This document shows, piece after piece, positions 1 to 26,640 of a stretch of DNA of 26,640 bases. The translations under genes and the position numbers were made by a program. Location of the stretch: the IMG/VR virus record IMGVR_UViG_3300017987_000317, positions 1 through 26,640 of that record; one strand, 5' to 3'. The stretch comes from a virus. The notes below the pieces were generated by a model. The model saw only the letters and a program-made list of their open reading frames with translations, made no database searches and was not told the DNA's origin. Within the stretch, counting starts at the first letter, position 1. Each line of letters opens with the position of its first letter.

Positions 1-451
1 CAGGAGTATCCAAAAGTACATAATCAACATAAGCCACGTTGCGGCCTGTTAAAGCCATGTAGCCTTGCATTTGCCACCAATAGCCCTTATCTACTTCTTG
101 CTCGAATAGCGGGAAGGTAAAACAATCCCATGAGCATTTAGTGTCTCTAATTTCATTAGGGGTGATTATGTCGGGAGTTCCCGTTAGGTAATCGTTTTCA
201 AAATGCTTTTCGTTTTTAACTAAAAAGTCATAATTATAATGATTCTCAACCATTGCAATCGCAGCCATTTCCATTTGGATACCTTTATCCATATACTTTG
301 AATAGATTTCTTTTCGCACTCCGTAAATCTGTTCTTTTGCCCATTGTTGGCAATATGATTGTGCTGTTTTGGATAGCTCTCCTTTCTTGCGGCTGTTCGT
401 CATGATGTCCGAAATGGAACTGCATCTTATTTTAAATTGTGGCTGCTTCAT
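1..451 (-). CDS. PD-(D/E)XK exonuclease, YqaJ-like (3' end outside window)
   Basis: Phage 5'-3' exonuclease of the YqaJ/lambda-Exo type, expected to resect double-stranded DNA and work with the annealing protein encoded just upstream. The frame is open from an ATG at 451 to the window edge, giving about 150 N-terminal residues. A GTPDII stretch followed about ten residues later by EIRDTK matches the D...(D/E)xK metal-binding core, and WWQMQGYMALTG afterwards resembles the conserved Q-containing helix of YqaJ proteins. The start overlaps the end of the ERF gene (stop at 432) by 20 nt, so the two are translationally coupled. The C-terminal part is missing, so full length is unknown. A Cas4-like or RecB-like nuclease is a less likely alternative. 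Confidence 0.82.
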   Translation of the reverse strand, partial: MKQPQFKIRCSSISDIMTNSRKKGELSKTAQSYCQQWAKEQIYGVRKEIYSKYMDKGIQMEMAAIAMVENHYNYDFLVKNEKHFENDYLTGTPDIITPNEIRDTKCSWDCFTFPLFEQEVDKGYWWQMQGYMALTGRNVAYVDYVLLDTP

Positions 452-962
452 CTTGTAATTTGTTTTCGTTTTGTTTGCTTAATTCGTACTTAGCCTTGAT
501 TTGCTCAATTTTAACATCACCTTTTGCGAGAGCTTGAACGGCTGCACTCCAACCTTTGTGCGAGGGAGAAAACGCTTCTTTTTTATTGGCCACTTGTTGA
601 CCGCTTGCATCTGTATCCTTATCAGTAACAATGCCCAACATTGCGCTTAATTGGTATCTTCTCATGTAGGTAATTGCAGAGCCTAACACTTGGAATTGGT
701 TCATGCCTTTAAGCGTTACATCTTGTGGTATAGTTGCGTTGTGTTCGATTGTTTCACCGCTTGCAACATGAAATACTACTGTTACTAATTCAAGACCGTT
801 AACGGCTTGATAAAAGCCTAAACCGTGCTTATTTAACAAAGGGTTAATTACATCAAAGATAGCAGGTAGGTCTGCGTATGTGTAACCGTATCCTGTTGTG
901 CCTTTATGTATTACGGGGCATTCTTGTTGAAATGCTGCGAGTGATTTGTATAGGTTTTTCAT
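432..962 (-). CDS. erf: ERF-family single-strand annealing protein
   Basis: Recombination mediator of the ERF family, which binds single-stranded DNA and anneals complementary strands during phage recombination or genome circularisation. The 176-aa product has the family's N-terminal core: a helical start with YKSLAAFQ, a GYGYTYADLP segment (the usual Y-x-Y-A-x-L motif), an aromatic KHGLGFYQ block, and the signature GSAITYMRRYQLSAMLGI near residues 95-112, followed by an acidic D-rich stretch. The C-terminal 50 residues are low-conservation and charged. It is followed by an overlapping exonuclease gene, the classic annealase/exonuclease pair, and is preceded at 1 nt distance by a small unknown gene whose regulated promoter at 1265-1343 probably drives all three. 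Confidence 0.9.
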   Translation of the reverse strand: MKNLYKSLAAFQQECPVIHKGTTGYGYTYADLPAIFDVINPLLNKHGLGFYQAVNGLELVTVVFHVASGETIEHNATIPQDVTLKGMNQFQVLGSAITYMRRYQLSAMLGIVTDKDTDASGQQVANKKEAFSPSHKGWSAAVQALAKGDVKIEQIKAKYELSKQNENKLQDEAATI

Positions 963-963
963 C

Positions 964-1254
964 TTACTTAGGGTTTATTGATAATTGAAAAGTGTGTAGT
1001 GTGTTTTTGGCTTCGGCATAGGCTGCCATAAACTTATCTTTGGTAGACTCTTCCCATTGCTCAGTTTTATAGTCTTTTACGCTATCCAAATAACTTTCGT
1101 CATAATTGCATATTTCAACAGTTGCATCACCATTACCACGCAACCACACATTAACAACTTGCGTTATTTCTTTTTCTACTCTTGCTATGCAAACCAAATC
1201 TTTTGATTTAGTGATAGTACCAAATTCGTTTCTTTTTTGTAGGTAAATTTCCAT
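964..1254 (-). CDS. Hypothetical protein, first gene of the recombination operon
   Basis: A 96-aa acidic, soluble-looking protein with no family I recognise. The frame could be extended upstream to 1350, but the promoter -7 element (1275-1282) lies inside that extension, so I choose the ATG at 1254, 21 nt downstream of the -7, the same distance seen at the similar promoter at 25034-25041. The sequence has a beta-rich N-terminal half (MEIYLQKRNEFG, then VCIARVEKEITQVVNVWLRG) and a helical C-terminal half. It ends one base before the ERF gene, so it is probably co-transcribed with the recombination genes and could be an accessory to them; that role is inferred from position only. Confidence 0.7.
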   Translation of the reverse strand: MEIYLQKRNEFGTITKSKDLVCIARVEKEITQVVNVWLRGNGDATVEICNYDESYLDSVKDYKTEQWEESTKDKFMAAYAEAKNTLHTFQLSINPK

Positions 1255-1264
1255 TTGTCTGATT

Positions 1265-1343
1265 TTTAATGATTCAAAAGTAAAGTTAAAGCCTACCCAC
1301 CTTGATTTATTTCGATGAGTAGGCTGTTTTATTCGATTAACGT
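1265..1343 (-). promoter_or_regulatory. Regulon promoter for the ERF/exonuclease operon
   Basis: On the minus strand the -7 element is TACTTTTG (1275-1282), matching the Bacteroidota consensus TAnnTTTG. Boxes in plus-strand sense are TTCGATGAGTAG at 1311-1322 and TTCGATTAACGT at 1332-1343, starting 29 and 50 bp beyond the -7 element. A degenerate palindrome TTTAATGATTCAAA (1265-1278) overlaps it. No TTG -33 element is visible at the usual distance. The distal boxes extend into the upstream gene-free space before the gene at 1337-1588 ends. Confidence 0.8.
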
Positions 1344-1588
1344 CTACCAAATAAATGATAGGTCGAAGTATATCCGCTTTCGCGCTCTTCCTTCCATCTT
1401 CTTTCAGAATCTTTTAATATTTCATTGTTTTGCCCCATGTAACCTGTAACATCTTCAATAGAAACAACTTCCATGCTTAGCCCCTTATCTTGTTGCTCTT
1501 GTATAACCTTCATTTCTGCCATTATTCGGCTCTCATGTGTAATGGTGTTAGTGTTACCATCTGCGAATGTGAATTTGTACCTTTTCAT
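1337..1588 (-). CDS. Hypothetical small protein under regulon promoter
   Basis: An 83-aa charged protein without recognisable domain. The frame can be read from 1615, but that start would lie at or upstream of the expected transcript start; the ATG at 1588, 25 nt after the -7 element, fits the architecture of the other regulon genes and gives MKRYKFTFADGNT. The N-terminal part looks like a beta hairpin followed by a helix rich in E, K and Q. Its own promoter (1603-1702) and a second regulon promoter just downstream (1265-1343) mean it forms a single-gene step within the early region. No terminator is visible after it, so it may also contribute transcripts to the ERF operon. Confidence 0.65.
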   Translation of the reverse strand: MKRYKFTFADGNTNTITHESRIMAEMKVIQEQQDKGLSMEVVSIEDVTGYMGQNNEILKDSERRWKEERESGYTSTYHLFGRR

Positions 1589-1602
1589 CTTGTTTGTTTT
1601 TG

Positions 1603-1702
1603 TTTGATGAATCAAAAGTAAAAAAGCGCATCAATCGACACGCCTTTTTTAGATGAACTAAGATATATTTTCGATTAACTGTCTATTTTACTCGATAAAA
1701 AT
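1603..1702 (-). promoter_or_regulatory. Regulon promoter with three 21-bp-phased boxes
   Basis: The -7 element TACTTTTG is at 1613-1620. Plus-strand boxes TTAGATGAACTA (1649-1660), TTCGATTAACTG (1670-1681) and CTCGATAAAAAT (1691-1702) start 29, 50 and 71 bp beyond it, so three copies are in exact 21-bp phase. The perfect palindrome TTTGATGAATCAAA lies at 1603-1616, overlapping the -7 element and the start-site region. The distal boxes overlap the 3' end of the upstream small membrane-protein gene. Confidence 0.82.
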
Positions 1703-1803
1703 AAGCACAGTGAATATAATGTTTCATAAACTCTACTTAAAAGCGCAAAAGGTATAGTTAATAACACAATAGCAACAAGTAACAAAACATAAACTACTTT
1801 CAT
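1675..1803 (-). CDS. Small single-pass membrane protein
   Basis: A 42-aa product starting MKVVYVLLLVAIVLLTIPFA, which is one N-terminal hydrophobic helix (roughly residues 3-22) followed by a short polar tail. Its ATG overlaps the stop of the preceding gene (ATATGA arrangement near 1800-1803), which supports translation by coupling. The 3' end of the gene overlaps two of the boxes of the regulon promoter at 1603-1702, so part of the tail sequence may be constrained by DNA binding rather than protein function. The segment could be a signal anchor or a small toxin-like membrane peptide; I cannot assign a function. Confidence 0.5.
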   Translation of the reverse strand: MKVVYVLLLVAIVLLTIPFALLSRVYETLYSLCLFLSSKIDS

Positions 1804-1952
1804 ATTTTAACCGTTTTCAATATCCTTACTTCTGCCCCTAAGTTGTTTTGTAAAGCTCTTCTCTTGCTTTCATGCTCGGCATAAAACCTATTTAAAGCAG
1901 GTATTAAAAATTGCCTTACTTCTTTGTTTACTTCAATATCTACTTGCCACAT
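1800..1952 (-). CDS. Hypothetical small protein
   Basis: A 50-aa, mainly helical and charged protein (begins MWQVDIEVNKEVRQFL, ends LKTVKI). It starts 1 nt after the stop of the gene at 1954-2181 and ends overlapping the ATG of the small membrane protein at 1675-1803. The tight packing in a run of small genes is the main support for it being real. No family recognised. Confidence 0.5.
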   Translation of the reverse strand: MWQVDIEVNKEVRQFLIPALNRFYAEHESKRRALQNNLGAEVRILKTVKI

Positions 1953-1953
1953 A

Positions 1954-2181
1954 CTAATCAATTAGCTCATTAACATCTAATTTCAATTCGTTGTATTGCT
2001 CTAAAAGTTGGTAAACTATATCTATTGTCTTATCGTCAAAACCTAAATTATTAAGCTCTTTGATTACATAAGTTTGATATTGCCAAACTGTAAGTGCTAA
2101 ATCAGTTGCATGAATAGCCCTTAACATTTCTTTATTGTCGTAACCTTCAACATCTGTATCAAATTCAATGGTTATTTTCAT
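1954..2181 (-). CDS. Hypothetical acidic protein
   Basis: A 75-aa acidic protein with a short N-terminal beta strand (MKITIEFDTDVEG) and two likely helices, one with AIHATDLALTVWQYQTYV and one with IVYQLLEQYNELKLD. The arrangement recalls small phage early proteins, but I do not recognise the family. Its start overlaps the stop of the membrane-protein gene at 2178-2561 by 4 nt, typical of this polycistronic block. Confidence 0.6.
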   Translation of the reverse strand: MKITIEFDTDVEGYDNKEMLRAIHATDLALTVWQYQTYVIKELNNLGFDDKTIDIVYQLLEQYNELKLDVNELID

Positions 2182-2561
2182 TTTAATTTACTTTTAAAGG
2201 TTACATAAGTAAAGTTAAATACTACTAAGCCCATTGCATAAGATAACCCCGCTAACATCACGTTTAAATCAAAAGCGTATAAGCACAAGGCAAATACTAT
2301 TGAGTGCCTTAGAAGCCCTGCAAAATGCCACCAATCAGTAAATGCAACTAATAAAGAAGCACTTAAAAAAAACTTTTCTTTGTACTTTGCTCCTACTAAC
2401 TCGTGATAGCTCCTGTAAATAGGGTGTAAGGTCTTAATATCTTCGAAGGGTTGCCTATACTTGTTGCGCCAATTAAAGCCTTTACTCGTGCTTAAAATTG
2501 CATCTTGCAAACCTTTTGCGGCGAAGTAGCTAAACACCAAAAGCGTTATTATCATTGTCAT
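2178..2561 (-). CDS. Multi-pass membrane protein of unknown function
   Basis: A 127-aa protein with an N-terminal hydrophobic helix (MTMIITLLVFSYFAAKGL), a soluble loop with charged and aromatic residues (about 25-65), and two or three further hydrophobic segments including FFLSASLLVAFTDWWHFAGLL and ALCLYAFDLNVMLAGLSYA. A second ATG two codons in (2555) is an equally possible start. The WWHF motif between helices is distinctive but not one I can assign. It lies downstream of another small membrane protein and overlaps it by 32 nt. A role in host membrane modification or superinfection exclusion would fit the position but is only a guess. Confidence 0.6.
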   Translation of the reverse strand: MTMIITLLVFSYFAAKGLQDAILSTSKGFNWRNKYRQPFEDIKTLHPIYRSYHELVGAKYKEKFFLSASLLVAFTDWWHFAGLLRHSIVFALCLYAFDLNVMLAGLSYAMGLVVFNFTYVTFKSKLK

Positions 2562-2712
2562 TTTTTTTGGTTATGTAAAGGTAGAAATGAAACCACAATG
2601 TAACCATGCTGTACCCTGCAATAATCACAAATTTTGGTGAATCTGTTTGGATAAAAGCTATTGTTAAAAATATGTAAGCTAAAGCAGTTGTTATGTAGGG
2701 TAAGTATCTCAT
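2530..2712 (-). CDS. Small two-helix membrane protein
   Basis: A 60-aa protein with two predicted transmembrane segments, PYITTALAYIFLTIAFI (about residues 5-21) and FVIIAGYSMVTLWFHFYLYI (about 28-47), and a polar C-terminal tail rich in N and D. It starts 2 nt after the stop of the metallophosphoesterase gene and overlaps the following membrane-protein gene, so the three appear to form one operon. No family recognised. Confidence 0.55.
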   Translation of the reverse strand: MRYLPYITTALAYIFLTIAFIQTDSPKFVIIAGYSMVTLWFHFYLYITKKNDNDNNAFGV

Positions 2713-2713
2713 T

Positions 2714-3739
2714 TTATAAACATTTACCGTTAATTATTCTAAAATTATCTACGTGAAAGCTCCCATCTTCAAAGCTATCGACCGTTGCCGCCCCATGATT
2801 CCATTTGATGTAAGCCAAAGGTGAATAATCAGGTGTTAACGTACACAAGCAACCTGTACTAAAAACGCCTATTTTGTCCCCTTTTCCCGTACCTTGATGA
2901 TGTGTACTTGTTTGGTGGAAATGCCCTAACATGGTGCTGCAAAGCATCTTGTTAAACATACCTTTTGCAGGGTTAACAGGCGAGTAAGTACCGTATATTT
3001 CGTGACCGTGCATAATGGTTAATTTGCCTAACCTTGCTATTCTTGAATCGCTTATGTACGTTATATCATTTGTTGCCAACTCCAAAACATTTTCTAAATC
3101 AAAGGTGTTTAAGTGGCTCAACTTATCGGCATTTTTCCAAAGGTGCAAACGCCATCTATTTTCATGATTGCCAAACTTGTAGTAAACCTTATCAAATAAA
3201 GTGTTTACATAGTTTAGAAATTGCTTAGTTTGGTTTATCTCGGTTTCTATTGTAAACGTTTTAATAAGTCGCGGGTCAGTAGTAAATCGAGTTGTCCAAT
3301 AATTATCCATTACATCACCATTCAAATACAACTCGGTGCAACCTTGAGCTATGCCGTAATCTAAAGCACTTTGTAAGGCTTCTTCATCGTGAAATGGTAA
3401 ATGTATATCAGATAAAACTAAGTACTTTTTACCCGTTGGAAGTATAAAGTCTTTCTTATCTTCCGCTAAACTTTGGGGTATTTTATTTGCTTTTAAGCCA
3501 TGTTTAATATCACTTTTGAAGGTGTACCCTTCTTTTACTTGGCTGCGACTCTCATCACCATGTGCGCCTGTATATGTTCTTACTTTATCCCTTACATCTT
3601 CAACATCATTGAAAAGGTCAGGATAGTCTTTGTAAATTAATCTTGCTAACCCGCTTTTTGAGATTTCCCCTTCGCGTAGTTGTTTTTCATAGTCCTTAAC
3701 AAATTGTAAAACGATTTCGCCTTTTTGTGATTGTGGCAT
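2714..3739 (-). CDS. Calcineurin-like metallophosphoesterase with N-terminal extension
   Basis: A 341-aa protein whose residues 105-280 hold all dimetal-phosphoesterase motifs in order: LVLSDIHLPF (D111, H113), NGDVMDN (G141, D142), FGNHE (N191, H192), MHGHEIYG (H244, H246) and LGHFHQ (H273, H275). Such enzymes hydrolyse phosphate mono- or diesters; in phages they occur near recombination genes, but the substrate here is unknown. Residues 1-60 form a separate helical domain with SKSGLARLIYKDYPD and VRDKVRTYTG, resembling a small helix-turn-helix or protein-contact module. The gene separates the tail block from the recombination block and has a degenerate copy of the regulon promoter upstream. 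Nuclease (SbcD-like) or protein phosphatase activity are both possible. Confidence 0.8.
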   Translation of the reverse strand: MPQSQKGEIVLQFVKDYEKQLREGEISKSGLARLIYKDYPDLFNDVEDVRDKVRTYTGAHGDESRSQVKEGYTFKSDIKHGLKANKIPQSLAEDKKDFILPTGKKYLVLSDIHLPFHDEEALQSALDYGIAQGCTELYLNGDVMDNYWTTRFTTDPRLIKTFTIETEINQTKQFLNYVNTLFDKVYYKFGNHENRWRLHLWKNADKLSHLNTFDLENVLELATNDITYISDSRIARLGKLTIMHGHEIYGTYSPVNPAKGMFNKMLCSTMLGHFHQTSTHHQGTGKGDKIGVFSTGCLCTLTPDYSPLAYIKWNHGAATVDSFEDGSFHVDNFRIINGKCL

Positions 3740-3761
3740 ATTGTTTTATTTATAGTTAGTT

Positions 3762-3831
3762 CAAAATAAACTAAATGTGATACTATAAAAATCAATAATT
3801 CGACGAATAGCCGCATATTAAAGATTAATCA
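3762..3831 (-). promoter_or_regulatory. Degenerate regulon-type promoter upstream of the metallophosphoesterase
   Basis: Plus-strand TTCGACGAATAG at 3799-3810 and AAAGATTAATCA at 3820-3831 resemble the regulon boxes and are again 21 bp apart. The nearest -7-like sequence is TATTTTG (3762-3768, minus sense), one base short of TAnnTTTG, and its distance to the box is 31 rather than 29. There is no overlapping palindrome. It is a weak sixth member. Confidence 0.4.
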
Positions 3832-4040
3832 CCAAACTTTCGCTTTAAATACTTTCTTACAAAAAACGAAACAGCCGTTAAAGCTATCGCACTACATACG
3901 CTTAAAAAAAAACCCAATATGCCGTTTATTATATCTTGAGTACTAAAATATATAACATTAGCACCTACGCTACCTACGCCTACATCTTTTAATTCATCTG
4001 CTAACTGAGCTTTTAGGTTTATAAGTTGCGATAATTTCAT
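3825..4040 (-). CDS. Small membrane protein after the tail genes
   Basis: A 71-aa protein with an N-terminal amphipathic helix (SQLINLKAQLADELKDVG), one strong transmembrane segment around residues 38-60 (IINGILGFFLSVCSAIALTAVSFF), and a basic C terminus RKYLKRKFGD. The topology, with a single helix and a positively charged tail, resembles many small phage holin-like or tail-associated membrane proteins, but the amidase lies over 20 kb away, next to another holin-like gene. It is the last gene of the structural block. Function not assigned. Confidence 0.55.
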   Translation of the reverse strand: MKLSQLINLKAQLADELKDVGVGSVGANVIYFSTQDIINGILGFFLSVCSAIALTAVSFFVRKYLKRKFGD

Positions 4041-4066
4041 TTTATTATAATTCTGTGTTTATAAAT

Positions 4067-4177
4067 TTATTTTTTTTGCTTTCTTAAGCTTAGCATGAAT
4101 TGCATTAAACCTAAAGCCCCCGCACCCGTTGCGAATGTGAACACCCTTACCAATATGTCGCTCCATTCAAACTTCAT
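4067..4177 (-). CDS. 36-aa membrane peptide
   Basis: A 36-aa product starting MKFEWSDILVRVFTFATG with one hydrophobic stretch and a basic end LRKQKK. Its ATG overlaps the TGA of the preceding gene (11 nt shared), the coupling pattern used throughout this block. It is next to another one-helix membrane protein (3825-4040); the pair may act together. No family recognised. Confidence 0.5.
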   Translation of the reverse strand: MKFEWSDILVRVFTFATGAGALGLMQFMLSLRKQKK

Positions 4178-4376
4178 CTTTTAAAATGGGATTATAATCT
4201 ATTTCTTCTAATTGTTGAAGGTCATAGTGCAAGTGCGAAAATTTAGAATCATTTAAAATTTGCTTTCCGATTATATAATTTCCTTTTTTATCTACTACAA
4301 ATTTTATTATATGAATACCTTTAGTTTGGTTTTCAATAACTTTCTTTTGTTCGTTTGTGGCTTTAAGAACTTTCAT
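4167..4376 (-). CDS. Small tail-fibre-associated hypothetical protein
   Basis: A 69-aa protein of the form MKVLKATNEQKKVIE...FVVDKKGNYIIGKQIL...LEEIDYNPI. I recall similar short proteins directly downstream of tail-fibre genes in Bacteroidota phages, where they may assist fibre assembly or cap the fibre; this is recollection, not a verified match. Its start overlaps the last base of the fibre gene at 4376-5365 and its stop overlaps the next small gene. Confidence 0.55.
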   Translation of the reverse strand: MKVLKATNEQKKVIENQTKGIHIIKFVVDKKGNYIIGKQILNDSKFSHLHYDLQQLEEIDYNPILKDEV

Positions 4377-5365
4377 TATAATGAATTTAAGTAATTATTA
4401 AATGCTATATTTAAGTTAATATTATCTATTTCATTAAGGCTTTGACCTGTGAAAACGAACTTTATCAAATCGTTTGAAAATCTAACGGCTGAGCTACCTG
4501 TATTAAAGGCAAATGCAAAAAAATTAGATGTACTCAAAAAACTATCTTCCGATATTATAATGTTTGAAGCTAAAACACCGTTTAAATAAAAATTATAATT
4601 AGTTGGATTATCTCGACAAACAACAAACAATCCGTTTTCTTTAGTGTAATTTTCTAAGTCGAAACCTAAATCATTATTTACTCCTAAGAGGGCTTCTGTT
4701 GCGTTGTATGGGCTTACAGATGTGCTATTGTTGTTTGTCGATTGTCGTAAACCTAAACCGATTCCGTTATTTTCTCTTGTTAAAACATTTCCGTAGTAAA
4801 CTCCTACACTACTATTTGAAATAGCGTAATTACCCGAATTTGCTGGGCTAAAATTAAAATCTATATAACTGCTTGTTCCGTTACCTGTAAAACCAATATT
4901 GCTGTCAAAAGTTGGGCTATTAACTGCCGTTTTTGTTATTAGCTTCTTCATGTCCACCAATGCGAAAGAACTATCACCGTCCGAAGCAAAAATGGAAAAG
5001 CTATCTAATTTAGAAAATAAAGAAAATGATTTTAAATCTAAGAAAAAATTATTTTGAGCGGTTTTAACTGTTTCACTCGGTAGTATATATCCTTGCAAAG
5101 TTGCATAATCCAAAACCGCTTGATAATCAGGGTCTAAATCTGCTAAATCAGCCGTTAAAGTGCCATCACCACTAAAATCTACATCTAATAATTTAATAGC
5201 TTCTAATGCTGCCGTTACCGTGCCATTACTAACAAAATCAGCACTTAACTCTCGTAATATACCATCAAGCGCAGCCGTAATAGTTGCGTTACCTTGAAAA
5301 CGCACACGTAGCCCACTAACAAGGCTTTTAATCTTAGATATTCCTAATCCTAATCCTAATGGCAT
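4376..5365 (-). CDS. Putative receptor-binding tail protein with lectin-like domain
   Basis: A 329-aa structural protein at the end of the tail block, where receptor-binding proteins usually lie. Residues 20-75 contain three copies of a short repeat: FQGNATITAAL, FVSNGTVTAAL and FSGDGTLTADL, spaced about 25 residues apart, likely a beta-structured stem or attachment region. From about residue 100 the sequence is Ser/Asn/Gly-rich with features of a concanavalin/LamG-type jelly roll: SSYIDFNFSPANSGNYAISNS, NGLFVVCRDNPTNYNFYLNG and FFAFAFNTGSSAVRF, a pattern typical of laminin-G-like lectin domains. It shares one base with the preceding gene. Binding to a host surface glycan is inferred from the fold-like pattern and position. 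Confidence 0.65.
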   Translation of the reverse strand: MPLGLGLGISKIKSLVSGLRVRFQGNATITAALDGILRELSADFVSNGTVTAALEAIKLLDVDFSGDGTLTADLADLDPDYQAVLDYATLQGYILPSETVKTAQNNFFLDLKSFSLFSKLDSFSIFASDGDSSFALVDMKKLITKTAVNSPTFDSNIGFTGNGTSSYIDFNFSPANSGNYAISNSSVGVYYGNVLTRENNGIGLGLRQSTNNNSTSVSPYNATEALLGVNNDLGFDLENYTKENGLFVVCRDNPTNYNFYLNGVLASNIIISEDSFLSTSNFFAFAFNTGSSAVRFSNDLIKFVFTGQSLNEIDNINLNIAFNNYLNSL

Positions 5366-5754
5366 TAGTCCATTTTAAAGGTCAAATTACCTGCACTAAA
5401 TTTAACTTCATCGCCATTACTAATAGCTTTTGAGCTTGCTAAATCTTGTTGCGCTAATTGGTTGCCGCCTGTTTGTGCATCATAAATAGCTGCTGCTGTT
5501 GCAGTTGCACTACCTACTGCCGAAGCCGTAAATGTTATATCTGCGCTATTAGACATTATGCGACCTGTACCATCGGTTGTAATTGAACCAAATGTTATTG
5601 CTTGCCTATTAGCACTTCCTGCTATTGTATTAAGAATAGATGAATCACCGCTATCTAACAGGTCAACATACACCGTAGCAGGTGCAGCGGCAAAGGTTGT
5701 ACCTTTTACCCACTCTAATATTTCAGTTTCTAAATATGATGAAAGACTCGCCAT
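5365..5754 (-). CDS. Virion/tail-fibre protein of the phage Gp80-like type
   Basis: A 129-aa protein starting MASLSSYLETEILEWVKGT with TTFAAAPATVYVDLL, then RQAITFGSITTDGTGRIMSNSADITF and a C-terminal LTFKMD. This layout (a short helix, an APATVYVxL strand, a conserved RQAxTFG segment) is a recurrent small virion protein in phages, generally found with tail fibres. It lies between the large hub-like protein and the lectin-like protein. A weak TAAATTTG sequence at 5773-5780 might serve as a promoter. I am confident it is structural, less so of its exact role. Confidence 0.7.
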   Translation of the reverse strand: MASLSSYLETEILEWVKGTTFAAAPATVYVDLLDSGDSSILNTIAGSANRQAITFGSITTDGTGRIMSNSADITFTASAVGSATATAAAIYDAQTGGNQLAQQDLASSKAISNGDEVKFSAGNLTFKMD

Positions 5755-5772
5755 TTTATTATTCTTTTGTTA

Positions 5773-5780
5773 CAAATTTA
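5773..5780 (-). promoter_or_regulatory. Possible -7 element before the fibre genes
   Basis: Minus-strand TAAATTTG fits TAnnTTTG, 19 nt from the ATG at 5754. No -33 element or regulon box is visible, and such an octamer can occur by chance in this AT-rich DNA. Confidence 0.3.
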
Positions 5781-8090
5781 ACTAATCAATTTATAATAAA
5801 CTTTAATCAAAAAATCATAATCACCTGTTGCATCTGCGTTTATGTCAAATAATAATGCTTCATTCTCCCATAGTTTAGCATCATTACCCGTTAGCCTTCG
5901 CGCTGTACCGTTGTTAATACTATCTAATAAATTAGTGCTATTTACCACCGTTGTAGTTTCTGAGCTGAAATATATTTGCGCTCCCGCCGTTGCGTAAGGT
6001 GTTGAGCCACTTGTTGGCAATATAGTTACGTGGGTTACATCTATAAACGTTCCGCTACCTTGTGCGCTTAATACAGTTGTTCCTGTTTGACCTGCTGCTA
6101 TCATTGCGCTTGTTAGTTCAAACTCAACCACTCCATCTATTTGCGCTGCTCCTTCTGTTATTTCTACACCGCCTACGCTCCCGTTAGGTAGCTCCCCTGC
6201 ATTAGCATTTGCCGTTGGCCTGCTAAATAATTGCCTACGTCTTATTAGTTTTGTTTGTGATGTGATGCCTGTTAAATCGGCATCTATTCGCCACCATCTA
6301 CCATCCCAAGTATTAGAAATTAAATCTTGTGTACAACTTAAAAATAGGTAAAACTCACTATTAAAACTTAACCTTGCGCTAAAGCTCTCATGGCAATAAA
6401 TAGTACCATCATATAGCTTTAAAGGCTCGTGATAATAACCTTGTATTGTTTCAACTGTTAGGTCTAATATTCTTTGGTAAGTTCCTGTATTACCTATTCG
6501 CCATGAATCACTCTTACTAATAGTGCCACTTGTTCCACTTGACTTAACCCATATTTTACCTGTTTGAAGTTCACCGTCAGCAATATTAGTTTTACCTTGA
6601 TTTAATACTTCATTATCTCCTATGCTTGCGTTTGTTGTAGTAGCGTAGAATACTTCTGTATCAGCGTAAAACTCACCATCTTCAAGGCTTACAGAGCTTG
6701 CCATTGTCCATGTTTCAGAAGTTGCGCTTGTGTTGCTGTAAGTATTACTTAAAGGGCTTAATAACTTTCTTTGTAGTGTATTAAAATAACAGCGAATAGT
6801 TATATCACCATCGGCGGGTAGCTCAGTTGTTACAATATTAAAATTACCACTTGCACCATAAACACCATCAGCAATTGATAGGCCACCTTTTGGTACTGTT
6901 AATATTTCATATTGGCTGCTTGATGTTTGCCATTGCTCACCATCCCAATAATAATTTGTACCACCACTTGCAGCTACTTTTATTTCTACATAAAGTATAG
7001 CCCTATAATTATAAAGCACACTTAAATTAGCCCCTGCAATAAAAGTATAATCGCCTGAAACATTTAACCCTACATCATTAACAATCGCCAAATATCCTAC
7101 ATCTTGCGCTGCGTTTGATGATTCTGTAAAATTAAATTGCCCAAAATCACGAGTTAAAAATAACCTTTCGTAATCAATCTCACACCGTTTAATAGCGGGT
7201 AAATAATTGAATTGATTATTAGCCGCCCTTGCATTATTTATATCGGTACTTGTAGCAAGTGTAAAATCTCTATTTGCGCTTGCCGTTGTGCTTAATTGTG
7301 TGTAATTATAAGCGTATGCCACTTCCTTAAAAGTAGCATCTTCACGCTCTACATACTGCTCAAACCTATAAGCTCCATTAGATAGGTATAACCTTGCGCC
7401 ATACGTTACACATATTTGGCTTAATACTTCCCATGCTGTTATATATTCACGCTCCCAATACTCATTAAAAATATTCCAAACTCTAACATCTACAAAAGCC
7501 AAACTTAAAGGGTCAGTAGTCGCGCCATATGTCATACTATCTTCCCAATAATCGCAGCTCGTAACTAAAAAAGGGTCACTTGTTGTTAGTAAACTTTGTA
7601 AGCCACCTTTAGCCAAACATTGAATTATTAGTTTTTGAAATGGTGTTGTTTGCGCTGCATCGCTATTAGAGTTATCGTATTGAGAAGTTTTTAATTTGCT
7701 TAAACCATCGACCGCCGTTATTTTATATTGATAGGGTTGCGCTGCTTCTTGCTCTTCTGTTATATCTTGAATAATCCAACCAAACCACTCTAATTCATAA
7801 CCGCTGCCTGTATCCTTGTATAATAATACTCTATATGTTTGTTGTTGCGATTGAACCAAAGAAGGTATAAAAGTGCTGTTAAAATAACCGCCTTCATTCC
7901 AACAAATAAACTCTAATGTAGAACTAATAATTTGCCCTGTTGGCTTATCTGTTTCGGGGTTATATCTTAATTGTGCGCTTGCTACTTTAAAGGTGTTTGA
8001 TAATGGTGAGCCTGTTTTATTGCTATCTATTACAATCTTATAACTAATATCACCGTGCGAATCAAATTCACTTGTTAGTATTGCTGCCAT
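5778..8090 (-). CDS. Large tail hub / tail-tip protein
   Basis: A 770-aa protein directly downstream of the tape measure, the position of distal-tail or hub proteins in siphoviruses. The N-terminal 170 residues (SHGDISYKIVIDS, then YRVLLYKDTGSGYELEWFGWI and YQYKITAVDGLSKLKT) read like the beta-rich ring-forming domain of hub proteins, which build ring layers at the tail tip. The middle is low in charge and rich in S, T, N and Y, as expected for beta-sandwich modules; the C-terminal 100 residues contain a VVEFELTSAMIAAG and VTHVTILP region similar to small virion domains. It overlaps the tape-measure stop by one base (TAATG). No peptidase motif is seen. Confidence 0.65.
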   Translation of the reverse strand: MAAILTSEFDSHGDISYKIVIDSNKTGSPLSNTFKVASAQLRYNPETDKPTGQIISSTLEFICWNEGGYFNSTFIPSLVQSQQQTYRVLLYKDTGSGYELEWFGWIIQDITEEQEAAQPYQYKITAVDGLSKLKTSQYDNSNSDAAQTTPFQKLIIQCLAKGGLQSLLTTSDPFLVTSCDYWEDSMTYGATTDPLSLAFVDVRVWNIFNEYWEREYITAWEVLSQICVTYGARLYLSNGAYRFEQYVEREDATFKEVAYAYNYTQLSTTASANRDFTLATSTDINNARAANNQFNYLPAIKRCEIDYERLFLTRDFGQFNFTESSNAAQDVGYLAIVNDVGLNVSGDYTFIAGANLSVLYNYRAILYVEIKVAASGGTNYYWDGEQWQTSSSQYEILTVPKGGLSIADGVYGASGNFNIVTTELPADGDITIRCYFNTLQRKLLSPLSNTYSNTSATSETWTMASSVSLEDGEFYADTEVFYATTTNASIGDNEVLNQGKTNIADGELQTGKIWVKSSGTSGTISKSDSWRIGNTGTYQRILDLTVETIQGYYHEPLKLYDGTIYCHESFSARLSFNSEFYLFLSCTQDLISNTWDGRWWRIDADLTGITSQTKLIRRRQLFSRPTANANAGELPNGSVGGVEITEGAAQIDGVVEFELTSAMIAAGQTGTTVLSAQGSGTFIDVTHVTILPTSGSTPYATAGAQIYFSSETTTVVNSTNLLDSINNGTARRLTGNDAKLWENEALLFDINADATGDYDFLIKVYYKLIS

Positions 8091-10390
8091 TATCTAAGCC
8101 TTTGGTTTGTATTCTGCGCACGTTCTAAAACTATTCTAAGGTCATTGCCTGCAATTTGAGTTACTAACCTTTCATTGCCACCGCCGCCCCTGTTAATCAT
8201 CCCAAATAAGTTGGCTTGTTGGCTTCTGTTAAGTATCATCTCACCGCTGTTAACTCGTGCCATTACCCTGTCACCGCTAAATGATGAGCCGTTAACGATA
8301 CCGCCGCTTGCAAATTTTGGTACTTTACTAAATCCTGCTTTTACTGCGCTAATTGCGCCACCTATTAATATTGGCAATGCTGCAAGTCCTGCTGGACCTA
8401 ATGATACGGCTAACTTTGTACTACTTAACACACCGTTTGCCAATGATTCAGAAAGTGCAACACTTATCGCGGCTATCGCTGTTTCAATCATAACAGCTAA
8501 AAAGCCTTGTAGTCCTGTTTCGGCTAAACCCAAACCTTGCACCGCTGCCCTTCCTATTTCTTGAAAGCCGATTGCTATTGTATGGGATAGTTGCGTGAAT
8601 GTATTTGCTATTTCTTCACTTGAAAAACCTAACCGTACTAAGTTTTCATGAGTAGTTTTGCTTAATCCTTCTATTAATGGTAAAACTCTCTGTGCAGTAA
8701 CCCCAACCGTTTCTAAGGTTGTATTAAATTCACCAAATTCTATACTTGCTTGACCTACTTTTGTTAATACTTTAGCATACGCCCCCGCTGCCTTTGTAGA
8801 ATCATCAATTAAGGTGACGTTTGTTTGAGTTGTTTTATTATTTAAATTTAGTTGCTCATTAACTCTTTTTTGCGCTTCTAATAAAGTTGAAAGTTCTTCA
8901 TTATTTTCATTTAATACTTTATTACTGTAGGCAACTATACCTGCTAAATTTATCTCTTCCCTATTTAATTTAGCAAGCTCGGCTTCATTTGCCGTTATTT
9001 TTTCAATTCTAATCTCTTCAAGCCTAATCTCGGATTTTATTAAATCTATTTGAGCATTACTTATAGCTTTTATTTTTTCAGCTAACCTTGCTTCTTGTGC
9101 TTGTAATGTTATTCTTTTTACAAACTCATCATTTACTTGTTTTGTAATATCTCTAAGGTCACCTAAAGTTGTTTTTTCAGTAATTAAATTGGGTAAATAA
9201 TCTTTGTACTGAGTATTTATTCTTTCTATTACCTTTCTTTTTGCTTCATTGCTTAATGTATTACTTTGAAGTACAGTAATTTGCTTGTTAAACTCGTCTC
9301 TTAAATCGCTTAAACTGTTAGTAACTTTTTCATTACCACCACTTAAAAAACCTAATGCAGAAGAAAGACCATCTAAAACTTTTCTAACAGTATGACCAAT
9401 AAAACCTGTACCACTTTCTAATGATAAAATAAAACCATCCCATGCACTTTTTAATAATGTTAACGAACCTTGCAAAGTGTTTAACTGAGTATCAGCCATA
9501 CCCTGTGCTGTGCCTGCACTTAGTTGTAAACTTTCATTTAAAGAATCAATTTTAGATACATTTTCTGCTATTATAACACCTACTGCAGCGTTTTCTTTGC
9601 CAAATAAATCCATAGCTGTTGCGGATTTATCAGCACTATTATTTACTTGCTCTAATAATTCTTGAAATGGCACTCCACGTTTTGCGGCTTCAAGCATTAT
9701 GTTTCTTAATCCTACACCTGCCGTTTCAGCTCTTACACCATTATTTGCAAGCACACCTAACATTGCAGTAACCTTACTTAATTCTACGCCTGCATTTTTT
9801 GCCACAGGGGCTACTTGCCTTATTCCTACTTCAAACTTTCCTATATCAAGCGCACTTTCTGTAAAGGATTTTGTCATTATATCTACTACCTTTTCAGTAT
9901 CGCTTGCCTGTAATCCAAATGATTGAACAACTGAACCTGCTAAGGCTGCCGCATTAGCTAAATCTGAGCCTGTCGCCTGTGCAAGATTTAGGATTGGTTT
10001 TGTTAGATTTAAAATGTCCTGCTCCCTAAAACCTAACTTAGCTAATTCAGTCTGTAACCCTGTAACTTGGGTCGCTGTATAGGCTGTTGTAGCCCCTAAT
10101 GATAATGCGCTATCTTTTAAGGCTTTTATCCCGTCTATACTTTTACCCGTAACAGCCGCTAAATTAGCTACACTTTGTTCAAAGTCTTTAATAGTGGCAA
10201 TACCATCAGTAATTAAAGCCCCGCCTGCGAATATTGCCCCGAAACTAAAAGCACCTTGTAAACTTTTACCAATTTTAGCTAATCGGTTTTTAAAACCTTT
10301 TGCCTTTTGTTCTGCACCATCTAAGCCCTTTTGCAACTTAGATAAATCAGCTTTTATCTGTACTACTAATTCTTGGTTGCTCTGTGCCAT
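8090..10390 (-). CDS. Tail tape measure protein, TP901 type
   Basis: A 766-aa protein that sets tail length and is packed inside the tail tube. It has an N-terminal coiled coil (IKADLSKLQKGLDGAEQKAKGF), a TP901-family core around residues 60-320 (QSVANLAAVTGKS, TAYTATQVTGLQTELAKLGF, NNGVRAETAGVGLRNIMLEA), a long charged helical region, and hydrophobic segments near residues 46-66, 625-650 and 665-690 (for example LGPAGLAALPILIGGAISAV) that probably interact with the host membrane at DNA entry. At about 1.5 angstrom per residue the tail would be near 115 nm. The C terminus ends ERAQNTNQRLR, a basic tail often seen in these proteins. Its start overlaps the gpT-like frame by 25 nt. Confidence 0.92.
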   Translation of the reverse strand: MAQSNQELVVQIKADLSKLQKGLDGAEQKAKGFKNRLAKIGKSLQGAFSFGAIFAGGALITDGIATIKDFEQSVANLAAVTGKSIDGIKALKDSALSLGATTAYTATQVTGLQTELAKLGFREQDILNLTKPILNLAQATGSDLANAAALAGSVVQSFGLQASDTEKVVDIMTKSFTESALDIGKFEVGIRQVAPVAKNAGVELSKVTAMLGVLANNGVRAETAGVGLRNIMLEAAKRGVPFQELLEQVNNSADKSATAMDLFGKENAAVGVIIAENVSKIDSLNESLQLSAGTAQGMADTQLNTLQGSLTLLKSAWDGFILSLESGTGFIGHTVRKVLDGLSSALGFLSGGNEKVTNSLSDLRDEFNKQITVLQSNTLSNEAKRKVIERINTQYKDYLPNLITEKTTLGDLRDITKQVNDEFVKRITLQAQEARLAEKIKAISNAQIDLIKSEIRLEEIRIEKITANEAELAKLNREEINLAGIVAYSNKVLNENNEELSTLLEAQKRVNEQLNLNNKTTQTNVTLIDDSTKAAGAYAKVLTKVGQASIEFGEFNTTLETVGVTAQRVLPLIEGLSKTTHENLVRLGFSSEEIANTFTQLSHTIAIGFQEIGRAAVQGLGLAETGLQGFLAVMIETAIAAISVALSESLANGVLSSTKLAVSLGPAGLAALPILIGGAISAVKAGFSKVPKFASGGIVNGSSFSGDRVMARVNSGEMILNRSQQANLFGMINRGGGGNERLVTQIAGNDLRIVLERAQNTNQRLR

Positions 10391-11033
10391 CGGGCTTTTA
10401 TTTTATTAGCTTTCTTTATAAACTCATCCCTACTTACATTAGGCTTTAACACCTTCTTTTGCCTATCAAAACTCAATTCTATAATATCGCTCGGCTTCAA
10501 GTTTTTACCCTTTCTTAAATGTGGTTGCATTACACTCCACATTATTAATCGGCTATTATGTAATTCAAACTCTTTAGCCTTTGCCCTTCCTTCGGCATAA
10601 CACCAATATTCATTAAGGGTCATTGCCCAAAATTGCTCAGGCAATAACCCTATTTCTAATGCTTCACGGTATAAATCACCGAAAGTTATTTTTTTTTATT
10701 CTCAGGGCTTTTAGCTTGGGCTTCTCCCAACTTTTCGCCAAAGAGTTCTACTTCTTGCAACTTGGCAACAATTCCGCTAAGTTCATCTTGCTTAATCTCA
10801 CTAAATATATTAGTAAATTGAGCTTTATTATAATTAAAATCAGTATCTTTTAAATCCGCATAAGCTTTACAAGCATAATAGATTAAGTCACTAATTTCAA
10901 AAATATTACCTTTTGCGAGTACATCACCTAACTGCGTTAAGTCTAACTTTTTAGCTTCGCAATAATACCTAAAGGCTAATAAACAAAACTGCCCCTTAAC
11001 CTTATGTTTTTTTAACTCAAATATGCCTGTCAT
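10366..11033 (-). CDS. Tail assembly chaperone fusion (gpG-T-like) made by -1 frameshift
   Basis: Predicted 222-aa frameshift product: 115 residues of the gpG-like frame, then 107 residues of the -1 frame. The gpG frame ends in N-K-K-K-stop on a run of nine A (minus strand, 10697-10689) followed at once by TAA. Slipping one base back reads ITFGDLYREALEIGLL, with no stop, into the frame 10366-10644, which contains PEQFWAMTLNEYWCYAEG, a typical gpT-like segment. No ATG precedes that frame, only a TTG, and lambda-like phages use the same fusion to recruit tail tube to tape measure. The frameshift is inferred from sequence; no stimulatory hairpin was evaluated. Confidence 0.8.
10686..11033 (-). 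CDS. Tail assembly chaperone, gpG-like
   Basis: A 115-aa mostly helical acidic protein placed between tail tube and tape measure, the conserved location of tail assembly chaperones. It starts MTGIFELKKHKVKGQFCLLA and includes SDLIYYACKAYADLK and IVAKLQEVELFGEKLGEAQ, then a charged end in KKK. It is the normal termination product; the longer fusion is described separately. It starts 4 nt after the tail tube stop. The encoded function is inferred from position and the frameshift arrangement rather than from recognised sequence motifs. Confidence 0.8.
   Translation of the reverse strand: MTGIFELKKHKVKGQFCLLAFRYYCEAKKLDLTQLGDVLAKGNIFEISDLIYYACKAYADLKDTDFNYNKAQFTNIFSEIKQDELSGIVAKLQEVELFGEKLGEAQAKSPENKKK
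10689..10697 (-). other. Slippery A9 site for programmed -1 frameshift
   Basis: Nine consecutive A residues on the minus strand contain the heptamer A-AAA-AAA in the phase needed for tandem -1 slippage, with the zero-frame TAA stop immediately after. The -1 frame remains open for 107 codons. Confidence 0.75.
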
Positions 11034-11037
11034 GCTC

Positions 11038-11439
11038 TTATGTATTATCTGCTACGGTTAATGTTCCATCACCTGTAAAAGATGCGCTAAAACTAACAGG
11101 GGCTTCCATTTCTGCACTAAATTCTACGTTGCTCAAATAAGCCGTTCCTGTAAAATCTACATCGCCTGCTGTTGAGCTGTCAAATACAATTGTAAAACTT
11201 GAACGGTTAACTATTTCATCAGCAAGGCTTTTAACATCGTAAGTATCTGTTGGGTCATATAAGCCTTCAAATGAACCTTCCCAACTTCTTAAACCTGCTA
11301 ATACTTCTCTCCAACCGCCTGAGCCTTTGGTAGTTGTTTCAGGTAAATCTTGGTTAATTGTTATACTTGCATTAGTTGTAGAACCAACGGTAACACCGTC
11401 AATATCTACTAAGTACAACGTTCCGTTTATTTTTGCCAT
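11038..11439 (-). CDS. Major tail tube protein, TP901-1 type
   Basis: A 133-aa protein forming the tail tube. It begins MAKINGTLYLVDIDGVTVG, followed by TNASITINQDLPETTTKGSGGW, a loop pattern with strand-ending TTKGS and W-E-x-x-xG-x-Y found in the TP901-1/phi13 tail tube family, and ends with FSAEMEAPVSFSASFTGDGTLTV, the conserved final strands. No added Ig-like domain is present. It lies after the terminator-protein-like gene and before the assembly chaperones, as expected. A possible -7 element (11454-11461) lies 15 nt upstream of the ATG, which would give this abundant protein an additional promoter. Confidence 0.88.
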   Translation of the reverse strand: MAKINGTLYLVDIDGVTVGSTTNASITINQDLPETTTKGSGGWREVLAGLRSWEGSFEGLYDPTDTYDVKSLADEIVNRSSFTIVFDSSTAGDVDFTGTAYLSNVEFSAEMEAPVSFSASFTGDGTLTVADNT

Positions 11440-11453
11440 GATATTATTTTTTA

Positions 11454-11461
11454 CAAATTTA
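11454..11461 (-). promoter_or_regulatory. Possible -7 element before the tail tube gene
   Basis: Minus-strand TAAATTTG, 15 nt from the ATG at 11439. It fits TAnnTTTG, but has no -33 element or regulon box. Confidence 0.3.
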
Positions 11462-11893
11462 TTATAATTCTGTGACTTTAAATAAAACTCTAATAGCTTT
11501 GGCTAATTCAGTCTTATTACCAATTTTATTATCGTATTGTGTTATGTCTTGTAGTGTTGCGCTAAATATATTAAAATCACTATCAGCGCCTAACAAACTT
11601 TGCCCCCTGCTTATTATTTGTTCGGTCACGCTATTTACTATTTGGTCTAATAATAAAGAGCTGTAAACAGCACCACTAACCTTTGTAACGCACGTTATAA
11701 CCATTGTTACATCACTCACAAAGTCTTGCTTAGTGCCTAAGTCTAATATTGTGTTATCTTCTACCCAACAATAATAATCGGGTGGTGATTGTGGTGGGTC
11801 TGTGAACCAATAAACAGTATTACCTTCAACATCAAAGGTACTGCCTATTGTGCTGTATAATATTTGTTTTATGCTAAGGCTTGGGTTTTTCAT
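11462..11893 (-). CDS. Tail completion/terminator-like protein (gpU/DUF3168 position)
   Basis: A 143-aa protein with an N-terminal helix (SLSIKQILYSTIG), a W-F-T-DPPQSPPDYYCWVED region and a C-terminal alternating beta-alpha pattern ending in KAIRVLFKVTEL. In siphophages the gene between the HK97 gp10-like protein and the tail tube encodes the tail terminator, which caps the tube; the length and predicted mixed alpha/beta content fit. Sequence similarity itself is weak to my eye. It begins 1 nt after the previous gene's end. Confidence 0.6.
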   Translation of the reverse strand: MKNPSLSIKQILYSTIGSTFDVEGNTVYWFTDPPQSPPDYYCWVEDNTILDLGTKQDFVSDVTMVITCVTKVSGAVYSSLLLDQIVNSVTEQIISRGQSLLGADSDFNIFSATLQDITQYDNKIGNKTELAKAIRVLFKVTEL

Positions 11894-12286
11894 TTATTGG
11901 CTCATTAGTTTTATAAATTTATCATAACCTGCCCTTTGCCCTTTCTTCATGAACTTGTATTTTGGCTCATGGTATTTAGCGTAATAAGCTACTAATACAA
12001 TCGGCTTAGTATCAGGGTCTGACTTGTCTAAATCATCTTTATTTGCACCTGTTATTAATTCTTGACCGTAACCATTATCAATAGGATGAGCTACTAAAGA
12101 ACTTCTTAATCTACCTGTATCAACTAAGCCCGCATTTGTTACTGTTAGCTTTGCCACACTTTCCATTTCCTTACCCGCTATTTTCATTCGGTTCTTTATA
12201 AGAGTACTGTTTTTTGTTTTGAACTTTTTTAAATTCTTCTTAAAAGCATTCATTTCCTTTTGCGATATGGTAAGCGTTACACTCAT
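11894..12286 (-). CDS. HK97 gp10-like head-tail joining protein
   Basis: A 130-aa protein with a basic helical start (MNAFKKNLKKFKTKNSTLIKNR), then MKIAGKEMESVAKLTVTNAGLVDTGRLRSSLVAHP, where AxxxVDTGRLRxSL is the hallmark of the HK97 gp10/phage minor tail family, and a late YYAKYHEPKYKFMKKGQ corresponding to the usual Y-A-x-x-x-E motif. It connects the head completion proteins to the tail. The gene overlaps its neighbour upstream by 4 nt and directly precedes the tail terminator-like gene. Confidence 0.88.
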   Translation of the reverse strand: MSVTLTISQKEMNAFKKNLKKFKTKNSTLIKNRMKIAGKEMESVAKLTVTNAGLVDTGRLRSSLVAHPIDNGYGQELITGANKDDLDKSDPDTKPIVLVAYYAKYHEPKYKFMKKGQRAGYDKFIKLMSQ

Positions 12287-12618
12287 TCTATCCCTTGTGC
12301 TAATATCTTATAAGTAACTAAATCAACTTTATCAATACTTGTAATATGTAGCTGCCTATTATCCCAATCTACCCTATCACCTACGCCAACTGTTAAACCA
12401 TCTAAGCGCACTTTTATTTCAAATACTTCGGCATACTGCAGGCCACCTTCGCCCACGTCCATTTTTTCACTCTTAAAAGTAACATTTGCCCAACGTTCAA
12501 CGCCTGAGCCTGTGCTTAATGCAGGGTTACCATAAACATCTCTTGCACCTTCTGTTTGGCTGTAAAAAGTAACTCTAAAATCAAAGTCACCAATATTTAT
12601 TGAAGCTATTCTACTCAA
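12283..12618 (-). CDS. Head closure / head-tail adaptor protein
   Basis: A 111-aa beta-barrel type protein of the SPP1 gp16/head-tail adaptor family: FDFRVTFYSQTEGARDVYGNPALSTG, then RWANVTFKSEKMDVGEGGLQYAEVFEIKVRLDG, and GDRVDWDNRQLHITSIDKVD. The pattern of a strand, a D-x-YGNP loop, a W-A-x-V strand and a late V-x-W-D-x-R-x-x-x-I-x-S segment is characteristic. It closes the portal after packaging. The start overlaps the end of a glycosyltransferase-like gene (12611-13294) by 8 nt, an unusual neighbour for this conserved module. Confidence 0.87.
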   Translation of the reverse strand: MSRIASINIGDFDFRVTFYSQTEGARDVYGNPALSTGSGVERWANVTFKSEKMDVGEGGLQYAEVFEIKVRLDGLTVGVGDRVDWDNRQLHITSIDKVDLVTYKILAQGIE

Positions 12619-13294
12619 AACTAATATTTGGCATTAAAGATAATACTTTTTCACCTTCTACTTTTTCGCCCTGTGTTTCAAACTCTTCAAAGTTGTGTAT
12701 ATTCTCATAGCTCTTAACATCAACTATTTGCGGCTCTTTAAAATTCACTATAGTAGGTATAAACCCTGCACGAAATAATAACTTTTCACTATAATTATCT
12801 AAGCTACTTTGCTGCTTCTTATCCCATAGAGTTCCGTTAAATTTTTCTAATAATCTATGCGAATAAAGCCTACCTGCGCCTAATGTCTTGCAAACAGGGT
12901 GATTATACTTAAAACTAATAGCCTTGCCCGTGAACATTTGGTAAAAATAAAGCTCATTAGTACCTGCAAAATCTACTTTTAAAGCGTTTATTAATTCAAT
13001 GTACGCAACACTTAAAAAGTCATCACTACCCACACATAAATAATAATCGTCTTTGTGCGTTTTAATCATGTTACTTGTTAGGTAGTTCCATTTATCACCT
13101 AAGAAAGTATTAGGATATTTAACCGCGCTATCTTGCTCTCTTATAAACTCTTCTATGGCTTCAAAATCTTCTTCATCGCTATAACATAGGCTTATTGGTA
13201 AATCTAACTTTGTAGCTTCTCTTAGATAGTCTAAATGCCAAAAAAAAGCGCGTGTTAGTTCGCGCCTTCCATGTATGCAGGTAAATATTCTCAT
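12611..13294 (-). CDS. GT-A-like glycosyltransferase inside the connector operon
   Basis: A 227-aa protein with a GT-A-type layout: an N-terminal MRIFTCIHGR strand, a glycosyltransferase-like NYLTSNMIKTHKDDYYLCVGSDDFLSV with a GSDD motif at residues 89-92 (a candidate DXD-type nucleotide-sugar/metal site), and GAGRLYSHRLLEKFNGTLWD at 139-158. The same three blocks appear in the protein at 17186-17872, so the two are distant paralogues. Its start overlaps the upstream connector gene by 4 nt and its end overlaps the head closure gene by 8 nt. It is therefore produced with the late head proteins, which suggests modification of the virion. Donor and acceptor are unknown, and DNA as acceptor is not excluded. 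Confidence 0.7.
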   Translation of the reverse strand: MRIFTCIHGRRELTRAFFWHLDYLREATKLDLPISLCYSDEEDFEAIEEFIREQDSAVKYPNTFLGDKWNYLTSNMIKTHKDDYYLCVGSDDFLSVAYIELINALKVDFAGTNELYFYQMFTGKAISFKYNHPVCKTLGAGRLYSHRLLEKFNGTLWDKKQQSSLDNYSEKLLFRAGFIPTIVNFKEPQIVDVKSYENIHNFEEFETQGEKVEGEKVLSLMPNISFE

Positions 13295-13875
13295 ATCATT
13301 TGGTTCACATCCATAAACGGCTCTAATAAAAAGCGGGTGGTATTACTTAACCTGCCCACGCTTTCACCTACTACATCATTGCCCCTGTAATTATATAAAT
13401 CTGCAATCATTTTATATAATGCAGGCTCAATATTTGGGTCAACAAAATCAGCCGTTAAAGTAGCTGTTAGTATTATTTCAATCCCTGTACTCACGTAATT
13501 AAAACTACTCTTATTAATGCTAACCCTATTTTGATTAACATAATAATCTGTATTCTCAACTAATGCTTCTGTGGTGTTTTCGTACTTGTAACTAATACTA
13601 ATATTTGAGTAAGTACACCTATAAGGTATTGTTATATCTATTTGAGTGCCTTTGCTTTCAATATCATAATACCGTGCGCTTAATGTACCATCGCATAACG
13701 CCCTATTTGTCATTTGCTCGAATTGGCTTTGCGCTGCATTAGTTAAAGCAGTTATTAGAGTATTCTCAGCCGTTACGTTAGCTTCTTGCTTTAAGTAATT
13801 CTTAACCTGTGCATCAGTTAAATAATCCCATGCAGGGGTAGTTTTAGTGGCTTCAATACTATAATAAGTCTGCAT
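13291..13875 (-). CDS. Head-tail connector (gp6-like) protein
   Basis: A 194-aa protein with the helical adaptor pattern of HK97 gp6/SPP1 gp15: WDYLTDAQVKNYLKQEANVT at the start, then LITALTNAAQSQFEQMTNRAL with the conserved E-x-x-T-x-R-x-L, a beta insertion in the middle (YYDIESKGTQIDITIPY), and a C-terminal helix PALYKMIADLYNYRGND. These form a dodecameric ring below the portal. It shares one base with the preceding gene and overlaps the glycosyltransferase-like gene by 4 nt. Confidence 0.88.
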   Translation of the reverse strand: MQTYYSIEATKTTPAWDYLTDAQVKNYLKQEANVTAENTLITALTNAAQSQFEQMTNRALCDGTLSARYYDIESKGTQIDITIPYRCTYSNISISYKYENTTEALVENTDYYVNQNRVSINKSSFNYVSTGIEIILTATLTADFVDPNIEPALYKMIADLYNYRGNDVVGESVGRLSNTTRFLLEPFMDVNQMI

Positions 13876-14162
13876 TATTTTGGTGCTTTAAGGTAACACA
13901 ATACTTTACCGCTTGCCCATGTAACAGAAGTAAAATGTCCGTAAACAATACCACCCGCTATTATAGTTTCTGAGCTGCTTAGGTCATCACCATATTTAGT
14001 AACAGCCGTTACCGTGCTATCTTCTAAGGCTTGTATTGCATAAAACTCATCACCTGCATCTGTTGCGCCTGAGCTTAATACTACAAATCCGTTTTGCCCT
14101 AACACACCATCATAATAATCTGTGCTTCTTGAATACTCAGGCCTTCTTGCTGAACTTGGCAT
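13875..14162 (-). CDS. Small virion protein, probable head decoration or fibre
   Basis: A 95-aa protein with a polar N-terminal arm (MPSSARRPEYSRSTDYYDG) and a beta-rich body: FVVLSSGATDAG, FYAIQALEDSTVTAVTKYGD and IIAGGIVYGHFTSVTWASGK. This FxAIQxLEDSTxT ... GxxYGxFTSxTxASG pattern is common in small structural proteins of phages and usually reflects a trimerising beta domain. It sits downstream of the capsid gene, where decoration proteins are often found. Role inferred from pattern and position. Confidence 0.6.
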   Translation of the reverse strand: MPSSARRPEYSRSTDYYDGVLGQNGFVVLSSGATDAGDEFYAIQALEDSTVTAVTKYGDDLSSSETIIAGGIVYGHFTSVTWASGKVLCYLKAPK

Positions 14163-14163
14163 T

Positions 14164-14439
14164 TTATAATTCTTTTATTCTTTTATTTATGGCTTCTATA
14201 ACCACGTTTCTTTTTTCACCTATTAGCATTTCTTGTAATTTAGCTATTGACCTTTTACGCCCTATTTGCTCTAATAGTTCGGTGGGTATTGGCTCACGTC
14301 TTACAGGTGTTTTAATCTCTACAATAAAGCCTTTTTTAATTAGCTGTTGCGCTATTACTTCATTATAGGTGTACTTAGTGCCACGGGTTAAAACTCCATC
14401 TTTTGAATCGTGATTTTTAATAACTAAATATTCTTTCAT
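14164..14439 (-). CDS. Hypothetical head-module protein
   Basis: A 91-aa protein with an N-terminal beta segment (MKEYLVIKNHDSKDGVLTRGTKYTYNE), a helix QQLIKKGFIVEI, and a basic helical C-terminal half ending IEAINKRIKEL. The N-terminal half looks like the small beta domain (strand, turn G, Y-x-x-x-x-A-x-x-L-I-x-x-G) found in other short head-module proteins. It follows the terminator after the capsid gene, so its transcription must depend on readthrough or an unseen promoter. Confidence 0.6.
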   Translation of the reverse strand: MKEYLVIKNHDSKDGVLTRGTKYTYNEVIAQQLIKKGFIVEIKTPVRREPIPTELLEQIGRKRSIAKLQEMLIGEKRNVVIEAINKRIKEL

Positions 14440-14450
14440 GTTATTTTATT

Positions 14451-14479
14451 AAAAAGGGGTAGCGGTTAAACTACCCCTT
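14451..14479 (-). terminator. Hairpin terminator after the capsid gene
   Basis: On the minus strand a 9-bp perfect stem AAGGGGTAG / CTACCCCTT (plus positions 14454-14462 and 14471-14479) with an 8-nt loop is followed by T residues. It lies 23 nt after the capsid stop and before the head-connector genes, so it may lower their expression relative to capsid. Confidence 0.8.
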
Positions 14480-14501
14480 AAAGGGCATTTATGAGTAAGA
14501 A

Positions 14502-15716
14502 CTATGAGCCTGCTACTAATTTCGCCAAATCATCAGATACATCACCATAAATAAATCCTTCATTATAGAATTTACCTAAGGTTAATCTACCTTCAATTCT
14601 AATGGTTACTAAGTTCTCTTGGAAGTTAGTGCCATCTTCTGTACTAAAGTCAATTCTTAAACCTTGTCGGTCGAAGATTTGCGCCGAGTTAGTCCAATCA
14701 CCGATTATGTAGTCGTTATTGGTTACAGCTGTGTTTCTAAATACGTTAATGCCGTAGATGTTAATTGCGCCAATGTTGCCATCCCAATAAGCATCTTTAA
14801 CGTAGCGACCATCTGCATCTTTAGAACGTACTAATTGAGCGTACTGAGTAGGGTTCAATAACATACCATTCGCCATGTACTCAGCGTTCTCTAATTGCGT
14901 TGCTGCTTGGATAATCAAGTCAACAATAGTGGCATTAGTATCGGCAGGGTCAACGGCTGTAAATGTTGCGGCGTTAACTGTTAGGCCTTCTATTTGGCTT
15001 GAACCTGTACCGTAAAGAAGTTGTTGGTCTTCTTTGTTTCTGTACTTGTTAGTCAATCTGTTTACGATAAACGATTGTAGGCCTGCTGTATCGTTCAAAA
15101 TCTCTTCTGAAGCTACAACTCTACCCGCTATTTTGTAAACGTTGTAATCAGTAGTTGCGATATCAAAATCAACGGCAGGTTTAGTGCCTGCTTCTGCTGT
15201 GATGTTAACAGCACCTTCGCCACCTGTTTCTTTTGGTATTCTTACCACATCGCTATTAGTTGTACCTTGTGGCAACAAAGAACGTACGTGTACACGTCTA
15301 TCCATTAATGGCACAATGTTAAGCGTATCGGCAGGGATAACTTCACCTGTGTAGCTGTTGGCAACGGTCATAGTACCAACGGCTTTGCCCGTCATTCCTA
15401 AGTCGATGTGACCACGTCCACGGTCTTTTAATCTCTCAATAAAATCAACGTCCATTTTTTGGCTTAGAACGTTTGCAAAAGATTTGTTTTCTAAGGTTGC
15501 GTTACCTTCCTTAGCCATCTTTTGAATCTTAGCTTCTAAAGCATCATTTTGCTCGCTTATAGCCTTGATTTTTTCATCTCTATCGGCTAAAGATTTGGTT
15601 AATTCTTCTTGCGCTTGCTTTCTTAAAGTTGCGCTTGTTTCTAATGAAGCCTTTTCGATTTTCTTCTCAATTGATGAGTCGAGAGCTTCAATTTGCTTTT
15701 TAATTTCTTCTGACAT
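14502..15716 (-). CDS. Major capsid protein, HK97 fold
   Basis: A 404-aa HK97-type capsid precursor. Residues 1-75 are a charged coiled coil (KKQIEALDSSIEKKIEKA, DRDEKIKAISEQNDALEAK), the delta/scaffolding domain that the protease normally removes. The body has family segments in order: SLLPQGTTNSDVVRIPKET, YNVYKIAGRVVASEEILNDTAG, NRLTNKYRNKEDQQLLYG, GMLLNPTQYAQLVRSKDADG and, at the end, FSTEDGTNFQENLVTIRIEGRL. It follows the protease gene by 3 nt and is followed by a strong hairpin terminator. The absence of a separate scaffold gene fits the fused delta domain. Confidence 0.95.
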   Translation of the reverse strand: MSEEIKKQIEALDSSIEKKIEKASLETSATLRKQAQEELTKSLADRDEKIKAISEQNDALEAKIQKMAKEGNATLENKSFANVLSQKMDVDFIERLKDRGRGHIDLGMTGKAVGTMTVANSYTGEVIPADTLNIVPLMDRRVHVRSLLPQGTTNSDVVRIPKETGGEGAVNITAEAGTKPAVDFDIATTDYNVYKIAGRVVASEEILNDTAGLQSFIVNRLTNKYRNKEDQQLLYGTGSSQIEGLTVNAATFTAVDPADTNATIVDLIIQAATQLENAEYMANGMLLNPTQYAQLVRSKDADGRYVKDAYWDGNIGAINIYGINVFRNTAVTNNDYIIGDWTNSAQIFDRQGLRIDFSTEDGTNFQENLVTIRIEGRLTLGKFYNEGFIYGDVSDDLAKLVAGS

Positions 15717-15719
15717 TTT

Positions 15720-16403
15720 TTAGTCTTTTTGAAGTGATTTAAAATAATTGTTAATATCAAAGTCAATCGGCTCATTATTTTCTTGAGTGCTTTCTTGCGG
15801 CTCACTATTAATAATAAGTGATTTTATTCTTTCCAATTCTATTTCAAGCATTGCAAATGTGTCGTCTGTGTACGTTCCTTTTCGCATTGCTTTTATTAGT
15901 ATATCCATTCTACTAAATAGCTCTTGCTTATCTTGCTTTGTTAGGCTTTTCATACTAACAACAGGTGTATTTTCATTAGCTCCCCACGTTACAGAACTAT
16001 ATTCAAATAATTTAGTTTCTTTTATATAGTTAGTTTCTTCGTTTTTTACATACTCTTCTTGAATAGGTATAATACCCACACTATGCTCAGTTATTAGCCC
16101 ATCTTCATACATTTTACGATAATCACCGCCTTTTAAATCGCTAACATAAGATGTTATTAAAAGCCCTGTATTATCTTCAATCATTTCAATAGGCTTGCCT
16201 ATAATGGTATTTGTATCGTGCTGAAATAGGTGCTTAATTCGGTGTGCGTTTTCTGTTATAGTTTTTTTGTAAGCTCCTTTAACTATAACATCACCGTGAG
16301 CATCTTTATTACCAAATGCGCTCACATACATTTGAATTTGACCTTTAGACATATCCATGTCCTTAATTTTTAGGTCAATATCTTTTGTAATAAACTGCTT
16401 CAT
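15720..16403 (-). CDS. Prohead protease, HK97 family
   Basis: A 227-aa serine protease that matures the capsid. Family motifs are visible: IQMYVSAFGNKDAHGDVIVKG, KHLFQHDTNTIIGKP with the catalytic His (H62, or H58), DGLITEHSVGI with the catalytic Ser (S108), and LFEYSSVTWGANENTPV. I start at the ATG at 16403. The open frame runs on to 16478, but that extension passes through the -7 element (16421-16428) and the terminator hairpin (16444-16469), and would add a non-family hydrophobic N terminus. The C-terminal 70 residues are acidic and may be a self-cleaved or scaffold-binding tail. It precedes the capsid gene in the same unit. Confidence 0.92.
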   Translation of the reverse strand: MKQFITKDIDLKIKDMDMSKGQIQMYVSAFGNKDAHGDVIVKGAYKKTITENAHRIKHLFQHDTNTIIGKPIEMIEDNTGLLITSYVSDLKGGDYRKMYEDGLITEHSVGIIPIQEEYVKNEETNYIKETKLFEYSSVTWGANENTPVVSMKSLTKQDKQELFSRMDILIKAMRKGTYTDDTFAMLEIELERIKSLIINSEPQESTQENNEPIDFDINNYFKSLQKD

Positions 16404-16420
16404 GTTCAAAGTAATTATTA

Positions 16421-16428
16421 CAAAAATA
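16421..16428 (-). promoter_or_regulatory. Promoter -7 element for protease and capsid
   Basis: Minus-strand TATTTTTG fits TAnnTTTG, 17 nt upstream of the protease ATG and directly downstream of the terminator hairpin of the sugar cassette. It has no regulon boxes and no palindrome, so it is probably a late or constitutive promoter. Confidence 0.55.
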
Positions 16429-16443
16429 CTAATAATAATAAAT

Positions 16444-16469
16444 AAAAAAGCCCCGTCGTTAAACAGGGC
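16444..16469 (-). terminator. Hairpin terminator of the sugar cassette
   Basis: Minus-strand stem GCCCTG / CGGGGC (with one G-T pair) around an 8-nt loop, followed by six T. It lies 35 nt after the stop of the gene at 16504-16725 and before the protease promoter. Confidence 0.78.
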
Positions 16470-16503
16470 TTCAATCAAAAATCAAACAGTAGTAAAGTGG
16501 AAG

Positions 16504-16725
16504 CTATGGAAGGGCAATATTAACTAATTCTGTTAACTTATAGTTTGCGCAATACGTTATATTTTCTACAATAAAGCCAAAGCATTCATTGTTCTCAGCA
16601 TACACCTTAACAATATCTTCTTTAATATCATGCTTTACACAAATAGCATCAAGCCTATCAAATAGCTCATCTGTTGTAATGTAAAAAAAAGGTAGTTCTT
16701 TTAGCGGGTAGATTTCTTTGCTCAT
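16504..16725 (-). CDS. Hypothetical protein at the end of the sugar cassette
   Basis: A 73-aa acidic protein beginning MSKEIYPLKELPFFYITTDELF, with KHDIKEDIVKVYAENNECFGFIVENI, ending LTELVNIALP. I do not recognise the family. Its ATG follows directly after the stop of the second acyltransferase gene, with no gap, and the cassette terminator lies just downstream, so it is the last gene of this unit. It may be unrelated to sugar metabolism. Confidence 0.6.
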   Translation of the reverse strand: MSKEIYPLKELPFFYITTDELFDRLDAICVKHDIKEDIVKVYAENNECFGFIVENITYCANYKLTELVNIALP

Positions 16726-17193
16726 TTATTTTAGTTTAGCAGGGTTGCCGTAATAAGTTCCTTCAATGGTTAAATCGTTCACAACATTTGCGCCCATGCC
16801 TACAATAATGTTGTTAGTAATGCACTTTCTATTTCTCAGATTAACCCTTGCCTTTATCTTGTTATTATCACCAATACAAGCATAGCCCAATATCAAGCAC
16901 CCTGCCCCTATTTCATTGTTGCTACCTATGCTCACGTTATGCGCTATGTTGGTCAAGTTCATTATTATATTATTGCTACCTATTAGCGTTATCCCATCTT
17001 CGCCAATGTTTACAACACAATTAGCCCCTATGTAATTATTGTTACCTATTACTACTTTGCCGTTGTAGTCTTTAAGTTTTGAGCCCCTTATTGCTCCAAA
17101 GTTGCCTATAACAGCACCTGCACAAATTACATTGCCCGTGCCTAATTCTACATTGGGCATTATAACGGCCTTAGGGTGGATGTAGTTACTCAT
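16726..17193 (-). CDS. Hexapeptide-repeat (LbH) acyltransferase, LpxA/LpxD-like
   Basis: A 155-aa left-handed beta-helix acyltransferase. It starts IHPKAVIMPNVELGTGNVI, as LpxA-type enzymes do, and continues with hexapeptide repeats of the [LIV]-G-x-N-x-x type, for example VVIGNNNYIGANCVV and LIGSNNIIMNL. NIAHNVSIGSNNEIG contains a His (H85) at the position of the catalytic His in LpxD/LpxA enzymes, which transfer acyl groups from acyl-ACP or acetyl-CoA. The end TYYGNPAKL matches the terminal GxPAK of sugar O- and N-acetyltransferases. It overlaps the glycosyltransferase-like gene by 8 nt. Substrate unknown; an amino sugar or sugar nucleotide is likely from context. Confidence 0.82.
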   Translation of the reverse strand: MSNYIHPKAVIMPNVELGTGNVICAGAVIGNFGAIRGSKLKDYNGKVVIGNNNYIGANCVVNIGEDGITLIGSNNIIMNLTNIAHNVSIGSNNEIGAGCLILGYACIGDNNKIKARVNLRNRKCITNNIIVGMGANVVNDLTIEGTYYGNPAKLK

Positions 17194-17872
17194 AATTATA
17201 ATAATCTTTAGTTGCTCCGATATATTGCCACTTATGCGGCCTAATTGCGCTTAGGTTGCTTTCTGTTTTAAAGTCGATAATATAACCGCCATCAATATCA
17301 ATACACCAATAATAATGGCTTTTAGGGTTTGCTTTTTTTATCCTATCGCTTGCAGGTTTATCCAATCCACGCTTTACTATTGTTTCATCCCATAGCTTCC
17401 AATTTAAACGCTCTAACAAGCCCTTAGAAAGTATGCGACCAACTGCTAAGGGTTCTAAGTATCTCTTATGTGTTACATCGTAACCCTGAGAATAATAAAG
17501 GCTTTGTTTGTAGTTGTAAAAAATGTCATAAGGTGCAATATGCTCAAACCCTTCGTTCATATACTTTAGGCAATAAGCAAAAGCGGGAATGCTTATAATA
17601 TCATCCGAACCCAAAAATAAATAATAGTCTGCGTTAGTATCTTTTGCTCTCTCTAATCTGTATTGTGCTTTAGCCCCTATTGGTAGGTTCTGATAATAGG
17701 AATAAGTAAAACCGTGTTTAGTTGCAGCACGTTTACAGATAGGAGTTGAACCAACTACCACCACATTAAACTCAATATCCTTAAAATGGTTTATTAGTTT
17801 TTTTACGTTACAAGCATAAATATCAAACACCTTCTCACGCTTATACATTATGGTAGTTATGGTTACCTTCAT
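17186..17872 (-). CDS. GT-A-like glycosyltransferase in the sugar cassette
   Basis: A 228-aa protein with MKVTITTIMYKREKVFDIYA at the start (beta strand then helix, as in GT2-type enzymes), VVVVGSTP in the second strand, and RLERAKDTNADYYLFLGSDD, with GSDD at residues 88-91 as candidate nucleotide-sugar/metal site. AVGRILSKGLLERLNWKLWD (143-162) parallels GAGRLYSHRLLEKFNGTLWD of the paralogue at 12611-13294. It overlaps the upstream acyltransferase by 4 nt (ATGA) and the downstream one by 8 nt, so all are coupled. It probably transfers the sugar made or modified by its neighbours. Acceptor unknown (capsid protein, host surface glycan or DNA are possible). Short length lacks a membrane domain. 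Confidence 0.75.
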   Translation of the reverse strand: MKVTITTIMYKREKVFDIYACNVKKLINHFKDIEFNVVVVGSTPICKRAATKHGFTYSYYQNLPIGAKAQYRLERAKDTNADYYLFLGSDDIISIPAFAYCLKYMNEGFEHIAPYDIFYNYKQSLYYSQGYDVTHKRYLEPLAVGRILSKGLLERLNWKLWDETIVKRGLDKPASDRIKKANPKSHYYWCIDIDGGYIIDFKTESNLSAIRPHKWQYIGATKDYYNYE

Positions 17873-18345
17873 TTCAAAAGTTTAGCAGGTACACCGCCCC
17901 AAGTTCTATTTGGCTCGTTTATATCCTTGTTCACAAAACTTTTACTTGCAATAACGCTATAAGGCGCAACAGTTACCCCATGATGAAAAGTAACATTTGT
18001 TCCTACAAATACATTATAACTTAATTGTGCGCCCCCTATTTTGTTGCCTTGAGTATCTAAGTTAGCAAACATAGTTTGTGGGCTTAAAAAACAATTATCA
18101 CCGATAAAAGAACCACGAGCTATAACGCAATTATTGCGAATAGTTACATTATTGCCAATAGTTGAGCCACCTGTAAAGGTGCAACCGCTATCAATGTAGC
18201 AGTTCTCGCCAATTGTAACATTTGCTCTTATTTCAATATTTCGTTTTAGCTTAGTCCCTTCGCCTATTCTCACCGTGTGGTGTATGTAGTTATTATAAGC
18301 TAACCTTTGCCACGTTCTAAACCAATATGTGTTAATGTTGCTCAT
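17869..18345 (-). CDS. Hexapeptide-repeat N-acetyltransferase, WbpD/WlbB-like
   Basis: A 158-aa left-handed beta-helix protein. IHHTVRIGEGTKLKRNIEI, VTIGENCYIDSGCTF, GSTIGNNVTIRNNCVI and GSFIGDNCFLSPQTMFANLD are successive hexapeptide coils; the last, with the loop P-x-x-x-F-x-N, resembles the acceptor-binding loop of WbpD/WlbB, which N-acetylate UDP-2-acetamido-3-amino sugars. The NVTFHHGVTVAPYSVIASKSF stretch and the terminal WGGVPAKLLK are typical of the family. It directly follows a WlbA/WbpB-like oxidoreductase with 14 nt overlap, the same pairing as in 2,3-diacetamido-sugar pathways. Exact substrate is inference. Confidence 0.8.
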   Translation of the reverse strand: MSNINTYWFRTWQRLAYNNYIHHTVRIGEGTKLKRNIEIRANVTIGENCYIDSGCTFTGGSTIGNNVTIRNNCVIARGSFIGDNCFLSPQTMFANLDTQGNKIGGAQLSYNVFVGTNVTFHHGVTVAPYSVIASKSFVNKDINEPNRTWGGVPAKLLK

Positions 18346-19132
18346 TTATCCTTTCTATTAGTTGAATACTCTTTTTTGCTTCTGTAATATCAAAGCCCTT
18401 GCCTTCTAAAATTCGCTTATAGCTTAGGGTGTGCGCATCTGTAAAACCTTTTGTAAGGTCTAACACCATACCATCAACTTTAAACTCTCTAACAGGCTGT
18501 TTTGCATCTTCAAAAGATGTACTTAGTGAGTAGTAAGCTATACTTTTTCTAAAGTAAATAACGCCATCTGAAACATCATAAACATCACCCCAAATGTGGG
18601 TTAATAAATCAAAAAGATGAATACCAATGTTAAAGAGTTTGCCCCCGCTTTTGTTTACGTCACCTTTCCAACTTTTCGTGTACCAATCGCCGCGCGGGGT
18701 GTGGTAAGTTACTTCTATTTTATTGCCATTGCTTAAAGATGCGTATTCCTTCAATAGCTCTACCATAGGATTAAGCCTAAGCTGCAAAATACAATTAATG
18801 CTAACCCCTTTTAAATTGGCTAATGCTTTTAATTCGTCTATTTGGTGCGATTGTAAAACCACAGGCTTTTCACAAATCACATTACAACCTTTTTTAATTG
18901 CTTCCTTTATATGGTCATAGTGTAAGAAGTTAGGAGTGCAAATACTTACATAATCGGGCTTAGTTGTTAGCTTAGTAGAGTATTTACAGTTAGGGAAATA
19001 TCGGTCTATAATCCCTACCGAATCATTAACATCTACTATTTCTATTAACTCACAGCCGTTAGCTTTAATAGCTTCAATGTGTTTAGGGGCTATGTAACCA
19101 CCTGCCCCTATTAATGCGAATGTTTTACTCAT
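18332..19132 (-). CDS. Gfo/Idh/MocA oxidoreductase, WlbA/WbpB-like UDP-sugar dehydrogenase
   Basis: A 266-aa NAD-dependent oxidoreductase. The N terminus FALIGAGGYIAPKHIEAI is the dinucleotide-binding turn and closely resembles that of WlbA/WbpB, including VNDSVGIIDRYFP, a hallmark of these UDP-N-acetylglucosaminuronate 3-dehydrogenases. CEKPVV holds the EKP motif (E88-P90), and GGKLFNIGIHLFDLL the catalytic His region, which in WbpB reads similarly. In known pathways the enzyme oxidises C3, an aminotransferase (WbpE) then adds an amine and WbpD acetylates it. No aminotransferase is in this window. At 266 aa it is somewhat shorter than typical 310-350 aa members, with a reduced C-terminal part. 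It starts directly at the stop of the previous gene. Confidence 0.85.
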   Translation of the reverse strand: MSKTFALIGAGGYIAPKHIEAIKANGCELIEIVDVNDSVGIIDRYFPNCKYSTKLTTKPDYVSICTPNFLHYDHIKEAIKKGCNVICEKPVVLQSHQIDELKALANLKGVSINCILQLRLNPMVELLKEYASLSNGNKIEVTYHTPRGDWYTKSWKGDVNKSGGKLFNIGIHLFDLLTHIWGDVYDVSDGVIYFRKSIAYYSLSTSFEDAKQPVREFKVDGMVLDLTKGFTDAHTLSYKRILEGKGFDITEAKKSIQLIERINEQH

Positions 19133-19384
19133 TTAGTAATTTGTTTTTGATATTAATCCAAACTGTAGGTTAAAGCATAGCCAATTTACTTCTCTATATT
19201 TATGCCAAAAACGCTCTTTTGTGAAAGTTGGGTCATTGGTATCCATTCTAACCGTACAAGGCTTTAATCTAAAATAGGGAAATATATCTATTTTACGTGT
19301 AATATAAACCCTTATTAAAAAAGGAATAGGTAAAAAGCTCAGGTAAACTGAGCCTTTAAAATCATACATAAAAAACTGCTTCAT
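19133..19384 (-). CDS. Hypothetical protein at the start of the sugar cassette
   Basis: An 83-aa protein with a hydrophobic, aromatic N-terminal half (MKQFFMYDFKGSVYLSFLPI, then PFLIRVYITRK) and a charged second half containing a DTNDPTFTKERFWHKYREVN segment. It is basic overall. No family recognised. The stop lies immediately before the ATG of the oxidoreductase gene and the start is 11 nt after the preceding small gene, so it is in the cassette transcript. The hydrophobic part may be a peripheral membrane segment but is too interrupted by charges to be a clear helix. Confidence 0.55.
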   Translation of the reverse strand: MKQFFMYDFKGSVYLSFLPIPFLIRVYITRKIDIFPYFRLKPCTVRMDTNDPTFTKERFWHKYREVNWLCFNLQFGLISKTNY

Positions 19385-19395
19385 AGTTAAATGAA

Positions 19396-19587
19396 TTAAG
19401 CGTTACCAACTATAACGCCTGTTTCAGTAAAATCAATTACAAAATCTTGCAAAAGCATATCATTCCCTAAATCATCACCTTCGTAATTTTCAATAAATTT
19501 AATCATCGCGTTAACATCACCTTGTAAAATTACTTGTGCTTGGTTTCCGTTTGATAAGTTGCAATAAATTGTTAATGTGTTGTTCAT
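19396..19587 (-). CDS. Hypothetical small acidic protein, first gene after a regulon promoter
   Basis: A 63-aa acidic protein: MNNTLTIYCNLSNGNQAQVI, GDVNAMIKFIENYEGDDLG and a C terminus with FVIDFTETGVIVG. Beta-alpha-beta content is likely. I do not recognise the family; such small acidic proteins are common among phage early proteins that bind host factors. It is the first gene behind the regulon promoter at 19606-19684, starting 29 nt after its -7 element, and leads into the sugar cassette with no terminator in between. Confidence 0.65.
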   Translation of the reverse strand: MNNTLTIYCNLSNGNQAQVILQGDVNAMIKFIENYEGDDLGNDMLLQDFVIDFTETGVIVGNA

Positions 19588-19605
19588 CTTTTTACTTTTT
19601 GTTTG

Positions 19606-19684
19606 TTTGATGAATCAAAAGTAAAACAACATTTCACACCTAAGCAATGATTTCGATGAACTGCTTAATAGCTTCGATTAATAG
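19606..19684 (-). promoter_or_regulatory. Regulon promoter driving the small gene and sugar cassette
   Basis: The -7 element TACTTTTG is at 19616-19623. Plus-strand boxes TTCGATGAACTG (19652-19663) and TTCGATTAATAG (19673-19684) start 29 and 50 bp beyond it. The perfect palindrome TTTGATGAATCAAA is at 19606-19619. This copy alone has a TTG -33-like element (plus CAA 19645-19647, 21 bp from the -7). The distal box overlaps the stop codon of the minor head gene. Confidence 0.82.
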
Positions 19685-20496
19685 TTCCTTTCGTCCTTTG
19701 TTTGATACACCAAAGTACATCGGCAGTTGCAAACATTCTTTGCACTCCCCCAAGTATCGCCTGGGTATCTCATTTGTTCACCACCTACAATAAAAGCCCC
19801 TTGCATCGGTGCTACTTGCCTATCCGCTGTAATATGTGCCTGCCTTGTTCTACCATCAATAAAAGCTAACCAAACCTTGTCTAAATCTTCGCCTAAACTT
19901 TCAGCCCCTATAAAGCTTGCATAGTTAGCCATTGTAAGGCTTTCTGTACGTGCTATTAGTTCAGGTCTAAAAGCCGTCATTATTCGCCATTCTTGGTTCA
20001 CACTTGCATTAATGGCTGCCTTTATTTGTGGTATGCTTTGTCCTTCGTTTACGCCTGTCGTAACCGCTTCATTAATAGCTTTTCTTGCTACGTCTTGGCT
20101 TGTTTGTGTTACGCTAATTACACGGCTTGCAACTTCGTTATCTACAAACTCAGACATTTGCAGCCAATACAAATCATCTTCGTTTACTATTTCTTTTAGA
20201 TTGAATCTATAAGGGCTATTCTTTTGTAACGCTCTAATTGTGCCGTTGTAGTATTTCTGCCCTTGCTTAGTGTAAAGCTCTTTGTAAAGCTTTCGTGTAT
20301 CGCTTGTATTGATGTACTTTGGTATTTCGTCAAGTATGCTTATAGGTGTTGAGCTTTGCTTAACGGCATTTAGTAGGCTTCGATTTTGTTGTGCGAATAG
20401 CTTTTTAATTGACCTTACCCATGTGCGCTCATCTCTTTGGCGTTTATCGTCAAACTCTCGACCGCTTAACTCTTGCTTTGTTGTTAGGTTGGGCAT
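19678..20496 (-). CDS. Minor head protein, MuF/SPP1 gp7 family
   Basis: A 272-aa minor capsid protein of the Mu F type. The C-terminal domain is diagnostic: LIARTESLTMANYASFIGA, WLAFIDGRTRQAHITADRQ with R-x-x-H, then AFIVGGEQMRYPGDTWGSAKNVCNCRCTL, where the GG...PGD...A...NCRC series is the family signature. The N-terminal 130 residues are helical and charged. SPP1 gp7 family proteins bind the portal and stay with the ejected genome. There is no toxin or ADP-ribosyltransferase domain added, unlike some MuF polymorphic proteins. It begins 16 nt after a terminator hairpin and has no clear promoter, so it probably depends on readthrough from the terminase/portal unit. Confidence 0.92.
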   Translation of the reverse strand: MPNLTTKQELSGREFDDKRQRDERTWVRSIKKLFAQQNRSLLNAVKQSSTPISILDEIPKYINTSDTRKLYKELYTKQGQKYYNGTIRALQKNSPYRFNLKEIVNEDDLYWLQMSEFVDNEVASRVISVTQTSQDVARKAINEAVTTGVNEGQSIPQIKAAINASVNQEWRIMTAFRPELIARTESLTMANYASFIGAESLGEDLDKVWLAFIDGRTRQAHITADRQVAPMQGAFIVGGEQMRYPGDTWGSAKNVCNCRCTLVYQTKDERNY

Positions 20497-20511
20497 AATG
20501 CGAAGTTAATT

Positions 20512-20537
20512 AAAAAAGCCCCATATCACTACGGGGC
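20512..20537 (-). terminator. Hairpin terminator of the two-gene unit
   Basis: Minus-strand stem GCCCCGTA / TATGGGGC (8 bp with one G-T pair) closes a GTGA tetraloop and is followed by six T. It lies just after the gene at 20553-20801 and just before the minor head gene. Confidence 0.85.
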
Positions 20538-20552
20538 ACACCTTAAACGTCT

Positions 20553-20801
20553 TTAAGGCTTCTTTATAATCTTTATTTTTCTACCTGTTAATTCTTCATT
20601 AAACCAAAGCCTATCTACTACAATTATTCTTTCACCTTCTTCATAGGTTTTTATTTTACACCCTTCAACATCTTCTATTAATGTAGTGAGTTCAAATTGC
20701 CCCCTACCATCGTTTTTAAGGTTATTGTTTAAAACCTTGTAGCGGTGAAACATACCTTTAAACTTAGGTATTGTAACATCTATTATTGTGCCAACTAACA
20801 T
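20553..20801 (-). CDS. Hypothetical small protein, second gene of regulon unit
   Basis: An 82-aa beta-rich basic protein. The frame is open from 20855, but the ATG at 20801 overlaps the stop of the upstream gene (ATGTTAG), and it gives MLVGTIIDVTIPKFKGMF, a sensible beginning. It continues RYKVLNNNLKNDGRGQFELTTL, then RIIVVDRLWFNEELTGRKI and ends KIIKKP. The strand/turn order resembles a small beta barrel (SH3- or OB-like), but I cannot name a family. It ends at the strong terminator 20512-20537, so it belongs to the two-gene unit from the promoter at 21026-21104. Confidence 0.65.
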   Translation of the reverse strand: MLVGTIIDVTIPKFKGMFHRYKVLNNNLKNDGRGQFELTTLIEDVEGCKIKTYEEGERIIVVDRLWFNEELTGRKIKIIKKP

Positions 20802-21010
20802 AAAATTATTATTGGCTCTGTATTTTGAATAGACACGAATGCCGAACCTGCCCAATATTCGTACAAAGAACGGTTTTTTTGCAATTCAGCCTTAGCTGTA
20901 TCAACTGTCTTAAATTTTTTAAGTATTGCTTTGCCCGCAACTATTGCGAATTTGTTACCCTTATTTGAAACCTTAGCGATGTTTAGAGTGTTTGTCATTG
21001 TTGTAGTCAT
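20795..21010 (-). CDS. Hypothetical small basic protein, first gene of regulon unit
   Basis: A 71-aa protein MTTTMTNTLNIAKVSNKGNK, with FAIVAGKAILKKFKTVDTAKAELQKNRSLYEYWAG in the middle. The TVDTAKAELQ segment is typical of a helix in small phage-encoded domains that read as strand-strand-helix (like the SPOR/DUF1508-like pattern), so it may bind protein or nucleic acid, but that is a weak impression. The first ATG is 26 nt after the -7 element and a second ATG lies 4 codons later. It is placed between portal and minor head genes but with its own promoter and terminator. Confidence 0.65.
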   Translation of the reverse strand: MTTTMTNTLNIAKVSNKGNKFAIVAGKAILKKFKTVDTAKAELQKNRSLYEYWAGSAFVSIQNTEPIIILC

Positions 21011-21025
21011 CTTTTTGTTTGTTTG

Positions 21026-21104
21026 TTTGATGATTCAAATGTATTACACCAAAACGAACTACTAAACTATTTTAGACGAACTGCGCCATAGCTTCGATGA
21101 ATTG
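21026..21104 (-). promoter_or_regulatory. Regulon promoter between portal and minor head genes
   Basis: The -7 element TACATTTG is at 21036-21043. Plus-strand boxes TTAGACGAACTG (21072-21083) and TTCGATGAATTG (21093-21104) start 29 and 50 bp beyond it. TTTGATGATTCAAA (21026-21039) is the imperfect palindrome. A partial extra box (CGAACT, 21055-21060) lies closer to the -7 element and is out of phase. The distal box ends immediately beside the portal stop codon. Confidence 0.8.
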
Positions 21105-21105
21105 C

Positions 21106-22407
21106 TTAATAATCAGGATAACGCTTATTAATATCTTCACTATCAAAGCCATCATCAAAAGGCAATAGGTTACTTGGTATAGTGTACTTAGGGAATGTTT
21201 CGTCTACATCTACTTCCATAATGGCCTGCTTTTCTTGATTAGACAACCAATAAGCCTTACTAAGCCATTCAACTTGCTTTGCCCTATCTACTTGCAATAC
21301 TTGAATATTTGACGTATCAGCTTTAAAGTATAAGGTTTCGTCATAAGGTTGAACAACCCTTCTGTTAATCTCCGCAATGTACTTATTGAGTGCAGGTAGT
21401 ATTGCATCGGTGTAAGCACTCTTTTTAGCTTCGTTTACGTTGTTGTATGTGCTGCTTTTATCGTCATTAAACAACTGCGAAGGCAAGTTGTACAACATAC
21501 AAATATCATTTCGGCTTAAATCGTGTTGCTCAATTAGTTGCATACTTCGAGCATCTAAGCCTAACTGTTGCCATTTTAACGCCATGTTAGAGTAGGCTAT
21601 TTTACCCGCGTTATTTGAACCCATTACCTTCTGCCTAATCTTATTTTCAAGGGTTCGCGCTTGTTGCTCTGTTAGGTTGCCCATATTCTCAGGGCTTAAT
21701 ATCCCTAATGCGCCCATGTTTTGATTTTGGTTAGTAATAGCGTTTAGGTTTGCATTACTCGCATTTAAAGCCATTAAACCTGCTCTAAGTGGGCTTTGTC
21801 CGTATAAGGTTTCACCATTAACCCACTCATAATTAGGTTGCTTTACGTGTATTATCTCATCGGGTGAATATTTAGTTACAACGGTCGCAGGGCTAAAGGT
21901 TAAGTCATAGCTTTTTATTGGCTCAGTTGCACCGCTACCACTTTGTATCTCGATGTATTGTGAAGGTAAAACATAAAGCTCCTTTGTTAGCCCTTTGTTT
22001 AACCCATTTTCTAATGTTACCTTGTAATTATATGTGTTGCCCGTGATTAAATAATAGCCAATACTTTGCTCTACAAAATCTGGCCAATCTTGTAAATTAT
22101 TAGGCTGCTTTAATAAATCTAATAAAGGGCTGTTTGTTATTTCTTCTTCTTCACCATTAGCATTATATCGGCACAACTTCCACGGAATATCAGCCGCCTT
22201 AGAACTAATATATTTCACGCACGAATAAACAAAGATGTTTTTATTATAGCCATTTTTTACATAACTCTCATAGCTATCGGGTAAAGGCACGGGGCTATTT
22301 TTAGCTCTCCATTGGTAAAGGGTATCATAAAACTGCTTATCTAAAGCAACGTCATTTTTGATGTTTAACCCTAATATATTTAGAGCTTGTTTTTGTAGCC
22401 AATTCAT
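21106..22407 (-). CDS. Portal protein, HK97/lambda-like family
   Basis: A 433-aa portal that forms the dodecameric vertex through which DNA enters. Family features are DWPDFVEQSIGYYLITGNTYNY, EIIHVKQPNYEWVNGETLYGQSPL, AGLMALNASNANLNAITNQNQNMGALGIL and DLSRNDICMLYNLPSQLFNDDKSSTYNNVNEA, the last being the characteristic C-terminal half of the phage portal family. It overlaps the large terminase by 4 nt (ATGA), confirming co-translation. The distal regulon box (21093-21104) begins directly after its stop. Confidence 0.95.
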   Translation of the reverse strand: MNWLQKQALNILGLNIKNDVALDKQFYDTLYQWRAKNSPVPLPDSYESYVKNGYNKNIFVYSCVKYISSKAADIPWKLCRYNANGEEEEITNSPLLDLLKQPNNLQDWPDFVEQSIGYYLITGNTYNYKVTLENGLNKGLTKELYVLPSQYIEIQSGSGATEPIKSYDLTFSPATVVTKYSPDEIIHVKQPNYEWVNGETLYGQSPLRAGLMALNASNANLNAITNQNQNMGALGILSPENMGNLTEQQARTLENKIRQKVMGSNNAGKIAYSNMALKWQQLGLDARSMQLIEQHDLSRNDICMLYNLPSQLFNDDKSSTYNNVNEAKKSAYTDAILPALNKYIAEINRRVVQPYDETLYFKADTSNIQVLQVDRAKQVEWLSKAYWLSNQEKQAIMEVDVDETFPKYTIPSNLLPFDDGFDSEDINKRYPDY

Positions 22408-23621
22408 ATTACAAAGAAGTCATTATTATCTAAAAAATGCTCTACTAATCCTGTTAGTGCATCGGGTGCATCATCATGTTTATTTTTACCTTCACGGGTG
22501 TACGTGCGTAAAGCTAACATAAATTCATTATTCAAATCTTTACAAAAATAACAATTTAAAGACACGTTTGAAGAGTTGGTTTGTATCCGTGTTTTCTTAT
22601 TAGCGCTTTGGTGATAGGTGGTTATATTAGTTTTACGCCAATTAACATCGCTTAAAATACGCTGCACACTACGAGCAAAGCCACGACCACCGTTATTACT
22701 TTCTATAATAGCCCTGTTTACATTGTTGTTTATTATTAATTGAGCTACTAAACTTTCTGTTATTTCTTGTGGCTCTTTGGTGTAAACCACATCTGTAATA
22801 TAAAGGCTTGTATTAGTTTTAACGGCTGTAACAGCGCAAAGGTAATCTTCACCCGTGTCGGCTGTATCGCAATACATAACCGCTTCACCTTGTGGTAAGT
22901 CTTGATATTCTTGAAGGTTGGTGTATAAACGCCCTGTTAACGTGTCTAACCAACTACCCAACATCACATGGACATAAAGCTCGTAATCGTGCGCCTTCAT
23001 TTGTTCAGCACGTTTAATAAAGCTTTCGTGTAGATTAGTTTTATTATCTAAATATGTTGAATGAATATAAGTTACATCACCTTTAACACCATTATAATTT
23101 TCATCTACATTAGCATCTAAAAAGAACCGCTTATAAATCCAATGTTCACGCAAAGCAGGGTTAAGTATTAGAATAACCCTATTTTGTATGTTTTTTTCTC
23201 TAACACTTAAATCAATCTTATCAAATACATCGGGGCTATCTAACTCTTCAGCTTCATCTAATACCCAAGTTGTAACACCTTGCAAAGATTTTAGATTCGC
23301 CGTTTGGTTACCGCTACTTGTTTTAATTCCGCTAAATATAATTTCAGAACCGCTTGCAATGTTCTTTATTGAGTTATTAGTAACATCGAAAACATTATTA
23401 TGGCCTTGCACTTCTATTTTTTCTACAAACTCAGGTATAATAGATTTTGAAGCAGCCGTTAATGTGTAACGTGTAAATAATACTTTGTGGCCTTGCTGAA
23501 ATAATAAGTTCTCAATAAAAGTACCTACTGCATAGCTCTTTCCACTTCCCCTGCCACCTGTTACAATGAAGTAACGTGTATCATTACGCCAAAGGGGCTG
23601 AAACTTCTTATTAAGCTTCAT
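22404..23621 (-). CDS. terL: Terminase large subunit
   Basis: A 405-aa packaging motor with ATPase and nuclease. Walker A GGRGSGKS is at residues 22-29, a hydrophobic-DEAEE Walker B at 117-126 (WVLDEAEE), and coupling motif ILNPA follows. The RNase H-like nuclease has acidic residues in MYCDTADTGEDY (D252), AIIESNNGGRGFAR (E307) and KHDDAPDALTG (D383-D387). The layout fits the PBSX/SPP1-like terminase group. It overlaps the small subunit by 11 nt and the portal by 4 nt. Length is a little short but all catalytic sites are present. Confidence 0.96.
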   Translation of the reverse strand: MKLNKKFQPLWRNDTRYFIVTGGRGSGKSYAVGTFIENLLFQQGHKVLFTRYTLTAASKSIIPEFVEKIEVQGHNNVFDVTNNSIKNIASGSEIIFSGIKTSSGNQTANLKSLQGVTTWVLDEAEELDSPDVFDKIDLSVREKNIQNRVILILNPALREHWIYKRFFLDANVDENYNGVKGDVTYIHSTYLDNKTNLHESFIKRAEQMKAHDYELYVHVMLGSWLDTLTGRLYTNLQEYQDLPQGEAVMYCDTADTGEDYLCAVTAVKTNTSLYITDVVYTKEPQEITESLVAQLIINNNVNRAIIESNNGGRGFARSVQRILSDVNWRKTNITTYHQSANKKTRIQTNSSNVSLNCYFCKDLNNEFMLALRTYTREGKNKHDDAPDALTGLVEHFLDNNDFFVI

Positions 23622-23895
23622 CTACCCACTCAATAGGTTTAACGTCTAAGAAACTAACGTCAAGGCTTTTTTGCTCTTTTGGTTTTCCTAATAAATGCTC
23701 TGCAAAGAATTTCTTACCTTCCTTTTCAGTTGCAAAGTCTTTAAGGAACTCATTAACCGCTTCTTCGTCTTTATCTTGTGAGTATATTTCCCTTAACGCT
23801 CGCGTAATTCTTTCAATGGCTAAATCTTCTTTAACCTTTGGTGGCCTTCCACCTTTGTTGCCTTTTGTGCCTTTATTATTTTTACGCTTATCCAA
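23611..23895 (-). CDS. terS: Terminase small subunit
   Basis: A 94-aa DNA-recognition subunit of terminase, identified mostly by position directly upstream of the large subunit. It has a basic, Gly/Lys-rich N terminus (MDKRKNNKGTKGNKGGRPPK), a helical middle AIERITRALREIYSQDKDEE and a C-terminal FFAEHLLGKPKEQKSLDV; the GGRPPK and HLLGKPKE patterns occur in short small terminases. It has no ATG and starts with TTG at 23895, 29 nt after a TACCTTTG -7 element. The TTG start and absence of a Shine-Dalgarno sequence may keep it weakly expressed. Confidence 0.75.
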   Translation of the reverse strand: MDKRKNNKGTKGNKGGRPPKVKEDLAIERITRALREIYSQDKDEEAVNEFLKDFATEKEGKKFFAEHLLGKPKEQKSLDVSFLDVKPIEWVDEA

Positions 23896-23923
23896 ATCAG
23901 TTTAAAATTAGTTAACTGAATAT

Positions 23924-23931
23924 CAAAGGTA
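23924..23931 (-). promoter_or_regulatory. Promoter -7 element for the terminase/portal operon
   Basis: Minus-strand TACCTTTG fits TAnnTTTG, 29 nt upstream of the TTG start and directly after a terminator hairpin. It lacks the regulon boxes and the palindrome, so it is likely a late-class promoter. Confidence 0.6.
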
Positions 23932-23938
23932 ATAAAAT

Positions 23939-23973
23939 AAAAAAAAGCCCCGTACATCACAGACATACAGGGC
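23939..23973 (-). terminator. Hairpin terminator before the terminase genes
   Basis: Minus-strand stem GCCCTGTA / TACGGGGC (8 bp with one G-T pair; plus 23947-23954 and 23966-23973) with an 11-nt loop is followed by eight T. It separates the upstream small genes from the terminase promoter. Confidence 0.85.
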
Positions 23974-24006
23974 ACAAACAAAACTCTATTAAAAAAACGT
24001 ACTCAA

Positions 24007-24321
24007 TCACTTGACATTATCATATTTTTGCGCTAACTTCTTGTTTTCTTTTATAAGTTGATTCTCTCTATGGTTAAAGCACTCTTTTAAATCGTAGTAG
24101 TATTTAGTTTCATAACCCAAAATCATATTAAAATATTCGTGCAATGATTTAAACGGGTTACGCCTTTTAAAATATTCAGCATAAGCCAAAGGGCAATTAA
24201 TCTGAGCATAACCTAACACGCTTGTTCTTCTCATTGTGTTGGCTCGGCAAAACTCGATAGTATCCTTAATGTTTTTGATTTCTTCGGGTGCTAAGTGGCT
24301 ATGGTGGTGTAAGGTTTTCAT
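24007..24321 (-). CDS. Hypothetical His/Tyr-rich helical protein
   Basis: A 104-aa largely helical protein: MKTLHHHSHLAPEEIKNIKD, a segment with FCRANTMRRTSVLGYAQINC, and a C-terminal coiled-coil-like end RENQLIKENKKLAQKYDNVK. The two Cys and the His cluster at the N terminus could bind metal. No family is recognised. It is flanked by the hairpin at 24334-24362 upstream and the terminator at 23939-23973 downstream, so its transcription relies on readthrough or an unseen promoter. Confidence 0.6.
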   Translation of the reverse strand: MKTLHHHSHLAPEEIKNIKDTIEFCRANTMRRTSVLGYAQINCPLAYAEYFKRRNPFKSLHEYFNMILGYETKYYYDLKECFNHRENQLIKENKKLAQKYDNVK

Positions 24322-24333
24322 AGGTTTTAAAAA

Positions 24334-24362
24334 CCACCTTTCAGTGTTATTCTAAAAGGTGG
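24334..24362 (-). terminator. Hairpin terminator of the small-gene unit
   Basis: Minus-strand stem CCACCTTT / AAAGGTGG (8 bp) with a 13-nt loop is followed by five T. It lies 45 nt after the stop of the gene at 24408-24668. Confidence 0.78.
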
Positions 24363-24407
24363 CTGCACAAGCATTAAAGGTTTTAAGGTTATAAAAAATT
24401 TAATTAA

Positions 24408-24668
24408 TTACAAAAAATCTTTGATTAGCAATCCTATTAAAACTCCTAAAAAAACACATATATAAAATTCAAATGATTTTATGGAAATTAATTTATGGCT
24501 GTAATGTTTTTTACCTAATTCAAAGTAGTAAAGTTCTTTCTCTTTTATCTTCTCTTCAAAGAAATTAGTCAAAGCCCAATCAGGTGCTTGTTTATAAGGA
24601 AATTTAAGATGTGGAAAGTTTACTTTTAACTCTGTATATAGTTGGCTTTTTTTCTTTTTTAAATCCAT
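24408..24668 (-). CDS. C-terminally anchored hypothetical membrane protein
   Basis: An 86-aa protein with a basic start (MDLKKKKSQLYTELKVN), a middle with APDWALTNFFEEKIKEKE and a C-terminal hydrophobic segment FEFYICVFLGVLIGLLI near residues 66-82 with a short tail KDFL. The topology is a tail-anchored cytoplasmic domain. Its ATG lies inside the stop region of the gene at 24659-24820, so translation is coupled. It is the last gene of the unit starting at 25013 and precedes a hairpin terminator. Function unknown. Confidence 0.6.
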   Translation of the reverse strand: MDLKKKKSQLYTELKVNFPHLKFPYKQAPDWALTNFFEEKIKEKELYYFELGKKHYSHKLISIKSFEFYICVFLGVLIGLLIKDFL

Positions 24669-24820
24669 TCTACTTTACCATTTGAGCATTCTATATAAAC
24701 TTTACCTATTAAACCAAATTTGTTTTTTAATTCATGTGCTTTTTGTAACGCTTGATTAAATGAGTGGAAGCTGTTAAACTCCCACTCAAATATTTGATTC
24801 TTAATTTTATACAGGTGCAT
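24659..24820 (-). CDS. 53-aa hypothetical protein
   Basis: A 53-aa product beginning MHLYKIKNQIFEWEFNSFHS, with FNQALQKAHELKNKFGLIG in the middle and VYIECSNGKVEWI at the end: strand, helix, strand. It overlaps the end of the gene at 24807-25013 by 14 nt and the start of the next by 10 nt, which supports it as a real member of the unit. No family recognised. Confidence 0.55.
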   Translation of the reverse strand: MHLYKIKNQIFEWEFNSFHSFNQALQKAHELKNKFGLIGKVYIECSNGKVEWI

Positions 24821-25013
24821 TTGAAACTTTATTTACGTTAAATACTTGCTTAATTAACTCTATTTCGCTTGCACCGTAAAACTTTATCATTGTTGCCCAC
24901 TTACCACTTGTTTCGCCAAACTTTGACCATAAAACTTTACCGCCATTTGTTTTAGAGTGAAATTCGTTGATTTGGTTTTGTGTTGCTTCTGTTTCAATTA
25001 CTAAATAATTCAT
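24807..25013 (-). CDS. Hypothetical small protein, first gene after a regulon promoter
   Basis: A 68-aa protein MNYLVIETEATQNQINEFHS with GGKVLWSKFGETSGKWATMI and SEIELIKQVFNVNKV. A small alpha-beta fold is likely, but I recognise no family. The ATG is 21 nt after the -7 element. It is the first of three overlapping small genes (to 24408) that end at the terminator 24334-24362. Confidence 0.65.
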   Translation of the reverse strand: MNYLVIETEATQNQINEFHSKTNGGKVLWSKFGETSGKWATMIKFYGASEIELIKQVFNVNKVSNAPV

Positions 25014-25023
25014 TTTGTTTGTT

Positions 25024-25102
25024 TTTGATAAATCAAATGTAAGGCAAGATTTAAAGGCTGTGAACTTATTTCGATGAACTAAGCCTTTGTTTCGATGAAC
25101 TG
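25024..25102 (-). promoter_or_regulatory. Regulon promoter of the small-gene unit near lysis genes
   Basis: The -7 element TACATTTG is at 25034-25041. Plus-strand boxes TTCGATGAACTA (25070-25081) and TTCGATGAACTG (25091-25102) start 29 and 50 bp beyond it and are the most similar pair in the window. The perfect palindrome TTTGATAAATCAAA is at 25024-25037. No -33 TTG is visible. The boxes overlap the 3' end of the small gene at 25079-25234. Confidence 0.85.
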
Positions 25103-25234
25103 CTTAAACTTGATGTTAATCTCATTAAGGTTTTTAGACTTCCACAACTCTTTAGGTTTTCTGTAGTTGTCTATTCGCTTAAAAATGTAGTAGTAAGGGC
25201 TTTTGTATTCGATGCTAAGACTTTGTTTTCTCAT
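25079..25234 (-). CDS. 51-aa hypothetical basic protein
   Basis: A 51-aa basic product, MRKQSLSIEYKSPYYYIFKR, then IDNYRKPKELWKSKNL and INIKFKQFIETKA. Its start overlaps the holin-like gene end by 20 nt. The 3' end is made of regulon box sequence, so its last residues may reflect DNA constraint. It is plausible as a small coupled gene but support is limited. Confidence 0.45.
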   Translation of the reverse strand: MRKQSLSIEYKSPYYYIFKRIDNYRKPKELWKSKNLNEINIKFKQFIETKA

Positions 25235-25634
25235 AAGACCTACCACCGAAATACGCCGCTATAACGGTCATTAACACCAATTGCAATAAATCAATCCAAT
25301 TGCTCTTCACATCGAAAGATATTACCCCTGCATCAATAAAAACGAGCAAGGTAGTACAAAACACCATGTACATTAATACAAGCGGTCTAACATTCTTGGA
25401 TAGCCAACTATCGCTCTTCATGTCACTTTGCCAACGTGCTGTAATTTCTTTGTTGCTGTCTTGTTGCGCTTGTATCTTAATCTTTTCTATTTCCTGCAAT
25501 CCTTGTTCGATTGTCATTCGGTTGTTTTGAACGTTGGTAATAACGTCTTTTGCACCGTCTGCAACTTTGCCTATTAAACCTTCGGCTATCCCTTGCGGAG
25601 TGAATCCTTTTATTAAGTCTTTAACACTACTCAT
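25215..25634 (-). CDS. Holin-like protein, 3TM/GTA holin type
   Basis: A 139-aa protein. The N-terminal part has a helix with SSVKDLIKGFTPQGIAEGLIG, then a charged coiled coil (IEQGLQEIEKIKIQAQQDS), then RWQSDMKSDSWLSKNVRPLV, which is the conserved block of the GTA/3TM holin family, followed by two strong membrane helices near residues 83-104 and 113-132 (LQLVLMTVIAAYFGG). It should control timing of lysis by opening the inner membrane. I start at the ATG at 25634, which overlaps the amidase stop by 8 nt; the frame could extend to 25694, but that lies inside the amidase gene. Confidence 0.8.
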   Translation of the reverse strand: MSSVKDLIKGFTPQGIAEGLIGKVADGAKDVITNVQNNRMTIEQGLQEIEKIKIQAQQDSNKEITARWQSDMKSDSWLSKNVRPLVLMYMVFCTTLLVFIDAGVISFDVKSNWIDLLQLVLMTVIAAYFGGRSYEKTKS

Positions 25635-26031
25635 TAAAAAACCAATTTTGAACATCAAAGTTAGGGCAAGTCTTTGTAACTCCTTCAAAATCACAATGGC
25701 CTAAGACGTTATTTGGCTCAATATCAAATTCAACTATTAAACGCATTACAAGTTCACGCATTGCCAATTTTTGCGCATCGGTTCTATTATCTACCCCTTT
25801 ATAACCACCTACCCAACATATCCCTATTGAATCATGGTTATGCCCTGCAACGTGCGCCCCTGCTTTGTACATCGGTCTGCCTTTTTGTACATCACCATCA
25901 GAAGTAATTACATAGTGATAGCCTATATCGCTCCAACCACGCTCATTTACGTGCCATCTTCTAATATCATCAACATCTACGTTTTGATGGCTTGCGCTGC
26001 AATGAATAACTATTTTGTTAATCGCTCTCAT
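25627..26031 (-). CDS. N-acetylmuramoyl-L-alanine amidase (endolysin, T7-lysozyme type)
   Basis: A 134-aa zinc amidase of the Amidase_2/T7 lysozyme type that cleaves the amide bond between MurNAc and the peptide stem of peptidoglycan. Ligands are IVIHCSAS (H10), VLGHCDF (H112) and KTCPNFD (C122), with K120 near the metal as in T7 lysozyme. The WSDIGYHYVITSDGDVQKGR segment with Y38 and the HVAGHNHDSIGICWVGG region are also conserved. There is no signal peptide, so a holin is needed for release; a holin-like gene overlaps it downstream. It has no separate cell-wall binding domain. Confidence 0.95.
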   Translation of the reverse strand: MRAINKIVIHCSASHQNVDVDDIRRWHVNERGWSDIGYHYVITSDGDVQKGRPMYKAGAHVAGHNHDSIGICWVGGYKGVDNRTDAQKLAMRELVMRLIVEFDIEPNNVLGHCDFEGVTKTCPNFDVQNWFFNE

Positions 26032-26043
26032 TTAGCAAAGTTA

Positions 26044-26265
26044 CTAAAAAGGGCAATCAAATGTTTTAGGTCTTTCAAATTCAATCTTTTTGTAAGGTGT
26101 AAATTTACCTTTTAGATTGTAGCCTATTATTCCATTTTTCAGCTTAGGCTTTAACTCTCTACCTGTTTTTATATTAAATACCTTTTTATCAGCTACTACA
26201 TAATTATCAAAGCCTTTTATAAATAGCTTTATTTCTTTACTTGGAATATTAACAAACTGTTTCAT
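26044..26265 (-). CDS. Hypothetical NUMOD-like small protein
   Basis: A 73-aa protein, MKQFVNIPSKEIKLFIKGFD, then NYVVADKKVFNIKTGRELKP and NGIIGYNLKGKFTPYKKIEF. The order Y-x-V-(S/A)-x-x-x-V-x-N-x-x-T-G-x-x-L-K-P followed by N-G-x-x-x-Y-x-L is similar to the NUMOD/DNA-binding modules attached to HNH homing endonucleases, but no HNH catalytic motif is present. It may be a solitary DNA-binding module or an endonuclease remnant. It sits 12 nt upstream of the amidase gene. Confidence 0.5.
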   Translation of the reverse strand: MKQFVNIPSKEIKLFIKGFDNYVVADKKVFNIKTGRELKPKLKNGIIGYNLKGKFTPYKKIEFERPKTFDCPF

Positions 26266-26301
26266 AAGTAGTTAATAGGTTGTTTAGGTTTGTATATTAT
26301 C

Positions 26302-26594
26302 TGTTACCACCCATTTAAAAACCGAAGATTCTCGCTCCAACTTTTTGTGGTAATTTCAACCGCCACCACTCACAAAATTTAGCAGGTATATAATGCCAAT
26401 CTTTTTTAAGAGTGTAAACTGGTTCGCTATTATAACCGCAACCGTAGAACCGTCCTGCATTAAATGGAAACACTCCCATTCCTTTAAGCTTCATTCCATA
26501 GCAGTAAAATCCTTCAACGGTTGCTTCTACTCTGTAATGATTCCAACGCACTATTACCACGTCTCCAGCTTTCAAAGAAAAACGGGTGGTAACA
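26302..26594. repeat. 15-bp inverted repeat flanking a small gene
   Basis: TGTTACCACCCATTT at 26302-26316 and, on the other strand, TGTTACCACCCGTTT (plus AAACGGGTGGTAACA at 26580-26594) form an inverted repeat with one mismatch, separated by 263 bp. It encloses most of the gene at 26315-26575. Confidence 0.6.
26315..26575 (-). CDS. Hypothetical protein at the window edge, start uncertain
   Basis: An 86-aa protein if TTG at 26575 is used: MKAGDVVIVRWNHYRVEATV at the start, then EGFYCYGMKLKGMGVFPFN and WHYIPAKFCEWWRLKLPQ. It is rich in aromatic residues, with a KAGDxVxVRWN beginning that looks like a small beta barrel (KOW- or SH3-like). The frame stays open upstream to the window edge with no stop, so the real start may lie outside the window. 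Family unknown. Confidence 0.5.
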   Translation of the reverse strand: MKAGDVVIVRWNHYRVEATVEGFYCYGMKLKGMGVFPFNAGRFYGCGYNSEPVYTLKKDWHYIPAKFCEWWRLKLPQKVGARIFGF

Positions 26595-26640
26595 ATGTGT
26601 AAAATCCATGTTTTTAGTTTTTTAAGTAAAGAAATAAAGC

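Follow-up and report, generated by a model that had tools for sequence, protein, structure and literature searches.

What protein reads the paired repeats that precede five promoters in this viral genome, and does that protein come from the phage or from its host? The whole stretch of DNA analysed here (the window) is a 26,640-bp viral contig in which the minus strand holds nearly all genes. It carries five leftward promoters, each with two 12-bp boxes of the consensus YARTTNRTCGAA. All five share one layout, in which boxes 21 bp apart are followed by 28 bp, a TAnnTTTG element and a short A-rich leader, and the ATG lies 20-28 nt past TAnnTTTG. The box and -7 coordinates of the original prediction were recovered for all five pairs, on leftward promoters, and are listed below together with a weak third box and a candidate sixth site.

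25091-25102, minus strand: promoter A, distal box CAGTTCATCGAA
25070-25081, minus strand: promoter A, proximal box TAGTTCATCGAA, 21 bp from the distal box
25034-25041, minus strand: promoter A, -7 element TACATTTG
21093-21104, minus strand: promoter B, distal box CAATTCATCGAA, directly past the stop of the portal gene
21072-21083, minus strand: promoter B, proximal box CAGTTCGTCTAA
21036-21043, minus strand: promoter B, -7 element TACATTTG
19673-19684, minus strand: promoter C, distal box CTATTAATCGAA, overlapping the stop of a Mu F-like gene
19652-19663, minus strand: promoter C, proximal box CAGTTCATCGAA
19616-19623, minus strand: promoter C, -7 element TACTTTTG
1691-1702, minus strand: promoter D, weak third box ATTTTTATCGAG
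1670-1681, minus strand: promoter D, distal box CAGTTAATCGAA
1649-1660, minus strand: promoter D, proximal box TAGTTCATCTAA
1613-1620, minus strand: promoter D, -7 element TACTTTTG
1332-1343, minus strand: promoter E, distal box ACGTTAATCGAA
1311-1322, minus strand: promoter E, proximal box CTACTCATCGAA
1275-1282, minus strand: promoter E, -7 element TACTTTTG
3799-3810, minus strand: candidate sixth site, a single good box CTATTCGTCGAA, 29 bp before TTATTTTG (3769-3762)

The five promoters match the Bacteroidota sigma-70 type, which is marked by a TAnnTTTG -7 element and a short leader with no Shine-Dalgarno sequence; all five have this -7 element and a short A-rich leader. As had been noted, four of them lack a TTG near -33; promoter C (19684) has an ATTG 21 bp ahead of its -7 element. 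The candidate sixth site (3810-3762) lies upstream of a metallophosphoesterase gene (2714-3739), and its box is conserved in three related contigs (G004, G002 and G019). The original prediction held that chance could hardly produce such an arrangement, and this was upheld: the window contains four copies of the strict pattern (two boxes, 21 bp, 28 bp, TAnnTTTG), and 150 first-order simulated windows contain none. Single boxes with at most three mismatches are not enriched (46 in the window, 40 expected), and the significance lies only in the paired, phased arrangement, not in single boxes.

Pattern scans of a viral collection and a terminase search were used to gather a clade of related contigs, of which 15 were compared beside the window (16 clade records). 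Box pairs within 120 bp of one another numbered 55 in these records and were spaced at 21 bp (50 pairs), 42 bp (one pair) or 63 bp (four pairs), with no other distance represented. We then collected 39 distinct phage promoters, chosen as paired sites with TAnnTTT(G/A) 20-35 bp downstream, and found that the gap from the box end to the -7 element was 28 bp in 33 and 29 bp in six, accounting for 39/39. The 29-bp offset that was first described as invariant thus holds inside the window and varies by this one base pair across relatives. The -33 element is absent from 28 of the 39. Phasing and distance stay constant among the phage relatives while spacer sequence and downstream genes vary, and the layout is retained in a divergent relative (G017) whose terminase is 79% identical. 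The matrix scan proposed in the original prediction, run with the ten window boxes only, uncovered new sites in relatives that are not orthologous and share this geometry, including those at 14422, 8739 and 308 in G004 and at 3751 in G002.

G004 (27,153 bp) has both ends in the structural region and supplies early genes that are absent from the window; we estimate the composite genome at about 35 kb, of which the two contigs leave little uncovered. Every strong box pair in the two contigs is on the coding strand. Boxes at random positions had been named as the outcome that would count against a promoter function, and in this near-complete composite genome the strong pairs instead precede genes with the same geometry, with few exceptions. 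A few pairs have no -7 element at 28 or 29 bp: one at G004 8282, a near-copy of the pair at 8739, and one at G004 11395, where a winged-helix gene has its 3' end and the boxes coincide with QFNE/ELTE/QFIE codons. The closest terminase from a cultured phage (48%) belongs to Nonlabens phage P12024L, in which the box pairs are absent; a cultured isolate of the clade was sought and none was found.

The first genes behind the window promoters are as follows.

24807-25013, minus strand: first gene of promoter A, 68 aa, function unknown; relatives have unrelated genes in its place
20795-21010, minus strand: first gene of promoter B, 71 aa, function unknown, differing between relatives
19396-19587, minus strand: first gene of promoter C, 63 aa
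1337-1588, minus strand: first gene of promoter D, about 83 aa from its ATG, function unknown, variable
964-1254, minus strand: first gene of promoter E, about 96 aa; the gene after it (432-962) encodes an ERF-family single-strand annealing protein

Across the clade, first genes are mostly short, variable and without known function, and they fall into 31 sequence clusters. The slot next to the portal gene encodes MTTTMTNTLN... in the window, MKKVYIYTFA... in G004 and MTNYQKTKEL... in G007, and the Mu F slot holds four different genes across records. The window gene at 19396-19587 occupies the Mu F slot here and stands behind another boxed promoter in G019. Larger or core-like genes follow some slots, such as a helicase/methyltransferase in G004 (14422) and the ERF recombination gene that adjoins a window promoter. 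Most boxed promoters are slots in which the downstream genes change from one relative to another; like moron or accessory-gene sites, the slots hold genes that lie between core genes, vary among relatives and have a promoter of their own. The original prediction contained neither this exchangeability of the downstream genes nor the presence of the layout in host chromosomes, described below.

One scan of GTDB genomes, which asked only for the box pair and not for a -7 element, yielded 101 stretches, of which 80 loci were analysed. At the 34 Bacteroidota loci, whose counts are partly orthologous and hence not all independent, TAnnTTT(G/A) followed the proximal box at an offset of 28-29 bp in 12 cases and of 38-39 bp, one helical turn further, in seven; only six cases fell elsewhere within 0-149 bp. 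None of the 46 non-Bacteroidota loci had TAnnTTT(G/A) at 28, 29, 38 or 39 bp. A search of 396 Bacteroidota genomes for the full architecture returned seven matches, compared to none for a reversed control pattern, and all seven have a gene start close downstream. The promoters of Mucilaginibacter and Parafilimonas themselves bear boxes nearly identical to those of the phages, and several marine host sites are followed by genes for SusC-like TonB receptors. Two groups of matches were set aside: those in Winogradskyella (L160/L186) are coincidental matches within the coding sequence of a LytTR gene, at its 3' end, and were excluded from the evidence, and those in Nostoc are unrelated 21-bp tandem repeats.

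The host sites with the 28/29 geometry, which come from 12 genomes, are often found at kinase-LytTR operons. Ten of the 12 have a LytTR gene no more than 5 kb away, with 0.36 expected, and for the remaining two the nearest one is at 5.5 kb. After orthologous sites were merged, seven of nine remained near LytTR (P about 2e-10), though these probabilities presuppose random placement and are indicative only. The association derives from a search that began with the phage boxes, and it covers only regulons with such boxes; LytTR genes were present in 23 of the 27 Bacteroidota genomes sampled for them. At a Parafilimonas locus (L164), the boxes are followed after 29 bp by TAGCTTTA and then by genes for a LytS-type His_kinase (PF06580) and a LytTR-domain (PF04397) response regulator. 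Parafilimonas terrae (L170) has the same arrangement, with LytTR about 1.6 kb downstream. The boxes of a Mucilaginibacter locus (L157) precede a kinase gene and then LytTR, and by eye there is a third in-phase box with 29 bp to TACTTTAG. At three further loci (L278-L280), the site separates a target gene from a kinase-LytTR operon that runs divergently, and at L277 it stands at the front of an operon that comprises an acyltransferase gene, a second gene, a response-regulator gene and, last, LytTR.

Published LytTR sites are direct repeats of 9-11 nt with 11-13 nt between them and no common consensus (PMC4847170). In streptococcal and other systems, which show autoregulation, 9-bp repeats 12 bp apart usually lie 10 bp before the -35 element, and the sites are thus about 33 bp (10+6+17) ahead of the -10 element (PMC6193735). 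AgrA sites are centred near -60 (PMC4227749). The phage boxes have the repeat phase of about 21 bp that characterizes LytTR sites, with 50 of the 55 close pairs at exactly 21 bp, and a 9-bp core that ended at box position 8 would leave 32-33 bp to the -7 element, equal to the published 10+6+17. The LytTR core put forward in the original prediction, GTTN(A/G)(T/G), is matched strictly by 30 of 57 boxes and by 48 of 57 when position 3 is A or G. The most invariant box positions are TC.AA (8, 9, 11 and 12), partly beyond this core. The sites share with those of AgrA, YpdB and HdrR/BrsR two direct repeats in 21-bp phase directly upstream of a promoter, as well as the autoregulated operons and weak or suboptimal -35 elements of those systems (PMC4847170, PMC6193735, PMC4227749). 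They differ in that the box runs on to TCGAA at its 3' side, the promoter has the Bacteroidota -7 element TAnnTTTG, and the sites are dispersed over a phage genome without detectable LytTR. The resemblance to LytTR sites first proposed from the window alone is borne out by the 21-bp phase, which is the published geometry, and by host copies that lie beside LytTR genes far above chance. The accompanying proposal of activator-dependent, LytTR-type promoters is likewise favored, as far as sequence can indicate, by the same distance from box pair to -7 element at host LytTR genes.

No LytTR regulator had been seen in the window, and the wider search agrees. A Pfam search for LytTR (PF04397) at E<=10 found none in the 8 + 9 phage records searched, and hmmsearch --max with a host LytTR profile against all ORFs of the 16 clade records detected no LytTR, the best hit (E 0.15) lying outside annotated genes. 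A 99-aa early protein was considered as a possible cryptic LytTR, but its AlphaFold model (pLDDT 59.6), with a helix, four strands and a helix, is too low in confidence to use. The phages do encode small helix-turn-helix (HTH) proteins, namely an 81-aa Cro/CI-type HTH protein and a 79-aa HTH_39 winged-helix protein.

These small HTH proteins are the main rival to a host LytTR regulator. Many phages use an activator of their own at phased promoters, and one of the two proteins, or an unrecognised small early protein, could bind the boxes and activate middle or late promoters here. Candidate regulators are clustered in the early region of G004 (11378-12160), the 81-aa protein has a remote homologue in divergent G017 (30% over 56 aa), and because the phage contigs are fragments, there is room for a divergent phage-encoded activator. 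However, palindromes are the usual targets of Cro/CI-type HTH dimers, and the box contains no palindrome of at least 6 bp. Moreover, an identical box pair and -7 distance are found in bacterial chromosomes beside LytTR genes, and no LytTR-like protein was found in the phage records. We consider a phage-encoded activator unlikely on these grounds. A different host activator that binds 21-bp direct repeats, for example an AraC/XylS-type protein as in hybrid two-component control of SusC-like genes, seems improbable indeed. Half-sites of this family can be separated by 21 bp, and the several marine sites that precede SusC-like TonB receptor genes would suit such a regulator, but AraC-type half-sites are bipartite and span about 15-17 bp, whereas the conserved bases here are 12 contiguous ones and the host sites cluster at LytTR operons. 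Finally, repressor operators, or coding and duplication by-products with no regulatory role, are the least credible explanation and a very improbable one: several boxes overlap 3' gene ends and the Winogradskyella host class is a coding coincidence, but repressors seldom act from positions upstream of the -33 region, as these sites would have to, 28 of the 39 promoters have no -33 element, and phasing and distance hold despite changed spacers and downstream genes.

We therefore favor a host LytTR system as the regulator: the paired boxes are probably LytTR response-regulator sites through which such a system drives accessory genes of the phage. Each 12-bp box would be occupied by one LytTR subunit, with both subunits on one face of the helix, since 21 bp corresponds to two helical turns, and the pair would be centred near -56. 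The bound regulator would then aid the sigma-70-type RNA polymerase of Bacteroidota at TAnnTTTG promoters, most of which have no -33 element. Because searches of the phage records turned up no LytTR domain, a LytS-type kinase/LytTR system of the host is the most likely activator, and through it the phage would turn on exchangeable accessory genes that occupy promoter slots among the core genes. The sites with their phasing and conservation, the matching host architecture and its association with LytTR genes, the lack of detectable LytTR in the phage contigs and the exchange of downstream genes are observed; binding, activation, the identity of the host system and timing are inferred.

The nearest precedent in logic is provided by cyanophages, some genes of which are under host PhoB/PhoR control, as indicated by PhoB sites, phosphate-stress induction and gel shifts (PMC10976474). 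In both cases phage promoters carry sites for a host response regulator, but here the sites are predicted to be LytTR-type and serve many slots for accessory genes without known function. Clostridium phage phiCDHM1 is also tied to an agr-type pathway, whose AgrA is a LytTR protein; that phage is reported to carry agr quorum-sensing genes (PMC3901668), whereas only cis-acting sites are present here. Like phage morons, the genes described here are small, variable, located between core genes and served by one promoter per unit, but these slots share a single upstream regulatory code, and joint switching by one host signal is possible. Our literature search found no study of these boxes in Bacteroidota and no phages with LytTR-activated late genes, and LytTR-type sites across many exchangeable accessory-gene slots would be new.

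These observations give an uncultured phage group a regulatory code that can be put to the test. As a by-product, they define a LytTR-linked promoter signature for Bacteroidota, consisting of two YARTTNRTCGAA boxes 21 bp apart, 28-29 bp or one additional turn, and TAnnTTTG. It is slightly more probable than not that in this lineage of Bacteroidota phages a host LytTR system, responding to an envelope or density signal, sets the whole complement of accessory genes during infection, with the promoters acting as plug-in slots. If so, a host sensor rather than the phage's own clock would govern the accessory genes, and the slots would explain how newly gained accessory genes are expressed immediately.

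The promoters that carry paired boxes share a second element, which lies 3' of the -7 element in both the window and its relatives. This element has the form TTTGA-N4-TCAAA and is followed by an A/C-rich leader (ATCATCAAACAAACAAA). TCAAA occurs within 11 nt of the -7 element in 31 of the 39 boxed promoters, compared with 11 of 310 other TAnnTTTG sites. The TTTGA-N4-TCAAA element could serve as a leader for translation, or as an operator that spans the transcription start. Its stretches in the window, together with a single-box site, are as follows.

Window features (the first four are also found in relatives)
25033-25014, minus strand: second element and leader
21035-21011, minus strand: second element and leader
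19615-19588, minus strand: second element and leader
1612-1589, minus strand: second element and leader
3810-3762, minus strand: lone conserved box, 29 bp 5' of TTATTTTG, upstream of a metallophosphoesterase gene

The single-box site is also present in the related phage contigs G004, G002 and G019.

Boxes also occur within a gene that codes for a winged-helix (HTH_39) protein: its 3' end contains three or four of them, in 21-bp register, in G004 (L092 11395-11458), G003, G019 and G021. No -7 element is found at 28 or 29 bp from these boxes in the four contigs, and constraint from the protein sequence is confounded there with any constraint from regulation. L092 12160-14328 encodes a 722-residue protein in which an SNF2/DEAD-type helicase is fused to an N6/N4 DNA methyltransferase domain.

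Beyond these relatives, Flavobacterium loci L148, L183, L200 and L202 have box pairs 5' of large secreted proteins. Their -7 element, TAGCTTTA in the loci read, is one helical turn farther away than in the phage. Nostoc loci (L135, L138, L171 and others) matched the box pattern by chance and are actually 21-bp tandem repeats (TTGTTAGTCGAAACAATCGCA). Phage contig L115 (IMGVR_UViG_3300043395_000981), found through the promoter pattern only, has one site of the phage layout at 10168 (29 bp, TATATTTG, ATG nearby), possibly an independent case.

Finally, G004 carries near-identical promoter copies at L092 8282 and 8739, on either side of small genes, and the -7 element is missing from the copy at 8282. 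The pair looks as if a single accessory gene had been inserted together with a duplicated promoter.

Follow-up and report, generated by a model that had tools for sequence, protein, structure and literature searches.

The sequence analysed is a virus record of 26,640 bases (the window), in which the whole tail chaperone locus lies on the minus strand. A tail tube protein gene (11038..11439, minus; Phage_tail_2, E 2e-14) stands directly upstream of a pair of overlapping open reading frames (ORFs), the second of them in the -1 frame, and the tape measure protein gene (8090..10390, minus; PhageMin_Tail, E 1.6e-30) follows directly downstream, so that the gene order is tail tube, chaperone pair, tape measure. 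The first, 0-frame ORF occupies the gpG position (10686..11033, minus); it encodes 115 aa from an ATG at 11033 and ends in ENKKK, its 3' end reading AAT AAA AAA AAA TAA. The -1 frame segment in the gpT position (10366..10695, minus) begins KKITFGDLY, ends in KN before a TAG stop, and its end is overlapped by the ATG of the tape measure gene. In one relative (L016, from position 1072) the chaperone pair is nearly identical, but its tape measure protein has another N-terminal part than the one encoded at 8090-10390 in the window; by this comparison a mosaic boundary appears to lie right behind the chaperone genes.

The slippery run is an A9 at 10689..10697 (minus), read as the codons AAA AAA AAA and conserved as a -1 slip site in relatives. 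The 0-frame stop TAA (10686..10688, minus) follows the slippery heptamer directly, an arrangement that recurs in other lineages. Upstream, a TAA overlapping the start of the A run closes the -1 frame, which is therefore open only from within the A9; it begins with two Lys codons and goes on with ITFGDLY to the TAG ending at 10366. Because a T precedes the run, tandem slippage by -1 is possible solely on AAA codons two and three, which form the one tandem -1 heptamer in the window's run, A_AAA_AAA. The predicted fusion has 222 aa, that is 115 plus the 107 residues after KKK. An earlier note on this DNA had described nine A followed by a TAA in the zero frame, a -1 frame open for 107 codons and a 222-aa product; the arrangement proved exact and the numbers correct, and only the strand had gone unstated. 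The note had also held that the second frame has no ATG of its own, and indeed none lies ahead of the conserved core, the first ATG being inside the FWAM motif.

To the same note the two halves had looked like gpG and gpT of lambda. Position and architecture bear this likeness out, while sequence homology with lambda G and T does not: in Pfam and PHROG the halves share no detectable sequence family with either, and the first half has no Pfam or PHROG match of its own. Among eight aligned first halves two match phrog_2115, annotated 'tail protein'. The second half matches Phage_TAC_6 (PF09550) over 26 residues with E 4.4e-4 and 21.1 bits, which is below the Pfam gathering cut-off of 23.4; a match to the same family at E<=0.1 is found in all nine members of the second-half alignment. 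It also matches phrog_16333, whose function is not known, with E 3e-7. AlphaFold predicts helical folds for both halves, with pLDDT 71 (first) and 86 (second), and a PDB fold search gave no match for either. In BFVD, uncharacterised phage proteins make up most of the best matches to the first-half model, and rank 4 is a named tail assembly chaperone (probability 0.98 and TM 0.58, but E 0.39).

To collect relatives we used the tail tube gene as anchor, as it is independent of the slip site, and obtained two sets of loci. The chaperone halves used alone as queries found few loci (3 and 2), a search of named phages gave no first-half match and four weak second-half matches, and a tape measure scan of genome contigs found no relative. 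The first set comprises 106 loci, 91 with a -1 ORF pair and 15 without, and contains 65 distinct sites as judged by identical 120 nt. Most of the 15 end too soon past the tail tube gene; among the loci left out, L027/L111 have an A9 and end before 60 codons, and L032 ends soon past a second tube-like gene. For L036 and L037 the ORF pair was chosen by a hand rule. The second set, which includes four named phages, comprises 116 loci, of which 17 have less than 700 nt downstream, 3 lack a -1 pair, 32 are duplicates and 64 are distinct. Lineages were defined by clustering the second halves at 60% identity (single linkage), each with one representative, the first by name.

The three second-set loci without a -1 pair by our thresholds are L220, which is too short, L125 and L126. 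In L126 (Pelagibacter phage HTVC111P) an A_AAA_AAG (A6G) at 2741-2750 is followed by a TAA that ends the gene in the chaperone position, with no -1 ORF. L125 (Sinorhizobium phage phi3LM21; 2752, 2659-2898) has an annotated tail assembly chaperone and a next small ORF offset by -1, an A_AAA_AAC heptamer and a 44-codon -1 extension, and the record annotates the two ORFs as separate genes. In L086, one of the 15 first-set loci without a pair, the A9 and a TAG are kept at the chaperone site, some 380-400 nt beyond the end of the tail tube gene, while the downstream frame is disrupted and continues in unrelated-looking sequence; it is possibly a chimera or a decayed second half.

An in-phase X_XXY_YYZ heptamer together with a -1 ORF was found at 128 of 129 distinct sites: 65/65 in the first set, where the first -1 pair was taken, and 63/64 in the second, where a heptamer-bearing pair was preferred when there were several (the exception is L120). 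That at least 90% of the second set would carry the heptamer had been predicted beforehand. As a control, we took overlapping ORF pairs elsewhere in 25 representative loci; they had such a heptamer in 1 of 88 cases in the -1 relation and 0 of 41 in the +1 relation. Absence of a slippery sequence from related phages, which the earlier note had named as one finding that would speak against it, is not what we see. The note had also proposed to compare the length of the A run in relatives. The A9 recurs at 58 of the 128 sites, the remaining motifs being 11 A10, 19 A7, 3 A6, 34 GGGAAAG and 3 T6. Three near-identical contigs (L001, L002 and L003) keep the A9, and so does the divergent L015, which retains A9-TAA at 62% identity in the first half and 66% in the second. 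Within one cluster (60% identity, single linkage) of 47 new sites, 31 have GGGAAAG and 16 have A9, and the first-set relatives L021 and L039 also use GGGAAAG, which we take to be lambda's own heptamer. No ATG lies within five codons past the slip in any of the 128 -1 frames. Codon comparison of the second frame with three relatives gave dN/dS values of 0.24 (L016), 0.17 (L015) and 0.38 (L017); both frames are under purifying selection at the protein level.

The 0-frame stop stands immediately after the last heptamer at 76 of the 128 sites. Counted by lineage in the first set, it is adjacent in 8 of 18, where the local 0-frame stop density predicts 1.34 (P 1.5e-5 by simulation). An excess was then predicted beforehand for the new lineages and was found, with 4 of 11 (binomial P 0.007, taking a rate of 0.075). 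Adjacent stops follow A_AAA_AAA, A_AAA_AAT, A_AAA_AAG, A_AAA_AAC and G_GGA_AAG alike. The compact arrangement therefore recurs in unrelated lineages above expectation. In pea enation mosaic virus a stop 3 nt past the shift site is described as mattering (PMC5009743), and compactness alone could also explain the adjacent stop.

A predicted stimulatory RNA structure, which had escaped the earlier note, follows the run at 10589..10685 (minus). The 110 nt past the A run fold with -41.2 kcal/mol and a z-score of -6.18, none of 200 dinucleotide shuffles being as stable. The predicted fold consists of four stacked helices of 9, 6, 5 and 16 bp (36 bp in total), reaching from 10685 to 10589 and beginning 3 nt past the run, a spacer shorter than is usual for a stimulator. 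Of the 886 tiles (89 nt each) covering the whole strand, the two with the best z-scores, -6.13 and -5.71, lie here. When at most 60 nt downstream were folded, no structure showed at this site; longer stretches did show one. L016 keeps 36/36 pairs with 6 differences in the 110 nt, two of them one-sided changes at paired positions; L015 keeps 25/36 pairs in another folding register, with z-scores of -2.3 to -3.2 for 110 and 75 nt. Over 26 sites the mean z-score is -1.15 as compared to -0.34 in 814 control windows (p 0.016), and only 4 reach -2.5 or lower. As evidence the predicted hairpin is strong for the window's phage and its close kin, and it is no rule of the family. The idea that short slippery runs have stimulators and long A runs go without was not significant (Mann-Whitney p 0.06-0.12), and it is wrong for the window itself, where an A9 precedes the strongest structure.

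No Shine-Dalgarno-like element was seen upstream of the slip site, and the locus has no Rfam family and no tRNA. Shine-Dalgarno sequences are rare in the phage's genes (0/20 by pattern and 2/25 by duplex energy). Such rare use points to Bacteroidota, which suggests a host of that phylum for this phage. Elsewhere in the window, a small-gene region at 23911-24840 has several very stable folds (z -4.1 to -5.4) beside the ORF ends at 24007, 24408 and 24807; one of these folds fits a terminator pattern (23973-23947). A further stable fold (16382-16500; z -5.0 to -5.4) lies around the boundary between ORF 15720-16478 and ORF 16504-16725, and a second A9 run is at 3904-3912 on the plus strand (a T9 as the minus-strand genes read), inside the small ORF 3825-4040.

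The sequence arrangement, its conservation, the selection on both frames and the predicted RNA structure are what was obtained here. A -1 fusion of two putative tail assembly chaperone segments is strongly supported by the position of the pair, by the conserved -1 overlap with an in-phase heptamer in divergent relatives and by the purifying selection on the second frame. The best reading of the arrangement, and a probable one, is programmed -1 ribosomal frameshifting within a tailed phage's gene for its tail assembly chaperone. On this reading, ribosomes would mostly terminate at the TAA past KKK and yield the 115-aa chaperone. In a minority, tRNA-Lys paired with AAA codons two and three would slip back one base on A_AAA_AAA, and reading would continue as ATA ACT TTC into the 222-aa fusion. 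The slip would be favoured by the stable hairpin 3 nt past the run and probably also, as the earlier note had suggested, by the stop codon, here in the A site. If the two products work as lambda G and GT do, the shorter one may coat the tape measure protein and the longer one may recruit tail tube subunits. The slip itself, its ribosomal site, its efficiency and the roles of both proteins are in this way what we infer.

The same protein could also arise at transcription, a route absent from the earlier note, if RNA polymerase added one A at the A9 in some transcripts, alone or beside the ribosome, as an mRNA with A10 would encode the same KKK-ITF fusion. The coding sequence does contain a run of nine A, and bacterial polymerase is described as slipping efficiently at nine A (PMC5009743, PMC1088944), with selection against such runs evident in many genomes according to the literature. 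Slip sites with at least nine A were found in 14 of the first set's 18 lineages and in 5 of the 11 new ones. Elsewhere in the 18 representative loci of the first set, none of the 92 A runs of six or more is that long. The A9/A10 runs are not tied to one codon phase, all three being represented. Yet any run of nine A, in whichever phase it lies, includes an in-phase A_AAA_AAA. The ribosome alone could therefore account for run length, and every counted A9/A10 site does have the ribosomal heptamer. Relatives moreover use GGGAAAG, A7, A6C, A6G and T6, none of which is a 9-base run. As GGGAAAG and A9 swap within one cluster, the common requirement would be the ribosomal heptamer and not the A run, and the alternation between A9/A10, A7, A6N, T6 and GGGAAAG points to tandem slippage on the ribosome. 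The enriched adjacent stop and the hairpin likewise make sense for ribosomes and not for polymerase. A majority of runs of at least nine A had been predicted for the new lineages and failed at 5/11; by origin these were 0 of 6 from named hosts or named phages and 5 of 5 from IMG/VR. We consider polymerase slippage an unlikely source of the fusion, and a substantial transcriptional share hardly more probable. According to Atkins et al. both kinds of slippage may occur at one site. It is a tentative and rather doubtful thought that the runs of 9-10 A are kept because polymerase and ribosome both slip there, the ratio of short to long chaperone being partly set at transcription. With equally little confidence, the relatives may swap between such a dual mode and purely ribosomal sites (GGGAAAG, or A7 with a hairpin), as dnaX does between species. 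In the accessible parts of the literature on the two subjects, transcriptional slippage and the tail assembly chaperone are not joined as one mechanism. The earlier note had proposed mass spectrometry across the junction; both routes give an identical KKK-ITF protein, so protein data alone cannot separate ribosome from polymerase, and trypsin cuts at this junction.

Two further readings do without any slip. If the second frame were initiated independently, two separate proteins and no fusion would result, and the -1 frame does have one TTG, at 10644, 17 codons past its opening. This codon lies inside the conserved segment and the 16-bp helix, and the -1 frame of L015 has its earliest start codon, a TTG, 30 codons in, past the conserved FW core. 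Separate initiation also needs no heptamer, yet 128 of the 129 sites have one, and we regard it as very improbable. Homopolymers are error-prone, and an assembly or sequencing error in the run could have split one continuous ORF or left the second half a pseudogene. The same A9 in the other contigs (L001, L002, L003) and in the divergent L015, the frame change in 128 distinct divergent sites with differing motifs and phases, and the purifying selection on both frames leave an error next to no probability.

The programmed ribosomal frameshift has well-known counterparts. In lambda, the first ORF is described as undergoing a low-level -1 shift close to its end, which yields a C-terminally extended fusion that links the tape measure and tail tube proteins; the ratio is given as 30:1, and the shift is reported as widely conserved (PMC5009743). 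The window shares with lambda a chaperone gene with a -1 fusion arrangement, and differs in having A_AAA_AAA within an A9 in place of GGGAAAG, a stop directly behind the site and a strong predicted hairpin. HK97-type tail chaperone genes form a GeneTack cluster of frameshifted genes, for which two tested examples are given with 6% and 7% frameshifting (PMC3711429); by their description they share with the window a frameshifted tail chaperone gene, here a predicted one. Tools that predict tail chaperone frameshift sites are also described (PMC10885494). To Phage_TAC_6 the second half is linked only by its short match below the cut-off. In dnaX of Thermus thermophilus transcriptional slippage is reported at an A9 (PMC1088944), and both systems have a sense-strand A9 inside a coding region; the phage site differs in its adjacent stop, its predicted hairpin and its relatives without an A9.

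What we describe is thus a known trick of the lambda G/GT type in a well-supported new example, with a long run, an adjacent stop and an unusually stable predicted hairpin. It extends the tail chaperone frameshift to a phage lineage for which no named close relative was found in this analysis. The relatives further provide 128 natural variants of one switch, with interchange between GGGAAAG and A9/A10, recurrent adjacent stops and runs of a length at which polymerase slips. These variants make it testable whether an adjacent stop tunes bacterial -1 frameshifting, and whether slippage of RNA polymerase ever serves to tune tail assembly.

Follow-up and report, generated by a model that had tools for sequence, protein, structure and literature searches.

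Why does a virus of bacteria, uncultured and with a probable Bacteroidota host, encode two distantly related glycosyltransferases (GTs), one amid head-tail connector genes and the other amid sugar enzymes, and what do these enzymes decorate? We approached this question in a 26,640-nt partial genome (IMG/VR record IMGVR_UViG_3300017987_000317, hereafter the window), for which an earlier note, made from the sequence alone, had proposed a duplicated pair of glycosyltransferase-like proteins (Table 1).

Fold, family and origin of the two proteins

Both open reading frames were confirmed, at 227 and 228 aa and on the minus strand, and their products share 32% identity across 106 aa (BLASTP, E 5e-8). 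The two sequence blocks that the earlier note had described are present in both proteins and in the same order, but not at the same residue positions: DYYL-x-x-GSDD spans residues 83-92 of GT1 and 82-91 of GT2, while G-R-x-x-S-x-x-LLE-x-x-N-x-x-LWD lies at about 139-158 and 143-162, i.e., shifted by four residues. This resemblance goes beyond chance, as invariant residues (R10, S39, N62, K68, D83, GSDD89-92, W157, D166, D192, K194, and N198) are kept across a 23-member phage family.

Structure prediction and profile searches pointed to a GT-A fold and the PF00535 family, and neither unrelated folds nor a GSDD away from the nucleotide-sugar site, the two outcomes named beforehand as counting against the assignment, were encountered. 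The GT1 model, built on the 23-sequence alignment (pLDDT 89.4, pTM 0.88), gave 486 Foldseek matches in the PDB at E<=1e-3, the best being SpsA (E 1.1e-8, TM 0.62). The first GT2 model was of low confidence (pLDDT 61) and never served as a sole basis, yet it still gave 113 PDB matches at E<=1e-3, to GT-A enzymes. PF00535 was matched by 17 of the 23 family members at E<=1 (best 3.7e-8), GT1 and GT2 themselves falling below Pfam detection, and the family profile found no match among PDB sequences at E<=1. In the GT1 model GSDD comes after strand 84-87, the DxD position being that after the fourth core strand, and it lines up with HGSDD of a PF00535 protein as well as with DSDD/GADD of solved GT2-type enzymes. 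By model and alignment, GSDD is the DxD nucleotide-sugar/metal position, and GT1 and GT2 are GT-A glycosyltransferases, probably of the PF00535 family, with predicted sugar transfer activity. No membrane segment was found in either protein (maximum 19-residue hydropathy 1.2) or in the cassette enzymes, and these predictions describe the pair as soluble, metal-type (DxD) enzymes of one phage family.

A recent duplication, with both enzymes performing sequential steps on one acceptor, would fit their shared family, shared phage and similar length. However, GT1 and GT2 are not each other's nearest relatives: GT2 is sister to the GT of another phage, L028 (bootstrap 99-100), and grouping GT1 with GT2 as a clade is rejected by an AU test, whether L018 is included (p 0.0102) or omitted (p 0.00485). 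Although this rejection is not absolute, because both branches are long, duplication within the source phage, as originally proposed, finds no backing in these results and we regard the reading as very unlikely. The two GTs may serve two acceptors or, though separately acquired, act in sequence.

Connector unit and sugar cassette

Within the connector operon, GT1 has a fixed place. As already noticed, it overlaps both neighboring genes, Ad1 by 4 nt and Hc1 by 8 nt; it is under purifying selection (dN/dS 0.06) and is kept between connector genes by every clade contig covering it (the window, its near-identical contig, L004, and L005), L004 having lost the cassette and kept GT1. Co-translation with the connector genes, which the earlier note held to be a must, is likely from these overlaps, but the "must" was overstated: family members lie on the strand opposite the virion genes in L018, L032, L039, L041, L042, and L047-L050, thus co-expression with virion genes is no requirement of the family. 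A fusion of a small virion-type domain to the GT was considered for some myophage-type relatives, whose GT carries an N-terminal extension that weakly resembles the 91-aa protein preceding Ad1 (hhalign p 0.0016-0.0037, probability 9-16%).

Table 1 Features of the window discussed in the text (all on the minus strand)
Feature	Position	Strand	Basis or remark
Hc1, head closure, downstream of GT1	12283..12618	-	PF05521 E 1.8e-8
GT1 (P0001, 227 aa), GT-A/GT2-type glycosyltransferase between Ad1 and Hc1	12611..13294	-	AF2, Foldseek, 23-sequence family alignment
Exchanged GT1 segment	12674..13033	-	nt identity 0.62-0.72 vs L005, flanks 0.88-0.95; starts at GSDD codons
GT1 GSDD codons (residues 89-92), DxD-equivalent site	13019..13030	-	invariant 23/23
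Ad1, head-tail adaptor (gp6-like), upstream of GT1	13291..13875	-	phrog_40 E 3e-7, TIGR02215 E 3e-7
Terminator-like hairpin, MCP/connector-unit gap	14454..14479	-	-15.7 to -17.0 kcal/mol; conserved in L004, L005
Terminator-like hairpin, cassette/prohead-protease gap	16447..16472	-	present in L004 too
73-aa ORF, last of cassette	16504..16725	-	its start bounds all three allelic states on the right
HexB, hexapeptide acyltransferase (LpxD/LpxA/NeuD-like)	16726..17193	-	PF00132; PDB 2iu8 (LpxD) E 8e-15
GT2 (P0002, 228 aa), family of GT1, within sugar cassette	17186..17872	-	BLASTP to GT1, Foldseek, family alignment
GT2 GSDD codons (residues 88-91)	17600..17611	-	family alignment
HexA, left-handed beta-helix sugar N-acyltransferase (WlbB/QdtC/NeuD-like)	17869..18345	-	PF00132 E 5e-21; PDB 7s43 E 7e-11, 3mqg E 3e-8
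WlbA/WbpB-like UDP-GlcNAcA 3-dehydrogenase (Gfo/Idh/MocA)	18332..19132	-	PF01408; PDB 3oa2 (WbpB) E 7.9e-55
Promoter-like element, Bacteroidota type, TTG-N21-TACTTTTG	19616..19647	-	one of four related window copies

GT2 belongs to a cassette ordered WlbA, HexA, GT2, and HexB, and it repeats the overlap pattern of GT1, with 4 nt shared with the upstream acyltransferase and 8 nt with the downstream one. The former description of the cassette as "early-type" is not borne out: its location is the gap between the prohead protease and a MuF-type head gene, on the strand of the structural genes, rather than an early region. WlbA aligns with 3oa2 at full length (residues 3-262), the best non-Wbp match being far weaker (1.5e-11), and conserves both the EKP lysine and the NIGxH histidine motifs. 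Relatives carry at this locus WlbA alone or a 32-codon WlbA scar.

The supposed division of the pair between two regulatory classes is borne out insofar as GT1 and GT2 fall into separate predicted transcription units, but neither unit looks early. The promoter-like call is supported by repetition of the element upstream of four genes; the loose pattern has 5 matches in the window vs 2.1 expected, and the strict Bacteroidota pattern shows no enrichment.

GT1 and WlbA are alike in having conserved ends and an exchanged, putative specificity segment, which in WlbA lies in the middle and occurs as three natural alleles. As the cause of the drop in GT1 identity, a jump in synonymous divergence favors segment exchange over positive selection.

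Probable acceptors of the glycan

About 15 lineages of uncultured tailed phages were found to carry the GT family, usually in the order GT-(sulfotransferase)-AsnB-acyltransferase-GTb adjoining head, tail or packaging genes, and HexB homologs come after the family GT in many phages. Four family queries against 50,697 phage records matched no isolated phage, thus the usual isolates would not reveal this family; a plasmid search gave one weak GT2 match, and two narrow-pattern scans of genome contigs found no relative.

The best, though tentative, explanation is sugar addition to a surface glycan late in infection. The WlbA-like dehydrogenase and HexA would perform steps toward a 3-amino/3-acylamino uronic-acid nucleotide sugar, with UDP-GlcNAc 6-oxidation and amination supplied by the host, and HexB would add an acyl group. 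This glycan would most probably sit on virion proteins of the head, neck or tail, and swapping of enzyme specificity halves would make it differ between related phages. We favor virion proteins because GT1 overlaps Ad1 and Hc1, is universally kept in the covering clade contigs and is under purifying selection, because family members lie near virion genes (sheath, terminase, head protease, tape or connector) in most lineages, and because precedents exist in mycobacteriophage glycans and in a GT of phage phi18:1 that occupies the MuF-protease slot. Proximity to virion genes is a weak argument, given that structural genes fill about half the genome of a tailed phage, and the cassette need not be co-expressed with virion genes, as it lies on the opposite strand in L018 and the sheath/GpA-terminase lineages.

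This strand placement, together with the cassette's own promoter-like and terminator-like elements, is moron-like and suits a close rival, somewhat more doubtful, in which the LPS, capsule or surface glycan of the infected cell would be altered, the benefit (equally doubtful) being superinfection exclusion or the keeping of released virions off debris. Envelope-glycan genes include those for WlbA/WlbB, AsnB and hexapeptide enzymes (pathway: PMC10622841), WbpB takes part in A-LPS in one Bacteroidota species (PMC4031482), and envelope modification is one option proposed for phi18:1 gp41 (PMC11946311). However, neither a membrane partner nor a flippase is present in the window, GT1 is fixed within the connector operon, where it outlasts the cassette in L004, and late envelope changes would leave little time until lysis. 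The chemistry of WlbA, AsnB, acyltransferase and sulfotransferase is typical for O-antigen and capsule genes, an observation that runs against the virion reading.

Least probable of all is that the GTs glycosylate hydroxymethylated bases in phage DNA. Such DNA-modifying phage GTs exist, going by the citation of Pyle 2024 in PMC12619734, and in a TerL relative, Nonlabens phage P12024L, an annotated 2OG-oxygenase adjoins an annotated DNA glucosyltransferase. However, no TET/JBP-type oxygenase or hydroxymethylase was recognized near the GTs, either in the partial-genome window or among the neighbors read at family loci, and their partners are glycan-tailoring enzymes.

To our knowledge, phage-encoded glycosyltransferases are common and their targets mostly unknown; here, a GT family comes with a conserved set of partners and, in the source clade, with a head-tail connector operon. 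It is conceivable, though rather unlikely, that a GT, an AsnB-type amidotransferase, HexB and a second GT, with or without a sulfotransferase or WlbA, make up a widespread, so far undescribed system by which phages, here those of Bacteroidota, build glycans, and that would coat virions with an acylated/amidated uronic-acid-type sugar and diversify the coat by swapping only the substrate/acceptor halves of its enzymes. As natural relatives have the system, have lost it or have part-swapped it, virion glycosylation outside mycobacteria becomes directly testable.

Comparison with known systems

Like the GT2 superfamily/PF00535 enzymes (SpsA, chondroitin and heparosan synthases, and WrtF), the phage family has a GT-A fold with an xDD metal site, but it carries GxDD instead of DxD and family-specific motifs, i.e., GAGR, LWD/LWE, LDN, and DIKS-x-x-N. 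No GtrA/GtrB-type partner was seen, and no flippase, polyprenyl-phosphate GT or other membrane partner stands beside GT1 or GT2; this, together with the lack of membrane segments, argues against a serotype-conversion (gtr) system.

The cassette recalls the Wlb/Wbp pathway to UDP-ManNAc3NAcA (WbpA-B-E-D-I) in that a WlbA/WbpB dehydrogenase adjoins a WlbB-like acyltransferase, although HexA matches WlbB weakly (E 3e-8). No 6-dehydrogenase, aminotransferase or 2-epimerase was matched among the ORFs scanned or read in this partial-genome window, and a complete pathway is not seen there; L022 has a set of dehydrogenase, WlbB-like, DegT, and WecB genes.

Mycobacteriophages (Che8 and relatives) likewise encode GTs thought to decorate virions, and glycans on the capsid and tail tube are attributed to Freeman 2023 by PMC11256854 and PMC12619734. 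Their GT genes lie near the genome 3' end (Maravista, PMC11256854) and their glycans were measured, whereas here one GT lies inside the connector operon and the cassette is predicted to also make and acylate the sugar. The isolated flavophage phi18:1 of Cellulophaga (Helsingorvirus; PMC11946311) shares a structural-module GT (gp41) in the same MuF-protease gap and a related head gene order, but gp41 is a 407-aa PF04765 TOD1/MUCI70-type enzyme of an unrelated family with a methyltransferase as neighbor.

Identity and spread of the glycosyltransferase family

Both open reading frames proposed in the earlier note, GT1 and GT2, could be confirmed and are encoded on the minus strand; they share 32% identity over 106 residues (E 5e-8), 24% when aligned at full length, and both of the blocks described there, albeit not at the same residue positions, as the second is shifted by four residues. 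GT1 overlaps the gene of the gp6-like head-tail adaptor (Ad1) by 4 nt and that of the head closure protein (Hc1, PF05521) by 8 nt, as had been stated, and GT2 overlaps its neighbours likewise by 4 and 8 nt. Searched singly, neither protein gave a match above threshold in Pfam, PHROG, NCBIfam or PDB sequences. A profile of P0001, P0002, the L004/L005 relatives and the distant phage L018 yielded more members in IMG/VR, from which a 23-sequence alignment was built, with 14 invariant residues (GSDD among them) and PF00535 matches at E<=1 in 17 members (best 3.7e-8). An AlphaFold2 model of P0001 with this alignment as input (pLDDT 89.4, pTM 0.88) retrieved SpsA (E 1.1e-8), many other GT-A enzymes and uncharacterised proteins of uncultured Caudovirales (TM 0.86) in Foldseek; an earlier P0002 model, from five sequences only (pLDDT 61), also matches GT-A enzymes. 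GSDD follows strand 84-87 and aligns to HGSDD of a canonical PF00535 protein, and this in turn to DSDD of heparosan synthase and GADD of WrtF. Given the PF00535 matches across the family, the GT-A models and this register with solved enzymes, the glycosyltransferase reading is right; the invariant D166 may serve as the catalytic base.

The family recurs in about 15 phage lineages (loci grouped by eye); 50,697 phage records queried with four members gave no match. Typical gene order is (GT2) - GT - (sulfotransferase) - AsnB-type amidotransferase - HexB (a hexapeptide acyltransferase) - GTb, the last being a second GT-like protein without a Pfam match, and the stretch from GT to GTb is conserved across many unrelated uncultured tailed phages (L026-L052; e.g., L033:7001-11000, L041:6135-10366). 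By plain count of nearness to virion genes, GT lies on the opposite strand between tail sheath and GpA-type terminase in L032, L039, L041 and L042, and on the opposite strand in L047-L049, where only the sheath side is visible; upstream of head maturation proteases in L028, L043, L044 and L046; on the same strand as Ad1/Hc1/neck/tail-tube genes in L031; and as HexB-GT-WlbA opposite to the connectors in L018. Seven myophage-type members (L036, L037, L039, L041, L045, L047, L048) have an N-terminal extension of some 50-80 aa with weak resemblance to the small protein encoded before Ad1, possibly a fusion to a virion-type domain.

Origin of the pair and probable segment exchange

The suggested duplication is contradicted by the family tree, in which P0002 groups as sister of the L028 GT (bootstrap 99-100), and by an AU test rejecting P0001 and P0002 constrained together (p 0.0102; p 0.00485 without the long-branched L018). 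Long branches leave this exclusion strong, not final, and GT1 and GT2 most likely represent separate acquisitions.

Against L005, nucleotide identity falls within GT1 from 0.95 to 0.62-0.72, beginning at the GSDD codons, then returns to 0.90. Synonymous divergence from L004 is 0.44 in codons 1-88 and 1.32 in codons 89-227 (dN/dS 0.21 for the latter), with 0.41, 0.53 and 0.50 in Ad1, Hc1 and MCP. The middle segment of WlbA, a dehydrogenase gene of the GT2 cassette, occurs in three different versions in the window, L011 and L014 (dS 1.1-1.8), its ends being conserved (dS 0.12-0.48). For either kind of enzyme, nucleotide or cofactor binding belongs to the conserved end, and the choice of substrate or acceptor is expected to lie in the variable part. 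Both patterns look like an exchange of specificity segments under otherwise purifying selection. MCP and gp10-like genes hold further low-identity patches against L005, the head genes being otherwise 90-97% identical.

Features of the window
Feature	Position	Remark
GT1 (P0001)	12611-13294 (-)	227 aa
GT2 (P0002)	17186-17872 (-)	228 aa
GT1 low-identity segment	13033-12674	versus L005
MCP patch	14714-14953	versus L005
gp10-like patch	11963-12313	versus L005
Small protein gene	14164-14439	before Ad1
Prohead protease ORF	15720-16478	as listed
Promoter-like element	about 19616	upstream of cassette
Terminator-like hairpin	16472-16447	after cassette
Second terminator-like hairpin	14479-14454	between MCP and GT1-bearing unit
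Four related elements	19616, about 21040, about 25040, about 1620 (-)	intergenic

The GT2 cassette and its variants

Within its cassette GT2 comes third, after a WlbA/WbpB-like dehydrogenase (E 8e-55 to the WbpB structure 3oa2) and HexA (an acyltransferase of the WlbB/QdtC/NeuD-like kind), and is followed by HexB (LpxD/LpxA/NeuD-like) and a 73-aa ORF. The hairpin after the cassette has a counterpart in L004 and the second one is conserved in L004 and L005; both rest on position and conservation, as hits in a generic terminator scan were not above shuffles. The former hairpin falls within the N-terminal coding part of the prohead protease ORF as listed, whose translation probably starts further on, at MNMKQF. 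The four related elements, TAC(T/A)TTTGA(T/A)T(C/T)ATCAAA, each stand just 5' of a gene start and resemble Bacteroidota promoters. From TAnnTTTG-type elements before four genes and flavobacterial-phage relatives of TerL and portal, we infer a Bacteroidota host.

Head genes of the close relatives show about 85-97% nucleotide identity to the window in most stretches; the cassette differs. An intact WlbA immediately precedes the 73-aa ORF (in L015, its start) in L011, L014 and L015, without HexA-GT2-HexB, and in L004 it is reduced to a 32-codon in-frame fusion of about the first 20 and last 12 codons, which indicates that WlbA is ancestral in this clade. HexA-GT2-HexB may have been either gained in the window or lost in the relatives. 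Among these partial contigs, GT1 is kept in every one covering its site (the window and a near-identical contig, L004, L005), even when the cassette is missing.

Several unrelated phages (L020-L024) encode WlbA-like dehydrogenases within or close to their head or packaging modules, in most cases together with a WlbB-like acyltransferase: between P22-like portal and capsid in L020, in similar order in L021, near the capsid gene in L023 and near the terminase gene in L024; L022 also encodes a DegT aminotransferase and a WecB epimerase.

Proposed role and known systems

We propose a late glycan decoration, in which WlbA would oxidise UDP-GlcNAcA supplied by the host, as in the pathway of PMC10622841, a host enzyme would perform the amination, HexA would acylate, GT1 and GT2 would transfer the sugar and HexB would contribute acyl tailoring. 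As acceptor we tentatively favour a virion protein, since GT1 has a fixed place in the connector operon, both glycosyltransferases are soluble and membrane partners were not seen. The opposite-strand cassettes of other phages argue instead for a host envelope glycan, an only somewhat less probable acceptor.

In the isolated flavophage phi18:1 a glycosyltransferase of an unrelated family (PF04765) occupies the same gap between MuF and protease genes (PMC11946311), making it a recurrent site for such genes; in phi10:1, two tRNAs and uncharacterised genes are all that lies there. Precedents exist for GT2-type enzymes, for Wlb enzymes and for the glycosylation of phage virions; what is new, as far as our searches show, is this glycosyltransferase family, the partner cassette conserved with it and the pattern of segment exchange.
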